From Neckera pumila (Eukaryota > Streptophyta > Bryopsida > Hypnales > Neckeraceae), in contig OZ018415.1 in NCBI GenBank assembly GCA_963969595.1, positions 23,317,782-23,381,781 of the forward strand: a stretch of 64,000 bases of DNA, read 5' to 3'. The position numbers were made by a program, and so were the translations under genes. Below the pieces are notes generated by a model. The model was not told the DNA's origin. It saw only the letters and a program-made list of their open reading frames with translations, and searched no databases. Shown here one piece after another: positions 1 through 64,000 of the stretch; position 1 is the stretch's first letter, and every line of letters begins with the position of its first letter.

Positions 1-11
1 CTACCATGTAG

Positions 12-282
12 AAAGATAGAAATCACAAGGATTGTAAAATTTTATGCCTTGAATTGAATTTACTATAAGTTTTGGAAACCAAAAGTTGTCCTGAACCCAT
101 ACCCAATGTATAGAATCTTCCAATTCTAATCATTCAATAACTACTTTTCCGCTCACTCCTTCCTACTTCCTTGCTCACTACTTTGGGACATGTGTCATGA
201 CCTTATTAGTTCCAACCTTGAAAAAGGGAAAAGACATTTGTTCCAGCCTTGGTTGTAAATAACTCCACCCTACATGTTGGGT
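12..282 (+). repeat. Dispersed repeat, copy 1 (cut by assembly gap)
   Basis: This stretch matches 62,640-62,925 in the same orientation. Shared blocks include the 'attcaata' region, 'tttattagttccaacctt' and the final 'ggttggg'-like end. The copy stops at the N gap, so its 3' end is unknown. No coding frame is seen. Confidence 0.65.
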
Positions 283-482
283 NNNNNNNNNNNNNNNNNN
301 NNNNNNNNNNNNNNNNNNNNNNNNNNNNNNNNNNNNNNNNNNNNNNNNNNNNNNNNNNNNNNNNNNNNNNNNNNNNNNNNNNNNNNNNNNNNNNNNNNNN
401 NNNNNNNNNNNNNNNNNNNNNNNNNNNNNNNNNNNNNNNNNNNNNNNNNNNNNNNNNNNNNNNNNNNNNNNNNNNNNNNNNN
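283..482. other. Assembly gap of 200 N
   Basis: Exactly 200 consecutive N. A round number like this is normally a placeholder placed by scaffolding software, so the true distance is unknown. Reading frames that run through it are artefacts. Confidence 0.95.
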
Positions 483-1057
483 GTATTAAGAATTTTAAAA
501 AGTATTTAAAAATCTTTCGTGCTGATGTGGCATTGACGTGGTACTGGTAGTGCCACGTTAGCTTCCATATGCAAATTTAAAAATTTAAAAATTTATTGTC
601 ATTTTTTTCCATAATTACACCTCAGCGGTACAACACTTGTTGCCCTTTGAGACTTTATATTTTTCCTAATGTATAATATAGGTACACTATAATATGAAAA
701 GAGTCTATAACATAGATACTTATAACTTAGACACCTATAACCATAAAAAGTATCTATAATACAAACTCCTAGGCTCATACGCTCATAGATTCAATATTCA
801 CTTGATTATTGTGTAAGGTTCAAAATGGATTCATGTAGGGCTAGGAAGAAAAGAAAAATTTATAAATGAAGATTCAATGTCTACATTCTCTTCATACCTT
901 AATTTATTTTGCCTAAAACTCAAAATTTACATCTACCCCCTTTCCATGGACATTTAAGAGCCATTGGCTAATTTTGTTTTGGTAATTGTGAAATGTTTTT
1001 CAAGACTTCTATACTTTTTGTTTTTTAGGCAGCCTTTAGAGCAATTTATTTTCATTG

Positions 1058-1500
1058 TCAAATGTCTAAATTTGAGTTTTCTTTGACATACTCTTAGTGC
1101 TTTGGGATGTGCTTCTAACAATATAAATTTTAAATTTTAAATATATTCTATTCAAAAGTTAGATATACATTTGGAGGGTTAATATACAAGTTGGATTGAA
1201 GATGCTTTAAAAGCATTTGGAGTGTCAATAGAGTGTTTACATTTGGAGTGTCAAGTACCAAATTTTACTTTAGTAACCATGATTTGCCAAGACAACCACC
1301 AATTTTGACTTTCACCTTGCTTTTGAAGTGGTTGTCCAATGTCTAAACTTAAATCTTCTTATGTCTATTCAAAGTGATTTTGGATGCACTTCTAATGATA
1401 CAATTTTCAAGTTCTAATTATATACATCAAAAATTAGAAATATATTTGGAGGGCCAATATATTGGTTGGACTGACGACGCTCTTAGAGCATCGCCACCAT
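1058..1500. repeat. Imperfect tandem duplication, unit about 275 bp
   Basis: The block at about 1,060-1,220 is repeated at about 1,337-1,490. Shared landmarks are 'aatgtctaaa', 'tttggatg/gggatgtgcttctaa', 'atatttggagggc/ttaatata' and 'agagcat/aaagcat'. The surrounding sequence from 483 to 1,884 holds no recognisable gene. Confidence 0.5.
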
Positions 1501-1888
1501 GTCTTGGCAACGGTCTGAGCAATGCTGCTTTAGGCTTGCCACACTTGTCCAAAGCCAAATGGCTCCACATCAACACCCATTTATCATACATGTTGTGTCA
1601 TTCCTCTTGTCATTTCTACATTTGTTTGGCAAGGGAGGTCCATTGTAGTGGGCAATTTTGCACTCACGCTAACTTGGTCAATTTTGACTATGACCTTTGT
1701 GGAAGATGTGGAGGCTAGTGAGAATCGTGAGAAAAAAGGTTAGAAGTTTAGCGAGGACTTTGAGGGGTGGTTCGTGTGGAGCATCGATCGGGTCTTCAGT
1801 GCATCATCACATCTCACAACGTATGAAATTCCTTGCCTCTTTTTGAGGCCATGATCAAATGAAGTGCAACTGGTGGCAATGCTTTTAA

Positions 1889-2817
1889 CCCCTAAAGGTC
1901 AGAGACTATGTTTTCACCAAAAACACTCCAAAATTGCCATTTCTAGTACAATCTACAAGTATTTTTAGAAATAAAACATTTTAAGACACATGTAAGCTTA
2001 GGATCTTGTAGTAAACTTGTTTGAAAATATGCAGAAAAAATTTCAAAAATTTTCTACCTTGTAGATTGCAAGATACTAGGATTCAAATTGACAAAAACCC
2101 TTTTTTTGGCCCTGCAAAAAATTGGTCAGCTGCACTTCACAAGGTCACATTTAAATGAAAAAATGTCCAAAATGGTGGTTGCTCTTTGAATTCATTCTTC
2201 AAATCAAGTTGGCTTCATGCTTGAAAAATTTCACGTCATTTGGAATTGTACAATATACAAGAAAAAAATAGGTTGTAGAAAGAAGTAGAGAATGAATCAA
2301 AACGCGAAATTGTTAAGAATGTAATTGTGGAATTGAAATACGTCAATCCCAATGGTTGTAATGTTGCAATAAACAATATACATCCTATGCTTTTATTTTT
2401 TTCAAAAAACATTTGTAAATTGAATTAAATAAAGGACTTCAAAGTTTATTTTAGAGTAGAGAATCTATAAATGCCCGCAAACTAGAACACCTCATAATTT
2501 TCATCTCATAAATCAAAATGAAGTAATTCAAAACTTTACACATATATCTAAATCTAAAGAACCAATGTCAAATTTATTATTTTTTTAAAGTGATTTTTCA
2601 GAAAAATTTTGAGTTGCCCGTTGACCATTGGAAATGACATATCATCCAATAACTTTTTAACTATGTAGTCAAAAGTTATGAAAATTGTTGGGCCTTAAAG
2701 CTACTCCTTGGGCACACGTTGTGTAAAACTTTCAAAGAAAAATAATAAAAAATTTGTTTGTAGTCAGCTGCCCAAAATCTCTATGTTGCCAAAAAACGCC
2801 GTTTGGTCCTTTAGGGG
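1889..2817. mobile_element. TTAA-flanked MITE (family 1, subtype a)
   Basis: A 929 bp non-coding element flanked by TTAA at 1,885-1,888 and 2,818-2,821. It starts CCCCTAAAGGTC and ends GGTCCTTTAGGGG, so the ends are inverted repeats. The interior matches, in reverse, the copies at 16,475-17,410 and 46,658-47,577. TTAA duplication and ends beginning with CCC are typical of piggyBac-type transposition. No transposase is present. Confidence 0.75.
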
Positions 2818-2826
2818 TTAAAGGTT

Positions 2827-2849
2827 TATATATATATATATATATATGG
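2827..2849. repeat. (TA)n microsatellite
   Basis: Uninterrupted alternating TA directly after the MITE. Confidence 0.9.
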
Positions 2850-5800
2850 TTCCAATTCTTACAACCCGATTCTTATTACAGTGTTGGCCACCAATTTTGA
2901 AGGCAGTTCTCCAGGGCTTTAGCTTTTAAAGGACACTAAAGACCAAAAGTGCCCAATCGACGACTTCATTGTTCATTGTAGAAACAAAGAAAGCACCTAT
3001 TTGTCCAAAAATTGGAAACATTTTCGTGACTACCTTGGTCATAGGGGTGCGTCCTTCAAGGGTTAGTAAATGACTACAACAGGTAAGAGCTAAGAGTATC
3101 TCTTGCGGCCCTCTTGATTTGACCCTGCCAAATGGGCTTTGGAGGGAAGAGTAGCGAAATCAAAGTGAGCGGGGTTAGAAAAGCTCCTGTAGATTGGAAG
3201 AAGAGGGCCGGCAAATGATGGTGCAGAGCCAATGGAGAAAGCTTGCGGCTTCCCCAAGGCAACTTTCTCATTAATTTAACCCTTGACTTGCCAAAATACG
3301 GAACTCGATGACAAAGAGGGGCCTCAGAGGGTCCCTGTACAAATGCAAATTCTAGTGCAGTAGAGACAAAATCTGAAGACCCCGGACCTTTACATGCCCA
3401 ACTACAGTGCGGTTGGGGATTGAATTTCACTCGGTTGCTCAAAACTTCCTTGACAGGGGTGTTTGAGCTGACTGCAGGACATACTCTAAAGAGGTTTCTT
3501 TTTTATTAACTTACAGTTGTTGGCCCCAATTCTGAGGACAGTTCCTTTATAGTGGACATGAAACTTACCTTTAGCTGCTTCAATAGTAGAATAGGGTTGA
3601 CTAACTTTTAAGTAGAGGTGGATTTAAGTCACCTCTACATTTGGTGGAGAATGGAATAAAGCACTGCATGCTCTTAATAGTGGAGTGGTTCATTCAATAG
3701 CATTTGAATTGAATGTTTCCCTTGAGCTTATGATTGGGGATGTTTTTTTTTCTGAATTTGGGGGCCACTATGAGTGTCCATGCTCCAAGGGTTTTATCAT
3801 TGTTTTAACTTTATTGCAGTTACATTTTTATTTATTTTCATTTTATTTTTGAAACAAGCGTGTTCAAGAAATACATTGTGAGGGTTTTTCCATCTCTTCT
3901 TCACAAAGAGAGGTTGATTTCACACAAGGTAAAGACTTGTTGCCATTAGATATCGAACCCGCAACCATGCCATTCAATTTGAGTACTTCAACACCATCAC
4001 CCGGTAGTTCAGGATCATTTCGGACCATTTCTATATTTTGAAGATGTTCCACCACCACATAAGGTAGACACACTCATTTTTGTCCTTGCACCTAATTCCA
4101 TCGTCATATACTTGTGGTATACATTCTAGAAACGGTAATTACGCACCACCTATACATGAGGGAGGAATTCTTAAAGGGATGGGAATGGGTATGTCTACCT
4201 TACAACATCTTGAAAATTCCATTAAGGCTCAAGTTCCATGCATGAGTCAAGTCGTTGGAGCTGAAACAAGATATTGCATATGATACCGAGGGTCCATGCT
4301 TATAACTTTATATTTGTAGTGCTTTAATATTTATTTGAAATACAACATTTTTATAATTAAAATCTACATGTTTAAAAAGAAAAAATCACTATTTTGAAGA
4401 TAAAATTAGGAAGTTTGTTTGCAATCCTCTTCCATTCCAATTCTTTCCCCTTTAAAAATGAATGGCATAACTACCAAACAAACTCATAGTTCTTTGAACA
4501 TATTAGGAAGTTGAAACAAATTCAAAACAACAACACTTGTAGAGACTTCAAGTTCCATGCACTCAATCTACACAACCACTAGGGTAGAAGAAAGCAAATG
4601 GCGTAGAACAAAAAGAGAGACAGTTCTCTAGTGTTATAAATTTCAAAAAAAATCCACAAAAGCAACCAGATGAATGCATAGGATGGTATGCACACTTTTT
4701 ATTTCCACAAATTGCAACTAAAAATTATTTATTATTATGTGACGGAATTTGTTCCTATTGGGTTGAATTAGTAAATGAAAAGGGATTCCAACACAATTTA
4801 TGATGCATTATTTGGAGAAAGTAAGTACAAATTATTAACTTCTACTGGATAATGATAGGTCTACCATGAAAAATTACAAAATTTTAATGTTAAGACCTTA
4901 TTGACAAATTTTTGGATTGCAACAGTTTAAGCTGAGATTAGGATAACTTTAGGACGTCCTTAAATTCAAATGAATAGAAAAAAATGAATTGTAAATTATG
5001 TTGGATTCACATTGAAATCTACTTCATTATCATTACAAATGTATACATTATAATTGAAAGGCATGCAAAGATTTTAATGTTTTGTATACATTGTTGAATA
5101 TCTATTGTTGCCAATGTTTGCTAAAATTACAACTTGAATTTTATAGTAAATATTAGAAATAAGCCTTCATAGTTGCTTTAGAGATATTTGATCCCATACC
5201 ACTTGAATGTCTTGTATCATTTCTTAATTGTTCTTCACCCTATTGCAACAAATCTTTGACTATCTTCCAAAGGTTCCCTTTGAAATGGTAGATAGTGCAT
5301 AGAAGAAATCCAAATTATTGTATGATTTTGAAGTTAAAGTGCACTTCATTGCAATTCCAAGGCAATTTGCAGTTTCAAAATTTGTTCAATTTTTAGCAAT
5401 TAAGAACGTCTTGAAGTTTATGGATTTTTTTTTGTTGAATTGCATGCTTGTATTAGAAGAAAATTGTGTTTGAGTCAACAAAACCAACTGATAATTTTTT
5501 TGGGTTTTTTAGTTTCCTATGCAAAATTGGTTTAGTTGACTCCAACGCAATTTTCTTCTAGTTTTAGGAAGAAAATTTTGAGCGATAAATTGACCCTATT
5601 GTACAATAAGAAATGATACAAATGATTCTATAACAATTGCAAAAGTTCATTTCAAACATACCCAATCAAATGCAAGCTATAAATTCGGCAAAAGGTAGCA
5701 TTACTAGATGGTAGATAGTGTATAGGAAAGATCCAAATTGTTATATGATTCAAAATTTACATGTATATGTTTTTTTGATGCTCAAGTACTCTTTACTACA

Positions 5801-7507
5801 ATTCCAAGACAATTTGCGATTTCAAAATCTGTCCATCTTTTAGCATGCTAGAGCTTCATGAAGTTTATGGACTTCTTCTAAAAATTTGACTTCACAGAAA
5901 ACTTGTAAGATTATTGGACCTAATTGTATATCCTCCCTTCATCCTAGGCAAGAATCTAGATGTGATGTTCTTTGGTTAACAATGGTTTGTACTTATCTAT
6001 AGTCAAGTAGAAAATTTTGAACTAGTATGGAACATGCTATGTTCTACATTATGACTATAGCTAAGGTCAATTTCATACCTTGAGGCAATAGAGATTGTCA
6101 TGAAGAGTAGTGTCCAACAAAACATTCTTTAGGCATGATCATTTAATACCAAGCATGTTTTTTTTAAATATGTCTTTGTAATCTACCTACTAAGGAAATG
6201 TTTATTATGCATTTTAGGTAGGAATCTAGTTGGATTGGTTTAATTTGTAACAAGGTCAAAATTAGATGTGTTTACCTCACAAAAAAAAACTTCTGCTTAT
6301 CATGAATTATTTTCTTCAATTCTAGTCTTCATGTTATAATAAATACACATCATTTCAAACCATCATGATTCTTGATTTAAATGTACAACCATTAAATAAG
6401 ATAGACTAGGAACATCTATATATAATCAACACTTAAAAAAATATAGTTTACTCAATAATAACTATACACTATACATTAAAAACACTGGAAATATCCTTCA
6501 CTTCAATTGTCAATAAGATCCAAGAAAAGTGAGAAATTCAATAATAGGAATTGTGTCCAAACACTTATTGAATTGATTTTAAGTCAATTACTTTCCCTGT
6601 AGACACCAATTAATCCCTAAAGGACAAAGGAGACAACTTTGGATGTTTTCAGATTTAGAGTACACTTTGTCCACTTTATAATTTGAAATACTTGTTTGAA
6701 ATTTTTTCAATGGATGCCAATTATCTTAACCTATGCGTGAAGCTTTGTTTCATGTCATTCCAATAAATAAGACAAAATTAAAAGGATTATTTTGATTTCA
6801 ATGTCAAAATTTATTTTGATTAATTTTATTGGATTGCATCTATTGATGCCTACTCAAAAACATTTGAACCATTCAATTTTGAATAATGAGTTGAAAATTA
6901 AATTGAGAAATTTATTTTGCGGGCAATGAAAGTAGAAAAATCACACAAAGTCATTTTTTAAACTCAATTTTGGTTTTTTTCAAACAAAAACAAGAATAAA
7001 TTATTCCAATTTTTTACTAGAATATTCTCACTATTGGGATTAAAAATCTCAATTTCTTCCAAAAATTACTATCGGTTTAGTTTTTTCTTTCATTCAATAA
7101 AACCTTCTACTTTCTAAAATTTTAAATATGAATAAAAAAATTATTTTAGCCATGGTTTTTTTACATATGCTCTCAATTCATTTTTCAACATATTGACTAC
7201 AACGCATAAGTTATGGGACATATGTGTTTTTTCTTAAAATGTTGACAAACAAAACTTCACCTTCGTGAAGGGCTAGAAAAGCCTACATTTTGATGTTTAG
7301 GCACATTGAACTTGCAATTGGTGGGGGTATTCACTCTAAAATTTTGATAGGATATACTTAAACAAGTTAACCAGAGGATCTTACGGTTGGATTTACAATT
7401 AACAAATAAAATAGAGATGAAGATTTTTGCTTTGGGTGCAAATATTTTGAAGTAGTTTTGGACCTTTGAATATGAAATAGCTTTATGTATTAACCCACTA
7501 GTGGATG
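2850..7507. other. AT-rich intergenic DNA, no gene seen
   Basis: No open frame with recognisable protein character. A phrase near 2,878-2,912 ('ttggccaccaattttgaagg') recurs loosely at 3,513-3,545 ('ttggccccaattctgagg'). A minus-strand frame of 122 codons at 3,074-3,442 has no recognised domain. 'gatggtagatagtgtatagg' near 5,706 recurs loosely near 5,288, so older duplications are likely. Confidence 0.5.
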
Positions 7508-7814
7508 TGACATACGCTACTAATGAAATTTAGCGTTTGAAACACTAATTATGAACTCTAACACTACATGGTAACAATGTCGTTATTGTTACCAACATTG
7601 AATGTCAACATGAACAAATTATCAACTAAATTTTCCCACACGCACCCAAAAGAAAAAAAATAAAGATTAAAATAGTTCACCTTGCATTAAATCAGTATCC
7701 ACCATAAACACTAATTGTCAACCAAATGAAAATCAAAGTGAGCTACATGATAGGGTAAATATCCATGTAGGTATCCTAGCACTAAATTTCATTAGCGTAG
7801 TGTACCAATGTCAC
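7508..7814. mobile_element. Putative MITE with about 30 bp inverted ends
   Basis: The left end 'gtgacatacgctactaatga' reads in reverse complement at the right end around 7,777-7,814 ('tcattagcgtagtgtacc' followed by 'aatgtcac'). The spacing is about 300 bp with no coding capacity. The target duplication is not clear. Confidence 0.45.
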
Positions 7815-8076
7815 GCTTTAATTGAATTATTTGAAATTAGTGAAGTTTAATACATTATGGAATCGTACAAATTTTCACCATTTTTTTTTTGGTTTGAAGT
7901 AACACTAATTTCACGCACTAAATAGCAGGATGCGTCATTGCCATTGTAGCGCAAACCACATGTTCTTTCGATTCCACACCACCACATGAACAAATTCGTC
8001 AAATTTCTCAAATTTGAACCGAATTTTCTCCAAATTCAGAAAACAATTTCGTTGCTACTCGACTCCAGTGGCACTC

Positions 8077-9575
8077 AGATCGTAGCCAAGTAAGTAAGTT
8101 CAGTTCAAACACACTTTAAGTTCAGCTTTTCTTTTCTTTTTTTTGGAAAGAATGGTGTGAATTAAAAGCCAAAGGCAAGTTCAGCTTGTTTGAATATTAA
8201 ACTTTATGGATTCACCACCTCTTTCCTTGTGGATGGCAAAATGGCATTTGGCAGAAGCCAAGGCAAACACTTGCCATGGCGCGGAGTCCAGTTTCAACTG
8301 ATATTCACGCTCTTCTGCTCGCTAGCAGTGTTGTTTATAACTGAACTAAATTGCTTGGCCTTGCTTAAGCAACTTGTCATTTCCGTGGAGCAGCAGCTTC
8401 CCTCTGATTGTTTGGAAAGCATGAGTGGCCTGCAAATCTTCCTGACGAGTTTGAATTTGAGTCTAATATTAACTCAACGGCAAAGACACTTGTCCTCGTG
8501 GTGAGGCTAACAGCTTGAACACAAAAGAAAAAAAAAGAAAAAAAAAAAGAAAAAAAAGAAAAAAAAAAGTCACCTGTCTCCTTTAATAGCTGAGTAGCAG
8601 ATCGTAGCCAAGTAAGTTAACTCAAACGGACTCTAAAAATAATTTTATGGATTCATCACCTCTTTAACTTACTTTGTGGATGGCCAAACGGCATTTGGCA
8701 GGCAGAAGCCAAGGCCAAACACTTGCACTTGCCATGGGAGTCCACTCAGTTTCAAATGTGAAGTTCACGCTCTTCTGCTCGCTAAGTTAGCAGTGTTGTT
8801 TATAATTCATAACTAATTGCTTGGCCGTGCTTAAGCAACTTGGCATTTCCATAGAGCAGCAGCATTCTTGATTGTTTGGAAAGCTTGAATGGCCTGCATA
8901 TCTTCCTGACGAGTTTCAATTTTAGTCTAAGTTATTAACGGCAAAGCCACTTGTCCTCTTGGTGAGGCGAAGAGCTTGACCACAAAATCTTTTGATCCGT
9001 TTGAAGGTACCTACACCTAAAATTGCATAGTCCTTAAAAGCGTACAGCGGATATTCTTGCCTAAAATGTACTCCCACTATTCATATGACTCTATGATCGC
9101 TTTTAGGTGCACCTATTTTTAGCACTTTGAAAATTTGTAGTTTATTCACACGGTGCCCAAAAAATGCATTCTAAGAGAATCTAGAATCCTGTTTTGACTA
9201 CCAATGGGACCCCACAATTTTTTTTTCAATATAATAGTGAAAACCATGCTGAATTGCTTAACTGTGCGATTTAAGGTGCAATTACCTTGAATTGGTTGGC
9301 AAAGCCACTCGCTCTCTTGGTGCAGCGAAGAGCTTGACCACTTGGAAATGGTCCGTTTGTTTAAAAAAAAAAAAAAAGAGATTGACCACAAAATCTTTTG
9401 GTGAGCTTGAATTTGATGGCAAAGTCACTTGTTCTCTTGGTGCAGCGAAGAGCTTGAACACGGTCGGCCATTTGTTTCATAAAAATAAAATAAAAAAATG
9501 AGCTTGAACGCACAAAATCTTTTGATGCATTTGAATTGGTTGCAGCAAGGTCACCTGCCTCCTCAAAGGTCTGAG
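8077..9575. repeat. Tandem duplication of a 520 bp unit with extra 3' sub-repeats
   Basis: A unit beginning 'agatcgtagccaagtaagt' at 8,077 is repeated from 8,599. Both copies carry 'gcatttggcag', 'ttcacgctcttctgctcgct', 'ttgtttggaaagc' and 'ggcaaag.cacttgtcctc'. The last 60-70 bp of the unit ('ggcaaagccact...gcgaagagcttga') recurs at about 9,298, 9,418 and, degraded, 9,545. A purine-only run of A with scattered G lies at 8,522-8,568. No gene is supported. Confidence 0.7.
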
Positions 9576-9626
9576 CTGGAGAAGTGGAGGCCGCTCCTAT
9601 TGAGTGCTTAAAATATACATTACTTA

Positions 9627-10192
9627 GGGCCGCTTTACACCAAGAGGCCGGGCCAATTTCATATGTCAGAGGCCAAGAATCCTAACTTCTGATTGGACAA
9701 AAGGTTGAAATCAGCCCCAACCCCTTTACACCAAGAGGTTGGGCCAATTTGGTGAATTGAATTTTTTATCAAAAAAAGACATGATCTGACATGGCCCGAG
9801 CTCACTGAATTGGGTGCACCAAAAATGGGAGGCCAATTCTTGGCCTTGGGGCCAATGTCAGATTTCAATTAAAAAAATTGTTTTAATAAAAAACTATTTT
9901 TTTCAACTAATCATTACCGTTGGATATTGTGCAATTGGCCTCATGGGGATTTGGACCGGCCTCTAGGTGTAAAGTGGCCCTGAAAATTTCAGCCCCTCTC
10001 TCTTTCTTTTGTAGGTCTTATTGAATCGGCCCGACTTCTTGGCCTTAAGGCCTTTACATATGGGAAAATTGGCCCCCATTATAATCTTATTCTAATGAGA
10101 AGTTGAGGCCAGCCTCCAGCCCCAAAGGGGCTGAAATTTTGTGCAATTGGCTTGAAGGAGAATTGGCCCGGCTTCTTGGTGTAAAGCAACCC
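9627..10192. mobile_element. PIF/Harbinger-like MITE
   Basis: A 566 bp element flanked by TTA at 9,624-9,626 and 10,193-10,195. It starts GGGCCGCTTTACACCAAGA and ends TCTTGGTGTAAAGCAACCC. A 3 bp TTA duplication with ends beginning GGG is the pattern of PIF/Harbinger MITEs. An internal partial copy of the end ('ctttacaccaagaggttggg') lies near 9,723. No transposase is present. Confidence 0.7.
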
Positions 10193-10195
10193 TTA

Positions 10196-11295
10196 GAAGT
10201 TAGAAGTTATCTACTTTAGTTTGTGTCTGTGAATCTGAGGTGTTCAACTATCAAGTCTATTGTAGAGCAACTAGTCCCTTGCAGAGGCAAAGCCAAGGGT
10301 GAATGAAAAAAAAAGGACCCCCTATTTTGTGTTGTGTTTATTCAATTGAAATGTTGACTACCCTTAAGTCCTAAATCGGCCCAAGGTCTTTTCTGAGCCT
10401 ATAGAAATTTCCTCCAAATTGAACAAAAAGCCAACATTTTGATAAGTTGTATCAATTTTTTTGGAATTGTAACTATAAAAATTCAAACTAGACATGTTAG
10501 AGATCACATAGGAAAGGAAATCCAACAATATCATTTATGGATTGAAAGGTTATAATGGTTGATCATGAGGGTGTTAAAACTGCAAAAGCAAAAGTCATTT
10601 AATCTTCCTTTTACATGTCAAATTAAAAATTTGGTCACCAAAAAAACTTGAAATTAAAGGGCCTAACATGCATAATCCCAATCAATTTATAGATTCTCAA
10701 AATCTACTCTACAATTTTTTTCAATTAATTTCTAATGTAATTTTTCTTCAAGATCTAGTGTATTCATAAATAGGACCAATGTTTCTTGCAAATATCCACA
10801 TAGACTTAGAGAAAGATTGTCTTGAATGTAAGACAAATTTTATTGAATTTGGATTATTGGTTACCAAACTATGTACAATTTAGTCGTATTGTTTTCAACA
10901 TGGGCAAGTCAAGCAATAAAAAAACTTTTTTGTGTTTGAATTTTTTTTTCCTTAAAAAAATTTCATGGATCTTCAACTAAATCTTAGGGGAACTCATACA
11001 CTTGCACAAGTTGTGAAGCACATACATATTTATAGATTTTTTTTTGAAAGATGAAGTGTGCATGTATACGAAGAAAAAAAACTTTTCCTCAAGGTTGTAA
11101 AGTAAAAATCTTACTATCTTTTGAGGTTTTACAATTTGAAATTTAAAAACAATATACTTCAATGAATTAGCTATAAGATGTGGTTTAATAAAAAATAAGA
11201 ATCAAAATAAATTATTTTTTAGCTGCCGAAGTTGAAACAAAAACACATCATATCTCATAATTCTACAATTGTTTAGTCAAATTGAACATAATTTT
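10196..11295. other. AT-rich intergenic DNA, nothing recognised
   Basis: No coding signal, inverted repeat or RNA gene was recognised. Confidence 0.5.
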
Positions 11296-11498
11296 ACTAC
11301 AAGAGAAAGGGGTGTTTTAAGTATAGTCCTAGTAGTATAATCTTTTAAGTGATGACCTTCAAGTGAGGTTTTTAGTAAAATTTTACTGAAAAGATTGTCT
11401 TTTTAGTAAAATTTTACTAAAAACCTTACTTAAAGGTCATTATTTAAAAGACGATATCACTAGGACTATACTTAAAACACCCCTTTTGCTTGTAGTGT
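11296..11498. mobile_element. CACTA-type foldback MITE, near-perfect hairpin
   Basis: The whole 203 bp segment is almost self-complementary. The left arm starts ACTACAAGAGAAAGGGGTG and the right arm ends CACCCCTTTTGCTTGTAGT. The arms meet around 'agtaaaattttactgaaaag'. The ends resemble the CACTACAAGAAAA ends of plant CACTA transposons. A transcript would fold into one long stem of about 95 bp. Confidence 0.75.
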
Positions 11499-12010
11499 TT
11501 GTGTGCTAGAAAGCTAATAACATGACACACGTTCTCCTATAATCAACTTAAGAATTATATTTCTTTGACTTTGCAATGGCTTGCCCCCCAAAAACAAAAG
11601 CTTAATTTGGGCTTTCCAATCTTTCAAGACTTAAAGATGAAAACATACTTCTATCACTACAAAATATCTCAATTCATGCACCTTCTTTGTCAAGTACACA
11701 CGCACACAAAAACCCATAGTGTAACCACAATTAGACTTCCCATACTTTAACCTTGTAACAACGCAACGGCCTAAAAGTATCCATTGGATGACAAAAAATC
11801 CTTCTAAGTAAGATATGTTTTGTTTTGTTGTTGTTTTTAAATTAAAAAATGCATATATTTCATCCTTAGAATTTTGTGTGGAAAGGGAAGCTCTTGTACA
11901 ATAGTTTGACCTCCAATGAGTGTTCTTGGATTTTTTAAGCAAGACTTCCATGGTACCCCAAAAGATGATTTCCACTGTGACCAGCACAACATTCCAACGT
12001 TAAGGCTCAG
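11499..12010. other. Non-coding spacer, nothing recognised
   Basis: A minus-strand frame of 118 codons at 11,631-11,987 has no recognisable domain and shows poor codon structure. No repeat boundary was identified. Confidence 0.4.
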
Positions 12011-12014
12011 TTAA

Positions 12015-12975
12015 CCCCTCACCGCCCAAAGTCCAACCATGCTTAAAAAATGCTTGCCTTTGCAAGTCTGAAAAGTCAAAATTAGAGTGAGGTATGAAGA
12101 TCTCAACCGTACAATATTGTAGTGTGTATATTTTAGATGGTGTGGAACAAATTTGGGTTCATTTGACCGTTTCGATTGAAAGATAATAATGTTTTAGTGT
12201 TCAAAAAAGGTGCTGAAATTTTCTTAAAAACACATTTGGAGGTGAAATTCGATTTCAAAACCTACTCAAATGAAAAAACTTTAAGCTACAAAGTGATTCA
12301 AAACCATAATATAAACACTTTGGTGAAAAGAATTTCATAAAAAATGAATCATTGTGTCTACAAAATGGATTTGAAATGTCCAAAAACAGTGAAAAAAGGA
12401 GCAAAAAATCACATCTACAATTGAACCTCCTTCTACTAAAATGCTTCTCAGATAATCAAAACTTCTTGGATTGATATGAAATTTTAGCCACAAGAACTAG
12501 ACAAGTATACGCAACTTCTCAACAAGAATTTTGAAAAAGGATCATGTATGAAGTAGTTATGAGCCGCCGAAGTTGACTGAAATGCAATAATATCTGGATT
12601 TTGAACTTTGAATTGCTCCCAAGAATTCAAAACAACTTGGATTGGCATGAAAATTTTACCACAATAACTAAACCTTAAGGAGTACAAAACCCAACAAATT
12701 TTATTGAAAACGAACATTTTTGAAAAAAGATACAAGCCCCCGAAGCTACATTTATCACAACGCAGTGTGCTGAACAAAAATTGACCCTGTGAACTTCGAA
12801 TGGCTCTCGCAAACTCAATTTGTCTTAGATTGATCTGAAAATTTTAACATAGAAATTAGATTGGTATGCGCAACTTTTCTGACAATTTTTTATTGAATTT
12901 GGACATTGGATGCAAAAGTTACAGTGCTTCAAAGTTTGTGTGGGGACACTTTTTGTCCTCTTGGGCGGTGAGGGG
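12015..12975. mobile_element. TTAA-flanked MITE (family 1, divergent subtype c)
   Basis: A 961 bp element flanked by TTAA at 12,011-12,014 and 12,976-12,979. Its ends are CCCCTCACCGCCCAAAG and TTGGGCGGTGAGGGG. It shares the CCCCT start and size of the other TTAA elements, but the next bases differ and the interior is diverged. The interior repeats the phrase 'gccgaagttga / cccgaagcta'. Non-coding. Confidence 0.65.
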
Positions 12976-13185
12976 TTAAGAGCATCTTCAATGCAAACAC
13001 TACTCAAGGCACTTTGAAGTGTTAGAAAGGGATCTCTTGACAAAGTAGGGGGTGGGCCTGGCCTCTTGCCAACGTACCATTTGCCATAGCACCCCCAATG
13101 CAACAATGGATCCAGGAACAACAAACAAAAGGCTCAAGCTCTTCTTTTGATTTATTAGAGAATCTCTTTTACTTCTGTGAGCATA

Positions 13186-13498
13186 AGGTAGGAGGTCCAT
13201 AAATTGCTCATCTAAGAGCTGAAGCTGAATTTTGGGGAGGTAAAACTTCTTAAAATATTTTTCAGTAAATTTTCCTTGAAAGGCAAGAGAAATTGGCATC
13301 TAACCCAAGTTGTTTCATATTTTTTGAAGCTTTGTAGAATTAGTTATGAATTTCTGAAGTTGCAGAAAAGTGCATTTTTGTGGGCTCTAAAACCGACCAC
13401 CTCCTCAAATGCACACCACTTGTACATTGGAAAGTGTAAAATGTACCTCTAGAGCTTGATTGGTTTTAGAACCCGCTCCATTTTAGAACCTCCTACCT
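13186..13498. mobile_element. AGGTAG-ended MITE (family 2)
   Basis: A 313 bp element with ends AGGTAGGAGGTCC and GAACCTCCTACCT, flanked by TA on both sides. It contains the shared family core 'ggcatctaacccaagt' and 'accgaccacctcctc'. Related copies lie at 27,954, 37,743, 42,616, 56,865 and 57,295. The TA flanks would suit a Tc1/mariner-type origin, but no transposase is available to confirm it. Confidence 0.7.
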
Positions 13499-13539
13499 TA
13501 CTTTGGGTGAGGTGTTTGGGAAACACCACCATTAGATGT

Positions 13540-13750
13540 TTTTTCAGCCCCTTTGAAAGGCTGCGAGTTCCCTGGGCTGCCAGGGTCGGGGGAACAGCCT
13601 TGCAACTGCTGCATGACGTGGCAGAGTGACTGCCGCGTCACCAATTTTTTTTTTTTCTTCTTTTTTTTTTTTTTTTTCATTTTAGATTTTTCAAAATTTT
13701 TTTTTTGACAACCGACGTTCCCCAATTTACCAAGGGAACATCCCTTTAGT
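13540..13750. mobile_element. Possible MITE with 'gctgcgagtt' end (family 3)
   Basis: The left part 'aaaggctgcgagttccctgg' resembles the ends of the element at 32,078-32,310 and the block at 55,165-55,430. All three contain a 'gtggc...gccacgt'-like core. The right end near 13,735 ('gggaacatccctttag') is only loosely inverted. It includes long T runs at 13,647-13,678. Boundaries are approximate. Confidence 0.35.
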
Positions 13751-14187
13751 CCCCCGAATCTCTTTTGATGGGACCACTTGTCGCCATGGTCAAAGAACTT
13801 GAACTTTCAGTGTATTGTTCCAGGCTGAACAAATTGCGTCAAAAACACCGAGCAAGGGCGCTCATGTGACAAAGACCTAAAAAATGTCGTTGTAAGGCCC
13901 ATTTGCACCGTTCCAGTGCCAGTAACTGAAACAGGCTGCATTGCAGCTGCTCTAAATTGTGCAAAAACTTTCATTATCTGAAGCACACATTGCAAACGAA
14001 GGAAATCTGATGCAGCAGCCGCAGTGCCAATCATATGATAACTTGATGTAAACTGATGTGATTTAGATAGTGAGACTCCTCTTCATGGGACACTTGCTCT
14101 TTGCCTCTGACAGCCCTTTGAGAATTGAGACCTTTCTCTTCACTTCAAGAAAACATCTTCATTTTTATGAACAAAATTGAAATGTGT

Positions 14188-14787
14188 TGAATATGGTAAA
14201 ATCTTAGCGGTGGAGAATTTTCTATGCATGTAAATGAACCCAATCGCAGCCCCTTTTGTAACCCCTAATCCAGGTTCCTACCTGCATTAGGTATTAAAGC
14301 GACCTCTACAAATTCTTGTCTAATATGCACAAACTCTATTCATGAGAGCCTACGGTTACTTGTGGGTACACTTTTTTTTCGACATTGTGAAAATTCATAG
14401 TTTATTCATACGGTGTCTAAAAAATGCAATTTTGGAGATTCTGGATGTTATATTTACTTCCAACAAGATCCAACAAGAAATCGACAATTCAATAATAGGA
14501 ACAATGTGCAGTTACATATTTGGACACATTTGGATGTATTTATTTTGGGAGAATCTAAAAGAATTGTGATGTTTTTATTGTCAACTCTCCATTGCAATTA
14601 CTTGTTTCACATGTCTATGTAATGCATAATTGTTGTCAATTGTAACAAACTTTCAGGCAATGAAATAAAAAATATATTTTACAAGTATGCAAAAGTTAAG
14701 TGTTACATTTGTAAATTGATTCAACAAAGATCATAAAAGATATTAGAAAGTTGAAATGGAAAACCTTGAATCATCAATTTGAACATT
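14188..14787. repeat. Tandem duplication, copy 1 (carries the empty MITE site)
   Basis: This 600 bp segment is repeated directly at 14,788-16,304, from 'gaatatg.taaaatcttag' to 'catcaatttgaacattt'. Copy 1 holds the uninterrupted sequence 'gtattaaagcgacc' (TTAA at 14,294-14,297). In copy 2 the same point contains the 920 bp MITE. Short frames here are not coding. Confidence 0.85.
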
Positions 14788-16304
14788 TGAATATGATAAA
14801 ATCTTAGAGGTAGAAAATTTTCTATGCAAGTAAATGAACCCAATCGCAACCCCTTTTGTATCCCCTAAATAATGTAGGTTCCTGTTTGCATTAGGGATTA
14901 ACCCCTAAAGGACCAAGGCCTTTTTTCTGCCAAAAAACTCTCAAAATTGCCATTTCAGGAGCAAAGAATAAGAAAATCTGAAAATTGTTTTTTTTGCACA
15001 TCCAACCATAAGATCTTATACCTAAATAGTATGAAAATGTGAAGGAAAAATTTCAGAATTTTTGACCGCACAGATTGCAAGATATCTGCGTTTAAAATGA
15101 AAAAAACAAAATTTTCAGCACATTGCGGGACTAGATTTTTTGACTTTGAACATTTTTAACTTAAATTTTTTGCATTACAGAGTTTTGAGATTTAAATCTT
15201 TATAGTGGAGAATTGAGTTGAGAGTTTAGGAAAAAAAAAAAACATTCAAAAAAACTTAATTTTCATTCTTAAAAAAATTGTTAAGTAGAAGATAGTACAA
15301 GATAGAAGGAAAATCTAAAATATTAATATCTTTTAGATGGAATTAAAATGCACTAATCCCAATGGTGAGATCATTCTAGCAAGAAAACTAAACCATGTGG
15401 AACTCTTTTTTTTGAAAAATTGAAAAAATTGGATTCCAAAATGAATCCTATAAGTTATTTTTTTCAAGAAGATGCTCTAATTGCCCAAAAAACAAGATTG
15501 TCCATAACTTTCTCATAAAAAATACAAATGAAATGAATCAAAGCTTCCCAAATAGACAAAAACATAATCTATAAGGAAAAAAAATTACAAAAAAAATAAA
15601 AAATAAAAAAATTAGTTTGCTGCCTCCTCTCCTTTGTTTTGAGCTTATTTGGGCATAACTTTTGTTCCCGGGCACTGATTGAAGAAAAATGATATTCGCA
15701 CGAAGCTTATCAATTTCCCTATCTTCAAAAAAAGTTTCAGAAAACTACGACTAAGATTCAACCCGTAGGTACCTGCCCAAAATCCTATTTGTCCCTTGAA
15801 CAGACAATGGCCTTTTAGGGGTTAAAGCAACTTCTATTCTTGTCTAATGTGCACATGAGAGCCTACGGTTAATTGTGGGTACATATTTTTTTCGATGTTG
15901 TGAAAATTCATAGTTTATTCATACGGTGACTAAGAAATGCAATTTTGGAGATTCTAGAATGTTATATTTACTTACAATAAGATCCAATAGGAAATTGGCA
16001 ATTTAATAATAGGAACAATGTGCAATTACGTATTGGAGCATCTGGGTGTATTTATTTTAGGAGAATCTAAAAGAAATCATGATGTTTTTATTGTCAACTC
16101 TCCATTGCAATTATTTGTTTCACTTGTCTATGTAATGCATAATTGTTGTCAATCATAAGAAACTTTCAAGCAATGATATAAAATTCATATTTTACAAGTA
16201 TGCAAAAGTTAAGTGTTACAATTGCAAATTGATTCAACAAAGATCATAAAAGATATTAGAAAGTTGAAATGGAGAACCCTGAATCATCAATTTGAACATT
16301 TACA
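14788..16304. repeat. Tandem duplication, copy 2 (interrupted by a MITE)
   Basis: Second copy of the 600 bp unit, split at its TTAA by the element at 14,902-15,821. The flanks 'gggattaa' and 'ttaaagcaacttc' match the uninterrupted first copy. The MITE therefore arrived after the duplication. Confidence 0.85.
14902..15821. mobile_element. TTAA-flanked MITE (family 1, subtype b), with empty-site proof
   Basis: A 920 bp non-coding element, start CCCCTAAAGGACCAAGGCC, end GGCCTTTTAGGGG, flanked by TTAA at 14,898-14,901 and 15,822-15,825. The neighbouring duplicate without the element has a single TTAA at the same place, so TTAA is a true target duplication. The interior matches 45,108-46,033 and, reversed, 31,382-32,563. 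Confidence 0.88.
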
Positions 16305-16474
16305 AAAAGAGAATGTCAAAAAGGTTGTACAAGGTCACACACTATGGCACACGCAGGTTTGGTAAGAATACCTTTTGGCATTTGGGAATAAATCCCATTT
16401 AATATGCAATAAATTTAGGAAAAACAGATGAATTTTTTGAACTAGTTAAATCATAATTGTTTTTCAAATTTTAA

Positions 16475-17410
16475 CACCTAAAGGACCAAACAACATTTTT
16501 TGGCAACATAGCGATTTTGAGCTGCTCACTACGAACAGAAAGATTATTATTTTTCTTTGAAAATTTTGCACAACATATGCCCAAGGAGTAGCTTTAAGGC
16601 CCAACAATTTTCAGAACTTTTGATTATATGGTTAAAAAGTTATTTGATGATATGTCATTTCAATGTTCGGCGAGAAGCTCAAATTTTTTTTGAAATTTTA
16701 ACAACACTTTTAAAAAGAATAAAAATTTGAAATTGGTCCTCTAGATTTACATACACGTGGAAAGCTTTGAATCTTTCCATTTTTTATTTATGAGATGAAA
16801 ATTACGAGGTGTTGTAGTTTGCGGGCGGTTATAGATTCCCTACTCTAAAATGAACTTTGGAGTTCTTTATTTAACTCAATTTTTGATATTTTTTAAGATA
16901 AATTAAAGTATAGGATGTATGTTGTTTATTACAACATTACCACCGTTGGATTGACATTTTATAATTCCATAATGAAATTCTTAACATTTAGTGTTTTGAA
17001 TCATTCTCTACTTCTTTCTACAACCTATTTTTTTCCTATATGTTGTACAATTCCAATTTAAAAAGTTTTGAATTTTTTCAAGCGTGTAGTCAACTTGCTT
17101 TGAAGAATGAAATTAAAGAATTACCACCATTTTGGACAATTCTTCATATAAATGTGACCTTGTGAAGTGCAATTGCCCGATTTTTTCGCACTGAAAAAAA
17201 AAGCTTTTTTGTCAATTTGAACGCTAGTATCTTGCATCTACATGGTAGAAAATTTTGAAAATTTTCCCACATCTTTCCAAACCAATGCACTACAAGATCC
17301 TACGGTTACATATGTCCAAAAAATATTTTTTTTCTAAAATTTGGTACTTAAACTAGAAATGACAATTTTGGAGTAGTTTTGGTGAAAATATAGTCAAAAA
17401 CCTTTAGGGA
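16475..17410. mobile_element. TTAA-flanked MITE (family 1, subtype a)
   Basis: A 936 bp element, start CACCTAAAGGACCAAAC, end CCTTTAGGGA, with TTAA on both sides (16,471-16,474; 17,411-17,414). It is in the opposite orientation to the copy at 1,889-2,817. Shared interior phrases include 'ccaaggagtagctttaaggcccaacaattt' in part and 'gcaagata'. Non-coding. Confidence 0.75.
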
Positions 17411-17414
17411 TTAA

Positions 17415-18282
17415 GCAATAATGAGCCCATAATGAAGTACTTTGGAAGAAAAAACAAAAAGATCTACAAACAAGCCTTAGGGAAATGGGATTCATTCTGA
17501 CTCAATTGATGACATTCAACATTTTGTATGTAAATTAAAAAATAACTAAGGCATAGTCCTCAAAGCCGCTCAAGTGATATTGTATATAACCTCAATAGCT
17601 CTAGAAGTTGTAGGAAGCCCAATTCTAGAAGGGATCATGGTGTTTTCTTGTGTATTTGATACATAACATAAATAAATGCATATATGCATTAGTGATAAAA
17701 ATTTGTATTAATATTGAGACAAATCCAATGACATATGGCACTCCCATTTGGGATCATCATTACACCTCCTATATGTCTAAAAAGTCATAGAATGGTCACA
17801 TATTCTCTATATATGGTGCCTTATTTGAACACAATAAGGTGGAGATGGTGAAATGACATCCAGATCAAATATGCTAATTGTTGAAATATCAATATGATGA
17901 TGTAGGTCTTGCCATATTATTTTTTATATATAATTTTTATTTTAAGAATCAATGTGGTACTATATATATTGTTCCACACTTGTTTTTAAGTAACCAAGAT
18001 ACACATATCCATTATGGACTCTCTTCCCAATTGCATTTCTATCTACATTTCTCCAACAATTTAAGAGCAAAAATGTTCTAAAGATGTAGACAAATATCTT
18101 AAAATGAGATCTCCATGATACCCTTTACAACTAAGTTTAGGAAAATTTTTGTCCTAAAATAACTTAAATGATACACTTTTGCTACATTGCTTAAGATTAG
18201 GTCATCATCTATTAATGTATTGTATGTACGTATTGTGCTCTTTGTATATATCTATCATCCTTTTAATGCAAATTGAAGGTTG
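17415..18282. other. AT-rich spacer, nothing recognised
   Basis: Short frames only, none with recognisable protein character. Confidence 0.5.
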
Positions 18283-18442
18283 ACGGGCAGCACAAAAAAA
18301 TCATAAAAAATTAAATTTTAATTTTAATTTTTTTTTTTCTAGAATTCTATATTTTTATGTATTTGTGAAGCTTTGATTCATTCTATTTGGATAAGGGATG
18401 AGAAAGTTATGGACAATTTTGTTTTTTGGGCAATCTAAACAT
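18283..18442. repeat. Left half of family 1 MITE split by the LTR element
   Basis: Text such as 'gaagctttgattcattctat' and 'gttatggacaattttgtttt' matches the subtype b elements at 31,382-32,563 and 14,902-15,821. It stops at 'caatctaaacat' and resumes after the LTR retrotransposon at 54,139 ('aacatcttcaaaa'). The right half ends with TTAA at 54,709-54,712. It was the target of the retrotransposon. Its own left end is degraded. Confidence 0.8.
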
Positions 18443-18812
18443 TGTCACGTAAGGTGACATCGGGGCCATTCTACATCATATTGTAGTATTAGATGAACTC
18501 CTAGGTGAGTTCAGATTAGATGAGTATTAGATGAGTTCATTTTACTTTTGGATGAGTTTCATCTAAATGTTAGGGTTCATCCATCTTAGGGTTTGAGTGT
18601 TTAAGTGGAGAGAGCTCCTTGACTTGACATTGTTGTCAAGTCAAGTTTTGTGAGCGTTTTGAGAGAGAGTTGTGTTTTTAGTTTTGCTTGGAGATGGTGG
18701 ATTATCATTTAGTAAAGCTTCACTTCTTCTCTTACATTTACACTCTTTGATTCTCTCTTTGTGGAGTGAGAGCCGCTTGACTTTGTGTGTGTGTTGATAC
18801 GATAGTTTCTCA
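18443..18812 (+). repeat. Left LTR segment (3' part of the LTR only)
   Basis: Aligns with 53,626-54,031, from 'ggtgaca.cggggccattcta' to 'gatagtttctc'. The right copy has about 30 extra bp from a small internal duplication of the 'gatgagtattagatga' motif. The segment starts at TGTCAC, which lies inside the complete right LTR, so the first about 110 bp of a normal LTR are missing here. It ends TTTCTCA, the inverted complement of the TGAGA that starts the right LTR. Confidence 0.85.
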
Positions 18813-20073
18813 CTTGACAACAATCCTCTTCTTCAACTTTGTGGTATTGCAAATCGTTAAGGAGGAGCCTAAACCAATTTCTTGAGTGTGGTACGGGTTT
18901 GAAGGTACTCTCAAGCGTATTCTAGCAATTTTAGATTGTTCTTAGAGTGATAGGGAGTGGAGGAGAGAACTTAGAAATTTGTGAGAGTTTTTCCTCAAAA
19001 TTTTCAATTTTTTGCTTGTGGTAGCAATTTTGAGTGGAAAGACAAAATTTCAACTTCTAGATTGTTGCTAATACTTGTAGTAGTAGTAGAGGAGTTCCAT
19101 ACGGTTCCAACGCTTTGAAAAACGTAAGATTTGAGTGATTTTTGAGAAAGTTATAGGGTTTTGAAGTTTGTTGGAGTTTTTGCGATGAGTCCCTGGAGTG
19201 GAGCGCCGCGTTTTTGAAATCTACATTTTTTGAAGATTTTATGAAATCTAGGTGATTCGAACATTTTCTGAAATCTAGGAAATTTCAAGAATTTCTGTTG
19301 AAATCTAGGAAATTTGAAGATTCTGGAGTCTAGGATTTTGGAAGACTTCTGAACTGTACCTTTATCGTACATTTTGCAAAATGCAGAATCTTGCGCTTTT
19401 GTAGATTTAGAATTTTTTTTTTTTTTTTTTAAAAAGTGTAGGGTGCAAACTTTGAAATTTAATTCTAGGGATGTTTTAGGTTGGATTTGAATAAAATTTG
19501 CACCTACTTTATGTGAAATTTGCCAAGCAATCCAACGGTATTGTTGGTTTGGCATTTGGAGTTGATATTCCACCTGAAATAGGATTTTCTATGGGCTGAA
19601 TGGTGTTTTTAAACACCAATTTCCAAGGATTTCCAAGAAGTTAGGTGTTGGGAGCCTCACTCGACACTTTAGAGTGTCCCCTTTGTTTTGTCACAAGATT
19701 GGCGACTCGTGGTCATCCATCACAAGCGTGTGCCGGTGGCTCTGATTCACACTTTTCTTGTGTTTTTGCAGTTTGTTGTTTGGGGAAGAGGATCCAGTTT
19801 GGATTTCTTGTATTTTGTTTTGGTACCTTCCCTCATGGCGGACATTGTTGCCGGAGGTTTCTCATTTTGTTCCATTTTGTGTTGTATCTAATTTGTGATA
19901 GGCGAATTGTAAGGGTGAGATCGGATTTATGATTGACGAGACTCTTTTGTTGTGGATTGTTGGACCTATGGTAATCTAGAAGTGATGACTGATGCACTAC
20001 ATAGTTTGGTGTTTTTGCAGATGCAAATCGCCCTAAACCTTTAGATAGTTGCAGGTACCCAGATAGTCCGTTT
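18813..20073 (+). other. Retrotransposon leader (5' untranslated region)
   Basis: About 1.26 kb between the LTR and the probable gag start, with no long plus-strand frame. No convincing tRNA primer-binding site was recognised directly after the LTR ('cttgacaacaatcc'). A minus-strand frame at 19,151-19,573 arises from repeats of 'gaaatctaggaa' around 19,235-19,340 and is not considered a gene. Confidence 0.6.
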
Positions 20074-21642
20074 ATGGTGCACACTAGGAATTAATATTAT
20101 CGATCTCCGTCACCAGACAATTTGGAGGATATCCACACCGACAACTTTGAGCCAACGGTGGATACCAACGAGGCTTTTGAGCCTATTTCAACGTAGGATA
20201 CTACTAATAGGCTTCAAGTTGGGAGTGTGGATACATTTCATGAAATGGAAGACGATCACCGCAATTCAATGCATGATCGATTCTCGGGGCATGCTGGGGG
20301 CATTTCTTTACCAGATTGGAAGCTTCGCTTCCGCACTTGGATGAAGGAGAAGCGTCAAAGGTCACCCAGTTTTAATGACTGGCATGCCTTTAAGCTTCTA
20401 CCTCAACATTTGGAGAGTGAAGTTCTTCAAACATATGAGCAATGGACAGAGGCCAACTGGCTCAATCTTCAGCAGATTGAGCGATATTGGGAGGCTCGAA
20501 TAGAGCTTATTACTGCTCTTAAAGAGGGCGTTGCATCTTCCTTGTTGCCTTCTGAGACTGCAAGGGAGATAAAACCTCAAATTTCTTTTGAAGAAACTTC
20601 TGAAGAAGGTACTAAAGTGAAGCAATTGATGCCTACAAGGAGGCAAGAGAGCGGCCAATTCATTTCTCGGATGGCACTAGCTACCCAGGCAGCCCTGCAA
20701 ACCACTGGGACATTGCCTGCATTTGAACTGCTGCGGTTATTTCTTGAGCATTTCGATATTGAATACGGAGGCTTTCGTCAGGATCAGATGCAATGGATCC
20801 AGAACTTCAAAAGGGAGAAGGAAGATACTCCGAGGACCATGTATACTCGTTTGGCTTACTTTGTAGTAGAATCCAAAGGTGTTTTCACTGAAAGCCAGCT
20901 GGTTAAGATCTTTTTTTCAAAGATTGATAAGCGGTTACTTGATTTGGCTTCACCGCGGATTATTTTGGACTATGAGGGTAGGGCCACTTTGGCCCAAGCC
21001 TTGTCAGTGGTAGAGAGGTGTGATCAAGCCTTTTGTCAGCATGATGCTACATACATGGTCTTGTAGATGGCTAACATTTCAAAGTCCAAGAATCCTCCTT
21101 CGATTTTTGGCAATTTGGTTGACACAACACCTGATTGCCACTTGCATTGCTGGCATTGTGGTGAAGATGGAGACACCAAGAAAGATTGTCCAAAGCTTCC
21201 TAAAGATTCGCCTCAGCCTTCACAGTCTAAAAAGAAAGAAGAGATCAAGGCTGAAGTGAAGGTTGAAGCAAAGCCTAAGAAGAAGAAGCTAAAGTGCAAT
21301 AATTGTGGCCGTACCAATCATGATGATGATCATTGCTTTCAGCTTCATCTCAAATTACGGTCTGCAAGTTATGTGTCAGCTAAGTCACAGTGGGAAAAGA
21401 CTCTTGAGGCTAAGGTTGCAAAGCTTGAGCAGAAACTTAAGACTTCTGCATCTCTTGTCCAAATCTTTGAGCCAAGAATAGTTCCTAGTGCTCTAGAATC
21501 TAATATGTATATGTTTGGAGCATCTGGAGAGATGGTAGCAGCGGTTGCAACTTGTGCTCAAACAACGAGGAAGTCTATAACTTCCACAAGCAGTGATAGT
21601 AATGGACATTCACAAGTTTGTCACAGTACTCCATCAGATTAG
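20074..21642 (+). pseudogene. gag: Retrotransposon Gag (capsid and nucleocapsid), broken
   Basis: The most likely start is the ATG at 20,074 (MVHTRN), as in many Ty3 Gag proteins. One frame continues to 21,642 but is interrupted by TAA at 20,092, TAG at 20,194 and TAG at 21,064. The middle part (20,245-21,063) has a Gag-like helical region containing 'FLEHFDIEYGG' and 'RTMYTRLAYFVVES'. Downstream are two nucleocapsid zinc knuckles near 21,146 and 21,296. The first, CWHCGEDGDTKKDC, lacks its histidine; the second, CNNCGRTNHDDDHC, is a complete CCHC. A lysine-rich linker joins them. Gag would package element RNA; the stops make this copy inactive. Confidence 0.82.
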
Positions 21643-22885
21643 ATTGGCCAAGCATAATTGCTTTTATCGTTTTGGCTTAGTTGATGTTGCCACTACAACT
21701 AGGACTCCAAATCCTTTATTTTCTAGAGATGGTGATTCCATTTCAAAAGATGTTACGCAATCCTTGGCTCACAAGGTGTTGCAAATGCCAATCTTCTCTG
21801 GTTTAGAATTGATAGCACCAAGCTTTAAGCCTGCAGGAGTTTTTCATTTGGCGGGGACTATGTTAGAGGGAACGACGGATTTGCCATCTCTACAAGTCTC
21901 ACAAGCCGTTACTGAGATGCCTTTGGTTGAGGGTGTTGAGGAATTAGTCAAATTACGGTCTAAGCTTGCAACTAAGGCTATTTCTGTTTTTGAAGGGCAC
22001 AAAGACATCCAATCTTCAGTATATTCATCTTTAGACACGTCTCTTGTGGCAGGAATAGCTTATCTTGCAGATGTTTCCGCAAGACCCGCTCGAGAGTGTC
22101 AAAATTTACAACCTAGAGTTATTCGCCTGGTGAATGACAATGCCATTTTTGTCGTTTCACGCACGGGTAGTCATACTACTCGTGCTATACCACTAAGAGT
22201 TATGATGAACTCAGGTGCACAACCAATTATAATTAGCAAGCAACTTGCTGAGGCTTTTGGTTTGACAAATGCGGACTTAGAGCCTTGTCCCTTCACCATT
22301 GTGACTTCGGTGGGAGGCACAGAGCATGCCATAGGTTATATTAAGGAGCCATTGCGCTTAATCTTTCATGTGGGTATGGTACCTACTTACTCACATTTCT
22401 CTGTGAGATGTGCAGTCACGGGAGCTACCAACTATGATATCTTAGTTGGTCAATAAGCTCTTTATCCTCTCGATTTTGGTTTGGACAACTGGACTGAGGA
22501 GGCATGGATTAGATTGGGTTGGTCTTCAGGCGATGGGAAGAAGCAATTGATTCCTATAGCATTTGCAGCGGCTGCCATAACTATGTCAGCAGAGACTATG
22601 TTTGGTTGCAGTGCCTTAACAGCAGATTTGCCATGTGCACCACTTCTATTGAAAGAAAGTTTTGCATATACTTGCAGTGCAGAAGAACAACATGATTTGC
22701 TACCTTTAGAGATCCCTACTCGTCACTTCAAGGATCCACTTCCACCATGGGGTACTTGTAAAGAATTATCTCAACATTGCCTCTAGATTGTAACATCTCT
22801 AGAACCTTTACATGTTCCTTCTACTTCATCTCTATCCCCCTTTGTCCAATCCATTAATTGGCATCCACCACTTGAAGGATTTCTC
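21593..22885 (+). pseudogene. Retropepsin-type protease domain, broken
   Basis: This frame is +1 relative to Gag and overlaps its end by 50 bases, which could be either a natural Gag-Pol frameshift or decay. The aspartic protease core is seen as MMNSGAQPIII at about 22,202-22,234, where the catalytic DSG/DTG aspartate is replaced by Asn (AAC at 22,208), and ILVGQ just before 22,454. A TAA at 22,454 and a TAG at 22,784 interrupt the frame. About 110 codons of linker with no recognised domain lead to the methyltransferase. The enzyme would cut Gag-Pol, but the Asp-to-Asn change would abolish activity. Confidence 0.75.
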
Positions 22886-23187
22886 TTGTGGAGCTATTTA
22901 GAGGCATTGGTACTGATTTGGCAGCAATTTTGGAGGTTGGGCTTAAAGTTAGGCGGTACATCCATGTGGATAATGGATTTATATCCAACCGAGTGGCCCA
23001 ACATTATCTTCAAAGGTTGTTCGCGCTCTATCCGGAGCAACTGCCAGCTTCTGCCATCCATGGTTGTTTTGGCCAACTTCCTCAAGATGTTTCTCTCATT
23101 AGTGATGAAGATTTGAGGAGGTTGGGCCATATTGATTTACTTATTGCTGGATGGCCTTGTTAAGGTCATTCACAAGTTGGAGCCGGT
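22886..23187 (+). pseudogene. C5 cytosine DNA methyltransferase, N-terminal half
   Basis: Starts after a one-base frame change near 22,880. Motif I is ELFRGIGTDLAAILEVGL (S-adenosylmethionine binding), followed by an acidic residue in YIHVDN. Motif IV is IDLLIAGWPC, with the catalytic Cys codon at 23,158-23,160. The next codon is TAA (23,161), then GHSQVGAG in the same frame, the usual continuation after the catalytic Pro-Cys. The coding match stops at 23,187, where LINE sequence begins. The rest of the enzyme resumes at 49,031. It transfers a methyl group to cytosine C5. The clade within the family cannot be settled by eye. Confidence 0.85.
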
Positions 23188-26100
23188 TAAGAATCGAGTT
23201 GTGGATCGAATTATTGGCGACTTTGGCCAAGGATTGCAGATGAATACTATGTGGGGATTGGAACTTTGTAGAGAATAGAGTTGACAAATCCAACTGGTGT
23301 GAGAAACTTATTTCTCCAGCTGAGCGTCAAGCTTTTGAGCAATTGAGAGGCGCTTTACATATGAGCGATCATTTCCCTAGCTCTAATTCCATTAAGTTTT
23401 CATGGGATAATCGTCAATGTGACGGTGTGAGGATCCTAGCCAGGCTTGATTTTTTTTACTCTCTTCTTACCTATAGGCGGACAGCCCAATCCAGTTGCAA
23501 AATACTTTATAAGAGGCAATAGTAACCATTCAGATCATTTACCCGTTTGGGGAAAGTTCACTCTCCAAGCTTCAGCCCCGAGAAAATCATCATACAAAAT
23601 GAGCGCCCGATATTTGGATGACGCCCCGATAAGAGCTCAGATTGAACAGATTTGGAAGTCTCATCATAACTTGAACTTCTTTGGTAAACTTTGCAAAGTT
23701 GCGAAGTTCTACAAAGAATACTGTATTAGGGCGGTACAAGCTCAACGAGTGGAGGAAGCCCACTTGAGGTCCCAATTTACAGAGGCTATGGAAAATCTTC
23801 AAGCGGATTTGACTAATTTGGACCACTAGAGATGCCTTAGTGATCTTGGTGAAAAGTTGAGTGCTGTTGAAAAGCATCATGAAGATCCGCAATATATTAC
23901 AGTGGAAGAAAGTTGGAGATGCTTGCTCCAAGGAATTCTTCCAGGCGCATAAGGATCGAGGTGATGGCTCAAAGATCATGGCTTTAGAGGACTCTGTAGA
24001 CACCATCTATATAGACCAACCCAATCTAGAGAGGATTAGTTCTGATTTCTATGCCAAAGTATACACAGCTGATCACAACTCTATAAACCGGGAAGGGGCT
24101 GAGAGATTTTGTCTTAGAGGGGTTGCAAGTCGAGTATTAGAAGCACTTCAGAACTCTCTCAAACGGCCTCTATGTATGTCTGCATTGAAAGGTATGGACA
24201 TCGATAAAGCTCGAGGACCGGATGGTGTTATCATTGGCTTCTTCAAACAATATTGGGAGGTTATCAAGGAGGGCTACTTCTCAATGATCTCAAAGCGATC
24301 AGGCATGACACCATGCCTCCAGGTCTCACCAATGGGCTCATTACTTTGCTACATAAAGGAGGTGAGAGAGAAAATTTTTCCAACTGGCGACCAATCACTT
24401 TGTTGAATGTAGCATACAAGATTTATGTTAAGGCTCTACAACTTTGATTACAGCCAGTTCTGATGGAAATCATATCCCTTGACCAGTTAGCATTTTTACC
24501 CATGAGATTCCTCTTAGATAATATTTTATTAACTCATGAGACCTTGGACTGGGCGGTACACTTTGGACAACTATTCATTTTTATGAAATTAGACTTTAGC
24601 AAAGCCTATGACATGGTGGACCTAGGCTTCTTATTCCATACGATGGCAATTATGGGTTTCTCAACAAAGTTTGTTTCCATGGTTAAACTACTTTTTCAAA
24701 ATGCATCAGCTGTTGTGAAGATCAATGGTGCTCACTCTCTCGTGTTTGGAATTCAGAGAGGAGTCCGGCAAGGGTTCTCCTTGGCTCCCTATCTTTTTTT
24801 TATTGTGACCAAAGTTCTCAATGCCATGGTCAAACTTGGAGTGCAAGAAGGGTCAATCAAGGGTATTACACTACCTGTAGAGGATAGGCAACAAATTATA
24901 GCTCAATACAAAGATGATACTTCCCTAACCCTGTTAGGGGAGGAGAAGGTCATTTGTAATCTAATTTATACATTAGATACCTTTTATATGGGCTCCGGGT
25001 TGCTAATGAATTGAGATAAATCATGCGGCTATTGGTGGTCCAAGGATGACCTAGGACAACTACAATGGACTGAACAGCTAAACTTACTTTGGGTGGAAGA
25101 AAGTGATGTTAGTAGACTATTGGGATCCATTTTTGGTCTAAACTTGAGCTCGGGTGATGTAGACAAGTTCCTTCTGGATAAGGTACATAAGAGACTGGAG
25201 TTTTGGTGCACGACCAAAATAAATACAACGGGTCGTACAATTGTGGTCAATCATGTGCTTCTTTTAGCGTTGTTCTTCTTTATAGCAATATAGGCCGGCA
25301 CCCTGGCAGGAGTGGCAAAATGTAAGAGCACTATTCAAAATTAGGCCTCATTAATCCGGTTGATGCTCTTATGGCTCTCATGGCCAAATGGGTACTTAAA
25401 GCATGTGAGCCAAATAGTTCCAATCTCCACGTATTACTAAGGTACTGACTAGCTCATTTTCAGCCTTATAGTGGTGGGAATTGGGCCCTAAGTCTTGAGT
25501 ATTTTACCTTGTCTAAGTTCCAAGTGAGATACGGTTCAAAGACTTGGAACCAAGCGTGTGAAGCTTGGAGAAAGCTAGTTGGCAACGTGGTCTCATGTCA
25601 ATCTTCACTACCGGAGGAGCTCTTTAGTGTATCTTTTTGGTGGTCGGAATCATCTCCACAGATTGGGCCAAATTTCTCTCGTGTGCACATAGCTAAGCTA
25701 CACAAAGCAGGGCTAAAACATATTAGAGATGTGTGGACTAGGACCGCATTCTTTACCGCGGCAGAGGCAGGAGTAAAGTTTGGCTTGCTTCCAGAGGAAG
25801 GAGGAGCTTAGGATGCATCTACCCTCCCATTGCAAAACACGTAGGGTACTCTCCTCTCTCTGGATTACCCCCCTCCAAAAGATAATGAGTAGTTGGAGTG
25901 CTTTGAGACGGATGATACAGAGCTTCTGATATAGGTTGTTCAGTCACGGCCCGAGTTCCATATCACCATTGGAGGCCCTTCTAGGAACTGGTCACTTCCA
26001 GGAGAGACTCAACTATTCATTGTTCTTCCCACCTCGAGTATCATTGTAGATCGTCAAGTGGACACGTCTCTGACTACTGGTCAGAGTGTTAGATGCATGG

Positions 26101-27205
26101 GTTCTTTCCAACGAGTTAGGATATCTAGTATCTTTAGAGGTGCAAAGAATTCCCCCATCTTATTATACTATGGACGTGTGGGTTGACTTGATTGGGACCC
26201 TGACAAATTGCAATGGTCAACTAATGAGGACTAGTTCCGTTTATGCACTTCAGTGCTTGAAGAGGCCGGGAAATGCTTAGAGAGAAACATGTGATCCCTA
26301 ATGTTATTGAAAGGAAGTGGCAAGGCATCTTACTAAGATCCTATAGGTTGTGATGGCAATCCATGTGGTCTAAATTTCAAATTCCCAAAGAAGTTGAACT
26401 GCTATGGCTTATTTGGCATCGTGCAGTGGCGGTTAATGCTTGGCGTGGGAGAATTCAACAAGGAATTGATATGGGTTGCCTTGTGTGCCCAAGAGATACC
26501 AATGAATCGGTCTTACACAGGTTCTGGGAGTGCCTTTCTTCACAGCAAGCATGGCAGTGGGGGATCCATATCATTAACACCTTACTTACCTCAAGAGAGG
26601 CTAAAGGTCCATGGTGACTGCTAACTTGGAAACAAGGTATCTTCTCAGACAGGATCCCTTATAAATTTAACGAAGTTAGTAGCATGTGAGTAGCACTCAG
26701 GACAATGATCCTTTGGACGATCTGGATAAAACGGAATGACTCGGCCTTCAATAGCATTTTATGGAGACCTATCAAACAACTGCAATAGATTTGGCTTGGC
26801 TCTGTAGACTACAGGCACTTGGAGTGGGATAAAACTTATAGATCTATGGTGAAGAAACCGGACTCTGCTGTGACTATCTAAACTCGGTTTGAGAGGCATC
26901 GATGTCGCTATGGTGTTGTAGCTACAATGGTGGATGACAACCCTCGGTGGACTTTGTCCGACCCTAGGGCCGGTTTCATCTTCCAACCTCCTTAGGGCAC
27001 CACGCGTCACGGGGTGCGGCTCATGCCGCTCCCCGGGGTGCTTGGCTTTTTTCTCTTTTTCTTTTTCTCCTTTCTTCTATTTTCTTCTTTTCTCTTTTGT
27101 TCTGTTTGTTGTGCCTAGGCCGCTTGCGGCTGGGTCTTTGTATTTTATTTCTTGCAGTAAAGGGTCCCCTTTATTTGTGTCAAAAAAAACCCAAAGAAAA
27201 ACACG
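23188..27205 (+). mobile_element. 5'-truncated plant L1-type LINE, decayed
   Basis: About 4 kb of non-LTR retrotransposon on the plus strand. Only the last third of the AP endonuclease is left: CGDWNFVENRVDKSN near 23,250 and the SDH catalytic triplet at 23,530-23,538. Reverse transcriptase follows: a GPDG block near 24,215, LDFSKAYD near 24,589, RQGFSLAPYLF near 24,769, and YKDD at 24,907-24,918 in place of YADD. A zinc finger of the zf-RVT type (CLVCPRDTNESVLHRFWEC) lies near 26,497-26,555. Many stops and frameshifts are present. The 3' end is near an A-rich stretch at 27,181-27,205. It starts inside the methyltransferase and extends right up to the broken codon. Confidence 0.8.
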
Positions 27206-27953
27206 CAGTCATTTCCATTCGGAGGTCAAGACCAGTTGCTGGCGCTATTAAATTTAGAAAGTTTGAAAATGAAAATCATGAGCCTCACGGATCCAAAAAG
27301 GGTGCCTCGTAAAGGACGCCACTGTAGAAGCACCTACCAATGGTACATGCATTTACAGAATGTAGGAGCCATAGTTATATTCCAGGTTTCTGGGTAGTGC
27401 CTAATGGTGTTGCCATTGTTCAGAAAAGAGTGACATAAATTATGAAGATCCTGAAATTTGAGGTAATTATTCACTCAGCGAATGAGTGCAAGAAAATCCT
27501 TGTGGTCGGGAGTTCACATTATTCATCCATACCTTAAGTTTGGCTATTTGTTTGTTTTGTTTTGTTTTGTTTTGTTTGTTTGTTTGTTACATTGAGATCT
27601 CACAGACCGTGCGTCCCCCGGCCGTGTGGGTCGGAAAGCCCTCGGTGAGGAGGGATGCACGGGCTTGGTTTTGTGGTGTTTGGACCTACCATGCGGAAGT
27701 TATTGAATTTCAAAGTATTCATTGAATAAAAAAATTAGAAAAATACTTTTTTTTTATTTTGATCGCATTCTTGGTACCGTTGGAAAGGTCTTGGTGAGGA
27801 GAGGTGGACGGGCTTTGTTTTGTGGCGTTTGGAATGAAGATGTGAAAATTATTGAATTTTAAAGTTGTTTGTATCAATAAAAAAAAATGAATTTTCCTTT
27901 CGTTTTGGCTGTGGCAACGGCACAAGGCACATTAGTTCAAATGAAAACAGGCA
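27206..27953. other. Non-coding spacer with small repeats
   Basis: No gene is recognised. A TTTTG/TTTG microsatellite lies at about 27,551-27,588. A block of about 110 bp ('cggtgaggagggatgcacgg' to 'attgaatttcaaag') at 27,630-27,735 is repeated, diverged, at 27,778-27,865. Confidence 0.5.
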
Positions 27954-28246
27954 AGGTAGTCTGCTCTTGAAGCAACCATTAAAGAGCTGTTTGTCTTTTC
28001 GGGGAAGCAAAATTCCTTCAAACAATTTTCAGTTAATTCTTGTAGTTAGGAAAATGGAATTGGCATCTACCACGAGTCGTTTCAAAATTTTTGGACCCTT
28101 GTGGAATTAGTTTCAACAGTTTGAAGTTAAAAAATAGTGGTCACTAAAACCGACCACATCCTCCATCGTACAGAGCTGGTACATTGAAGAAAGCAAAATG
28201 TACATGATCGTTTGTACTAGCCAGTTGCTTTGAAAACTAACTACCT
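27954..28246. mobile_element. AGGTAG-ended MITE (family 2)
   Basis: About 293 bp, start AGGTAGTCTGCTCTTGAAG, end CTAACTACCT. It shares 'aagagctg', 'ttttcggggaagc', 'ggcatctacc' and 'accgaccacatcctcc' with the copies at 57,295 and 13,186. The flanking TA is lost on at least one side. Non-coding. Confidence 0.6.
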
Positions 28247-30077
28247 AAGTGACGGACAAAGTTCTGCTCGCTCTTCGTCTGGACAGGCGGGGTGGAATTT
28301 CTGTTCCATAAATATGTATATATATTATTATTTTTTTTTATTTTTTTTATTTTTTTTTATTTTTTAATTCATTTATATTATTTGAGGACATGCACACCAA
28401 AGGTCCAAACAACAAAAATCTAAAACGAAAATGCAGTGCTACATAATTTTTAAATGGCAAATGAAATTCACATTTTTCTGTTACAAACAAACATGAAGGC
28501 AAACTTGTTATTTTAACCAATTTAAATAATACATTAGTTTAAATGAACTGTTCAAAACGTTACGGAGCTTGCACGATAAGGAATCTTAATCACGTCCTAG
28601 GCTTCACTCCCTCTTGGACTTATTCGATCTATGTGCAATAGTCAATCTTCATTTCCCAGCTAAATTTAAAAATCTACATTGTTTTCCAACAAAACTCTTC
28701 AATTTTTTTTACATACTCAACATCAAATCTCCATGTCAGAGATTCGAATATCTTTCGTGGAAATTTGTAACTGCTAACATTTGGCTGCTACAACATAACA
28801 AAAAACATTAGAAGTAGCAAAATTTAGCAATGTCACTTGCATTTATGTATTTAAAGTCCAATATAAGTCCCTGCAAAGAATTCCTGTATTTTAGGTTACA
28901 AACAATAATTGTTACCTTCTTCTTTGCAATAAACTAATATAAATGATTCAAGCAATGACAACAAATCAAATTGATTTGCCATTATCAAAAGACTCACAAG
29001 TAGCTACGATAGATAACAACAATAATTTCCAATTACTTACTTCATGTTTCAACTCCACAACAGGTCAAACTAAGATAAATGGTAATTTGATACAGAAACC
29101 TATTATACTCTTCTGTTCAATTCATTACTTAAAGCTCAAATCCTCATTCTCACCTACCGCATACCTGCATTTCCTTCTGAACTTCTTTTCCTCACTATTT
29201 TTATATGGAAAAATTAGAGTACTCTTAAAAGGTACATGTCCTAATCAAATAAAATGAACTTCATCTTGTTCAAATGAAAGGTGAAGTTCCAAAAATTTAA
29301 AATTAAAAAAAAATACTTCAATTTCATCATTAATTCGTACTAGTAATTTAGTGTTCTTTGGCACATATTTGCATAATTTATTTTTGAAGTATATTTGAAG
29401 TAAACAACATGCGCTTGGAAAGCAAACCTTCCTGTGGTATTTGGATTCTAACCAAACAACCTTTAAATATAAAAGACTTTCAAATTCAAACATTTTGCTG
29501 TCTTCTTCCATGGATTCAACGCGACACTTTCCTAGCTTCATTTTGGCTAATCAATTTTCCATCCGGGTTCTTCAAGTATCTGCATCCAACTTTCACATAA
29601 GCACATTCAGTAGGGTTAGTCACAGTGTCTTCACTCCATGAAAACTTTCGTGCGAATGGGGATGTGTCGTCTCCCTATTAGCTTCCCCGAGCTTCTTCTG
29701 CAAAAGCTTTGCGACGCACATTAGTCTCCTCCAGAGGTGAAAATGGGCATCGCGAGGCGTTAGCGCGTGAAGCTTGTTGCTACTTTCACTTTGGGGACTA
29801 TTGCTTTCACCTTGAGGCTGCTCATTTCATAAGGGAGGCTGCTGATCTCACCCTGCAGGTTGCCGATATAGTCGCAAGAGTAAAAGCATTCTCCTGTTTT
29901 CAATCCTCCATTCTTGACACACCAAAAAGGGGTGTCACAATGTCTTCATGAATTTGGGCTCCCCATTGGCTCCTCGTTTTGCTCATTCTTCTGCAAATGT
30001 TGCTGGAGTGAAGCCACTATGACTATCCCTAGTGTCAATCGAGGTTGACATCATCTGATCTACTTTCTTCATCACTA
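28247..30077. other. AT-rich spacer, no convincing gene
   Basis: Contains a T-rich low-complexity block at 28,313-28,370. Short frames such as 29,709-29,951 (plus) have less AT-rich composition but no recognised domain, so none is called as a gene. Confidence 0.45.
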
Positions 30078-30332
30078 CACTAAAAATGATATTTAGTGTA
30101 GTATGACATTTAGTGTTTTACCCCCCTACCAGCCACGACACTAAATCTGAATTGTAGTGGATTTAGTTCATTTTTTTAACGTGTTCTAACACTAAATGTA
30201 AACCTTTTCAGATTTCAGATTTACCATAGAGCATATTTAGTGTTAGAAATTAGATTTAGTGTTACTTACTTATGATATTTAGTGTCAAGGTTCGTAATTA
30301 GTGTTGCCAACACTAAATATCATTTTTAGTGT
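30078..30332. mobile_element. Small MITE with palindromic TAGTG ends
   Basis: The left end CACTAAAAATGATATTTAGTG is mirrored at the right by CACTAAATATCATTTTTAGTG (about 30,310-30,332). The ends are themselves palindromic and begin CACTA. Inner 'tagtgtt' motifs are repeated several times. The length is about 255 bp; non-coding; target duplication not clear. Confidence 0.6.
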
Positions 30333-30763
30333 AGAGGTGTAGAGATTCATTTTGAGTTGTCAGGACTTCCACAGTTCAAATTACTTTTACTATTTCAGTA
30401 GGGATACAATTCTTTCAACTTCGTTAAACTTTGTTAAAATCATTATAATCACTTGCAGCAAAACCTTCTATCAGAAGAGAATGTTAAAAACACTACACAA
30501 CCTTCCTTGCTAAGGCCTCTCCACTGCTACCGAAAATGCACTTGGAAGAGCAACATTCTCTTATATCACTCAGCACAACTGAAACTAAATAATATGCACA
30601 TAACGAAACAAAACGAAATTCTTTCTTCATGTATATTTTCTACATAAACAACTTTAAGAACGTGCATATCACTTTCCTTGGTAATTGCCGTTTACATACT
30701 TGGACTTCATTTTTCACTTCGTAAACCACTCCTGGTTCCCATCCCGTTCAATCAGCGGGAAGT

Positions 30764-30815
30764 AAATAATCGGCCCTCCTCGTCAGGCTCCGCCCTCCTC
30801 GTCGGCCGATTATTT
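30764..30815. repeat. Short perfect inverted repeat (hairpin)
   Basis: AAATAATCGGCC at 30,764-30,775 and its exact complement GGCCGATTATTT at 30,804-30,815. The 28 bp loop holds two copies of CCTCCTCGTC. A transcript could form a stable stem-loop. No gene context is clear. Confidence 0.6.
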
Positions 30816-31377
30816 GGCACAATGCCTTCCTCTACGGGCATTGCCCTTTACATATTGACCACCAATGGCACCACCAATGCATTAAAAAATGAAAAGAAAT
30901 CGGCCACTGCCTACTGCGATAAACAATTACAGGGTCACTGGTAGAATCTTCATACCTCACCTGCACTGTGGACAGAGCTTATCGCTTCCGTTACATTTTC
31001 TAGTGACGGTCACTTCTTTCAAACAAGAACTAACAAGTGGAAGTTTTTTTGATCAAATACCATCAAATGCAGAATAGACTATACGGCCACAAAAGGCATT
31101 TAGGGCCTTTCTAGGGTTAAACTGGAACAACATGGTGCATGTAATTGCCTAGGATAGCACAAAGTGTCCCACCTCTCATAACTCCACATTCTTTACACTG
31201 GAATTTTATCTATTTCCAAATCAAACTTGCTCTCCAACCACACATAAAATTGTACAATAGGAATTCCAAATTGGCACCAATTCATCCCTGGACAATTTTT
31301 CATCCCTATAGTAACACTTCATGGTCTAATTATAGGAGCAGTTCTGGAGCCCATGCATGGAATTAGCACCTCCTATC
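30816..31377. other. Spacer, nothing recognised
   Basis: Short frames only; no domain, repeat end or RNA gene recognised. Confidence 0.4.
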
Positions 31378-31381
31378 TTAA

Positions 31382-32563
31382 CCCCTGAAAGCCCATTGTC
31401 CCTTCAGGGGACAAATGGGATTTTGGGCAAGTACCTACAGGCTGAAAATTTGTTGAAATTTCTGAAAACATTTTTTGAAGATAGGAAAACTGCTAAGCTT
31501 TGTAGGAATATAATTTTTTTTCAATTAGTGCCCGGGAAAAAAAGTTATGCCCAAATAAACTCAAAACAGGGGACGGAGGGCAACAAAAAAAATTTGCAAA
31601 TTTTTATTTTTAATTTTTTTATAATTTTTTTCTTATAAATTATATTTTTGTGTATCTGGAAAGCTTTGATTCATTTCATTTGGATATTTTATGAGAAAGT
31701 TATGGACAATCTTGTTTTTTGGGCACTTAGAGCATCTTCTTGAAAAAAATAACTTGTAGGATTCATTTTTGAATGCAATTTTAACAATTTTTCAATAAAA
31801 AAAGTTCCATGAGGTTTAGTTTTTCTACTAGAACAATCACCATTGGGATTAGTGCTTTTTAATTCCATATAAAAGATACTAATATTTTAGATTTTCCTTC
31901 TGTCTTGTATCTACTTCTACTTAACAATTTTTTTTGTAATGAAAGTTAAGTTTTTTTGGATTTTTGTTTTTTCCCTAGATTCTCAACTCAATTTTCTACT
32001 GTAAAGTTTTAAAGCTCAAAACTTTGAAGTGCAAAAAGTTTAAGTTAAAAATGTTTAAAGTCATTAGGAAAAGTTTCAACCCTCGAAGGGGCTGCGAGTT
32101 TTGCACCCCTGAGGTGCAATTAGGAAAAAACATAGAAATAAAAAATTATTTTTTATTTTAAAAAAGTTGGGTGGTGCCACATCAGCACCACATCAGATTT
32201 TTTTATTTCTTTAATAATTTTTTTTCCAAAAAAAAATATTTTTTTATTTTTTTTGTAATTGCACTGCAGGGGTGCTAAAAATCAAAAACTCGCAGCCCCT
32301 TGCAGGGTTCAGAATTCTTGTAATGTCATAAAATCTAGTCCCACAACGTGCTGAAAAATTTATTTTTTTTACTTTAAACGTAGATATCTTGCAATCTATG
32401 CGGTCAAAAATTTTGAAATTTTATCTATACATTCTCATACTAGTTAGGTGTAAGATCCTACAGTTAGATGTGCAAAAGAAACATTTTTCAATTTTTTTTA
32501 CTCTTTGCTATAAAAATGGTAGATTTGGATGTTTTTTGGTAGAAAAAAGGCCTTGGGCCTTTA
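31382..32563. mobile_element. TTAA-flanked MITE (family 1, subtype b), interrupted
   Basis: Begins after TTAA (31,378-31,381) with CCCCTGAAAGCC and matches 14,902-15,821 in reverse orientation. The interior is broken by a smaller element at 32,078-32,310. Its last bases 'ggccttgggccttta' meet the next element at 32,564, and the expected final GGGG-TTAA is not found beyond that element. Confidence 0.65.
32078..32310. mobile_element. Small MITE nested in the TTAA MITE (family 3)
   Basis: The ends are inverted: AACCCTCGAAGGGGCTGCG at the left and CGCAGCCCCTTGCAGGGTT at the right. Second inner arms 'gcacccctgaggtgcaatta' and 'taattgcactgcaggggtgc' are also inverted. The core includes 'ggtgccacatcagcaccaca'. 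It is about 233 bp and non-coding. Confidence 0.6.
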
Positions 32564-33588
32564 GGGCCGGTTTGTATTTGACCTGGGGTCGGATGAAAAG
32601 CCGGTTCGTTTTGTTTTCAATCCATCCCTCAATCCGGCCCCAATTCTTCCATCCGGCCCCAACGAATGTAAAGCCCTTGGGGCCGGATTCTAGGGCCCAA
32701 TTTCCAATTCATGTACTCTTGATTTTTTCAATGCTCAATTAAAAAAATATGAATGTTTTCCATTTTCTTCCTTTCTTTCCTATTTCGAAAAAGAAGAAAA
32801 ATTTATTTATATATTTATTTATTTATTCATTTTTCTTCTATTTATCTTATTTCAAAAATAGAAAAAGAAGTTTTTTGTTTTATTTGACTTTTCTTTTTTG
32901 TTCCTATTTTTCCTATTTCAAAAACGGAAAACAGATTTTTTTTTTTTTTTTGAAACTTTTCATTTTTCTCCTTGCAATAAAATAATTTTGGTCCTTTTAC
33001 TATACGGGTTTGAAACGATCACACGACTAAACCATGTAAACATAGATTATGTATGATTTTTATTATTTGGTATGCACAAAGATTGATTATGTATTATTTT
33101 AAATCAGTGTGCGCAAACATACATTACGTATTATTTTTAATCAATTAATTAATGTTACAAGTTAGAAATGTTATAATTCCTAATTAAAATGTGGTCTGTT
33201 CTCCAAATTCATTAAAATATATTAAACGGTATTGGAAAACTTTCAAGAAGGATAATTGAACTGAAGCCTCTGAATGATAATTTGTTTGCGTGTACTATAT
33301 CTTGATAGCAGAAACATACTCCTTATTAATTTTATTGATATAACATGGTACCTACATCTTGCTACAATAAGTTGAGCAAGCCTGAGACTAACAACAAAGC
33401 CCCAAAATTTCAGCAATGCAGATGGGAAGAACTTTCTTGAGAACACAGATAATAAGCATGTAAAAGTTCCGGGCGGCCCCAAGTATAAAGCCCTTGGGCC
33501 GGATTTGGAGAAATTGAGTGATTCTATTGGTTCAAACTTGGAGAGTTTTGGCCGGCCTTCAATCCGACCCCAAGTATAAACCAGCCCT
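32564..33588. mobile_element. MITE with GGGCCGGTTTGTATT ends
   Basis: About 1.03 kb. The left end GGGCCGGTTTGTATTTGACC and the right end 'ccccaagtataaaccagccc' are inverted copies. A further 'aagcccttggggccggat' phrase near 32,671 recurs at 33,487. The bases outside are TTA at the left and TAA at the right, so the target duplication is uncertain. The first 150 bp are relatively GC-rich and the interior is very AT-rich. Non-coding. Confidence 0.55.
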
Positions 33589-34087
33589 AAATTAGTGCTT
33601 CTTTGGCTGGACAATGTGTGACTGAAACGCCATCCTCCTGGGGGAGGAACCACTTCCAAACTTCTGTCTGTAGAGACAAGCGTGATGCAGACTTTTGTGG
33701 AGCGATCATGAATGATCGAGCGAATATGCTTTCACTTACATTGGCGGAGAATTGGGGGGGGGGAGAAAATGGTGGCAGCCAAAAACAAATATCTTAATTT
33801 GTGCACTTTGCATGTATGGGAGAAGCTACTTTCATTGTACTACGCAGCTCAAGATGTTTGAAGAAACCACTTCATGAGTTGCAGTAGGGTACGTGTGCTT
33901 AAGACGGTCGCGTTTTCCATTGCATTTGCTGCATCAAGGTCAGTACTGAAAGGAACAAGCATTCGGCAGTTCCACAAACATTTCAGTTGCACTTGGGGTT
34001 TGTAAATTCGAATGCGTAGGCATTGAATTAGAGTGTTTGTGATTTCCATTACTAGTTCAGTGACTATTGACAACTTAGCTACCGACT

Positions 34088-36496
34088 ATGGCAGCAGGAA
34101 GGGGGCTTGGGCTTACTTGTTGTTGGGTGCTGGCTTTGCTGGCCTTGTCAGGAGCGTCGGGGCTTGCGAATGCGCAGCAGACTGAGAGGGGATTGGAGTT
34201 CAACTCCAACAAGGTGAAAGATAGATTTCTCTGTATTAAATCTCACAATTCTCGCAGTACGTCGGTTGCTAGGCGCTTTGTTTGCCTCCTCAGTCGAACA
34301 TTATTGTACAGTCCAGAATGGGAGGTGAAATCCATTACTTTGGTAACGGAAGAATTGAATAACTCTGACCAGTCCAAAGAATGAAGAGTCTTTGTGCGGT
34401 AATTCTACTAAGTGAGGAGGTCACATGGACACGTTTAGCAACGACTTCACTTGGTTTCTTTTGTAACATGACTCTGTAATTAACACACCTTGATAGGACC
34501 AGAACCAAAGATTTGTCTTTACTTTGGAGCCATTTGTATTCATTAGCGCACTAGGTCTGGTGAATTAAGTTAGTACACTCTCGACTTGCTACAAGAAGAT
34601 GAACTCATACTAACTTTTTATGGAATTGTTCGAAGTTCAGGTCTTTCGAGCTCGCTTGATGCACCGAGACCACCCAGAGTCACCACTGAGTGTGCCAGGC
34701 ACCACCACTGAGGCCCGTTTCCACGCCGCAGCCGCACGCGAAAATGCTCGCATGGCGCGCCGAGGCCTGGCTGCTGCTGGTGCTGTGAAATTCAACACCT
34801 CCATCGTCTCCGCATTCGCCGAGGAAGCGCACGAATACGTCATGACTCTGTACTTGGGCACTCCTGTGCAGAAATTCTTCCTCATTGTGGACACAGGGAG
34901 TAATTTGGTGTGGGTGCAATGTGTCCCTTGCATCCACTGCTACAATGAAACCAATCCGTTTTTCGACCCCTCCAAGTCCAGCACTTACTCGGCGGAATCT
35001 TGCAACAGCTCCAATTGTAACCGAACGCTGGTAAGCTCACAAACAAGCTCATAGAAGACGTCTCTTCCAGTTCTTTTCAATGGTTTTATCCTTGAAAAAT
35101 GCAGTATCAGATTTTTTTTTGGGGGGGGGTCCACGGGTTTGTTTTTTTGAGATTAGGGAAACAAACACACTTCTACAGAGTCTAATTTTAATGAAGATGC
35201 AACGGTTGCAACAAAAAAGTTATGGTAAATAAGGTCCCACGGTTACAACTTCTGAAAAAGGAAAAAAATTTGATTGATAGCCCTTTTTGTTTAAGAGTGT
35301 TAATTTTTGGCAATTTTGTGAATATTTGTCAATTTCTAGCAGATGGATCTTTAGGGGTTAAGGAGTGAGTTTGGCATAATCTAGTATTTTCTTTCTATAA
35401 GAGATATTTGTGATCATCAATTTGTGGACTACTAATATTTGAAGATTGAATGGTTGTGATCTAAATTTGAACATATATGGATTTGTATTGCAGTTTCGAA
35501 ACCCGCCCTCTTGCAATAGTCTCAACACATGCCAAATCAACTATGCATATACCCAAGCTGGAAGTGAATATGAAGGAGTATTGTCAACGGAAACCATTTC
35601 ATTCAACAACTCAACAGAGAGTGTCCCAAACATTCTTTTTGGGTGTATGAATAACAACACAGCGAGCTTTGGACTTGTTGATGGCTTTGTTGGATTTGGT
35701 CGTGGGGCCTTATCCTTACCCAACCAGTTGAACACATTGAACTCCATCAATGTATTTTCTTATTGCCTTGTTCCCTTTGTTGTTTCAAACACTTTAACTT
35801 CACCTTTGGTATTTGGAGTGCCTGACACCAATGAACTACAATTGGTATATACTCCAATTTTGAACAATGATTTTAAACCTACAGCTTATTGGGTCAACAT
35901 GACGGGTATTAGCATAAATGGTATAGATGTAAGCATCTCTTCAACATCATTAGAATACAACTCTAGTTCACAGTTGGGTGGAACAATTTTTGACTCTGGA
36001 ACAACATATATCAAATTCAACAAAGACATTTGGATTGTTGTCATACAGGTAAAGTTTACAATCATGTTCCAAAGTTCATATTTTAAATTTTTCAATAGCA
36101 AATTGCAATACTCTGCATCAATATAATCATTTTGAAGTTGTACTAATTTGGGTAAATTTTCTACAGATGTTGAAAGACCTCATCACCTATCCAATGTTAC
36201 CAGTTCACAACAAAACCATATGCTACAATACTAGTGGAGTGCAACATGTCACGTATCCAAACATGACTCTACATTTTTCGAGTCTTGATAGCTCCATTGT
36301 AGATTTTGAACTAACTAGACAAAACCTCTTCATTCCTCGTGTAGATCATGTTGATTGTTTGGCTATGCGGGCTAGTAATACAAGCAATGGTTTTAATGTC
36401 ATTGGTAATGTTGCCCAAGCAGACCATTATGTTGAGACGGATTTAGAAAATATGAAGATTGGATGGACATCTAAAAATTGTTCACTTCCTATGTAA
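34088..36496 (+). CDS. Nepenthesin-type aspartic protease (A1B), four exons, apparently intact
   Basis: Exons 34,088-34,213, 34,641-35,030, 35,494-36,048 and 36,167-36,496 join in phase 0 through GT-AG introns to give 466 residues without a stop. Residues 1-29 look like a secretion signal. The pro-part begins VFRARLMHRDHPESPLS, typical of plant A1B enzymes. The catalytic motifs are VDTGSNLVWVQC (Asp126) and IFDSGTTY (Asp339). Between them is a Cys-rich nepenthesin insert (CVPCIHCYNETNPFFDP). The C-terminus has NVIGNVAQADHYVETDL. It should be a secreted or vacuolar peptidase. Intron 2 holds the end of a TTAA MITE. The gene lies inside the block that splits the retrotransposon methyltransferase, so it may be a transposed or duplicated host gene. 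Confidence 0.85.
35100..35357. mobile_element. Fragment of a TTAA MITE in intron 2 of the protease gene
   Basis: The right end 'gatctttaggggttaagg' matches the family 1 terminus plus TTAA (35,358-35,361). The left end is not recognisable. It includes a G run at 35,123-35,131. The fragment lies entirely within the intron and does not disturb the splice sites. Confidence 0.5.
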
Positions 36497-36580
36497 CACC
36501 TATTTGCAATAGCTAACCTTCAAGAGTTACGAGGGTCTACAACATTATCAATTATAACAATAATATTGGGTCATTATCAC

Positions 36581-36586
36581 AATAAA
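36581..36586 (+). promoter_or_regulatory. Possible polyadenylation signal of the protease gene
   Basis: AATAAA lies 85 bases after the stop codon and overlaps a second AATAAA. The position is suitable; there is no other support. Confidence 0.45.
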
Positions 36587-36599
36587 TAAAATGTCTAGA

Positions 36600-37742
36600 T
36601 TTGTACTTTGTGATTGATCCAAAGGCTTATAACTATGAGAAAGATTATTGATTGTATTAACTTCTTTTTTACTAACCAATGGGACACTACAAAGCAATTT
36701 GCAAGCCTCAAATTTTAGACCTGACTTTTCTCACAAAAAATACCTTGATTCTTTATCTTCAAAAATCATTATTAGTGTTTGTGGTTTAATACAACTCAAA
36801 TCCAATTTTTTAGTTGAGAATGGTTGTCAAATTGATACAAAATTATAAGATATGGTTCTATATTTCTAACCGCTAAACTCTCATTGTTTGTCTGAAAGAG
36901 AAAATGGATTTTGCAAAGGTTCCTTTGATCAAAAAATTTGGCAAAGTTTTTAAAACTTTAATTTAAGATAGAAAAATTTATTGTCTTTTTGAAAATATAT
37001 TTTTATTCCAAACGGTGCCTGAGAGCAAAAGTTTTACCACAATAAGCTCACATTTCAACTTAGTATGCAACAAAACTAAAATTCACAAAAACTTGAAAGT
37101 TTTTTCTCGTAGGTTTTATTTTTTTCTTACATAGAATGCTATAATTATTTCCACATGGAATTATGATGTGAAAGTTTTGGAGAACTTATTTTGCTAGCAA
37201 TCAAAGCATTTTTTTGAAAAAATAATGTAGTAGATTTGTTTTTGAGCTCAGTTTTCATGTTTTTTCAAAATAAAAAGTTCAACAAGGTTTACACTGATGT
37301 CTAGAACAATGTCACCATTGGGATCATTATAGAAAATTGCAAGCCTCAAGTGGGCCGCTCTAGAGCAGCTGAAAGGACCCCACAATAACATTCAAATTGG
37401 ATAAAAGATTACTTTTTCCCCTATAGTCGTTCACCTTGCACTACGACGTCGAATGTGTCAGTGGTTCAATATCCAAGTACAATGACGCTAGTGTGCGAGC
37501 TTGGAGCGGTGAGCTTGTGAGCTGCAAGTGTGGAGTTTGTGAGCTTGAAGCCACCACCACACACACACCAAAAAAAAAAGAAAAAAGAAAAAAATCTCCC
37601 CAAAAAAAGAAAAAAAAGGAAAAAAAAGAAAAAAATTGCTATTTAAATTAAATTTTGGGTACCTATGACCGCTATCCCTATGATTGTGGATTTAGCTTAA
37701 TTTCTGCTGAAGTGTGCTAATTTCTATTTTCCAATATTTCTA
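36600..37742. other. Degraded repeat DNA, no gene
   Basis: The stretch 37,090-37,335 carries family 1 subtype b text ('tgaaagttttggagaactta', 'ccattgggatcatt') without recognisable ends. A purine-rich A/G run fills 37,568-37,636. No coding region is supported. Confidence 0.45.
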
Positions 37743-38071
37743 AGGTAGGATGTCCATAAAACGCTCATTTATGAGGTGGAACTGAATTTCTGGGAGGTGA
37801 ATTTGTAATTGGTAAATTCAAGAAATTTTCTTGGAAAGAAAAGTGGAATTGGCATCTAACCCAAGTCTTTTAATATTTTTTTGGTGCTTTTGTAGAATGA
37901 AATACTAAATTTTGACGTTGAAATGTCATAATGCTCTAAAATTGGCCATTTCCTAAAATGTATACTATTTGTACATTGCTGAAAGCTATATAAAAGAAAC
38001 ATGTACAAGTACTGTACATTTGAGGAGTTGGTCCATTTGAGAGCCCTATGCACTTTTAGAACCTCCTACCT
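37743..38071. mobile_element. AGGTAG-ended MITE (family 2)
   Basis: A 329 bp element, ends AGGTAGGATGTCC and GAACCTCCTACCT, flanked by TA on both sides. The interior contains 'ggcatctaacccaagt' as in the copy at 13,186. Non-coding. Confidence 0.7.
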
Positions 38072-38222
38072 TATACGTTGGACCTTCTTGTACATAGTTA
38101 TTCACTTTCGTCTAGCACTACAAGTCCACTTCATATAGTTTTAGTTTTTTGTAATACAACAACTACAAAGACTTTATCTAACACTACTTACCAAAAAAAT
38201 GGTAGGTAATATTTAGCATGTA

Positions 38223-41200
38223 CTACTCAGAAAAAGAAAAAGAAAAGGGAAATGAATACACAAGTACATAAACAATGTCCATTCCAGAATTCCAAAATGT
38301 TTCTAATCTTAAAAAAATGTAAATGAATACATTACGACTGAAGTGCACCACAACATGTTGATTTTCCCACTCCAAGAAACTGATTATTCCTTCACAAATT
38401 AGAAATAACTTCAACTCATTGAAGCTGTAACTCGGTGCATGAATGAATATGTCATCATGCACATCCATCTTGCAGAAGTACCTAAACAAATAGTACAAAT
38501 GCTTGCAATTCACGTATTGCTGACGACCTCCAATTGCGGAAACAACCATGTCCACAAAATCCGGGCATGTGCAAGTGGGATACATACCCACTGTTATGCG
38601 ATACACATTTTTATTGGTGTCTGCCCTTGTCTCCAATGACACTATTGCACTGAGGCCCGGAAAGGGAAGCAACGTCACTCCCACGATTTGTCCTATGACA
38701 TTGCCTACGTTCTCCCACTTGTTCCTCTGTTCCGGTGTTGGAGCATTTGCAAGTCGACGTACGGTTCTATTGTTTCGAACCGTTGGATACTGAGTCGGAT
38801 TTGATGGTGGCGTTTATCATAAAGAACAGTCTTGAATACTTTTGACATGCTGAAGAGCCGACATGGTGACAACGCAAGTCTCTCTTGAAGATGGAATCTA
38901 GCATGCTGTAGTAGTAAAATTTCAATCTTAGTGAGATTAGTCCCCGTCAGAATTGGCCAAATCTCCGGAACCTCAGGCCAATCGATGACCCACTTGCGTT
39001 TCGTGCCTTTCACACATCGTTCAATGTCATCCCGGCAAAACCAGAAGTCCACCACTACCTCTCGCTTACTCCTATAATCTTCTTTTCTCTCGCGATAGGT
39101 GGGAGTTGGGGTTCCATTCCGTCCTTTTGATATTTTTGCAGTGCACTTCATGTTTGACCCCCGTTGCTGAGCTTGACATTTTGCGCTGATTTGTGGCTAA
39201 TTTTTGCAATGTGCCACTTTGACACGTCGCAGTCACTTTCAAAGGCAATGCTGACATGCTGACAAGTGTTGGGTGCAGGCTGCTGACTTGTACCCCCCGA
39301 AAACCCAGCACAAGCTAAACTTGACCTTATTCGAACACGCGGTTGAGAGAAATTCACCTTGTCTGGTCGGTGTGAGTCTCCAGCATTGCTAATGGGCACG
39401 TCCAACTTCCTCTTTGTGCTTCCAAAAATCTCCTCGCCTTCCAGATGTGGTATTCGAGTTCCCACATCCTCCGATCCAGGAAGTGTATTCAACGCTTCTG
39501 CAATTTTCTTGGGATCTCCGCTTCGTCTACCCGCTCTCAACCTCAAATCTCCCTTTGATGGATCGGATCCAGACGGATTTCCCCTCAAGTACACACAATA
39601 ATTTGTCATTTGCATCCATGCCCGGATACTATCATCGCAAGTGGCATCAAACAAATTATTTTCCCGATTCCCGGACATTTGAAGCCACTTATTATGAACT
39701 GTTTCTGATAAGTTGCACAAGGGCATGTTAGCCATCTCCTCCAAACTCAACCCCTGCAAAATCAATCAACAAGTAAATATCAATTACCATGTGAAATTCT
39801 TTATGTCAACCAATACTAACCTTGAACATTCATGACTGCTAGAGCACAAGTCAAATAACAAAAATATGAAACACATTCACTACTATATTAATGAAAATTT
39901 GAAACTCGTACACAAGCGCCCTCTGCCTAAAATTTATACTAATTCTTTTACAAATACCCAACCACGGACATTGCCATTTCCTTAAAAAAAATTGGCTTTT
40001 AAGGTCCTCAAAAGAGGAGGTCCACCTGGTACCACAAAACCTTTAGTCGGATTCAACTAATGGCTAAGTATTACCAGCTTGACCTCCTCTTTTAGGTACC
40101 CTTCACGGAATTTTTCAAATTTTTTAGGAAATTCATCTAAAAAATGTACTTTAGGCTAATTTCTTTACATGAAAAGGAAAATGCAATCATGCAACCAAAA
40201 TATAAATTTCCTAATTTCACAAAGCACATTTATCAAACTATAATACAACTACACTTTGTTAGATTCAAGGCTACTTACCATTTGCATGAAACCTCCCCAT
40301 TGCCGATAGCAAAAATGCCAAAATGCCAGCCAATGGTCCAAGTGATGAAGTGCTTCTTGACTTGCAGCCCCCGATGACAACCACCATGATCAAATTGCAA
40401 GATAACGTATCTCTACGAGATCAATAGTCTTCAAATCTTTGTACTGCTTGCACATTCTAATGTGTTGATGACGAAATGCTACTTTGATGTGCTTTTCTGT
40501 ATGTCTCTGAAGAGAAGTAGTCCAATGCAACAAACAAGTCCTCTCCCGATTCTCCATCTTGTCAAAGCTCAATCCGGTGCCATAGACAATTCGCACGGCT
40601 TTCTAATTGGCCATAACGCTATTGGCCATAAATTCCTTAAAGTTTGGGTCATCCACACCCTTCCGTGACATAACATCATTCAAGCATCTCCAGAACTTCA
40701 CTTGAATCTCTGTATCTTTGGATTGCATATTGCATGTTGCAATAGTCATAACTTTCTTGTACTGTGGATCATACACGTGGCAAGCCATTGTAGTCCAATC
40801 CTTCACACACTTTACATGGTCAAACGTCATCCATGCGTTCTGAAGATCACGTCCAGGTTGCATGCATTGCAAAAGGTCTACACTGTTTCCAGGTCCTTCC
40901 GTGAGCATTTTGAAGACATACACCTTTTCTTGGCCTTGGCCGGGAAAGACGCTATCATGTATGAATTCAAAATTTGATTCCTTCTTCATAGTCATCATAC
41001 TGTCAATAACCCCTCCTCGGTTGTTGGAGCAAAATGAAGAGAGTACGTTCCGTATGTTTGGACTACTAAGATACTGGAAACAATCCATGACCTCCTCTAG
41101 TTCTTTGCCTCTCAACATTTTCTTCTCTCCTTCTCCGTTATAGAACAAATAGTCAGTTAGAAAGTCCTTGCTAGCTAAAAGAGCAATGGCGGAATTAGTG

Positions 41201-42513
41201 GTAGTCGGCGTTTTTGCCACCTGCTCTGCAATTAGACCACAAATTTTTGCTGCTAAATCTCTATACATGCCTTTCGCCACCGGATGAGTATGATCTCTAA
41301 AGTGAACAGCAACTCTACTCATTTCGGGATTCTCACTATAGCAGTAGTAGATCCTAGCATCACATGTGTTAAGACACCTAGGTGTGACTTTGCAAACTTT
41401 GCAAATTAGAGTGCAATCCTTAGGAGGACTATCACCAACTGCAAAAGAAAACGTCGTGTACCCAATCCACTCTATTTCATTATTTCTATAAGCTCTCTTC
41501 AAATAATCACAGTTAGGATTTTCACAAGCTAGATGTCCAGCACAGTACGACTTACGGAACCTCAAACTGTCGGGGTTGTGAATGTTTGTAGTCACTAACT
41601 TGCACCACGGGTGTCCGTCGTAGCGCTTGTCCATTCCTTCTAAATTTTGCGCCGCCGATGAAGATGAAGAGGAACAATACGGAAGCAGCTCAAAGACAAC
41701 ATCTCCATTGAAAACAGCAGGCACATACTGCACACAATGGTGCTTCACGGCGTCCAAGTCCATTGGCGACAATTCATTGCGAGAACGTTTAATGGTACCT
41801 AGTCTCTTCAGGCACTCCATTATGCTAACATGGTCAATGGGAGTAGGGTGCAAAGGTGGACGCAACAATGAAGAGTGTGAAGGACTACTACAAGGGGTTT
41901 GCAACAACGACTTCTCAACTACAATCTCATTTGACTTGGTCGCAATTGCGCAAGGTTTTTTCACAAGTGTCAAATCAGGTGACTCTCCTTCTGATTCACT
42001 AGACAACTCTATGATTGGATCTAACTTCTCAAATTTCACTTTTTGGAAAACTGTACTGCTTGTTAGCACCGTAAACACTTCACGAGGTGGACTGGGTGAA
42101 ACTGCTTGACACATGTATGGCATATCTATTGTAGAATTGTCTGATTGGGGGCTCACTATCTCTGTAGACGCACCCAACATGGACAAAGGAAGTCCATATG
42201 CTCTATAGTTTCCCAAAGGAAGGCACCAGTAGTGGCCTTCCTCTTCGATGGACTTCACAATTGGAATTGACTACTGTAATTCACCGTATTCAGACTTCCT
42301 CTCCTCTTCCACATAGATAGATGACTCTACAAACTTAAAGCGGACATGGAGGAGGTGACTTAACACTCTAGCAGAATCTCCTTCTTGAACTGGAAAAACA
42401 AGGGACACCTTGTGACCGTCAACTCTAACGCAAGCCATGTTGGTATCATGCGTATGCAGTATTGCTAAAGAGTGCATACAATCGATTGTATAGAAAGAGG
42501 GAGAACTGACCAT
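38223..42513 (-). pseudogene. MULE-type transposase with Cys-rich N-terminal domain and SWIM finger, broken
   Basis: Read on the minus strand. ATG at 42,513 (MVSSPSFYTIDCMH), an in-frame TAG at 42,271, then a long open part to 40,603. That part holds a Cys/His-rich region (SYCAGHLACENPNCDYLKR ... VAVHFRDHTHP) resembling FLYWCH/WRKY-GCM1-like DNA-binding domains, then a DDE-like core with MTFDHVKC and DWTTMACHVYD. At the likely second acidic site the text is EFMANSVMAN, with Asn instead of Asp. A TAG at 40,603 and a frameshift near 40,390 follow. A clear intron runs from 40,278 to 39,754. The second exon leads to a SWIM finger (CTCPDF...NCKHL) near 38,530-38,600, with more frameshifts. Class II transposases of this type cut and paste DNA. 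This copy is dead, and no terminal repeats were identified. Confidence 0.75.
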
Positions 42514-42615
42514 TTTGAAGAATATATAGCATAGTCACCGTCATTAATGCATGACATTACCATAACAGACGTTGGCCACTGAGCATTCAAAGGGAGTGAC
42601 AGAACTAGTTGGGTA

Positions 42616-43015
42616 AGGGAGGTGGCTCTGAAATCACACAGGCATTAAAAACCACCCCTATAAACGGTTGTGAAATGGACATGAGGTGGTTCTAAAATTG
42701 ATGTGGTGTAGTCATTGAATGAATGAAGGAAAAAAGCATTATTAATTGCAAGAGCCAATCATTCTCTTTGCTTTTGCGATCTTTTTTTAGAATTGCAAGG
42801 GAACGATTTAGGATCATAAATTGGGACCTATGACACATTTCATTTGAAGGTTCATAACTAATTAAAAAATGCTTCAAAAAATATGAAACGACTTGTGTTA
42901 GATTCCTCATCTATTTTTCTTTCTTTGAAAAATGAGCTTAAAATATTCCCATCCAAAGAACCACATGAAAAGGACAGATCAGCCCTTAAATGGTCAATTT
43001 CAGAGCCGCCTACCT
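42616..43015. mobile_element. AGGTAG-type MITE (family 2), longest copy
   Basis: A 400 bp element, ends AGGGAGGTGGCTCTGAAA and TTTCAGAGCCGCCTACCT, flanked by TA on both sides. A second internal copy of the end ('gaggtggttctaaaattgatg') lies near 42,681. Interior text 'cataactaatt...cttcaaaaaatatgaaacgac' matches the family in reverse. It begins about 100 bp upstream of the transposase start. Confidence 0.65.
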
Positions 43016-43336
43016 TAGCCGCCATCCACTTCTTCATGAGCACCATCCTTTAGAGAAGTAATGAATACCTAGAGGCATCGTTGTCAGAGGCGGTGCCGAT
43101 TCATGAACTTGCTAGATTGGCGTAATATGTCAATTTCAAAAAGATACATTTATTGCACTGCGGCAGTCCTTAAGAGCTAAGTGTCAGATCCATTTACAAA
43201 TGTACACCACGCATCAGCTTCATATTGACAGCACACTTAAGAACCTGCCTTCCCAAGTAGCTTTCAATGCTAATTTGAAATTCTGAAATTGCCATCCTTC
43301 ATAATGTCACATTAAAGCCAGGTGGTCTAAGTTTCC

Positions 43337-43749
43337 ATTCTATAAAGAGAAGGCAGTGCATCAAGCAAGAGCCATTTCCACTCCAAGTGCAACCACCTTC
43401 TGTAGTTGAGAGCAACTTGTTTCATGTAGTCAATTCTGAACTCATGCTTTTAGAGAAGTACGTCGCTCTGATTTCTAGTCTGCATTATAGGAAGGAAAGG
43501 AAGAGGCGTAGTTCATTGTATTTTTCTTCTCCAAAGGCACTTTAGAGATCTAGGATGAATAGAGGAAAGAAAGTGATGTCAAAGGTAGGTCAATCTACAG
43601 ACACAGACTTGCACAAAACTCTACACTTTGGAAGAGGAGGGAGTGGCAACAACAACAATTGCAGAGACCCTGACGTCAATGCCATGCGAGAGACATCCGA
43701 GGATACCACCATCAAAAGAGGCGATGCACTACACAGAGTCGTTGCAACT
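43337..43749 (+). other. Possible promoter and first exon of an unrecognised gene
   Basis: 'ctataaag' near 43,341 could be a TATA box. From ATG at 43,555 a frame reads MNRGKKVMSKVGQSTDTD and continues with a Gly/Asn-rich part, ending at a possible donor 'gcaact|gtacgt' at 43,749/43,750. Beyond that, the open frame to 43,887 turns into hydrophobic, intron-like text. No downstream exon or domain was recognised, so this is weak. Confidence 0.2.
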
Positions 43750-43887
43750 GTACGTATCTATGCAAATCCTTGTATTCTTTTAGTCATTTCTATTTCTTTG
43801 CAATTGTTAGAAGGCTACGGGAAACTCACAAATTTGGTTCAGTCTATTCTTTTCACTCTCATTTGCATGATACTATTGTCAGGATAA

Positions 43888-44573
43888 ATATATGCACATT
43901 TTGCAAGCGCTTAATAGTGTAAGTCACTTCAATGACACATTTTCTAAAAAATAAGTAGGCCTTTCTGCCCTCAGACACTTTGATTTCATAATGTTTTCCG
44001 ATAGTGTTATTCAGAACTTTCTTGTAGTATGCCATGTATAATGAAAGATAATCTATTCCTACACGCTTATCCTAGAAATTCGTTAAAATATCCCATTTCT
44101 GCAGTAGTGATGTTCTAGGTTTATTATAGTTATTGTTTGGCTATGCATGCCAATGAGGAAAAGTAGAACAAACTATTAAGTATGTAGTAGAAACATTAAA
44201 AGTCCTGAAGTGGAAACATTAAAATTCCTCTCTGCAAATGATGACTATTATTCTAAATTTTGTATATCAGAAGTATATTTCGTACTCGACACTAATGAGT
44301 GTTAATCCAAGTTTAGGGTGTCCATAAATGTCACTACAAAAATCAAATTAGATGGAAAGAATTGCTCTGAAACAGAAAACATGAGTACGAGTTTGGACAT
44401 TCTCTTGAAAGCCATTTGTGAATTAGAATTTCCCGAATCTTCTTCTTCACGATTGCAAACTTTAACCTAAAGAAATACTAAAAAAGTTCTAGTCAGTGCT
44501 CTTAAAGTGGGTTCATAATACTTAACCAAATGATTAATATTGAATTTTTTTTAAATTTACCCGGCATTGCTGG
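43888..44573. other. AT-rich spacer, nothing recognised
   Basis: No coding, RNA or repeat feature was recognised. Confidence 0.4.
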
Positions 44574-44945
44574 TAGGGTTGTCATACTGGACGGACGTCC
44601 GGTTTGTCCGTCCGGTAGAGGTCCCGCCCATCCGATGTAGTCAACACATAGTTGACTTTTTCATAAGCCAAAAAATAGCCACGTGGCTGCCCCGTCGCCG
44701 CCATCTGGCTGCCAGGTGGGACGTCGGGCGCGGACGAAAGCGGTAGATGCACGGACCTCAGCGTCAAGGCGCAAACGTCAATGGCCGGGTGCAAACGGAA
44801 GTGGTAGGGACACGGACGTGAGACAGGGCGGGAACGGAAGAAGTTGGGGCGCGGACGTTAGCGACCAGGCACAGACGGAAGTGATAGGGGCGCGAACGTG
44901 AAACAGGGCGCAAACGGAAGAAATAGGGGCACGGACGGATTCAGT
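44574..44945. repeat. GC- and CpG-rich degenerate minisatellite with palindromic head
   Basis: It opens with the palindrome-like 'ggacggacgtccggtttgtc' plus 'cgtccgg'. From about 44,720 it repeats loosely units of 18-25 bp of the form 'gggcgcggacggaagtgata', with variants 'cacggacgtgag' and 'gcgcaaacggaag'. Base composition differs sharply from the AT-rich surroundings. Frames on both strands arise from the repeat and are not called as genes. Confidence 0.65.
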
Positions 44946-45107
44946 AAAGTCAAGATTGCAATGGTTATCCTTGCACAAAATCTTGAATAGAAAAATTGTA
45001 ACCATTTGTTTTGAAGATTGGATTTTTGATGCTAAAAGTAGACTTCAAGAAGAACCTTTCAAAAATATAAACTACTAAAAGTAGAAATTTGGTTCGGATT
45101 TATTTAA

Positions 45108-46033
45108 CCCCTAATAAAGGACCAAGGTATTTCTTCCATCAGAAGACACTCAAAACTGCCATTTCTATTGCAAAGCCAAGAAAACTTTAGAAATGTTTTT
45201 TTTTTGCATATCTAACTATAGGATCTTATAGTAGACTAGTACAGGAATGTGCAGAAAAATTTTTAGAAACCTTTGCTACGTAGATTGCAAGATTTTTGCA
45301 TTCAAAGTGGAAAAAACAATTTTTTTGGCACCTTGTTCAAGTAGATCTTTTGGCTTTGAATCCTCTTAACTTAAAATTATTGCACTAAAGATCATATTCT
45401 CCTAATATTTTATGTTGAATAGTCAAGTTGAGAATCTAGGAAAAAGAAATTTATTAAAAAAACATTTAATTTTCACACATTAAAAATTGTTAAGTAACAG
45501 TACGGTCAAGATTCAAAGGAATACTGTACTGTTAATAGCTTCAAGAGGTAATTGGAACACAATAATCCCAATGGTTGGATGGTTCTAACATACAAACTAA
45601 ATCCTATCTTACAGTTTCTTTTGGAAAATTTTAAAAATTGCATTCCAAAATGAGTTCTGTAATTTATTTTTTCAAAAAAATGCTTAGATTGCCAGAAGAA
45701 CTATGATTGTCTATAACTTTCTCATAAATATTCCAAATAGAATGAATCAAAGCTTCACATATAGACAAAAATATAATCTTGTATGGGAAAATAATTATAA
45801 AACCTATTTTGACTCTTTGTGAATTTTTTTGGCTCCCCGCCAAACTCTGATTTTGCTTACTGTACTATAACTTTTGCTTCCGAGCCATGATTGAAAAAAA
45901 TATTTTATATCCACAAAGCTCTCACACAATTGACAACCTCAAAAAATCCCAAAAACTTTCACTAAAAGTTAAAGCTACAGGAACTTGTCCAGACCCAATT
46001 TGTCCCTCAAGGGGATAGACAGTCCTTTAGAGG
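45108..46033. mobile_element. TTAA-flanked MITE (family 1, subtype b)
   Basis: A 926 bp element with TTAA at 45,104-45,107 and 46,034-46,037, start CCCCTAATAAAGGACCAAGG, end GTCCTTTAGAGG. The interior runs parallel to 14,902-15,821 throughout. A further lone terminus 'gcatttaggggttaa' lies at 46,076-46,090. Non-coding. Confidence 0.75.
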
Positions 46034-46657
46034 TTAACTTCACAATATTGTCGATACCCTATTTTGGTGTCTTGGGCATTTAGGGGTTAATGTCATTTTT
46101 GGCATCACCAAAAAAATTTCAATTAGGGCCTCTATGTGCTTTCTAGTGCCATATTGCACCAAGATAAGATAATATTGGTAAAAAGTTGCAAAAGATTCTG
46201 AATACTTTTTTCTCTAGAAAACTTGAATTAAGAAACTTCTTGGTTAGAATCGCCAAACAATGGATTAAATACAGTCATTGACGTGATATGTGCTAATGTA
46301 ATATTTTCTATCCAATATGTAGATGAATGTTGAAATTTAAAGCACCACTAGAACATATTATATTGCAACTTTGGCACTTCATTCAAAATGAAAAAACAAG
46401 TATTCTCAATGAGTACCTAAGTTGTTATGTAAGTTTGGTTCTAAAATGTAAAAGGGTTGGGTTTCTACTTTCCACTTTCCAATTGAATTTGGTTTCTATA
46501 AAGTAAATTAATTTATGAACCAATGGTTCTAAACTTCTAATAAAAAAAAAAAATTGAAAGAATGCATAGTTAAACAGTGGAAATACTTGAACAAGTGCAC
46601 AACACCACAGAAGTTGTTTCTATTAAGTTGAACTTTTCAGAATTTTATGGAGCTTAA

Positions 46658-47577
46658 ACCCTAAACACCCAAGTTACATTTTTTGGCAACATAGCAATTT
46701 TGGACAACTCACTACAAATGGACTTTTTTGTTTTCTTTTGAAATTTTCACACAACATGTGCTTGAGGAGTAGCTTCAAGGTCCAATAATTTCCAGAGCTT
46801 TTGACCACGCGGTTAAGAAGTTATTATATGATGTGTCATTTTCAATATACCATGGTAGCTCTAAAAAATTCTGAAGAATCACTTTTTTAAAAAAAATTAA
46901 AATTTGAAATCCGTTCTTTACACTTATGTATATGTGGGAAGCTTTGAATCATTTCCTTTTTATTTATGAGATGAAAGTTATGAGCAATTTTAGCTTGCGG
47001 GTAGTTACGGATAAACTCCTAAAACAAACTCTAGAGTCCTTAATTGAATTCTATTATCACAATTTCTGGGGAAAAAAAAAGAAATGAATATAAATTGTGT
47101 ATTCCAACATTACAACTACTGTAATTTTCATTTTGCAATTCTATAAAAAAGTTATTAACAATTTAATACTTTGAATCATTCTTACTTCTTCCTATTTACA
47201 AAGTTTTTCTTATATGTTGTACAATTCCAAATGATTTGAAATTTTATGAACATGTACCCAACTTATGTTGAAGAGTCGATCTAAAGAGTAACCACCATTT
47301 AGGAATTTTTGTAGGTACAAATGTGACCTTCTTAAGTGTAACCAACTAGACTTTTGCATGGACAAAAGAGGGGTTCTATGAATTCAATTGCTAATATCTT
47401 GCAATCTACACGGTAGAAATTTTTGAAATTCTTCCCACATCTTCTCAAACAAATGTATTAGAAGATCCTACGGTTACATGCATTTGAAATGTTTTTTTTC
47501 TTAAGATTTGTGCTTGTACTAAAAATGATAATTTTGGGGCGTTTAGGGTGAAAACATAGTCTAAAGCATATAGGGGT
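46658..47577. mobile_element. TTAA-flanked MITE (family 1, subtype a)
   Basis: A 920 bp element after TTAA (46,654-46,657), start ACCCTAAACACCC, end TATAGGGGT, then TTAA at 47,578-47,581. It parallels 16,475-17,410, for example 'ttggcaacatagcaattttg' near its start. Ends are more degraded than in other copies. Confidence 0.65.
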
Positions 47578-47581
47578 TTAA

Positions 47582-48098
47582 CTAACAAAAGATAAACCCA
47601 AGAAAATCTTTCTATTTAAAAAAAAAAAATCTTGAAACAACTTTGTAACTCAGTTACATATTCTCTAAATCAATCAATCAATCTTTAACATGATGTTGAA
47701 ATATAAAAATTAAATATTCTTAACGATATTCAATGCACTTTATTTCTTTCAATTTAATGGTAAATGTTTTCATTTTTTTAATGATATTTTTTAATTAAAA
47801 TGCCAAAGACATTTACCATATGTCCATGCCCTTTCCATTCAAAAATGCTTGCTTCCTACACATTCATCAATGATCAATTCACACAAGACACAAGTGATCC
47901 AATTGCACTGAGGGAAGAAAAAACAAATTATGTATACGAGGGTTTTGACTATTGTATACATTTATGGTTTTATATATGAGATGTTTGGCAATTGCAAAGT
48001 ACACATGTTCCTCTCTAAGGATGACTTACCTTTTACATAACCACCACATGCTAAACTTCAAAAAATAAAAAATAAAATATTATGTACAAAAACAACAA
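47582..48098. other. AT-rich spacer, nothing recognised
   Basis: No gene or repeat end recognised. Confidence 0.4.
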
Positions 48099-49018
48099 TC
48101 AGGCATAGTCCAGCAATGGGGGGGCCTTCTTCAAGGTATCTAGAACATCTGGCACAGACGCCCTTTCATGCACATCTTCTTTTCGGAGGCTTCCCAATTT
48201 CAACATCAAGTTTTTATATTGGTCCGGGTTTTTGGTTGTAAAAAACTTTGGATCCCATTCTTCTTTCCAAATTTGACTCGCTATCCATCCTGTTGCATAT
48301 GCATCAGTAGCCATGGAGTACAAGTATGTTGGTTGCATGACCTAAAGCGAGTTTGTTGAGCCCTCCTCTCCATATATGTAGAACAATTCTGGGGCTGCAA
48401 ACTTTCGCCCATTTTTTTCCCTTTGAAGGGTCTCCATGGTACAATAACCATACCTTGATGGCTCATTTTCTACAACTAGGCCAAAAAGCCTCCAATCACA
48501 AATTCCAATGTACACTGTATTAACTTTCCAATGATTGAAATGGAGCAGAACATTGGATGGAGATATGTCGTTGTATATATCGTGCATTGTAGCACTTCCC
48601 CACAATAACAAGCAACGATAGTGCCAAGTTCACTCGATTTCTACGATAAGTTGCCACCCATCCAAATTCTTCCTTTGTCAAGCTGGTATCTTGCTCATGC
48701 ACAATCTCATCCACTTCCACTGATTCGCTCACTTTTGAGTTGTATTTACACAAGAAAGAAATTAGAGACCCCCCATTCCACCAAAGCGTATAGCCTTCCA
48801 TCGTTTTAGGATGCAGTTATGCAAGTCTAATGATGCCGGGATGCTTCACCGGACACCCCCCCGCCTCATTTATGATTGCTTGGCGCTTCTCCTTTTCGTT
48901 GAGGGTTTTCAAAATCTTTCCGGCAAAAAAAACCCAACTGAGAATATTCTTCAATTTTGTAAGCATCACCTTCCTGACAGTCCCATATGCACCAATCACT
49001 TTCTGTTCTGGTATGGCA
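48099..49018 (-). pseudogene. Protein kinase-like pseudogene
   Basis: Read on the minus strand. A glycine-loop-like KVIGAYGTVRKV at about 49,000 is followed by a Lys-containing strand (AGKIL). A stop at 48,817 and a frameshift near 48,610 interrupt the frame. Then comes a catalytic-loop-like IYNDISPSNVLLHF (Asn replaces the usual His/Arg before Asp), ICDWRLFG in the place of DFG, and FAAPELF (APE motif). A TAG at 48,342 precedes the C-lobe (YATGWIASQIWKEEW ... ERASVPDVLDTL). It ends with TGA or TAG at 48,099. It would have been a Ser/Thr-type kinase; altered motifs and stops make it non-functional. Its N-terminal end abuts the resumed methyltransferase at about 49,030. Confidence 0.65.
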
Positions 49019-49030
49019 ATCACTTTCATT

Positions 49031-50023
49031 GAATTGGATGACATTTGGTCTAGTCTATTTGCGGACTTGATGCGACTCACGCAATGGTGGTTTACACATC
49101 AATCAACTCCGCCAGCTTACATTTTTGAGAATGTGCCTTCACTAGGTAATATGCGGCAGAAGGTTGTAGAGGATGGGCATTACATTAGCCAATTTCTTGG
49201 TTCTCCAATCTTTATGGATGCTGCAGCTTTGGGTTCTTATGCCCACCGGCCTTGTTGGTTTTGGACCAATTTGGCACCATCACATGTGCTTTCAGCAGCA
49301 CTTGTTCAAGTTCCTCGACTTGTGGATCGCAAGGTCGATGATATTTTAGATGATCATCATATTTCTTTGGGTGTTTTCAAGGATGATGCGTTGCCACTTA
49401 CAATAGTTAACAAGGTGGGAGCCCCTCGAGGTGCATTGCCTACTTTTGTGACATATCCGAGATCTTATGCATTTCGATCTCGTGGGCCTGGCATGATTTG
49501 GGATTCACAATCTCAAACTCATGAAGAGCCTGCTGCAGATGAGTGGGAACGTGCCATGGGTTTTCTTACGGGCACCACAGCTGCCCATGATCTCAAAAAA
49601 GGTCAAAGACGTTTTCTTTTGGGCCAAGCTATGGATCTCAATATGCTTGTGTGGATTGTTGGCACTTGTTTTGCTATTCAGCAGTATTATGATGGCCAAT
49701 TGATTACTTTGAGGATAGAGAGCAATAGTCAGGGGACAACGGAGCCACAATCCAAGCTTCACATAGAAGTGAAGGAGTCTGAGGCACTTTTTTGTTTAAA
49801 GCAGCAGGCTGAGGAAGAGCTTCAGACTCAACTTGTTTTTGCTGCTTTGGCCCAAGATATTGGAAACTTGGAGGCTCAAAGGATGCTTCCACGACTATTT
49901 CTTCGTAACATTTCACCTTTTGATGGCTATCTAGCTTCACGGACTGGTTGTAGTGGAGAGGCTTCTCATTTGACTTCAAATGCAGATTCTAAGGGCAAAG
50001 AGGTTGTCCCTTCCATAGATTAG
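49031..50023 (+). pseudogene. C5 cytosine DNA methyltransferase, C-terminal half
   Basis: Coding text resumes at ELDDIWSSLFADLMRL, the segment that normally follows motif IV. Then come motif VI, FENVPSLG (Glu at 49,127), a motif VIII-like RPCWFWTNL, a target-recognition and motif IX region (RGALPTFVTYPRSYAFR), and motif X, LLGQAMDLNMLVWIVG, near 49,618-49,665. The frame is open to TAG at 50,021. The last about 110 codons have no recognised domain and form a linker to reverse transcriptase, in the same frame. With 22,886-23,187 all expected motifs are present in order, and only one or two codons seem to be missing at the break. Confidence 0.88.
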
Positions 50024-51660
50024 CAATCACAGGCCGTGCTGGTACCAAGTGGTGATCCTTTTGTGGAGAAGGAAACCACAAAGTTTGATAATTGACCATT
50101 GGAGTTGGGGCCACATCTTATTGGTGCCGAAGCACAAAGGGTACGGGCATTTATTCGCTCGTATCGCAGTTGTTTTGCCTCTAGCCTCCAGGATCTTGAA
50201 GGCTACAAGGGCAAACTTGTTCATATTCATCTTGAGGACGACCATCCAATCTTTAGACGGCCTTATAGGCTTAGTGCATCCGAGAAGGTGGGTGTTCAAA
50301 CTCAATGCCATGAGTTATTAGCAGCGGGAATGATTGAGCTCTCTAATGGAGAGTATGCTTGTGCTACAGTTATGCCTGCAAAGAAAGACAACTTTGGCAA
50401 TTGGACAGAATAAGGGATGTGTGGTGATTATCATCTAGTTAATCGTAAGACTAAGTTAGACCAATATCCAATGCCAATGCTAAAGGAGTTGTTTGATGCG
50501 GTGGGATTTTCTCAAGTTTTTAGCACTTTAGACTTGAGATCTGGTTATCACCAATTACCTCTACTTTTGGGAGATCGAGTGAAGACAAAATTTTGGAGAG
50601 TTGATCAAGATGGCAAAGATCAACTCTATCATTGAAATTTTTTGCCATTTGGTCTCAAGAATGCACCAGCTAAGTTCCAGAGGGTGATGGACCGAGTATT
50701 AGCCGGCTTGTTATTTGCTAGGTGCTATATTGATGATGTTATCATCTTTAGCAGTAGTCCACAAGATCACGTGAGACATTTGTAAGCAGTGTTTGAGCGG
50801 TTGCAACAGTGGGGACTATGCTTGCATTATGGCCAGTGCAAGTTCTTTCACAATCAGTTACCATATTTGGGCCACATGATTGTTCCAAGAGGTCTTGGTG
50901 TACAACAAGCAAAGGTGGATGCTTTGCAAAAGATCCCAGCACCTAGCGATGTACCATGGCTTCGTGCATTCCTTGGCTTGGCAAATTACTATTGTCGTTT
51001 TGTCAGAAACTTCAGCTTAATTGCCAAATCGCTTACTATTCTTACGGGCAAAGATCAGCTATGAACTTGGAGGCGTGAGCAACAACATGCATTTAATACA
51101 TTGAAGCAGAGGCTCGGTTCAACGCCAGTGCTTCGATGCCCTAATGTTTCTAGATCCTTTCAATTACACACGGATTGGAGTGCTATAGGCCTGGAAGCAG
51201 TATTGACACAGAAAGATGAAGAAGGAAAGGAGTATGTTATGGCTTATGCATCTAGAAGCAATAATAGTGCAGAATCTAACTATTTTTTATATGAACGAGA
51301 GGCTTTGGCAGCAGTTTGGGCCATTGCACGCTTTCGGCCTTATTTGTATGGCCAAAGGTTTACTTTGGTGACTGATCACCAGCCTTTGAAATAGCTTATG
51401 GAGTCAAACAAACTCACTGGCAAGCTTGCTAGGTGGACATTATTGCTTCAAGAGTATGATTTTGAGGTTGTACATCGAGCAGGCATCACTAACTTGGATG
51501 CGGATGGACTTTTACGCAATCCAAGTCCTTCAGATAAGGATTTGACTGGAGCCAGGTGGCACAGGGACTGTGACAGAGAAGCAATTTTAGGTTGGCATGC
51601 AGCCTTTTATCTTACATTGATGTCAGGATCTACTTTTGAGGCGTCTATTGAAGACTAAGA
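50024..51660 (+). pseudogene. pol: Ty3/Gypsy reverse transcriptase and RNase H, broken
   Basis: Same frame as the methyltransferase. RT begins near 50,100 with RRPYRLSASEKVGVQTQ, then DYHLVNRKTKLDQYPMPM, LDLRSGYHQLPL, and the catalytic YIDD at 50,726-50,737. RNase H shows LHTDWSAIGLEAVL near 51,165, EREALAAVWA near 51,296 and TDHQPLK near 51,371. Stops lie at 50,021, 50,090, 50,411, 50,633, 50,783, 51,062, 51,392 and 51,656. Nearly all sit where a Trp or Gln codon is expected, so single transitions explain them. The enzyme copies element RNA into DNA and removes the RNA. Confidence 0.88.
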
Positions 51661-52800
51661 TGAAGAGTCTGACAAGTCTCTAGTTGTGAATGATGTGTGG
51701 GAAGATCTTGCAGTCTTGCAGAAACTTCAACAAGGGACATTTCCTTTAGCTATCTCTGCTATGGAATGAGATAGAGTTAGTCATCGAGCAGCAAGGTTTC
51801 GTTGGAATAACAATTTGCTATTTCGTATGTGGCCAGATGGAACTAGGCGCATAGTTCCAAGGCCAAATCAGAGAGCTTCTTTGGTGCGGCAAGTGCATGA
51901 AGATCTTGGACATTTTGAAGTGCGCAAGACACATTCCATGTTGCGCAACCAATATTAGTGGACTGGCATGTATCAACATGTTGCCACTTATGTTTCTTGG
52001 TGTGAGGTGTGTGACCGAGTTAGGTCAAGTTTTAATACATTATCACCTCAGTTGAGGCCTTTACTTATCATGGCTTGGACTATCGTTGGTCTTTGAATTT
52101 TGTTGGGCCGCTTGTAGTCACCTCACGCGGAGCTAAATATGTATTGGTGATGGTAGAGCATTTTAGCAAGTGGATCAAATTTGTGGCTCTACCACAAAAC
52201 TCAACAAAATTGGCGGCTATGGCTTTTTTTAATCGTGTTTTGGCACATTTTGAAGCACCTGCTAAGGTGTTGATGGATCAAAGACGGGAATTCCTTGATT
52301 CATTTGAAAAATTGTGTACTAAGGCCCTAATAGATCACCATACAATTTCTAGAGATCATCCTGAGGCCGACGGCTTGGCTGAGTGAGTTGTCCAAACAGT
52401 CGAGCGTGGTTTACAAAAATATGGATTGCTGCGTGGCAACCACCGTGATTGGGACTTGATGTTGCCATGGATTGCTATGAGCTATTGTTTCAGCAAGCAA
52501 GCGTCGTTGGCGTCTTATAGCCCTTACCAATTATTGTATGGCCGAGAGCCAATTTTACCCAGCTTGGTATGCAAGAAATTGGCTTCAGTTGTGGACTTAG
52601 ATGATCCTGATATTTGGACTCAATGTCTTCATGATCGAGCAGAGTTTTTCAAAAGAGCCATGCCAATGGCCATGGAGAACTTATCTATTACTCAACATTG
52701 TGATATTTTACGTTACACCTACATTCGTAGCGGCGCTTATCAACCTCAATTGCAAAGATTATGTATATTTGCAGTGTGAAGCGCCTACAACGTTGGATGT
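51661..52800 (+). pseudogene. Ty3/Gypsy integrase, broken
   Basis: The zinc-binding HHCC part is HEDLGHFEVRKTHSML and SWCEVCDRV at 51,896-52,015, with a TAG between its halves. After a frameshift near 52,060 the DDE core follows: the first acidic position reads Asn in SLNFVGPL (AAT at 52,096), the second is in MDQRREF, and the third (Glu) is in HPEADGLAE. A TGA at 52,384 interrupts the core. The C-terminal part (SYSPYQLLYGREPILPS) is normal. Another frameshift near 52,755 leads to the SH3-like tail and PHD finger. Integrase inserts the DNA copy; the altered first Asp would abolish this. Confidence 0.82.
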
Positions 52801-53155
52801 CAAGGCAGGACGTACTATCCTTCGAGTGAAAAATATTTTGCCTAGTGGCATTTTGTTGTTGGAAGGCAAGGATGGACGAGAGTGTCGGGAGCATACAAAA
52901 AATTGCGCTCTTTGTCACTTGCCCATTGATGGCATTGTACGCCCCGAATTGGCAATGGTGCCAGAAGGTCTTCGTTGTTTTGTTTGTGGAGAGAAGAAAG
53001 GTGCGGCTACTATGTTGTTGTATGATCAATGCCAACGTGGTTGGCATATAGCATGCTTGACTCCGCCTTTAACAACTCTGCCTCCACGAGATTGGATTTG
53101 TCCTCGTTGTCGAATCTCTTCAGGTCATGCTACGTCTTTGGACAGGCACTGAAGA
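52801..53155 (+). pseudogene. C-terminal PHD finger of the Pol polyprotein
   Basis: After the integrase tail (TILRVKNILPSGILLLEG) comes a Cys/His cluster: CALCHLP, then CFVCGEKKGAATMLLYDQC, QRGWHIACLTPPL and DWICPRC at 52,976-53,111. The spacing is that of a PHD zinc finger (C4HC3). The third Cys is Tyr here (TAT at 53,021), which fits a G-to-A change. PHD fingers bind histone tails, usually H3 K4 states. It occupies the place where chromoviruses carry a chromodomain, so a role in targeting integration is a reasonable inference. The frame ends at 53,150-53,152. Confidence 0.82.
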
Positions 53156-53504
53156 TGTTTAGAGAGACAAAGCACTTATACTCATGATGACAACAATGCC
53201 ATTTGAGTTGACTAGGCGCCAGATACACGGTGCAAAAGATTGTGATTTGGATTAGAGATTGACATAGAGATTCAACATCAAAAAAAAACTAACTTGCTGA
53301 AGGCGATTAAAGATGGGGCTCCCTATTGCACCCAGCCTACAGTCTCTTGTCAGTCCATTTTGAACTCACTTTTGCACACATCGGTTGACCCACGACCTCA
53401 ACTTAGATGTGCAGAGCTGTTGTATAGATATTTCATCATGGCATTTCAATCCAACTACATTTGTTGTGTAGTCCTAGCTGCTTGTCGGGGCGACATTGTC
53501 AACT
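53156..53504 (+). other. Retrotransposon 3' untranslated region
   Basis: Between the end of pol and the polypurine tract. A short frame at 53,294-53,506 has no known domain and is probably untranslated sequence. Confidence 0.5.
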
Positions 53505-53512
53505 AGGGGGGG
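53505..53512 (+). promoter_or_regulatory. Polypurine tract
   Basis: AGGGGGGG lies four bases before the TGAGAGGG that starts the right LTR, the normal place for the plus-strand primer of an LTR retrotransposon. Confidence 0.75.
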
Positions 53513-53516
53513 CACT

Positions 53517-54031
53517 TGAGAGGGTGTTTTTGACACTCTCTTATGTTGATTTTGATTGATGTTTTGGTTGACGTTTATAATTACACGATGTGTTGTATAT
53601 GACGATCTATAATTATACAATAGCTGTCATATAAGGTGACATTGGGGCCATTCTACATCATATTGTAGTATTAAATGAACTTCTAGGTGAGTTCAAATTA
53701 GATGAGTATTAGATGAACTCCTAGATGAATTCAGATTAGATGAGTATGAGATGAGTTCATTTTACTTTTGGATGAGTTTCATCTAAATGTTAGGGTTCAT
53801 CCATCTTAGGGTTTGAGTGTTTAGGTGGAGAGAGCTCCTTGACTTGACATTGTTGTCAAGTCAAGTTTTGTGAGCGTTTTGAGAGAGAGTTGTGTTTTTA
53901 GTTTTGCTTGGACATGGTAGATTATCTTTTAGTAAAGCTTCACTTCTTCTCTTACGTTTACACTCTTTGATTCTCCCTTTGTGGAGTGAGAGCCGCTTGA
54001 CTTTGTGTGTGTGTTGATACAATAGTTTCTC
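53517..54031 (+). repeat. Right LTR, complete
   Basis: Starts TGAGAGGGTG directly after the polypurine tract and ends TTTCTC. With the left segment's final TTTCTCA the ends form a TGAGA/TCTCA inverted pair, the usual LTR pattern. The part 53,626-54,031 matches the left segment. The first about 110 bp (53,517-53,625) match only 54,034-54,138. Confidence 0.75.
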
Positions 54032-54033
54032 CT

Positions 54034-54138
54034 TGAGAGGGTGTTTTTGACACTCTCTTATATTGATTTTGATTGATGTTTTGATTGACATTTATAATTA
54101 CACGATGTGTTGTGTATGGTGATCTATAATTACACGAC
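54034..54138 (+). repeat. Extra partial LTR (5' part) after the right LTR
   Basis: A second copy of the LTR start, TGAGAGGGTGTTTTTGACAC to 'ataattacacgac', follows the right LTR after two bases. It stops exactly where the disrupted host repeat resumes. It supplies the LTR portion that is missing at the left edge of the element. Confidence 0.85.
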
Positions 54139-54712
54139 AACATCTTCAAAAAACAACAACTTATAGAGCTCAATTTTGAACGCAATTTTTAAAAATTTTA
54201 GAATTTTTTTTGATAGGGCTAAGTTTTTTTCCTAAAGAAATCTCATTGTTGGGATTATTGTATTTCAAACCCATTTTAGAGAAATTACCAATTTAATTTT
54301 TTGTTTCATTTTTGGACCTACTTCTACTTAACATTTTTTTCAAGAATGAAAATCAAAATTTTTTGTCTTCAAATTTTTTCCCTAGACTCTTAATTCAATC
54401 TTTTAGCATGTAAAATTTTTAATTCAAAAATTGTAGTGCAAGAAAATTCCACAAATGGCAATCAAAGTCATCTAAAATTGCAAGACAACAATCCAAAAAA
54501 CTTATCTTTTCAACTTTGAATGTTGATATCTTCTAATCAAGACAATCAAACTTCATGAAACTCTTACCACATGATCTCAGATAAGTGAAGCACAAGATCC
54601 TATGGTTAGATTATTAAAAGACTGATTTTCTACATTCTTGAATGAATGCAACAAAAATGGCAGTTTTCTATAGTTTTTGGTTGGAAAATGGCCTTGGGAC
54701 TTTAGGAGTTAA
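54139..54712. repeat. Right half of family 1 MITE split by the LTR element
   Basis: Resumes with 'aacatcttcaaaa', parallel to 'gagcatcttcttgaaaaaaa' in the uninterrupted copy near 31,729, and runs to 'ggccttgggactttaggag' and TTAA at 54,709-54,712. Confidence 0.8.
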
Positions 54713-56490
54713 GTGAGAGTGTATACAAGATTGAAGGAAAAAATTAATCATTAATGATTTTAAGATGGAATTAAAAGACAATAATACTAATAGTAAAATT
54801 GTTTTAATAAACATACTTAACTTTATTCAACTTCTTCTTTCTGAAATTTGTAAAAATTGAGTTCAAAAACAAATCTCATATGTAATTTTCTCAAGAAATT
54901 GTGATGATTTTCTACACAACAAGTTGCTCCATAATTTTCACATCACTAATTCAAATGGAACAAATGCAACCTTTTCAGGTGGACAAAAATACAATCTATA
55001 AAAAATAAATTGAAAAAAATTTATATTTCAAGTCTTTGTATGTATCCTCTAAAGGCCGATGTTTTTTTCAAGGGAAATTATCAAATACTACCTATCTTTA
55101 GTGCATTGCCTAAAATAAAATCCTTTTTTTAACTTCAACCCAACAAAAATATAATAGAACATTAGAGGGGGTTTGGGGCCTTTGGAAGATTGCGAGTTCC
55201 CCTGTGTTCCCAAACTACAAGAAAGCAGATGCAGCAGCTAGCTGATGTGGCCGAGACCATGCCACGTCATTTTTGGAAAAAATATATATATATTTTTTTG
55301 CTTAAAATGGTATTTGAATATTTTATTTTTTTAGATAAAAATTCTGAGAACTCATACCGTTGTTCACAAAATCGGGCCAGAGTGGAGAATGGGCCTAAAA
55401 CAACCCTCTAAAGGCCTCAAGTCCCCTTTAATGTACCATGACAATGTGTTGAAAAAATTTCAGACCATTTGAATATATGCATTGAAAGATTGTAATGTTT
55501 GAAATGTGGAAAAAAGCTTTTTTTCATTCCTATGAAACAGAATTAGTGGACTTCAAGCCCTCTTGAAGTAAAATTTTTGTTCTTGATGAATTTGAGTGTC
55601 TCCACCATTGAATTCTAAACCTTTTTAGGTACATTCATGCAAAATTTTATAAGCAAATATAGAGCTAAGCTTACTCTAAATCACCTTGCAATGCAAGGAA
55701 GGTAAGTGAATGGCAATACACTAGTCATTTTTTGATGATTTCTTGTGCAATGATGAAAATTTTTATTTGAATCCAAACTATTTAAAATAAGAGACAAACA
55801 TTTGGAATATGTGGGAAAAATTTCAAGAATTTTGGCCTCAAATTGCAAGATAATAGGGCTTGAAGTTAGAAGAAAATGTTTTTTTTCAAAACCACCTTGA
55901 CATAGCTGACAAACAGCTTTGACTCCTCTTAGAATGTGATATGAGAATTAAAATTTGTTTTTCTTGGACAATTTTATGCCATATTTTAATAGTTACATAG
56001 ATACCAAGTTTCAAAAGTTGATGAGGGTTTTAGCAAAAGATGGCCCAAAGATGCCCAAATTGTTTAAATTACCTAAATTTTTTGGGGCAACGCAAATTTT
56101 GATCCGTTCACTAGATTAGAAAAATCAAACTATAGTGTTGCTAAGGGGGTACATGCTCACACTTGTGTCAAAATTTCGTGAACATCCAACCAAAATTGGC
56201 TTCCTACTAGGAACCTATACAAGATTTCTTGCATATCTTGAGTAAACACTTGGTCCTTTGGGGGTCGGTTTGTTGCTCAAATTCAACTTTTTTGATGTTT
56301 AGGTGACATAACTTTTGCTCCCATACACCAATTGAAATAAAAATCATATTCCCACAAAGCTAATTAGTTTCTTGCTATCTTAAAAACTTTTAAGAAATCG
56401 TAACGAACATTATGATTATAGAAATCTGACCGAACCTTCAAGTGTCCCGTTCGAGGACACTTGGAACACGTGGAACTTCAGGGGTTGGAA
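54713..56490. other. Degraded repeat DNA, no gene
   Basis: Fragments of family 1 text (54,713-55,020; 'caggggttgg' near 56,479) surround a block at 55,165-55,430 that resembles family 3 ('gaagattgcgagttcccctg', 'gatgtggcc...gccacgtcat'). No intact ends and no coding region. Confidence 0.45.
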
Positions 56491-56623
56491 CAACCTCAAT
56501 GCACATGCTACAAGAGCTCTGTCTATAGCCTTTTTTTGTTGGGGCTTTGGGATTTAGGTCCTAATTAGGCCAAAGAGCTCCCCAAATACTTTATATATTC
56601 TATTATTTATTTATTTATTTATA

Positions 56624-56703
56624 CTACCTCTGTTTTTGAAAAAGACCCATGTTTCTTTTGTAAAATACAAAGAAACATGGGACTTTTTCAGAAACAGAGG
56701 GAG
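56624..56703. mobile_element. Stowaway-like MITE (Tc1/mariner type)
   Basis: An 80 bp hairpin flanked by TA on each side. The right end reads, in reverse, CTCCCTCTGTTTCTGAAAAA, the hallmark start of Stowaway MITEs. The left end is CTACCTCTGTTTTTGAAAAA. The centre 'catgtttcttttgtaaaata' folds back on 'caaagaaacatg'. Confidence 0.8.
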
Positions 56704-56864
56704 TAATTTTTAACAAATGGAAAATACCATGACCTTAAAAAAATAAATAAAAATAACAACAGCGAAGCCGTGAAGCTGGCAAATGAAGATCCCTAAGTAT
56801 TTTGTGATTGTGGTTTATTCTCAACTTCTAGCGGCATATTGTTGCTTAAAAATGGCTTGTTGTA

Positions 56865-57166
56865 AGGTAGTCTGTTCTAAAAGCGACTGGCTTCTAAAAC
56901 CGATTATGGTGCACAGCTACATTTTTCTTTTTTCAATGTACCAACGTTGTACATTTCAAGAGATGGGCGGTTTTACTGACCATTGCATTTCAACTTCAAA
57001 AATTTGTAACTAGTTCCACAAAGGTCCTAATAAATATGAAACGCCTTGGATTAGATGCCAATTCCATTTTTCTTCCTACAAAAATTTAATGAAAGTTGTT
57101 TCAAGGAGTTCAGCTTTCCCCTAAGGCAAACAACTCTTAAAGAGTCGCTTTAAGAGCAGACTACCT
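56865..57166. mobile_element. AGGTAG-ended MITE (family 2)
   Basis: A 302 bp element, ends AGGTAGTCTGTTCTAAAAGC and GCTTTAAGAGCAGACTACCT, flanked by TA. It is inverted relative to the neighbouring copy at 57,295. Non-coding. Confidence 0.75.
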
Positions 57167-57294
57167 TACCATTGGTTTGGGCTCCAACGTGAGCTCTTGG
57201 TTTCAAGTTCTTATGATGTAGTAACAAGGTACAAATAACTTATGCTATGCTTCTTTGTCGCAAAAAAACACACCATATTTGCACCCTGTTACAA

Positions 57295-57596
57295 AGTTAG
57301 TCCGCTCTTAAACCAACCATTTAAGAGCTGATTGCCTTTCCGGGGAAGCTAAACTCTTTGAAACAATTTTCAGTAAATTTCAATAGGAAGAAAAATGGAA
57401 TTGGCATCTAGCCCAAGTCGTTTCATATTTTTTGGACCTTTGTGGCATTAGTTACAAATTTTTTAAGTTGAAATGCAATGGTCACTAAAATTGACCACTT
57501 CTTGAGATGAATATTGCTAATACATTGAAGAAAGCAAAATGTACCTTTGTGGCATGATTGCTTTTAGAGCCCGCTTGCTTTTAGAGCAGACTACCT
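57295..57596. mobile_element. AGGTAG-ended MITE (family 2)
   Basis: About 300 bp, left end degraded ('agttagtccgctcttaaacc'), right end TTTTAGAGCAGACTACCT. The interior has 'aagagctgattgcctttccgg' and 'ggcatctagcccaagtcg' in family order. Confidence 0.7.
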
Positions 57597-57600
57597 TACT

Positions 57601-59520
57601 TGCGATCCTACTTGTCCTTGACTCCGTGCACTAATGCTCTACTTACCAGCAAGCAAAGCATGAAGGTCAGGGCAACAATACGTAAGCTTATTGTACCCTA
57701 TGTAAAGGTCGTATTTGACATAAATTAAGTTATTTTCCACTCCACCCACCCCTTTACCAAATGTCATCTTGCGATTGGCATGAGGTGATGTGGACCTCTG
57801 AGAATTTGATGTGGAAATTCAATCTGGGCACTTGAGTGCCGAATCGGACCTCCCCGTATGGTACGCGGCTGTGGAAGGACTCTTTGCTGCAAGAGGAAAT
57901 TGAGCTCCCGTTGGAAACACTTTCACTGGGCCGGAAAGTTATAATATGGATAGTTAGATTACGTATATTACAAATTACTATCAAATTAACCCTTCAAGGA
58001 CGCGGTCCCCCCATTACCAAGGTAGTCACCAAGTTGCTTCGATTATTGGAGCAATAGGTGCATTCTTTGTTTCTACAGTGTATAACTAAATCATCCATCA
58101 ACCACTTTTTGGCCTTAGTGTCTTTAATTTTAAAGGTCAAAATTATGCAACAAGTTGGTAATGACTTATATCTATAGTAAGGGAGCTGACCCATTTTTGA
58201 TTAAGCACCCATTTTTGCTATGCAGGCTGTTCTCTTTCCACTCAACATGAGACAAACAGTCATTAACTATGTCACGGTTCTCAACGTGGTTGTGGTGGAT
58301 AATGATTGGCTACAAGCCTAAAAATTAGGCTTTAGTCATTAGGTTTGATAGCAGTTCCAAGTACTATGACATCTACTTTTACTTGGGGAAGATATTTGGA
58401 AAAAGTATGGTTCAAATTTTTTTGCAAAATCTTTTTTTTATTTAAACAAGAACTATTTAATTTAAAATTTCTTAAATTATATCCTTCTATAAACAAAAAT
58501 TTGTTTTCCCAAGAAATCCCCAACGAAATAAAGAAACCTTTGCGTAAGCTAATTTTTTTCACTAATTTTGGCATGATTATTCTTTTTTTATTTATTTCAA
58601 AAATTTATTATATTTTAATATCATATATATTTATTTTCAAATATAATATATAAAAAATATTTAAATATTTACATCATTACTACAATTGAAGGTGGAACAC
58701 TCAATATTGCAACCCACCCTTGGTGGATTTACAACCAGACTTTGGTCAGAAATAGAGAGGTCTATTTAATGAGTATAGGTCTAATAGAATCTTTAAAAAA
58801 AAATTCATAAGAATTATGTTTTGAGAAATAAAAATCTGAAATTTTTGGCAGCCTTCCAAACTCAATTTCTATGAACCTAATTTCTACACAAGGAAAAATT
58901 CCTCCCTTGAAGAACCCCACCCTGCAGATATGCGTAATTGCTTACTTGGTCGGAAATGGGTCGGCTCCCTTACAGAATGAAGGTCAGAGTTGTGCTACCA
59001 TGGACTTCAAATAGTCCACCAACAATCCATCAAGACCAGACTGATATCTGTGTTCAGAAAGATAAGCTTACATCAACCTCAACTGCAATTTCCTGCACAA
59101 CAAGATTGAGTTGGGTAAGTTAGTTGTCCTGAAATTGAAAACTCAAATTAATTAATGGAACATGTATGACATTTCCAACTAAGTAACTTAATGTAGCATG
59201 CATACTGTGGATACTTGCATTCATTATTGCCAAAATCTAGTGGAATTGAGTTTCCTTACTGATAACTAGCAATTCAGTTCTCCCCAGCCCATGCCATGTG
59301 TACAATGTAGTCAAACACTTCAGTTTATAAGTTCTCTTAGTACTTAATTTAAAAAAATTTTAAATTATAATATAATTTACTTGGAAATGCATCGGTAAGG
59401 TACTTAATGTTGGATGGACATTGGTTGCCTAGAGACTGACTTAAAAGATTTATCCTACATTAGTACAAAACGTGCATGATAGACTAAGCTTCAAGACCCA
59501 CCCACATTTGATATAACTTG
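57601..59520. other. Spacer, no convincing gene
   Basis: Contains a very AT-rich stretch at 58,400-58,680 with a 102-codon plus-strand frame (58,345-58,653), rich in Phe, Ile, Lys and Leu and without a recognised domain. It could be organelle-derived DNA or random AT-rich sequence; I do not call it. Confidence 0.4.
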
Positions 59521-61208
59521 TCAGAAAGACAATGCTAACAAGCTTAGACAACGCCCACATTCTCTGAAATGGGAGAATTCTCTCATTATGCTACCTTTAC
59601 CATTGTCAAGCCAAATCTTTAACATTGAGGAAGCTGAAATCATGGAAAACCAAGCATGTGCCCAAAATGTCAAGAAGCTTCTCCACCTGCAGTAGACAGG
59701 TTGCACACACAGCAGTATTTGCACAAGGATATAAGTTCCAAGGGGGTGGAAATCCAACACAATTGCAGGTCATATTTCTGGCAGTGCAGGCAATTTCAAC
59801 CTTAATACATTTGCAGAATATGCAGCAATCCTTCCCTACACACCTTGCATGTCATGGAGCCTTGTAAGACAGTTTACAAGAGTACTTTTAGCTAAATGCT
59901 CCACGAGCATTACATATAGCAACACCATGAATCTGAAGACCATACCTATCAAGCTGTAGACAAACCACAGAAGTGCCAAATAGAAGAAAAGGAATTCACA
60001 TATTGATGAAGAACAGAAGGGACTAAGTTTCATTCAAATGCACATGTAAGGCATCCACAACTGGTTAGAGCAGAACATGATTTCCACAAGTGGCAAATCA
60101 GCAGTCATAAACAATAAACAGAAAAAACATGAAAGGCAAAGGAAAATTACTCGAATGCTGTATCATATATAAATAATGCCGAATGACAAATGATTGATTT
60201 GCCAATTTTCAATTAATGAAGAAAAAATAATGTGTTCCTAGTTTCAAATCTGAAACTAGCTACAAACTCACACACTACTAGAGAGTACTACTCTACTTGC
60301 TCTCTGGTTTGTGACAAATCCTTGTCACAAAACTTCCAATAATGAGTAAATTACTAAGTGGCGACAAATCACGCTTAGCAACACAATCAGCGAATCCCTC
60401 TCTGCACGGAAGTGCAACAGTTCTGCAACTGGACGAGGAGCATCGCTTGTGTTCTGTAAGTACTGCTAGGATCCCTTGCTCTTGTGCGCCAGTCATACAG
60501 CTAAAACGCTTTCTTCGCAGAGAAAGTCCTGAACCAAACGCCGAGCCAGCATCTCCGTCCAAGAACGAATCCAGATAAACTCTCGAATGGGAGCAAAGCA
60601 TAGTCATGAGCTATACTATGATAGAAGAGCAATACGTTAGTAAAGCACACTACTATCCCATCCCGCACTGGAGGCAGAAAGTCCATCCAGGGGAACAATC
60701 AGGAGCTTGACATTCCAGCAGCAATTACTGTCCTCGCGGATAATCATAAAGAATGGTTACTAAGAAAATTGAGGCATCTCGCTCGGCGACATGCACTCTG
60801 AATCGTTGGAAGAGGGTCCACGGACCTGCAAAACATTACACATTTCAGTCTGGAAACAGTCTCTTCATACTAGATCTCTGCGCATATAGACGCTTTGAAA
60901 CCGTTGGAGCACATGGGTTACGTTGTCTTACACAACTATAGAATCCTTCCGGCGTTCCTTCTGATATAACAAGAACTTCAAGAAACCATACATGAGAAGA
61001 GATGGATCCGTACCTGGAATGTAATGTAGCGAAGACACCACATTGGGGCAATCGGAAAAATGAGTATGTCTGGATGGCCTTGTACGCCGTTCACAACCAT
61101 ATACCAACACCACGTCTTCGAACGCAAAGCAATCATGGAAAAATAACTACAAAATAAAAGCTCCAGCCATCACACCACACATCGCCCTACAGAGTCTTTT
61201 AAGAACGC
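59521..61208 (-). other. Region downstream of the CDK-inhibitor-like gene; possible spliced 3' untranslated region
   Basis: Base composition is less AT-rich than in the repeats. On the minus strand there is a possible donor 'cattccag|gtacgg' at 61,014/61,013 and a possible acceptor 'tgttttgcag|gtccgtgg' near 60,826. They would form an intron of about 190 bases in a 3' untranslated region. Frames here (for example 60,293-60,607 minus) show no recognised domain. Confidence 0.3.
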
Positions 61209-61643
61209 TCAAAAGAGGTAACACGGGGACAAGCCCAAATCCTGCTGACTCGGTTTCTCGTACGCAGAGGAGCACGCCATCGCCATTCGACTCACCCCGC
61301 GAGCTTTCTTGGGAGCAGGTGGGCAAATCTCCACATCGACAACCGGTATTTGGTGATCCGTGTCTTTGGGCGTCTCACATCCCACATCCCGCGTGAGCTC
61401 CTCGCATTCACTGATCTCCAAACTCAGAGCACGACACTGACCCCCCTTGGGCGTTCCCGAGCTTCCAGTAAACGAGGCAGCAGTCGTCGTCGTCGTCGTC
61501 GTCACAGTACGAACAGGGCGGAGACTCGGGAGCGAAACCCAGGCATCCACGAGCGACAGACGTCTTCTTCTTCCAAACGGGCTCCCGAATCCCAAATTCT
61601 CCATAGCCTTGGGAGATTGTGTGTGCACCATAATCGACGCCAT
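61209..61643 (-). CDS. SIAMESE-related-like CDK inhibitor
   Basis: A 144-residue single-exon frame on the minus strand. I chose the ATG at 61,643 because the longer frame starts at TTG. Residues 89-113, GCETPKDTDHQIP followed by ICPPAPKKAR, match the conserved core of plant SIAMESE/SMR proteins (C-TP---DH-IP---CPPAPRK). These inhibit cyclin-dependent kinases and promote the switch from division to endoreduplication. The N-terminus has GFGSPFGRRRRLSLVDAWVSL and a run of Thr from an (ACG)n repeat. The length is normal for the family. The C-terminal SMR motifs are not clear. Function is inferred from one motif block. Confidence 0.62.
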   Translation of the reverse strand: MASIMVHTQSPKAMENLGFGSPFGRRRRLSLVDAWVSLPSLRPVRTVTTTTTTTAASFTGSSGTPKGGQCRALSLEISECEELTRDVGCETPKDTDHQIPVVDVEICPPAPKKARGVSRMAMACSSAYEKPSQQDLGLSPCYLF

Positions 61644-61731
61644 CACAATCTGGGACAATAATCACAACGAAACCCAACCGAAAGAAAGAATGAAAACCGT
61701 CGAGGTCCGTGACGAAGCTAACTTATAAAGC

Positions 61732-61740
61732 TAAGTGAAG
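61732..61740 (-). promoter_or_regulatory. Possible TATA box of the CDK-inhibitor-like gene
   Basis: On the minus strand the sequence reads CTTTATAAG, about 90 bases before the chosen ATG. On the plus strand another 'ctataaata' at 61,815-61,823 could serve a divergent transcript, but no plus-strand gene follows. Confidence 0.4.
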
Positions 61741-61859
61741 AGCCAAGGAGACGAGCGCAGGGGTTTAAGACACGAACATGGAGCGCGATCAGCGACGAGT
61801 CACAGAGAGGAGGCTATAAATACACCATCCTCCTCATTGCCTTTCAAATTCGCACTCCA

Positions 61860-62639
61860 CCCAACTTTCCATTTGTGCCAAGGAAGTTTAAATAAAATTT
61901 GAATTCACACCCACCTCTGGGGGCGTTCGGATTCGCTCGAACCTGGGACTCCGCCGCCGCGCACGGCCGCGAGCATCACGCGATCTAGAAGAGTCGAGGA
62001 CGACTCCGCGGACCCAGCGGGTCTGTAGCCTGCAAGTTGCTCCGTCTGAGGAGGGGCTAATTTCTCGCTAGCAGCCACTTTGATTTTTAAATTTTTATTT
62101 TTAGGCCCAGCATTGCTTTAAATGTTTTTTGACACCACGTTCGTTACTTTCCCCTGAAAAAATTAATAAAAGAAGCCTGGCTTTGTCCTAGCTTATTCTT
62201 AGCTGTTTTGAATTGATTACTTTTGTGTATTGTAGGAGAGACTAATTGCAGCTTCCTTCTAAATGCACCCCAAATTGCCCTGTGAGTGACAGGAAGCTGC
62301 CTTGGACGTGATTTATTATTAGGATTGGACCTAAGTTAAGTTAAACCATTTCCTGGCTTATTAGTTCGCTGTGAAGGAAGCTGCAGTGCTGCACTGCAGT
62401 CAGTGTGGGGAGAAAATGCAACTAATCAAATCGTCGTGATGTTTGTCGAGTCTGCTGGTGTGTTGGGCATTGAGAATCTCGGTTGGATCTGCCCTTTTGT
62501 TAGAAATTTAATCAAAATCCCAAATTCTGGTTACTGCAGTCGTTTAGGCCCGGTTAAGGTAGAGCCACCCATAACCAACTGAAATAAGGAATTCCAACAT
62601 GATCTGGAGTGGTGAAGGCAAAACAAATGTTTTTCAGAG
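61860..62639. other. Intergenic spacer with a GC-rich patch
   Basis: A CpG-rich patch at 61,917-62,060 lies upstream of the minus-strand gene and may be part of its promoter. The rest has no recognised feature. Confidence 0.35.
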
Positions 62640-62925
62640 GTACATTAATAGAAATGACAAGGATTGCAAAAAATTTGGTAATTTTATCGCTTGAATTGAA
62701 ATTACTATGAATATTGGGAGGCAGAAAGTGCTTAGACCTATAGCCAATGTCTAGACTCTTTCAATTCGATCATTCAATAAATTTTTTTCTAATCCATTAT
62801 TTCCTACTTTCTTTCTCACAACTTGGAACAAGTGTCATGTATTTATTAGTTCCAACCTTGAAAAGAAAAGAAAAACATTCTAAGCTTGAACAAAAATACG
62901 TGCACCTATAGGTTGGGAATGGGTC
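62640..62925 (+). repeat. Dispersed repeat, copy 2
   Basis: Matches 12-282 in the same orientation across its length, ending at 'ataggttggg'. No coding content. Confidence 0.65.
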
Positions 62926-64000
62926 ACTGGTCGGGAATGGGTGCTCTACCTTACTTAACAATAAAAACAAGCCCGAGGCTTTAGGGTTAGAGAAGTCTCC
63001 TTCACCAAGTGAGCCCTTGTTTGTCATTAAGAAATTCCCCTTTGGAGATTTTGACCCTTGGATTAATGTAAACCATCAAGAGGGATCAAATCGTCATGTT
63101 GTTAGCAGGTTCAGGGGTTTGGAAAAAAAACCTGGTTGCAATTTGAAAATATCGAAAATAAAAAAGCAGTGTTTTTCCTCTAACCACATTCCTTGGAAGT
63201 TTGAGGTGGTGAGTGGCATTTGGGCAATCTTGAGCTTTGTGATCCTCTAGATCAAATGCAACGTCGCTGCATTCAATGACAGCATGTGGCACCCAAAAAA
63301 TAGTGACAATGCATTTGGCTTGGCATAGTTGATTACGAGCGGATGGAGTGGGAGGCTACTAGTAAGTTTATTACAAGGTGCGCAACTAGACAAAGGACGC
63401 CTTAGACCGCTTTGAGAGGAATTAGTGTCGTCATGGTTTGTTTGCAAAGATGATCAATTTGAAGCCTTGGTGGGCTCCCTTTGGTCCTTGGGCCAATTTC
63501 GTTTTTCAATCGCCTTGAGACAAGGCGCCTTAGGAGGCAGCTACCACCGCTTGTGGCCAATTATTCTTGTATCTTTAGGCCTTTGCTTTCTAACCCACCC
63601 TATTCTAATGAAGAAAATGATTTTAGTAGATAGCTAGTATCTGAAACTCTTAAAAGTAATATTGCTTCTGTAGGATTATAATCTTCAAAAACATTGGACT
63701 GTTGAAGGGAATAGTAAAGATTGATTAACGTTTAAAGAACAAAGAGACCATTTGTGGTTGTTGCTTGATTTTGGGTTACAATTTTAAGTAGAATAGTTTT
63801 CTATTCAAAATTTAGATTTTTGTACGAATGGTAAATAAATTTTCATTGTATGATGGTAACTCAAATTATGATTGCTACCAAATTTTATGGCTAGTGTAGA
63901 TGCGTTGGAACCCAACTTGGAATTTACCCAACTTATAGTTTATGTTTGATCCAGGGAGGTCTGTCTAATAGGTTCGTTTCTAATTAGTCAATTAGTAGCC
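62926..64000. other. Spacer to window end, no convincing gene
   Basis: Short frames at 63,017-63,250 and 63,425-63,637 (plus) have no recognised domain. The region 63,255-63,620 is less AT-rich and might be a degraded coding fragment, but nothing is identifiable. Confidence 0.35.

Follow-up and report, generated by a model that had tools for sequence, protein, structure and literature searches.

A decayed Gypsy-type retrotransposon copy with a DNMT3-like methyltransferase and a PHD finger in Neckera pumila, and its relatives in the green lineage

Retrotransposons are normally targets of DNA methylation, and the chromatin-reader module of chromoviruses lies behind the integrase. Elements that carry a cytosine methyltransferase of their own have been described, and the closest published relative of the element reported here is KnitGypsy-Dnmt3 of Klebsormidium nitens (de Mendoza et al. 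2018; PMC5890265), so that the kind is not new, though the text of that paper contains no occurrence of PHD. KnitGypsy-Dnmt3 likewise combines a Pol of Gypsy type with a Dnmt3-type methyltransferase whose motifs are not rearranged, with purifying selection as a further likeness; its enzyme gave no methylation in yeast, a result that the authors call inconclusive (PMC5890265). The retrotransposon-borne C5 methyltransferases of Symbiodinium, SymbioDIRS-Dnmt3 (active on CG in yeast) and SymbioLINE-Dnmt, belong instead to DIRS and LINE elements and are described as acquisitions unrelated to the Gypsy one (PMC5890265). Chromoviruses (Tcn1, Chlamyvir, CRM and others) are, like our element, Gypsy elements with a chromatin-reader module, but theirs is a chromodomain rather than a PHD finger, and the main text of the survey that covers them mentions neither PHD nor methyltransferase (PMC6317226). 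The relevant passages of a 2019 paper place DNA-methylase transposons in green algae and charophytes, while land plants, tracheophytes for example, are said to lack them (PMC6338049). In literature listings, together with passages of PMC6317226 and PMC6338049, no paper linked PHD fingers to Gypsy elements or to methyltransferases borne by retrotransposons.

The window, a 64,000-nucleotide stretch of N. pumila contig OZ018415.1, contains what we read, with a probability of roughly 0.7 that covers anatomy and family only, as a broken, dead member of a Gypsy-type retrotransposon family of the green lineage (Table 1). The sequence-only reading had proposed a Gypsy-type element in which gag, protease, C5 methyltransferase, reverse transcriptase (RT), RNase H, integrase and PHD finger follow one another, and Pfam, homologues and an intact relative, L001, bear this out. 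Gag, protease, RT, RNase H and DDE integrase are all present, in the order RT-RNase H-integrase; the Ty3/Gypsy label is based on this order and on the K. nitens relatives. Pfam was run on stop-free pieces, which gave RVT_1 at 1.3e-9 on 50645-50785 and, below the cut-off, at 0.0081 on 50414-50632; zf-CCHC in the gag region (0.038) also fell below it. On the protease side, blastn aligns window 22052-23173 with L001 1413-2535 at 66%. Besides the conserved UAG, the pieces checked contain 14 in-frame stops, and frame changes add to the damage. Of the extent first given, 18443 to 54138, the left end stood, with TG at 18443, and the right end shifts slightly, as the terminal CA ends at 54139. Both predicted structure models were poor (mean pLDDT 54 and 65).

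Table 1. Features of the retrotransposon copy, in window coordinates.
Feature	Position	Strand	Evidence or remark
Target-site duplication, left copy, 4 bp ACAT	18439..18442		directly abuts TG at 18443
Repeat A1 (left terminal, begins TGTCACG)	18443..18811	+	322/333 nt identical to A2, longest aligned stretch
Gag region, CCHC zinc knuckles, decayed, stop at 21064	20197..21639	+	57% over 133 aa to L001 ORF1
Aspartic protease region	22190..22345	+	gag-asp_proteas 0.0051, below cut-off
Methyltransferase half 1, motifs I to IV, stop at 23161	22876..23187	+	74-84% over 94 aa to P0001-P0003, L001
Methyltransferase interruption, 25.8 kb	23188..49030		not between halves in L001, P0001/P0002
Methyltransferase half 2, motifs VI, VIII, X and C-terminal linker	49031..50020	+	33 homologues, best E 4.6e-159
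In-frame stop UAG CAA UCA, conserved	50021..50029	+	identical codons at L001 3489
Reverse transcriptase, decayed	50096..50785	+	RVT_1; 84-87% to L001/P0110, first 105 aa
RNase H	51065..51391	+	RT_RNaseH_2 5e-33
DDE integrase	52036..52776	+	rve 1.2e-10 on 52036-52383; 81-82% to L001/P0110, 104 aa
PHD finger, integrase C-terminus, one cysteine lost	52976..53110	+	PF00628 2.1e-9, above cut-off
Polypurine tract	53505..53512	+	AGGGGGGG immediately 5' of B1; same tract in L001 near 6940, before B
Repeat B1	53516..53622	+	93% to B2 over 104 nt
Repeat A2	53625..54031	+	97% to A1 over 300 nt
Repeat B2 (right end, ...ACGACA)	54033..54139	+	93% to B1 over 104 nt
Target-site duplication, right copy, ACAT	54140..54143		same 4 bases follow CA at 54139

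Neither methyltransferase half, taken alone, matched the Pfam methylase models. In PDB sequence searches a designed protein (E 0.11) outranked the DNMT3 chains (E 0.24-0.53) for half 1, and half 2 placed DNMT3A first at a weak E of 0.055; the DNMT3 positions matched by the two halves are co-linear (about 7-83, then 123-173). The identity is settled by the homologues: half 2 has 33 homologous proteins, the best of them 73% identical over the whole length of the half, PF00145 is precomputed for 14 of the 33, and P0001 runs unbroken through both halves (residues 113-215 for window 22879-23187, 218-546 for 49034-50020). Of the HMM support that the sequence-only reading had made a condition for both domains, that for the PHD finger is direct, and that for the methyltransferase comes through homologues only. 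Judged from its sequence, the enzyme is DNMT3-like, with motifs I, IV, VI, VIII and X in canonical order and DNMT3 as its best match. The catalytic Cys and Glu are conserved, and of 49 aligned rows 21 have EC rather than PC at motif IV, none of them in the window's subclade. A DRM-type enzyme is ruled out by the canonical motif order, and a bacterial restriction methylase by the higher DNMT3 scores.

L001 has the same domain order as the window copy and both extra domains: its first ORF encodes Gag, protease and the DNMT3-like methyltransferase, and after an in-frame UAG a second ORF encodes RT, RNase H, integrase and the PHD finger. A closed contig with a single B-A, it was found by an integrase-PHD alignment search of bacterial and archaeal genome contigs, and the named hosts of the proteins nearest to it are liverworts. 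P0002, used against bacterial and archaeal genome contigs, gave no match, and viral contigs searched with methyltransferase, integrase-PHD and ORF2 alignments yielded no relative. The integrase-PHD piece of the window (52601-53149) has 76 homologues, 40 with precomputed PF00628. Among the 120 listed relatives, PHD is present in 89 of the 90 that are long enough, in a ranking that favours PHD carriers because the query contained a PHD finger; this near-universality in the listed relatives is new here. A C4HC3-type spacing pattern is found in 80 of the 120, the window copy being one Cys short through a replacement by tyrosine. To the question of whether intact members lack either domain, L001 answers that both are kept; in the wider group, however, no methyltransferase was seen in P0166 and P0172, which have long N-termini, or in Haematococcus P0191, so some members do without. 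Other matches were weak (P0212, 5e-5) or partial only (P0192, P0195, P0206). Relatives in liverwort assemblies, whose called proteins are too short to display methyltransferase or PHD, point to where the absence from land plants given in those passages of PMC6338049 can be checked.

As in KnitGypsy-Dnmt3, the Dnmt3-type methyltransferase of the window and L001 keeps canonical motif order, and it lies upstream of the UAG rather than in the RT ORF proper. K. nitens P0163 (KFL_009030040), which we infer to be a KnitGypsy-Dnmt3 copy, shares the window's order of methyltransferase, RT, RNase H and integrase, but is a single open frame that lacks the UAG, its gene model stopping short of any PHD finger; P0187, also from K. 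nitens, has a PHD finger but no methyltransferase. Across the family the methyltransferase occupies one of two sites, a placement that is new here: before RT (window, Klebsormidium, Closterium; 12 of the 120 listed proteins before RT-RNase H-integrase) or between RNase H and integrase (30 of the 120). In P0190 it also precedes RT-RNase H-integrase, with the order behind it disturbed. Position follows the polymerase tree, on which N versus C position, with 'none' left out, takes 1 change; the 'before RT' label takes 10, because split-ORF members such as L001 carry the methyltransferase in the other ORF, 'none' meaning only that a methyltransferase is not visible in the called protein. Under midpoint rooting P0163 falls on the side of L001 (56 of 88 rows, SH-aLRT 100) and apart from the clade with the enzyme between RNase H and integrase; together with P0145 it forms a long branch that leaves the L001 side basally. 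On a first methyltransferase tree (56 rows) the group with the enzyme between RNase H and integrase required 2 changes, P0164 standing outside it with support 33, and 1 change after removal of P0178, P0210, P0017 and P0032, whose rows are long or gappy, or distant.

If most ribosomes stop at the UAG, the methyltransferase would be made at the level of Gag and would enter the particle, where it may methylate the element's cDNA, most likely at CG, a role to which we give slightly less than even odds. The integrase-borne PHD finger would bind the H3 tail and help to select the chromatin in which the element lands, a suggestion that we likewise place just short of an even chance. Counting against this account are the yeast result for the KnitGypsy-Dnmt3 enzyme, the EC form of motif IV and the members that show no methyltransferase. 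Alternatively, the enzyme could target host chromatin or RNA, or dampen the element and so spare the host, as de Mendoza et al. proposed for such elements (PMC5890265); its neighbours, protease and polymerase, would suggest action inside the particle, and its relation to DNMT3 favours DNA, and we regard these alternatives as rather less likely than not. A wider and tentative picture, possible rather than probable as a whole, is that of a lineage extending over green algae and streptophytes in which a DNA-methylation writer is paired with a histone reader, with an ancestral PHD finger, two clade-marking methyltransferase sites, a leaky UAG that sets the dose of the enzyme in one of these clades, and circle-like cDNA with split repeats that is integrated by a retroviral-type integrase. 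With a lineage that retains a DNMT3-like methyltransferase of its own alongside a histone-reader finger, the idea of an element that writes its own epigenetic state and chooses its chromatin becomes testable.

The repeats of the window copy are not two like direct LTRs at both ends, but A1 on the left and B1-A2-B2 on the right; the outermost bases are TG...CA, flanked by a target duplication of 4 bp. PAT, Ngaro and VIPER have the same layout, with A1 at the 5' end and B1, A2 and B2 at the 3' end (PMC6681497). The split direct repeats of DIRS, PAT and Ngaro elements (A1-ORF-B1-A2-B2) are thus matched, in a single copy, but the tyrosine recombinase is not, the window having an rve (DDE) integrase core together with TG...CA and the 4-bp target duplication; split direct repeats despite a DDE integrase are new here. 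The family might nevertheless possess a conventional LTR (B+A), in which case the window copy would be an isolated event, the insertion of a circularly permuted form, for instance a 2-LTR circle opened at an internal site. The split form is, after all, known from one copy, the polypurine tract lies immediately 5' of B, and L001 reads tract-B-A-leader, as expected of an ordinary LTR, although a closed contig with one B-A fits either layout. We consider this somewhat unlikely, given the outer TG...CA ends with their 4-bp duplication, the DIRS structure that its legend assigns to the repeats of KnitGypsy-Dnmt3 (PMC5890265), and the palindrome GACAGCTGTC (CACGACA GC TGTCACG) at the B-A junction of L001, which would suit a site used by the integrase.

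The domains had been described as lying in one polyprotein. This is not simply so, because in both the window and L001 one in-frame UAG-CAA-UCA, whose presence between the two ORFs is new here, separates Gag-protease-methyltransferase from RT-RNase H-integrase-PHD, and a single chain would arise only upon readthrough. The codons agree with the type I readthrough motif of tobamoviruses, UAG-CARYYA (PMC5382211), and readthrough is predicted for the window and L001. It is likely, in our view, that the UAG is read through, with most ribosomes stopping there. The motif occurs at 1 of the 101 plus-strand TAGs of L001, exactly at the frame-preserving stop; the window copy shares these codons; the first ATG of L001 ORF2 is codon 117; and P0163, P0120 and P0153 join methyltransferase and RT within one open frame. 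Were there no readthrough, ORF2 would come from non-AUG reinitiation or a separate transcript and the CARYYA match would be coincidental, a view favoured by the 4 of 926 plus-strand TAGs of the window that carry the motif and by the called proteins P0110 and P0111, which begin with M just past the matching place (GTG and TTG starts, too, are rendered as M by gene callers). We judge this unlikely. The UAG motif and the repeat layout both offer concrete, cheap tests.

A chance chimera, in which a host methyltransferase and a PHD gene dropped into a single retrotransposon copy, draws something from the 25.8-kb split and the failure of either half alone to match a Pfam methylase model, but its probability is negligible, being ruled out by the intact L001 with the same order and opposed by the 33 methyltransferase homologues, by the recurrence of the enzyme at its two sites among the listed proteins, and by a protease-side linker that continues into the methyltransferase in P0001 and P0006. 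The pairing is no accident of one broken copy, since relatives, one of them intact, share its parts and their order. The interruption itself contains an aspartyl-protease gene (TAXi), an RT at 24448-25011 (RVT_1 5.4e-14) that is probably of non-LTR type, and other DNA.

The sequence-only reading had placed a C5 methyltransferase and a PHD finger in a single Gypsy-type element, and this is borne out by an intact relative on contig L001, which carries Gag, protease (PR) and the DNMT3-like methyltransferase (MTase) followed by RT, RNase H (RH), integrase (IN) and PHD. In stop-free pieces of the window copy, Pfam recognised RT, RNase H, integrase and PHD; gag and protease fell under its cut-offs, yet can be aligned with the intact relative. 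The window copy itself is dead; the coding pieces checked hold 14 in-frame stops besides the UAG between the ORFs.

Features of the window copy and of the DNA between its MTase halves (window positions)
Feature	Position	Strand	Remark
Element	18443-54139		begins TG, ends CA; ACAT flanking both sides
MTase, first half	22876-23187		
Probable non-LTR retrotransposon remains	23188-25011		begin near the MTase break
RVT_1 (Pfam)	24448-25011		
TAXi aspartyl protease gene	34079-36493		TAXi_N, TAXi_C; apparently spliced
Several long ORFs	38226-42270	minus	one of 555 aa
MTase, second half	49031-50020		

L001 (CADCWO010000201.1, 9285 bp) was found by an integrase-PHD profile search, and its record is assigned to a Synechococcales bin. 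Judged by its content it is eukaryotic mobile DNA, and binning contamination probably lies behind its place in a cyanobacterial metagenome bin. Another homologous protein, P0002, likewise bears the name of a bacterial bin. The contig ends overlap by 127 nt; L001 therefore closes to 9158 bp with one terminal repeat copy, and may be either circular DNA or the product of assembly collapse. Gag-PR-MTase runs in a single frame to 3491, with the gag start at the opposite contig end in the same frame, and RT-RH-IN-PHD follows at 3492-6635, again in that frame. DNA identity with the window copy is 76% over window positions 50021-53127. Between the two, dN is 0.22 for the MTase, 0.098 from RT to PHD and 0.46 for the linker behind the MTase, and dS varies by piece from 1.06 to saturated, so that dN/dS ratios are only rough. 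The MTase amino-acid sequence has nevertheless been conserved.

Gypsy elements with a Dnmt3 are already known from Klebsormidium (PMC5890265); a 2025 study mentions that some retrotransposons of streptophytes and dinoflagellates contain DNMT3 members (PMC12344493), and elements with methylases are mentioned for green algae and charophytes in a 2019 paper (PMC6338049). PHD does not occur in the text of the 2018 paper (PMC5890265), and our literature search found no paper that pairs PHD and MTase within a single element or that treats two MTase positions.

The PHD finger of the window copy is genuine and general to its relatives. A query of integrase C-terminus plus PHD retrieved 76 proteins among 107 candidates, 40 with precomputed PF00628 and many others matching the integrase part alone. 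The L001 ORF2 search gave 994 proteins among 7993 candidates scored; in the best 120 of these plus L001, 90 sequences extend at least 236 residues beyond the integrase match and 89 have the finger (P0203 is the sole exception), in a list tilted towards PHD-bearing proteins because the query contained one. By sequence, the finger is closest to those of CHD4, PHF12, KMT2D, UHRF1 and KDM5, several of which bind the unmodified H3 tail; the element's finger may do the same. Four proteins of the clade with the MTase between RNase H and integrase (P0155, P0164, P0202 and P0204) have ~200–340 residues beyond the finger and may thus possess an additional C-terminal domain.

The MTase occupies two sites. 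Among the best 120 of the 994 ORF2 matches, the order is MTase-RT-RH-IN-PHD in 9, MTase-RT-RH-IN in 3 and RT-RH-MTase-IN-PHD in 30, while P0190 has the MTase first and a disturbed order after it. The 30 include P0212 from the volvocine alga Tetrabaena socialis, where the match between RNase H and integrase is weak and partial (E 5e-5), pointing to an enzyme that has decayed or was mis-modelled. In these proteins and L001, an MTase lies in 30/31 long RNase H-integrase gaps and 0/90 short ones. On a quick RT+RH+IN tree (112 rows, reduced to 88 by an 85% identity threshold; P0190 excluded), MTase position requires one change when rows without MTase are left out. In the MTase tree, the RH-IN group requires two changes with all 56 rows, and is set apart from all other rows by a single branch (support 95/85) in the 52 left after removal of four long, gappy or distant rows. 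Position thus follows both the polymerase and the MTase trees, and the MTase travels with its element; it may have been captured once and later moved to the second site, or captured twice, from related donors. The RH-IN clade includes Tetrabaena, and Haematococcus with no MTase; on the other side are Klebsormidium and Closterium, together with the liverworts Calypogeia and Riccia. The called proteins of these two liverworts end before the PHD place and contain no visible MTase or PHD. That intact members carry both domains holds for L001, but the MTase can be missing: P0166 and P0172 lack it despite their long N-termini.

The catalytic Cys is present in 48 of the 49 MTase alignment rows with a letter there, and the preceding position holds Pro in 28 rows, Glu in 21. 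Motif IV thus reads EC in place of PC in 21/49 rows (P0153, P0160, P0190 and P0228, for example), an unusual substitution beside the catalytic residue.

The two ORFs are separated by TAG CAA TCA in both the window copy and L001. In tobamoviruses and others, UAG-CARYYA serves as the type I readthrough signal (PMC5382211); the stop between the ORFs is the single match in the 101 plus-strand TAGs of L001, and one of 4 matches in the 926 of the window. The first ATG of L001 ORF2 is not before codon 117. Judged by their last residues, at least 15 of 33 MTase homologues terminate at the matching place; the stop, as distinct from its codon, is thus seen to be kept. The idea of one polyprotein fits P0163, P0120 and P0153, where MTase and RT share a frame, and would fit the window copy and L001, which the UAG splits, only with readthrough; in their subfamily the MTase would thus be made at Gag level. 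We propose that the UAG would be leaky, a putative readthrough site, such that an intact element would mainly make Gag-PR-MTase, with the RT-to-PHD part produced by readthrough. On the favoured reading, the MTase would be packaged with Gag and methylate element cDNA, and the PHD finger on the integrase would help choose target chromatin. De Mendoza et al. (PMC5890265) suggested cDNA methylation for Symbiodinium DIRS elements and found CG activity for SymbioDIRS-Dnmt3; their result for the Klebsormidium MTase domain was an inconclusive negative.

The terminal repeats are of two types, A and B. The left end of the window copy is A1 and the right end B1-A2-B2, with a polypurine tract directly before B1, as with an LTR; A thus forms the first and B the last part of the copy, which has TG...CA ends and a 4-bp duplication. 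L001 has the order tract-B-A-leader, and its B-A junction, CACGACA GC TGTCACG, has a central 10-nt palindrome. PAT, Ngaro and VIPER elements share the layout of the window copy (PMC6681497), which nevertheless has a DDE integrase. The repeats of KnitGypsy-Dnmt3 from Klebsormidium nitens are said in a figure legend to have DIRS structure (PMC5890265). With a single copy to judge by, a freak insertion may still be the source of the split-repeat layout.

The MTase halves are 25.8 kb apart, and Pfam identified in this interval an RT of probable non-LTR type and a TAXi-type aspartyl protease gene; the presence of this gene makes a single simple transposon insertion unlikely as the cause. The non-LTR remains hold what we take to be an endonuclease motif of GDWN type. 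The long minus-strand ORFs had no Pfam match, that of 555 aa included; this region presumably resembles a MULE-type transposase with a SWIM-like zinc motif.
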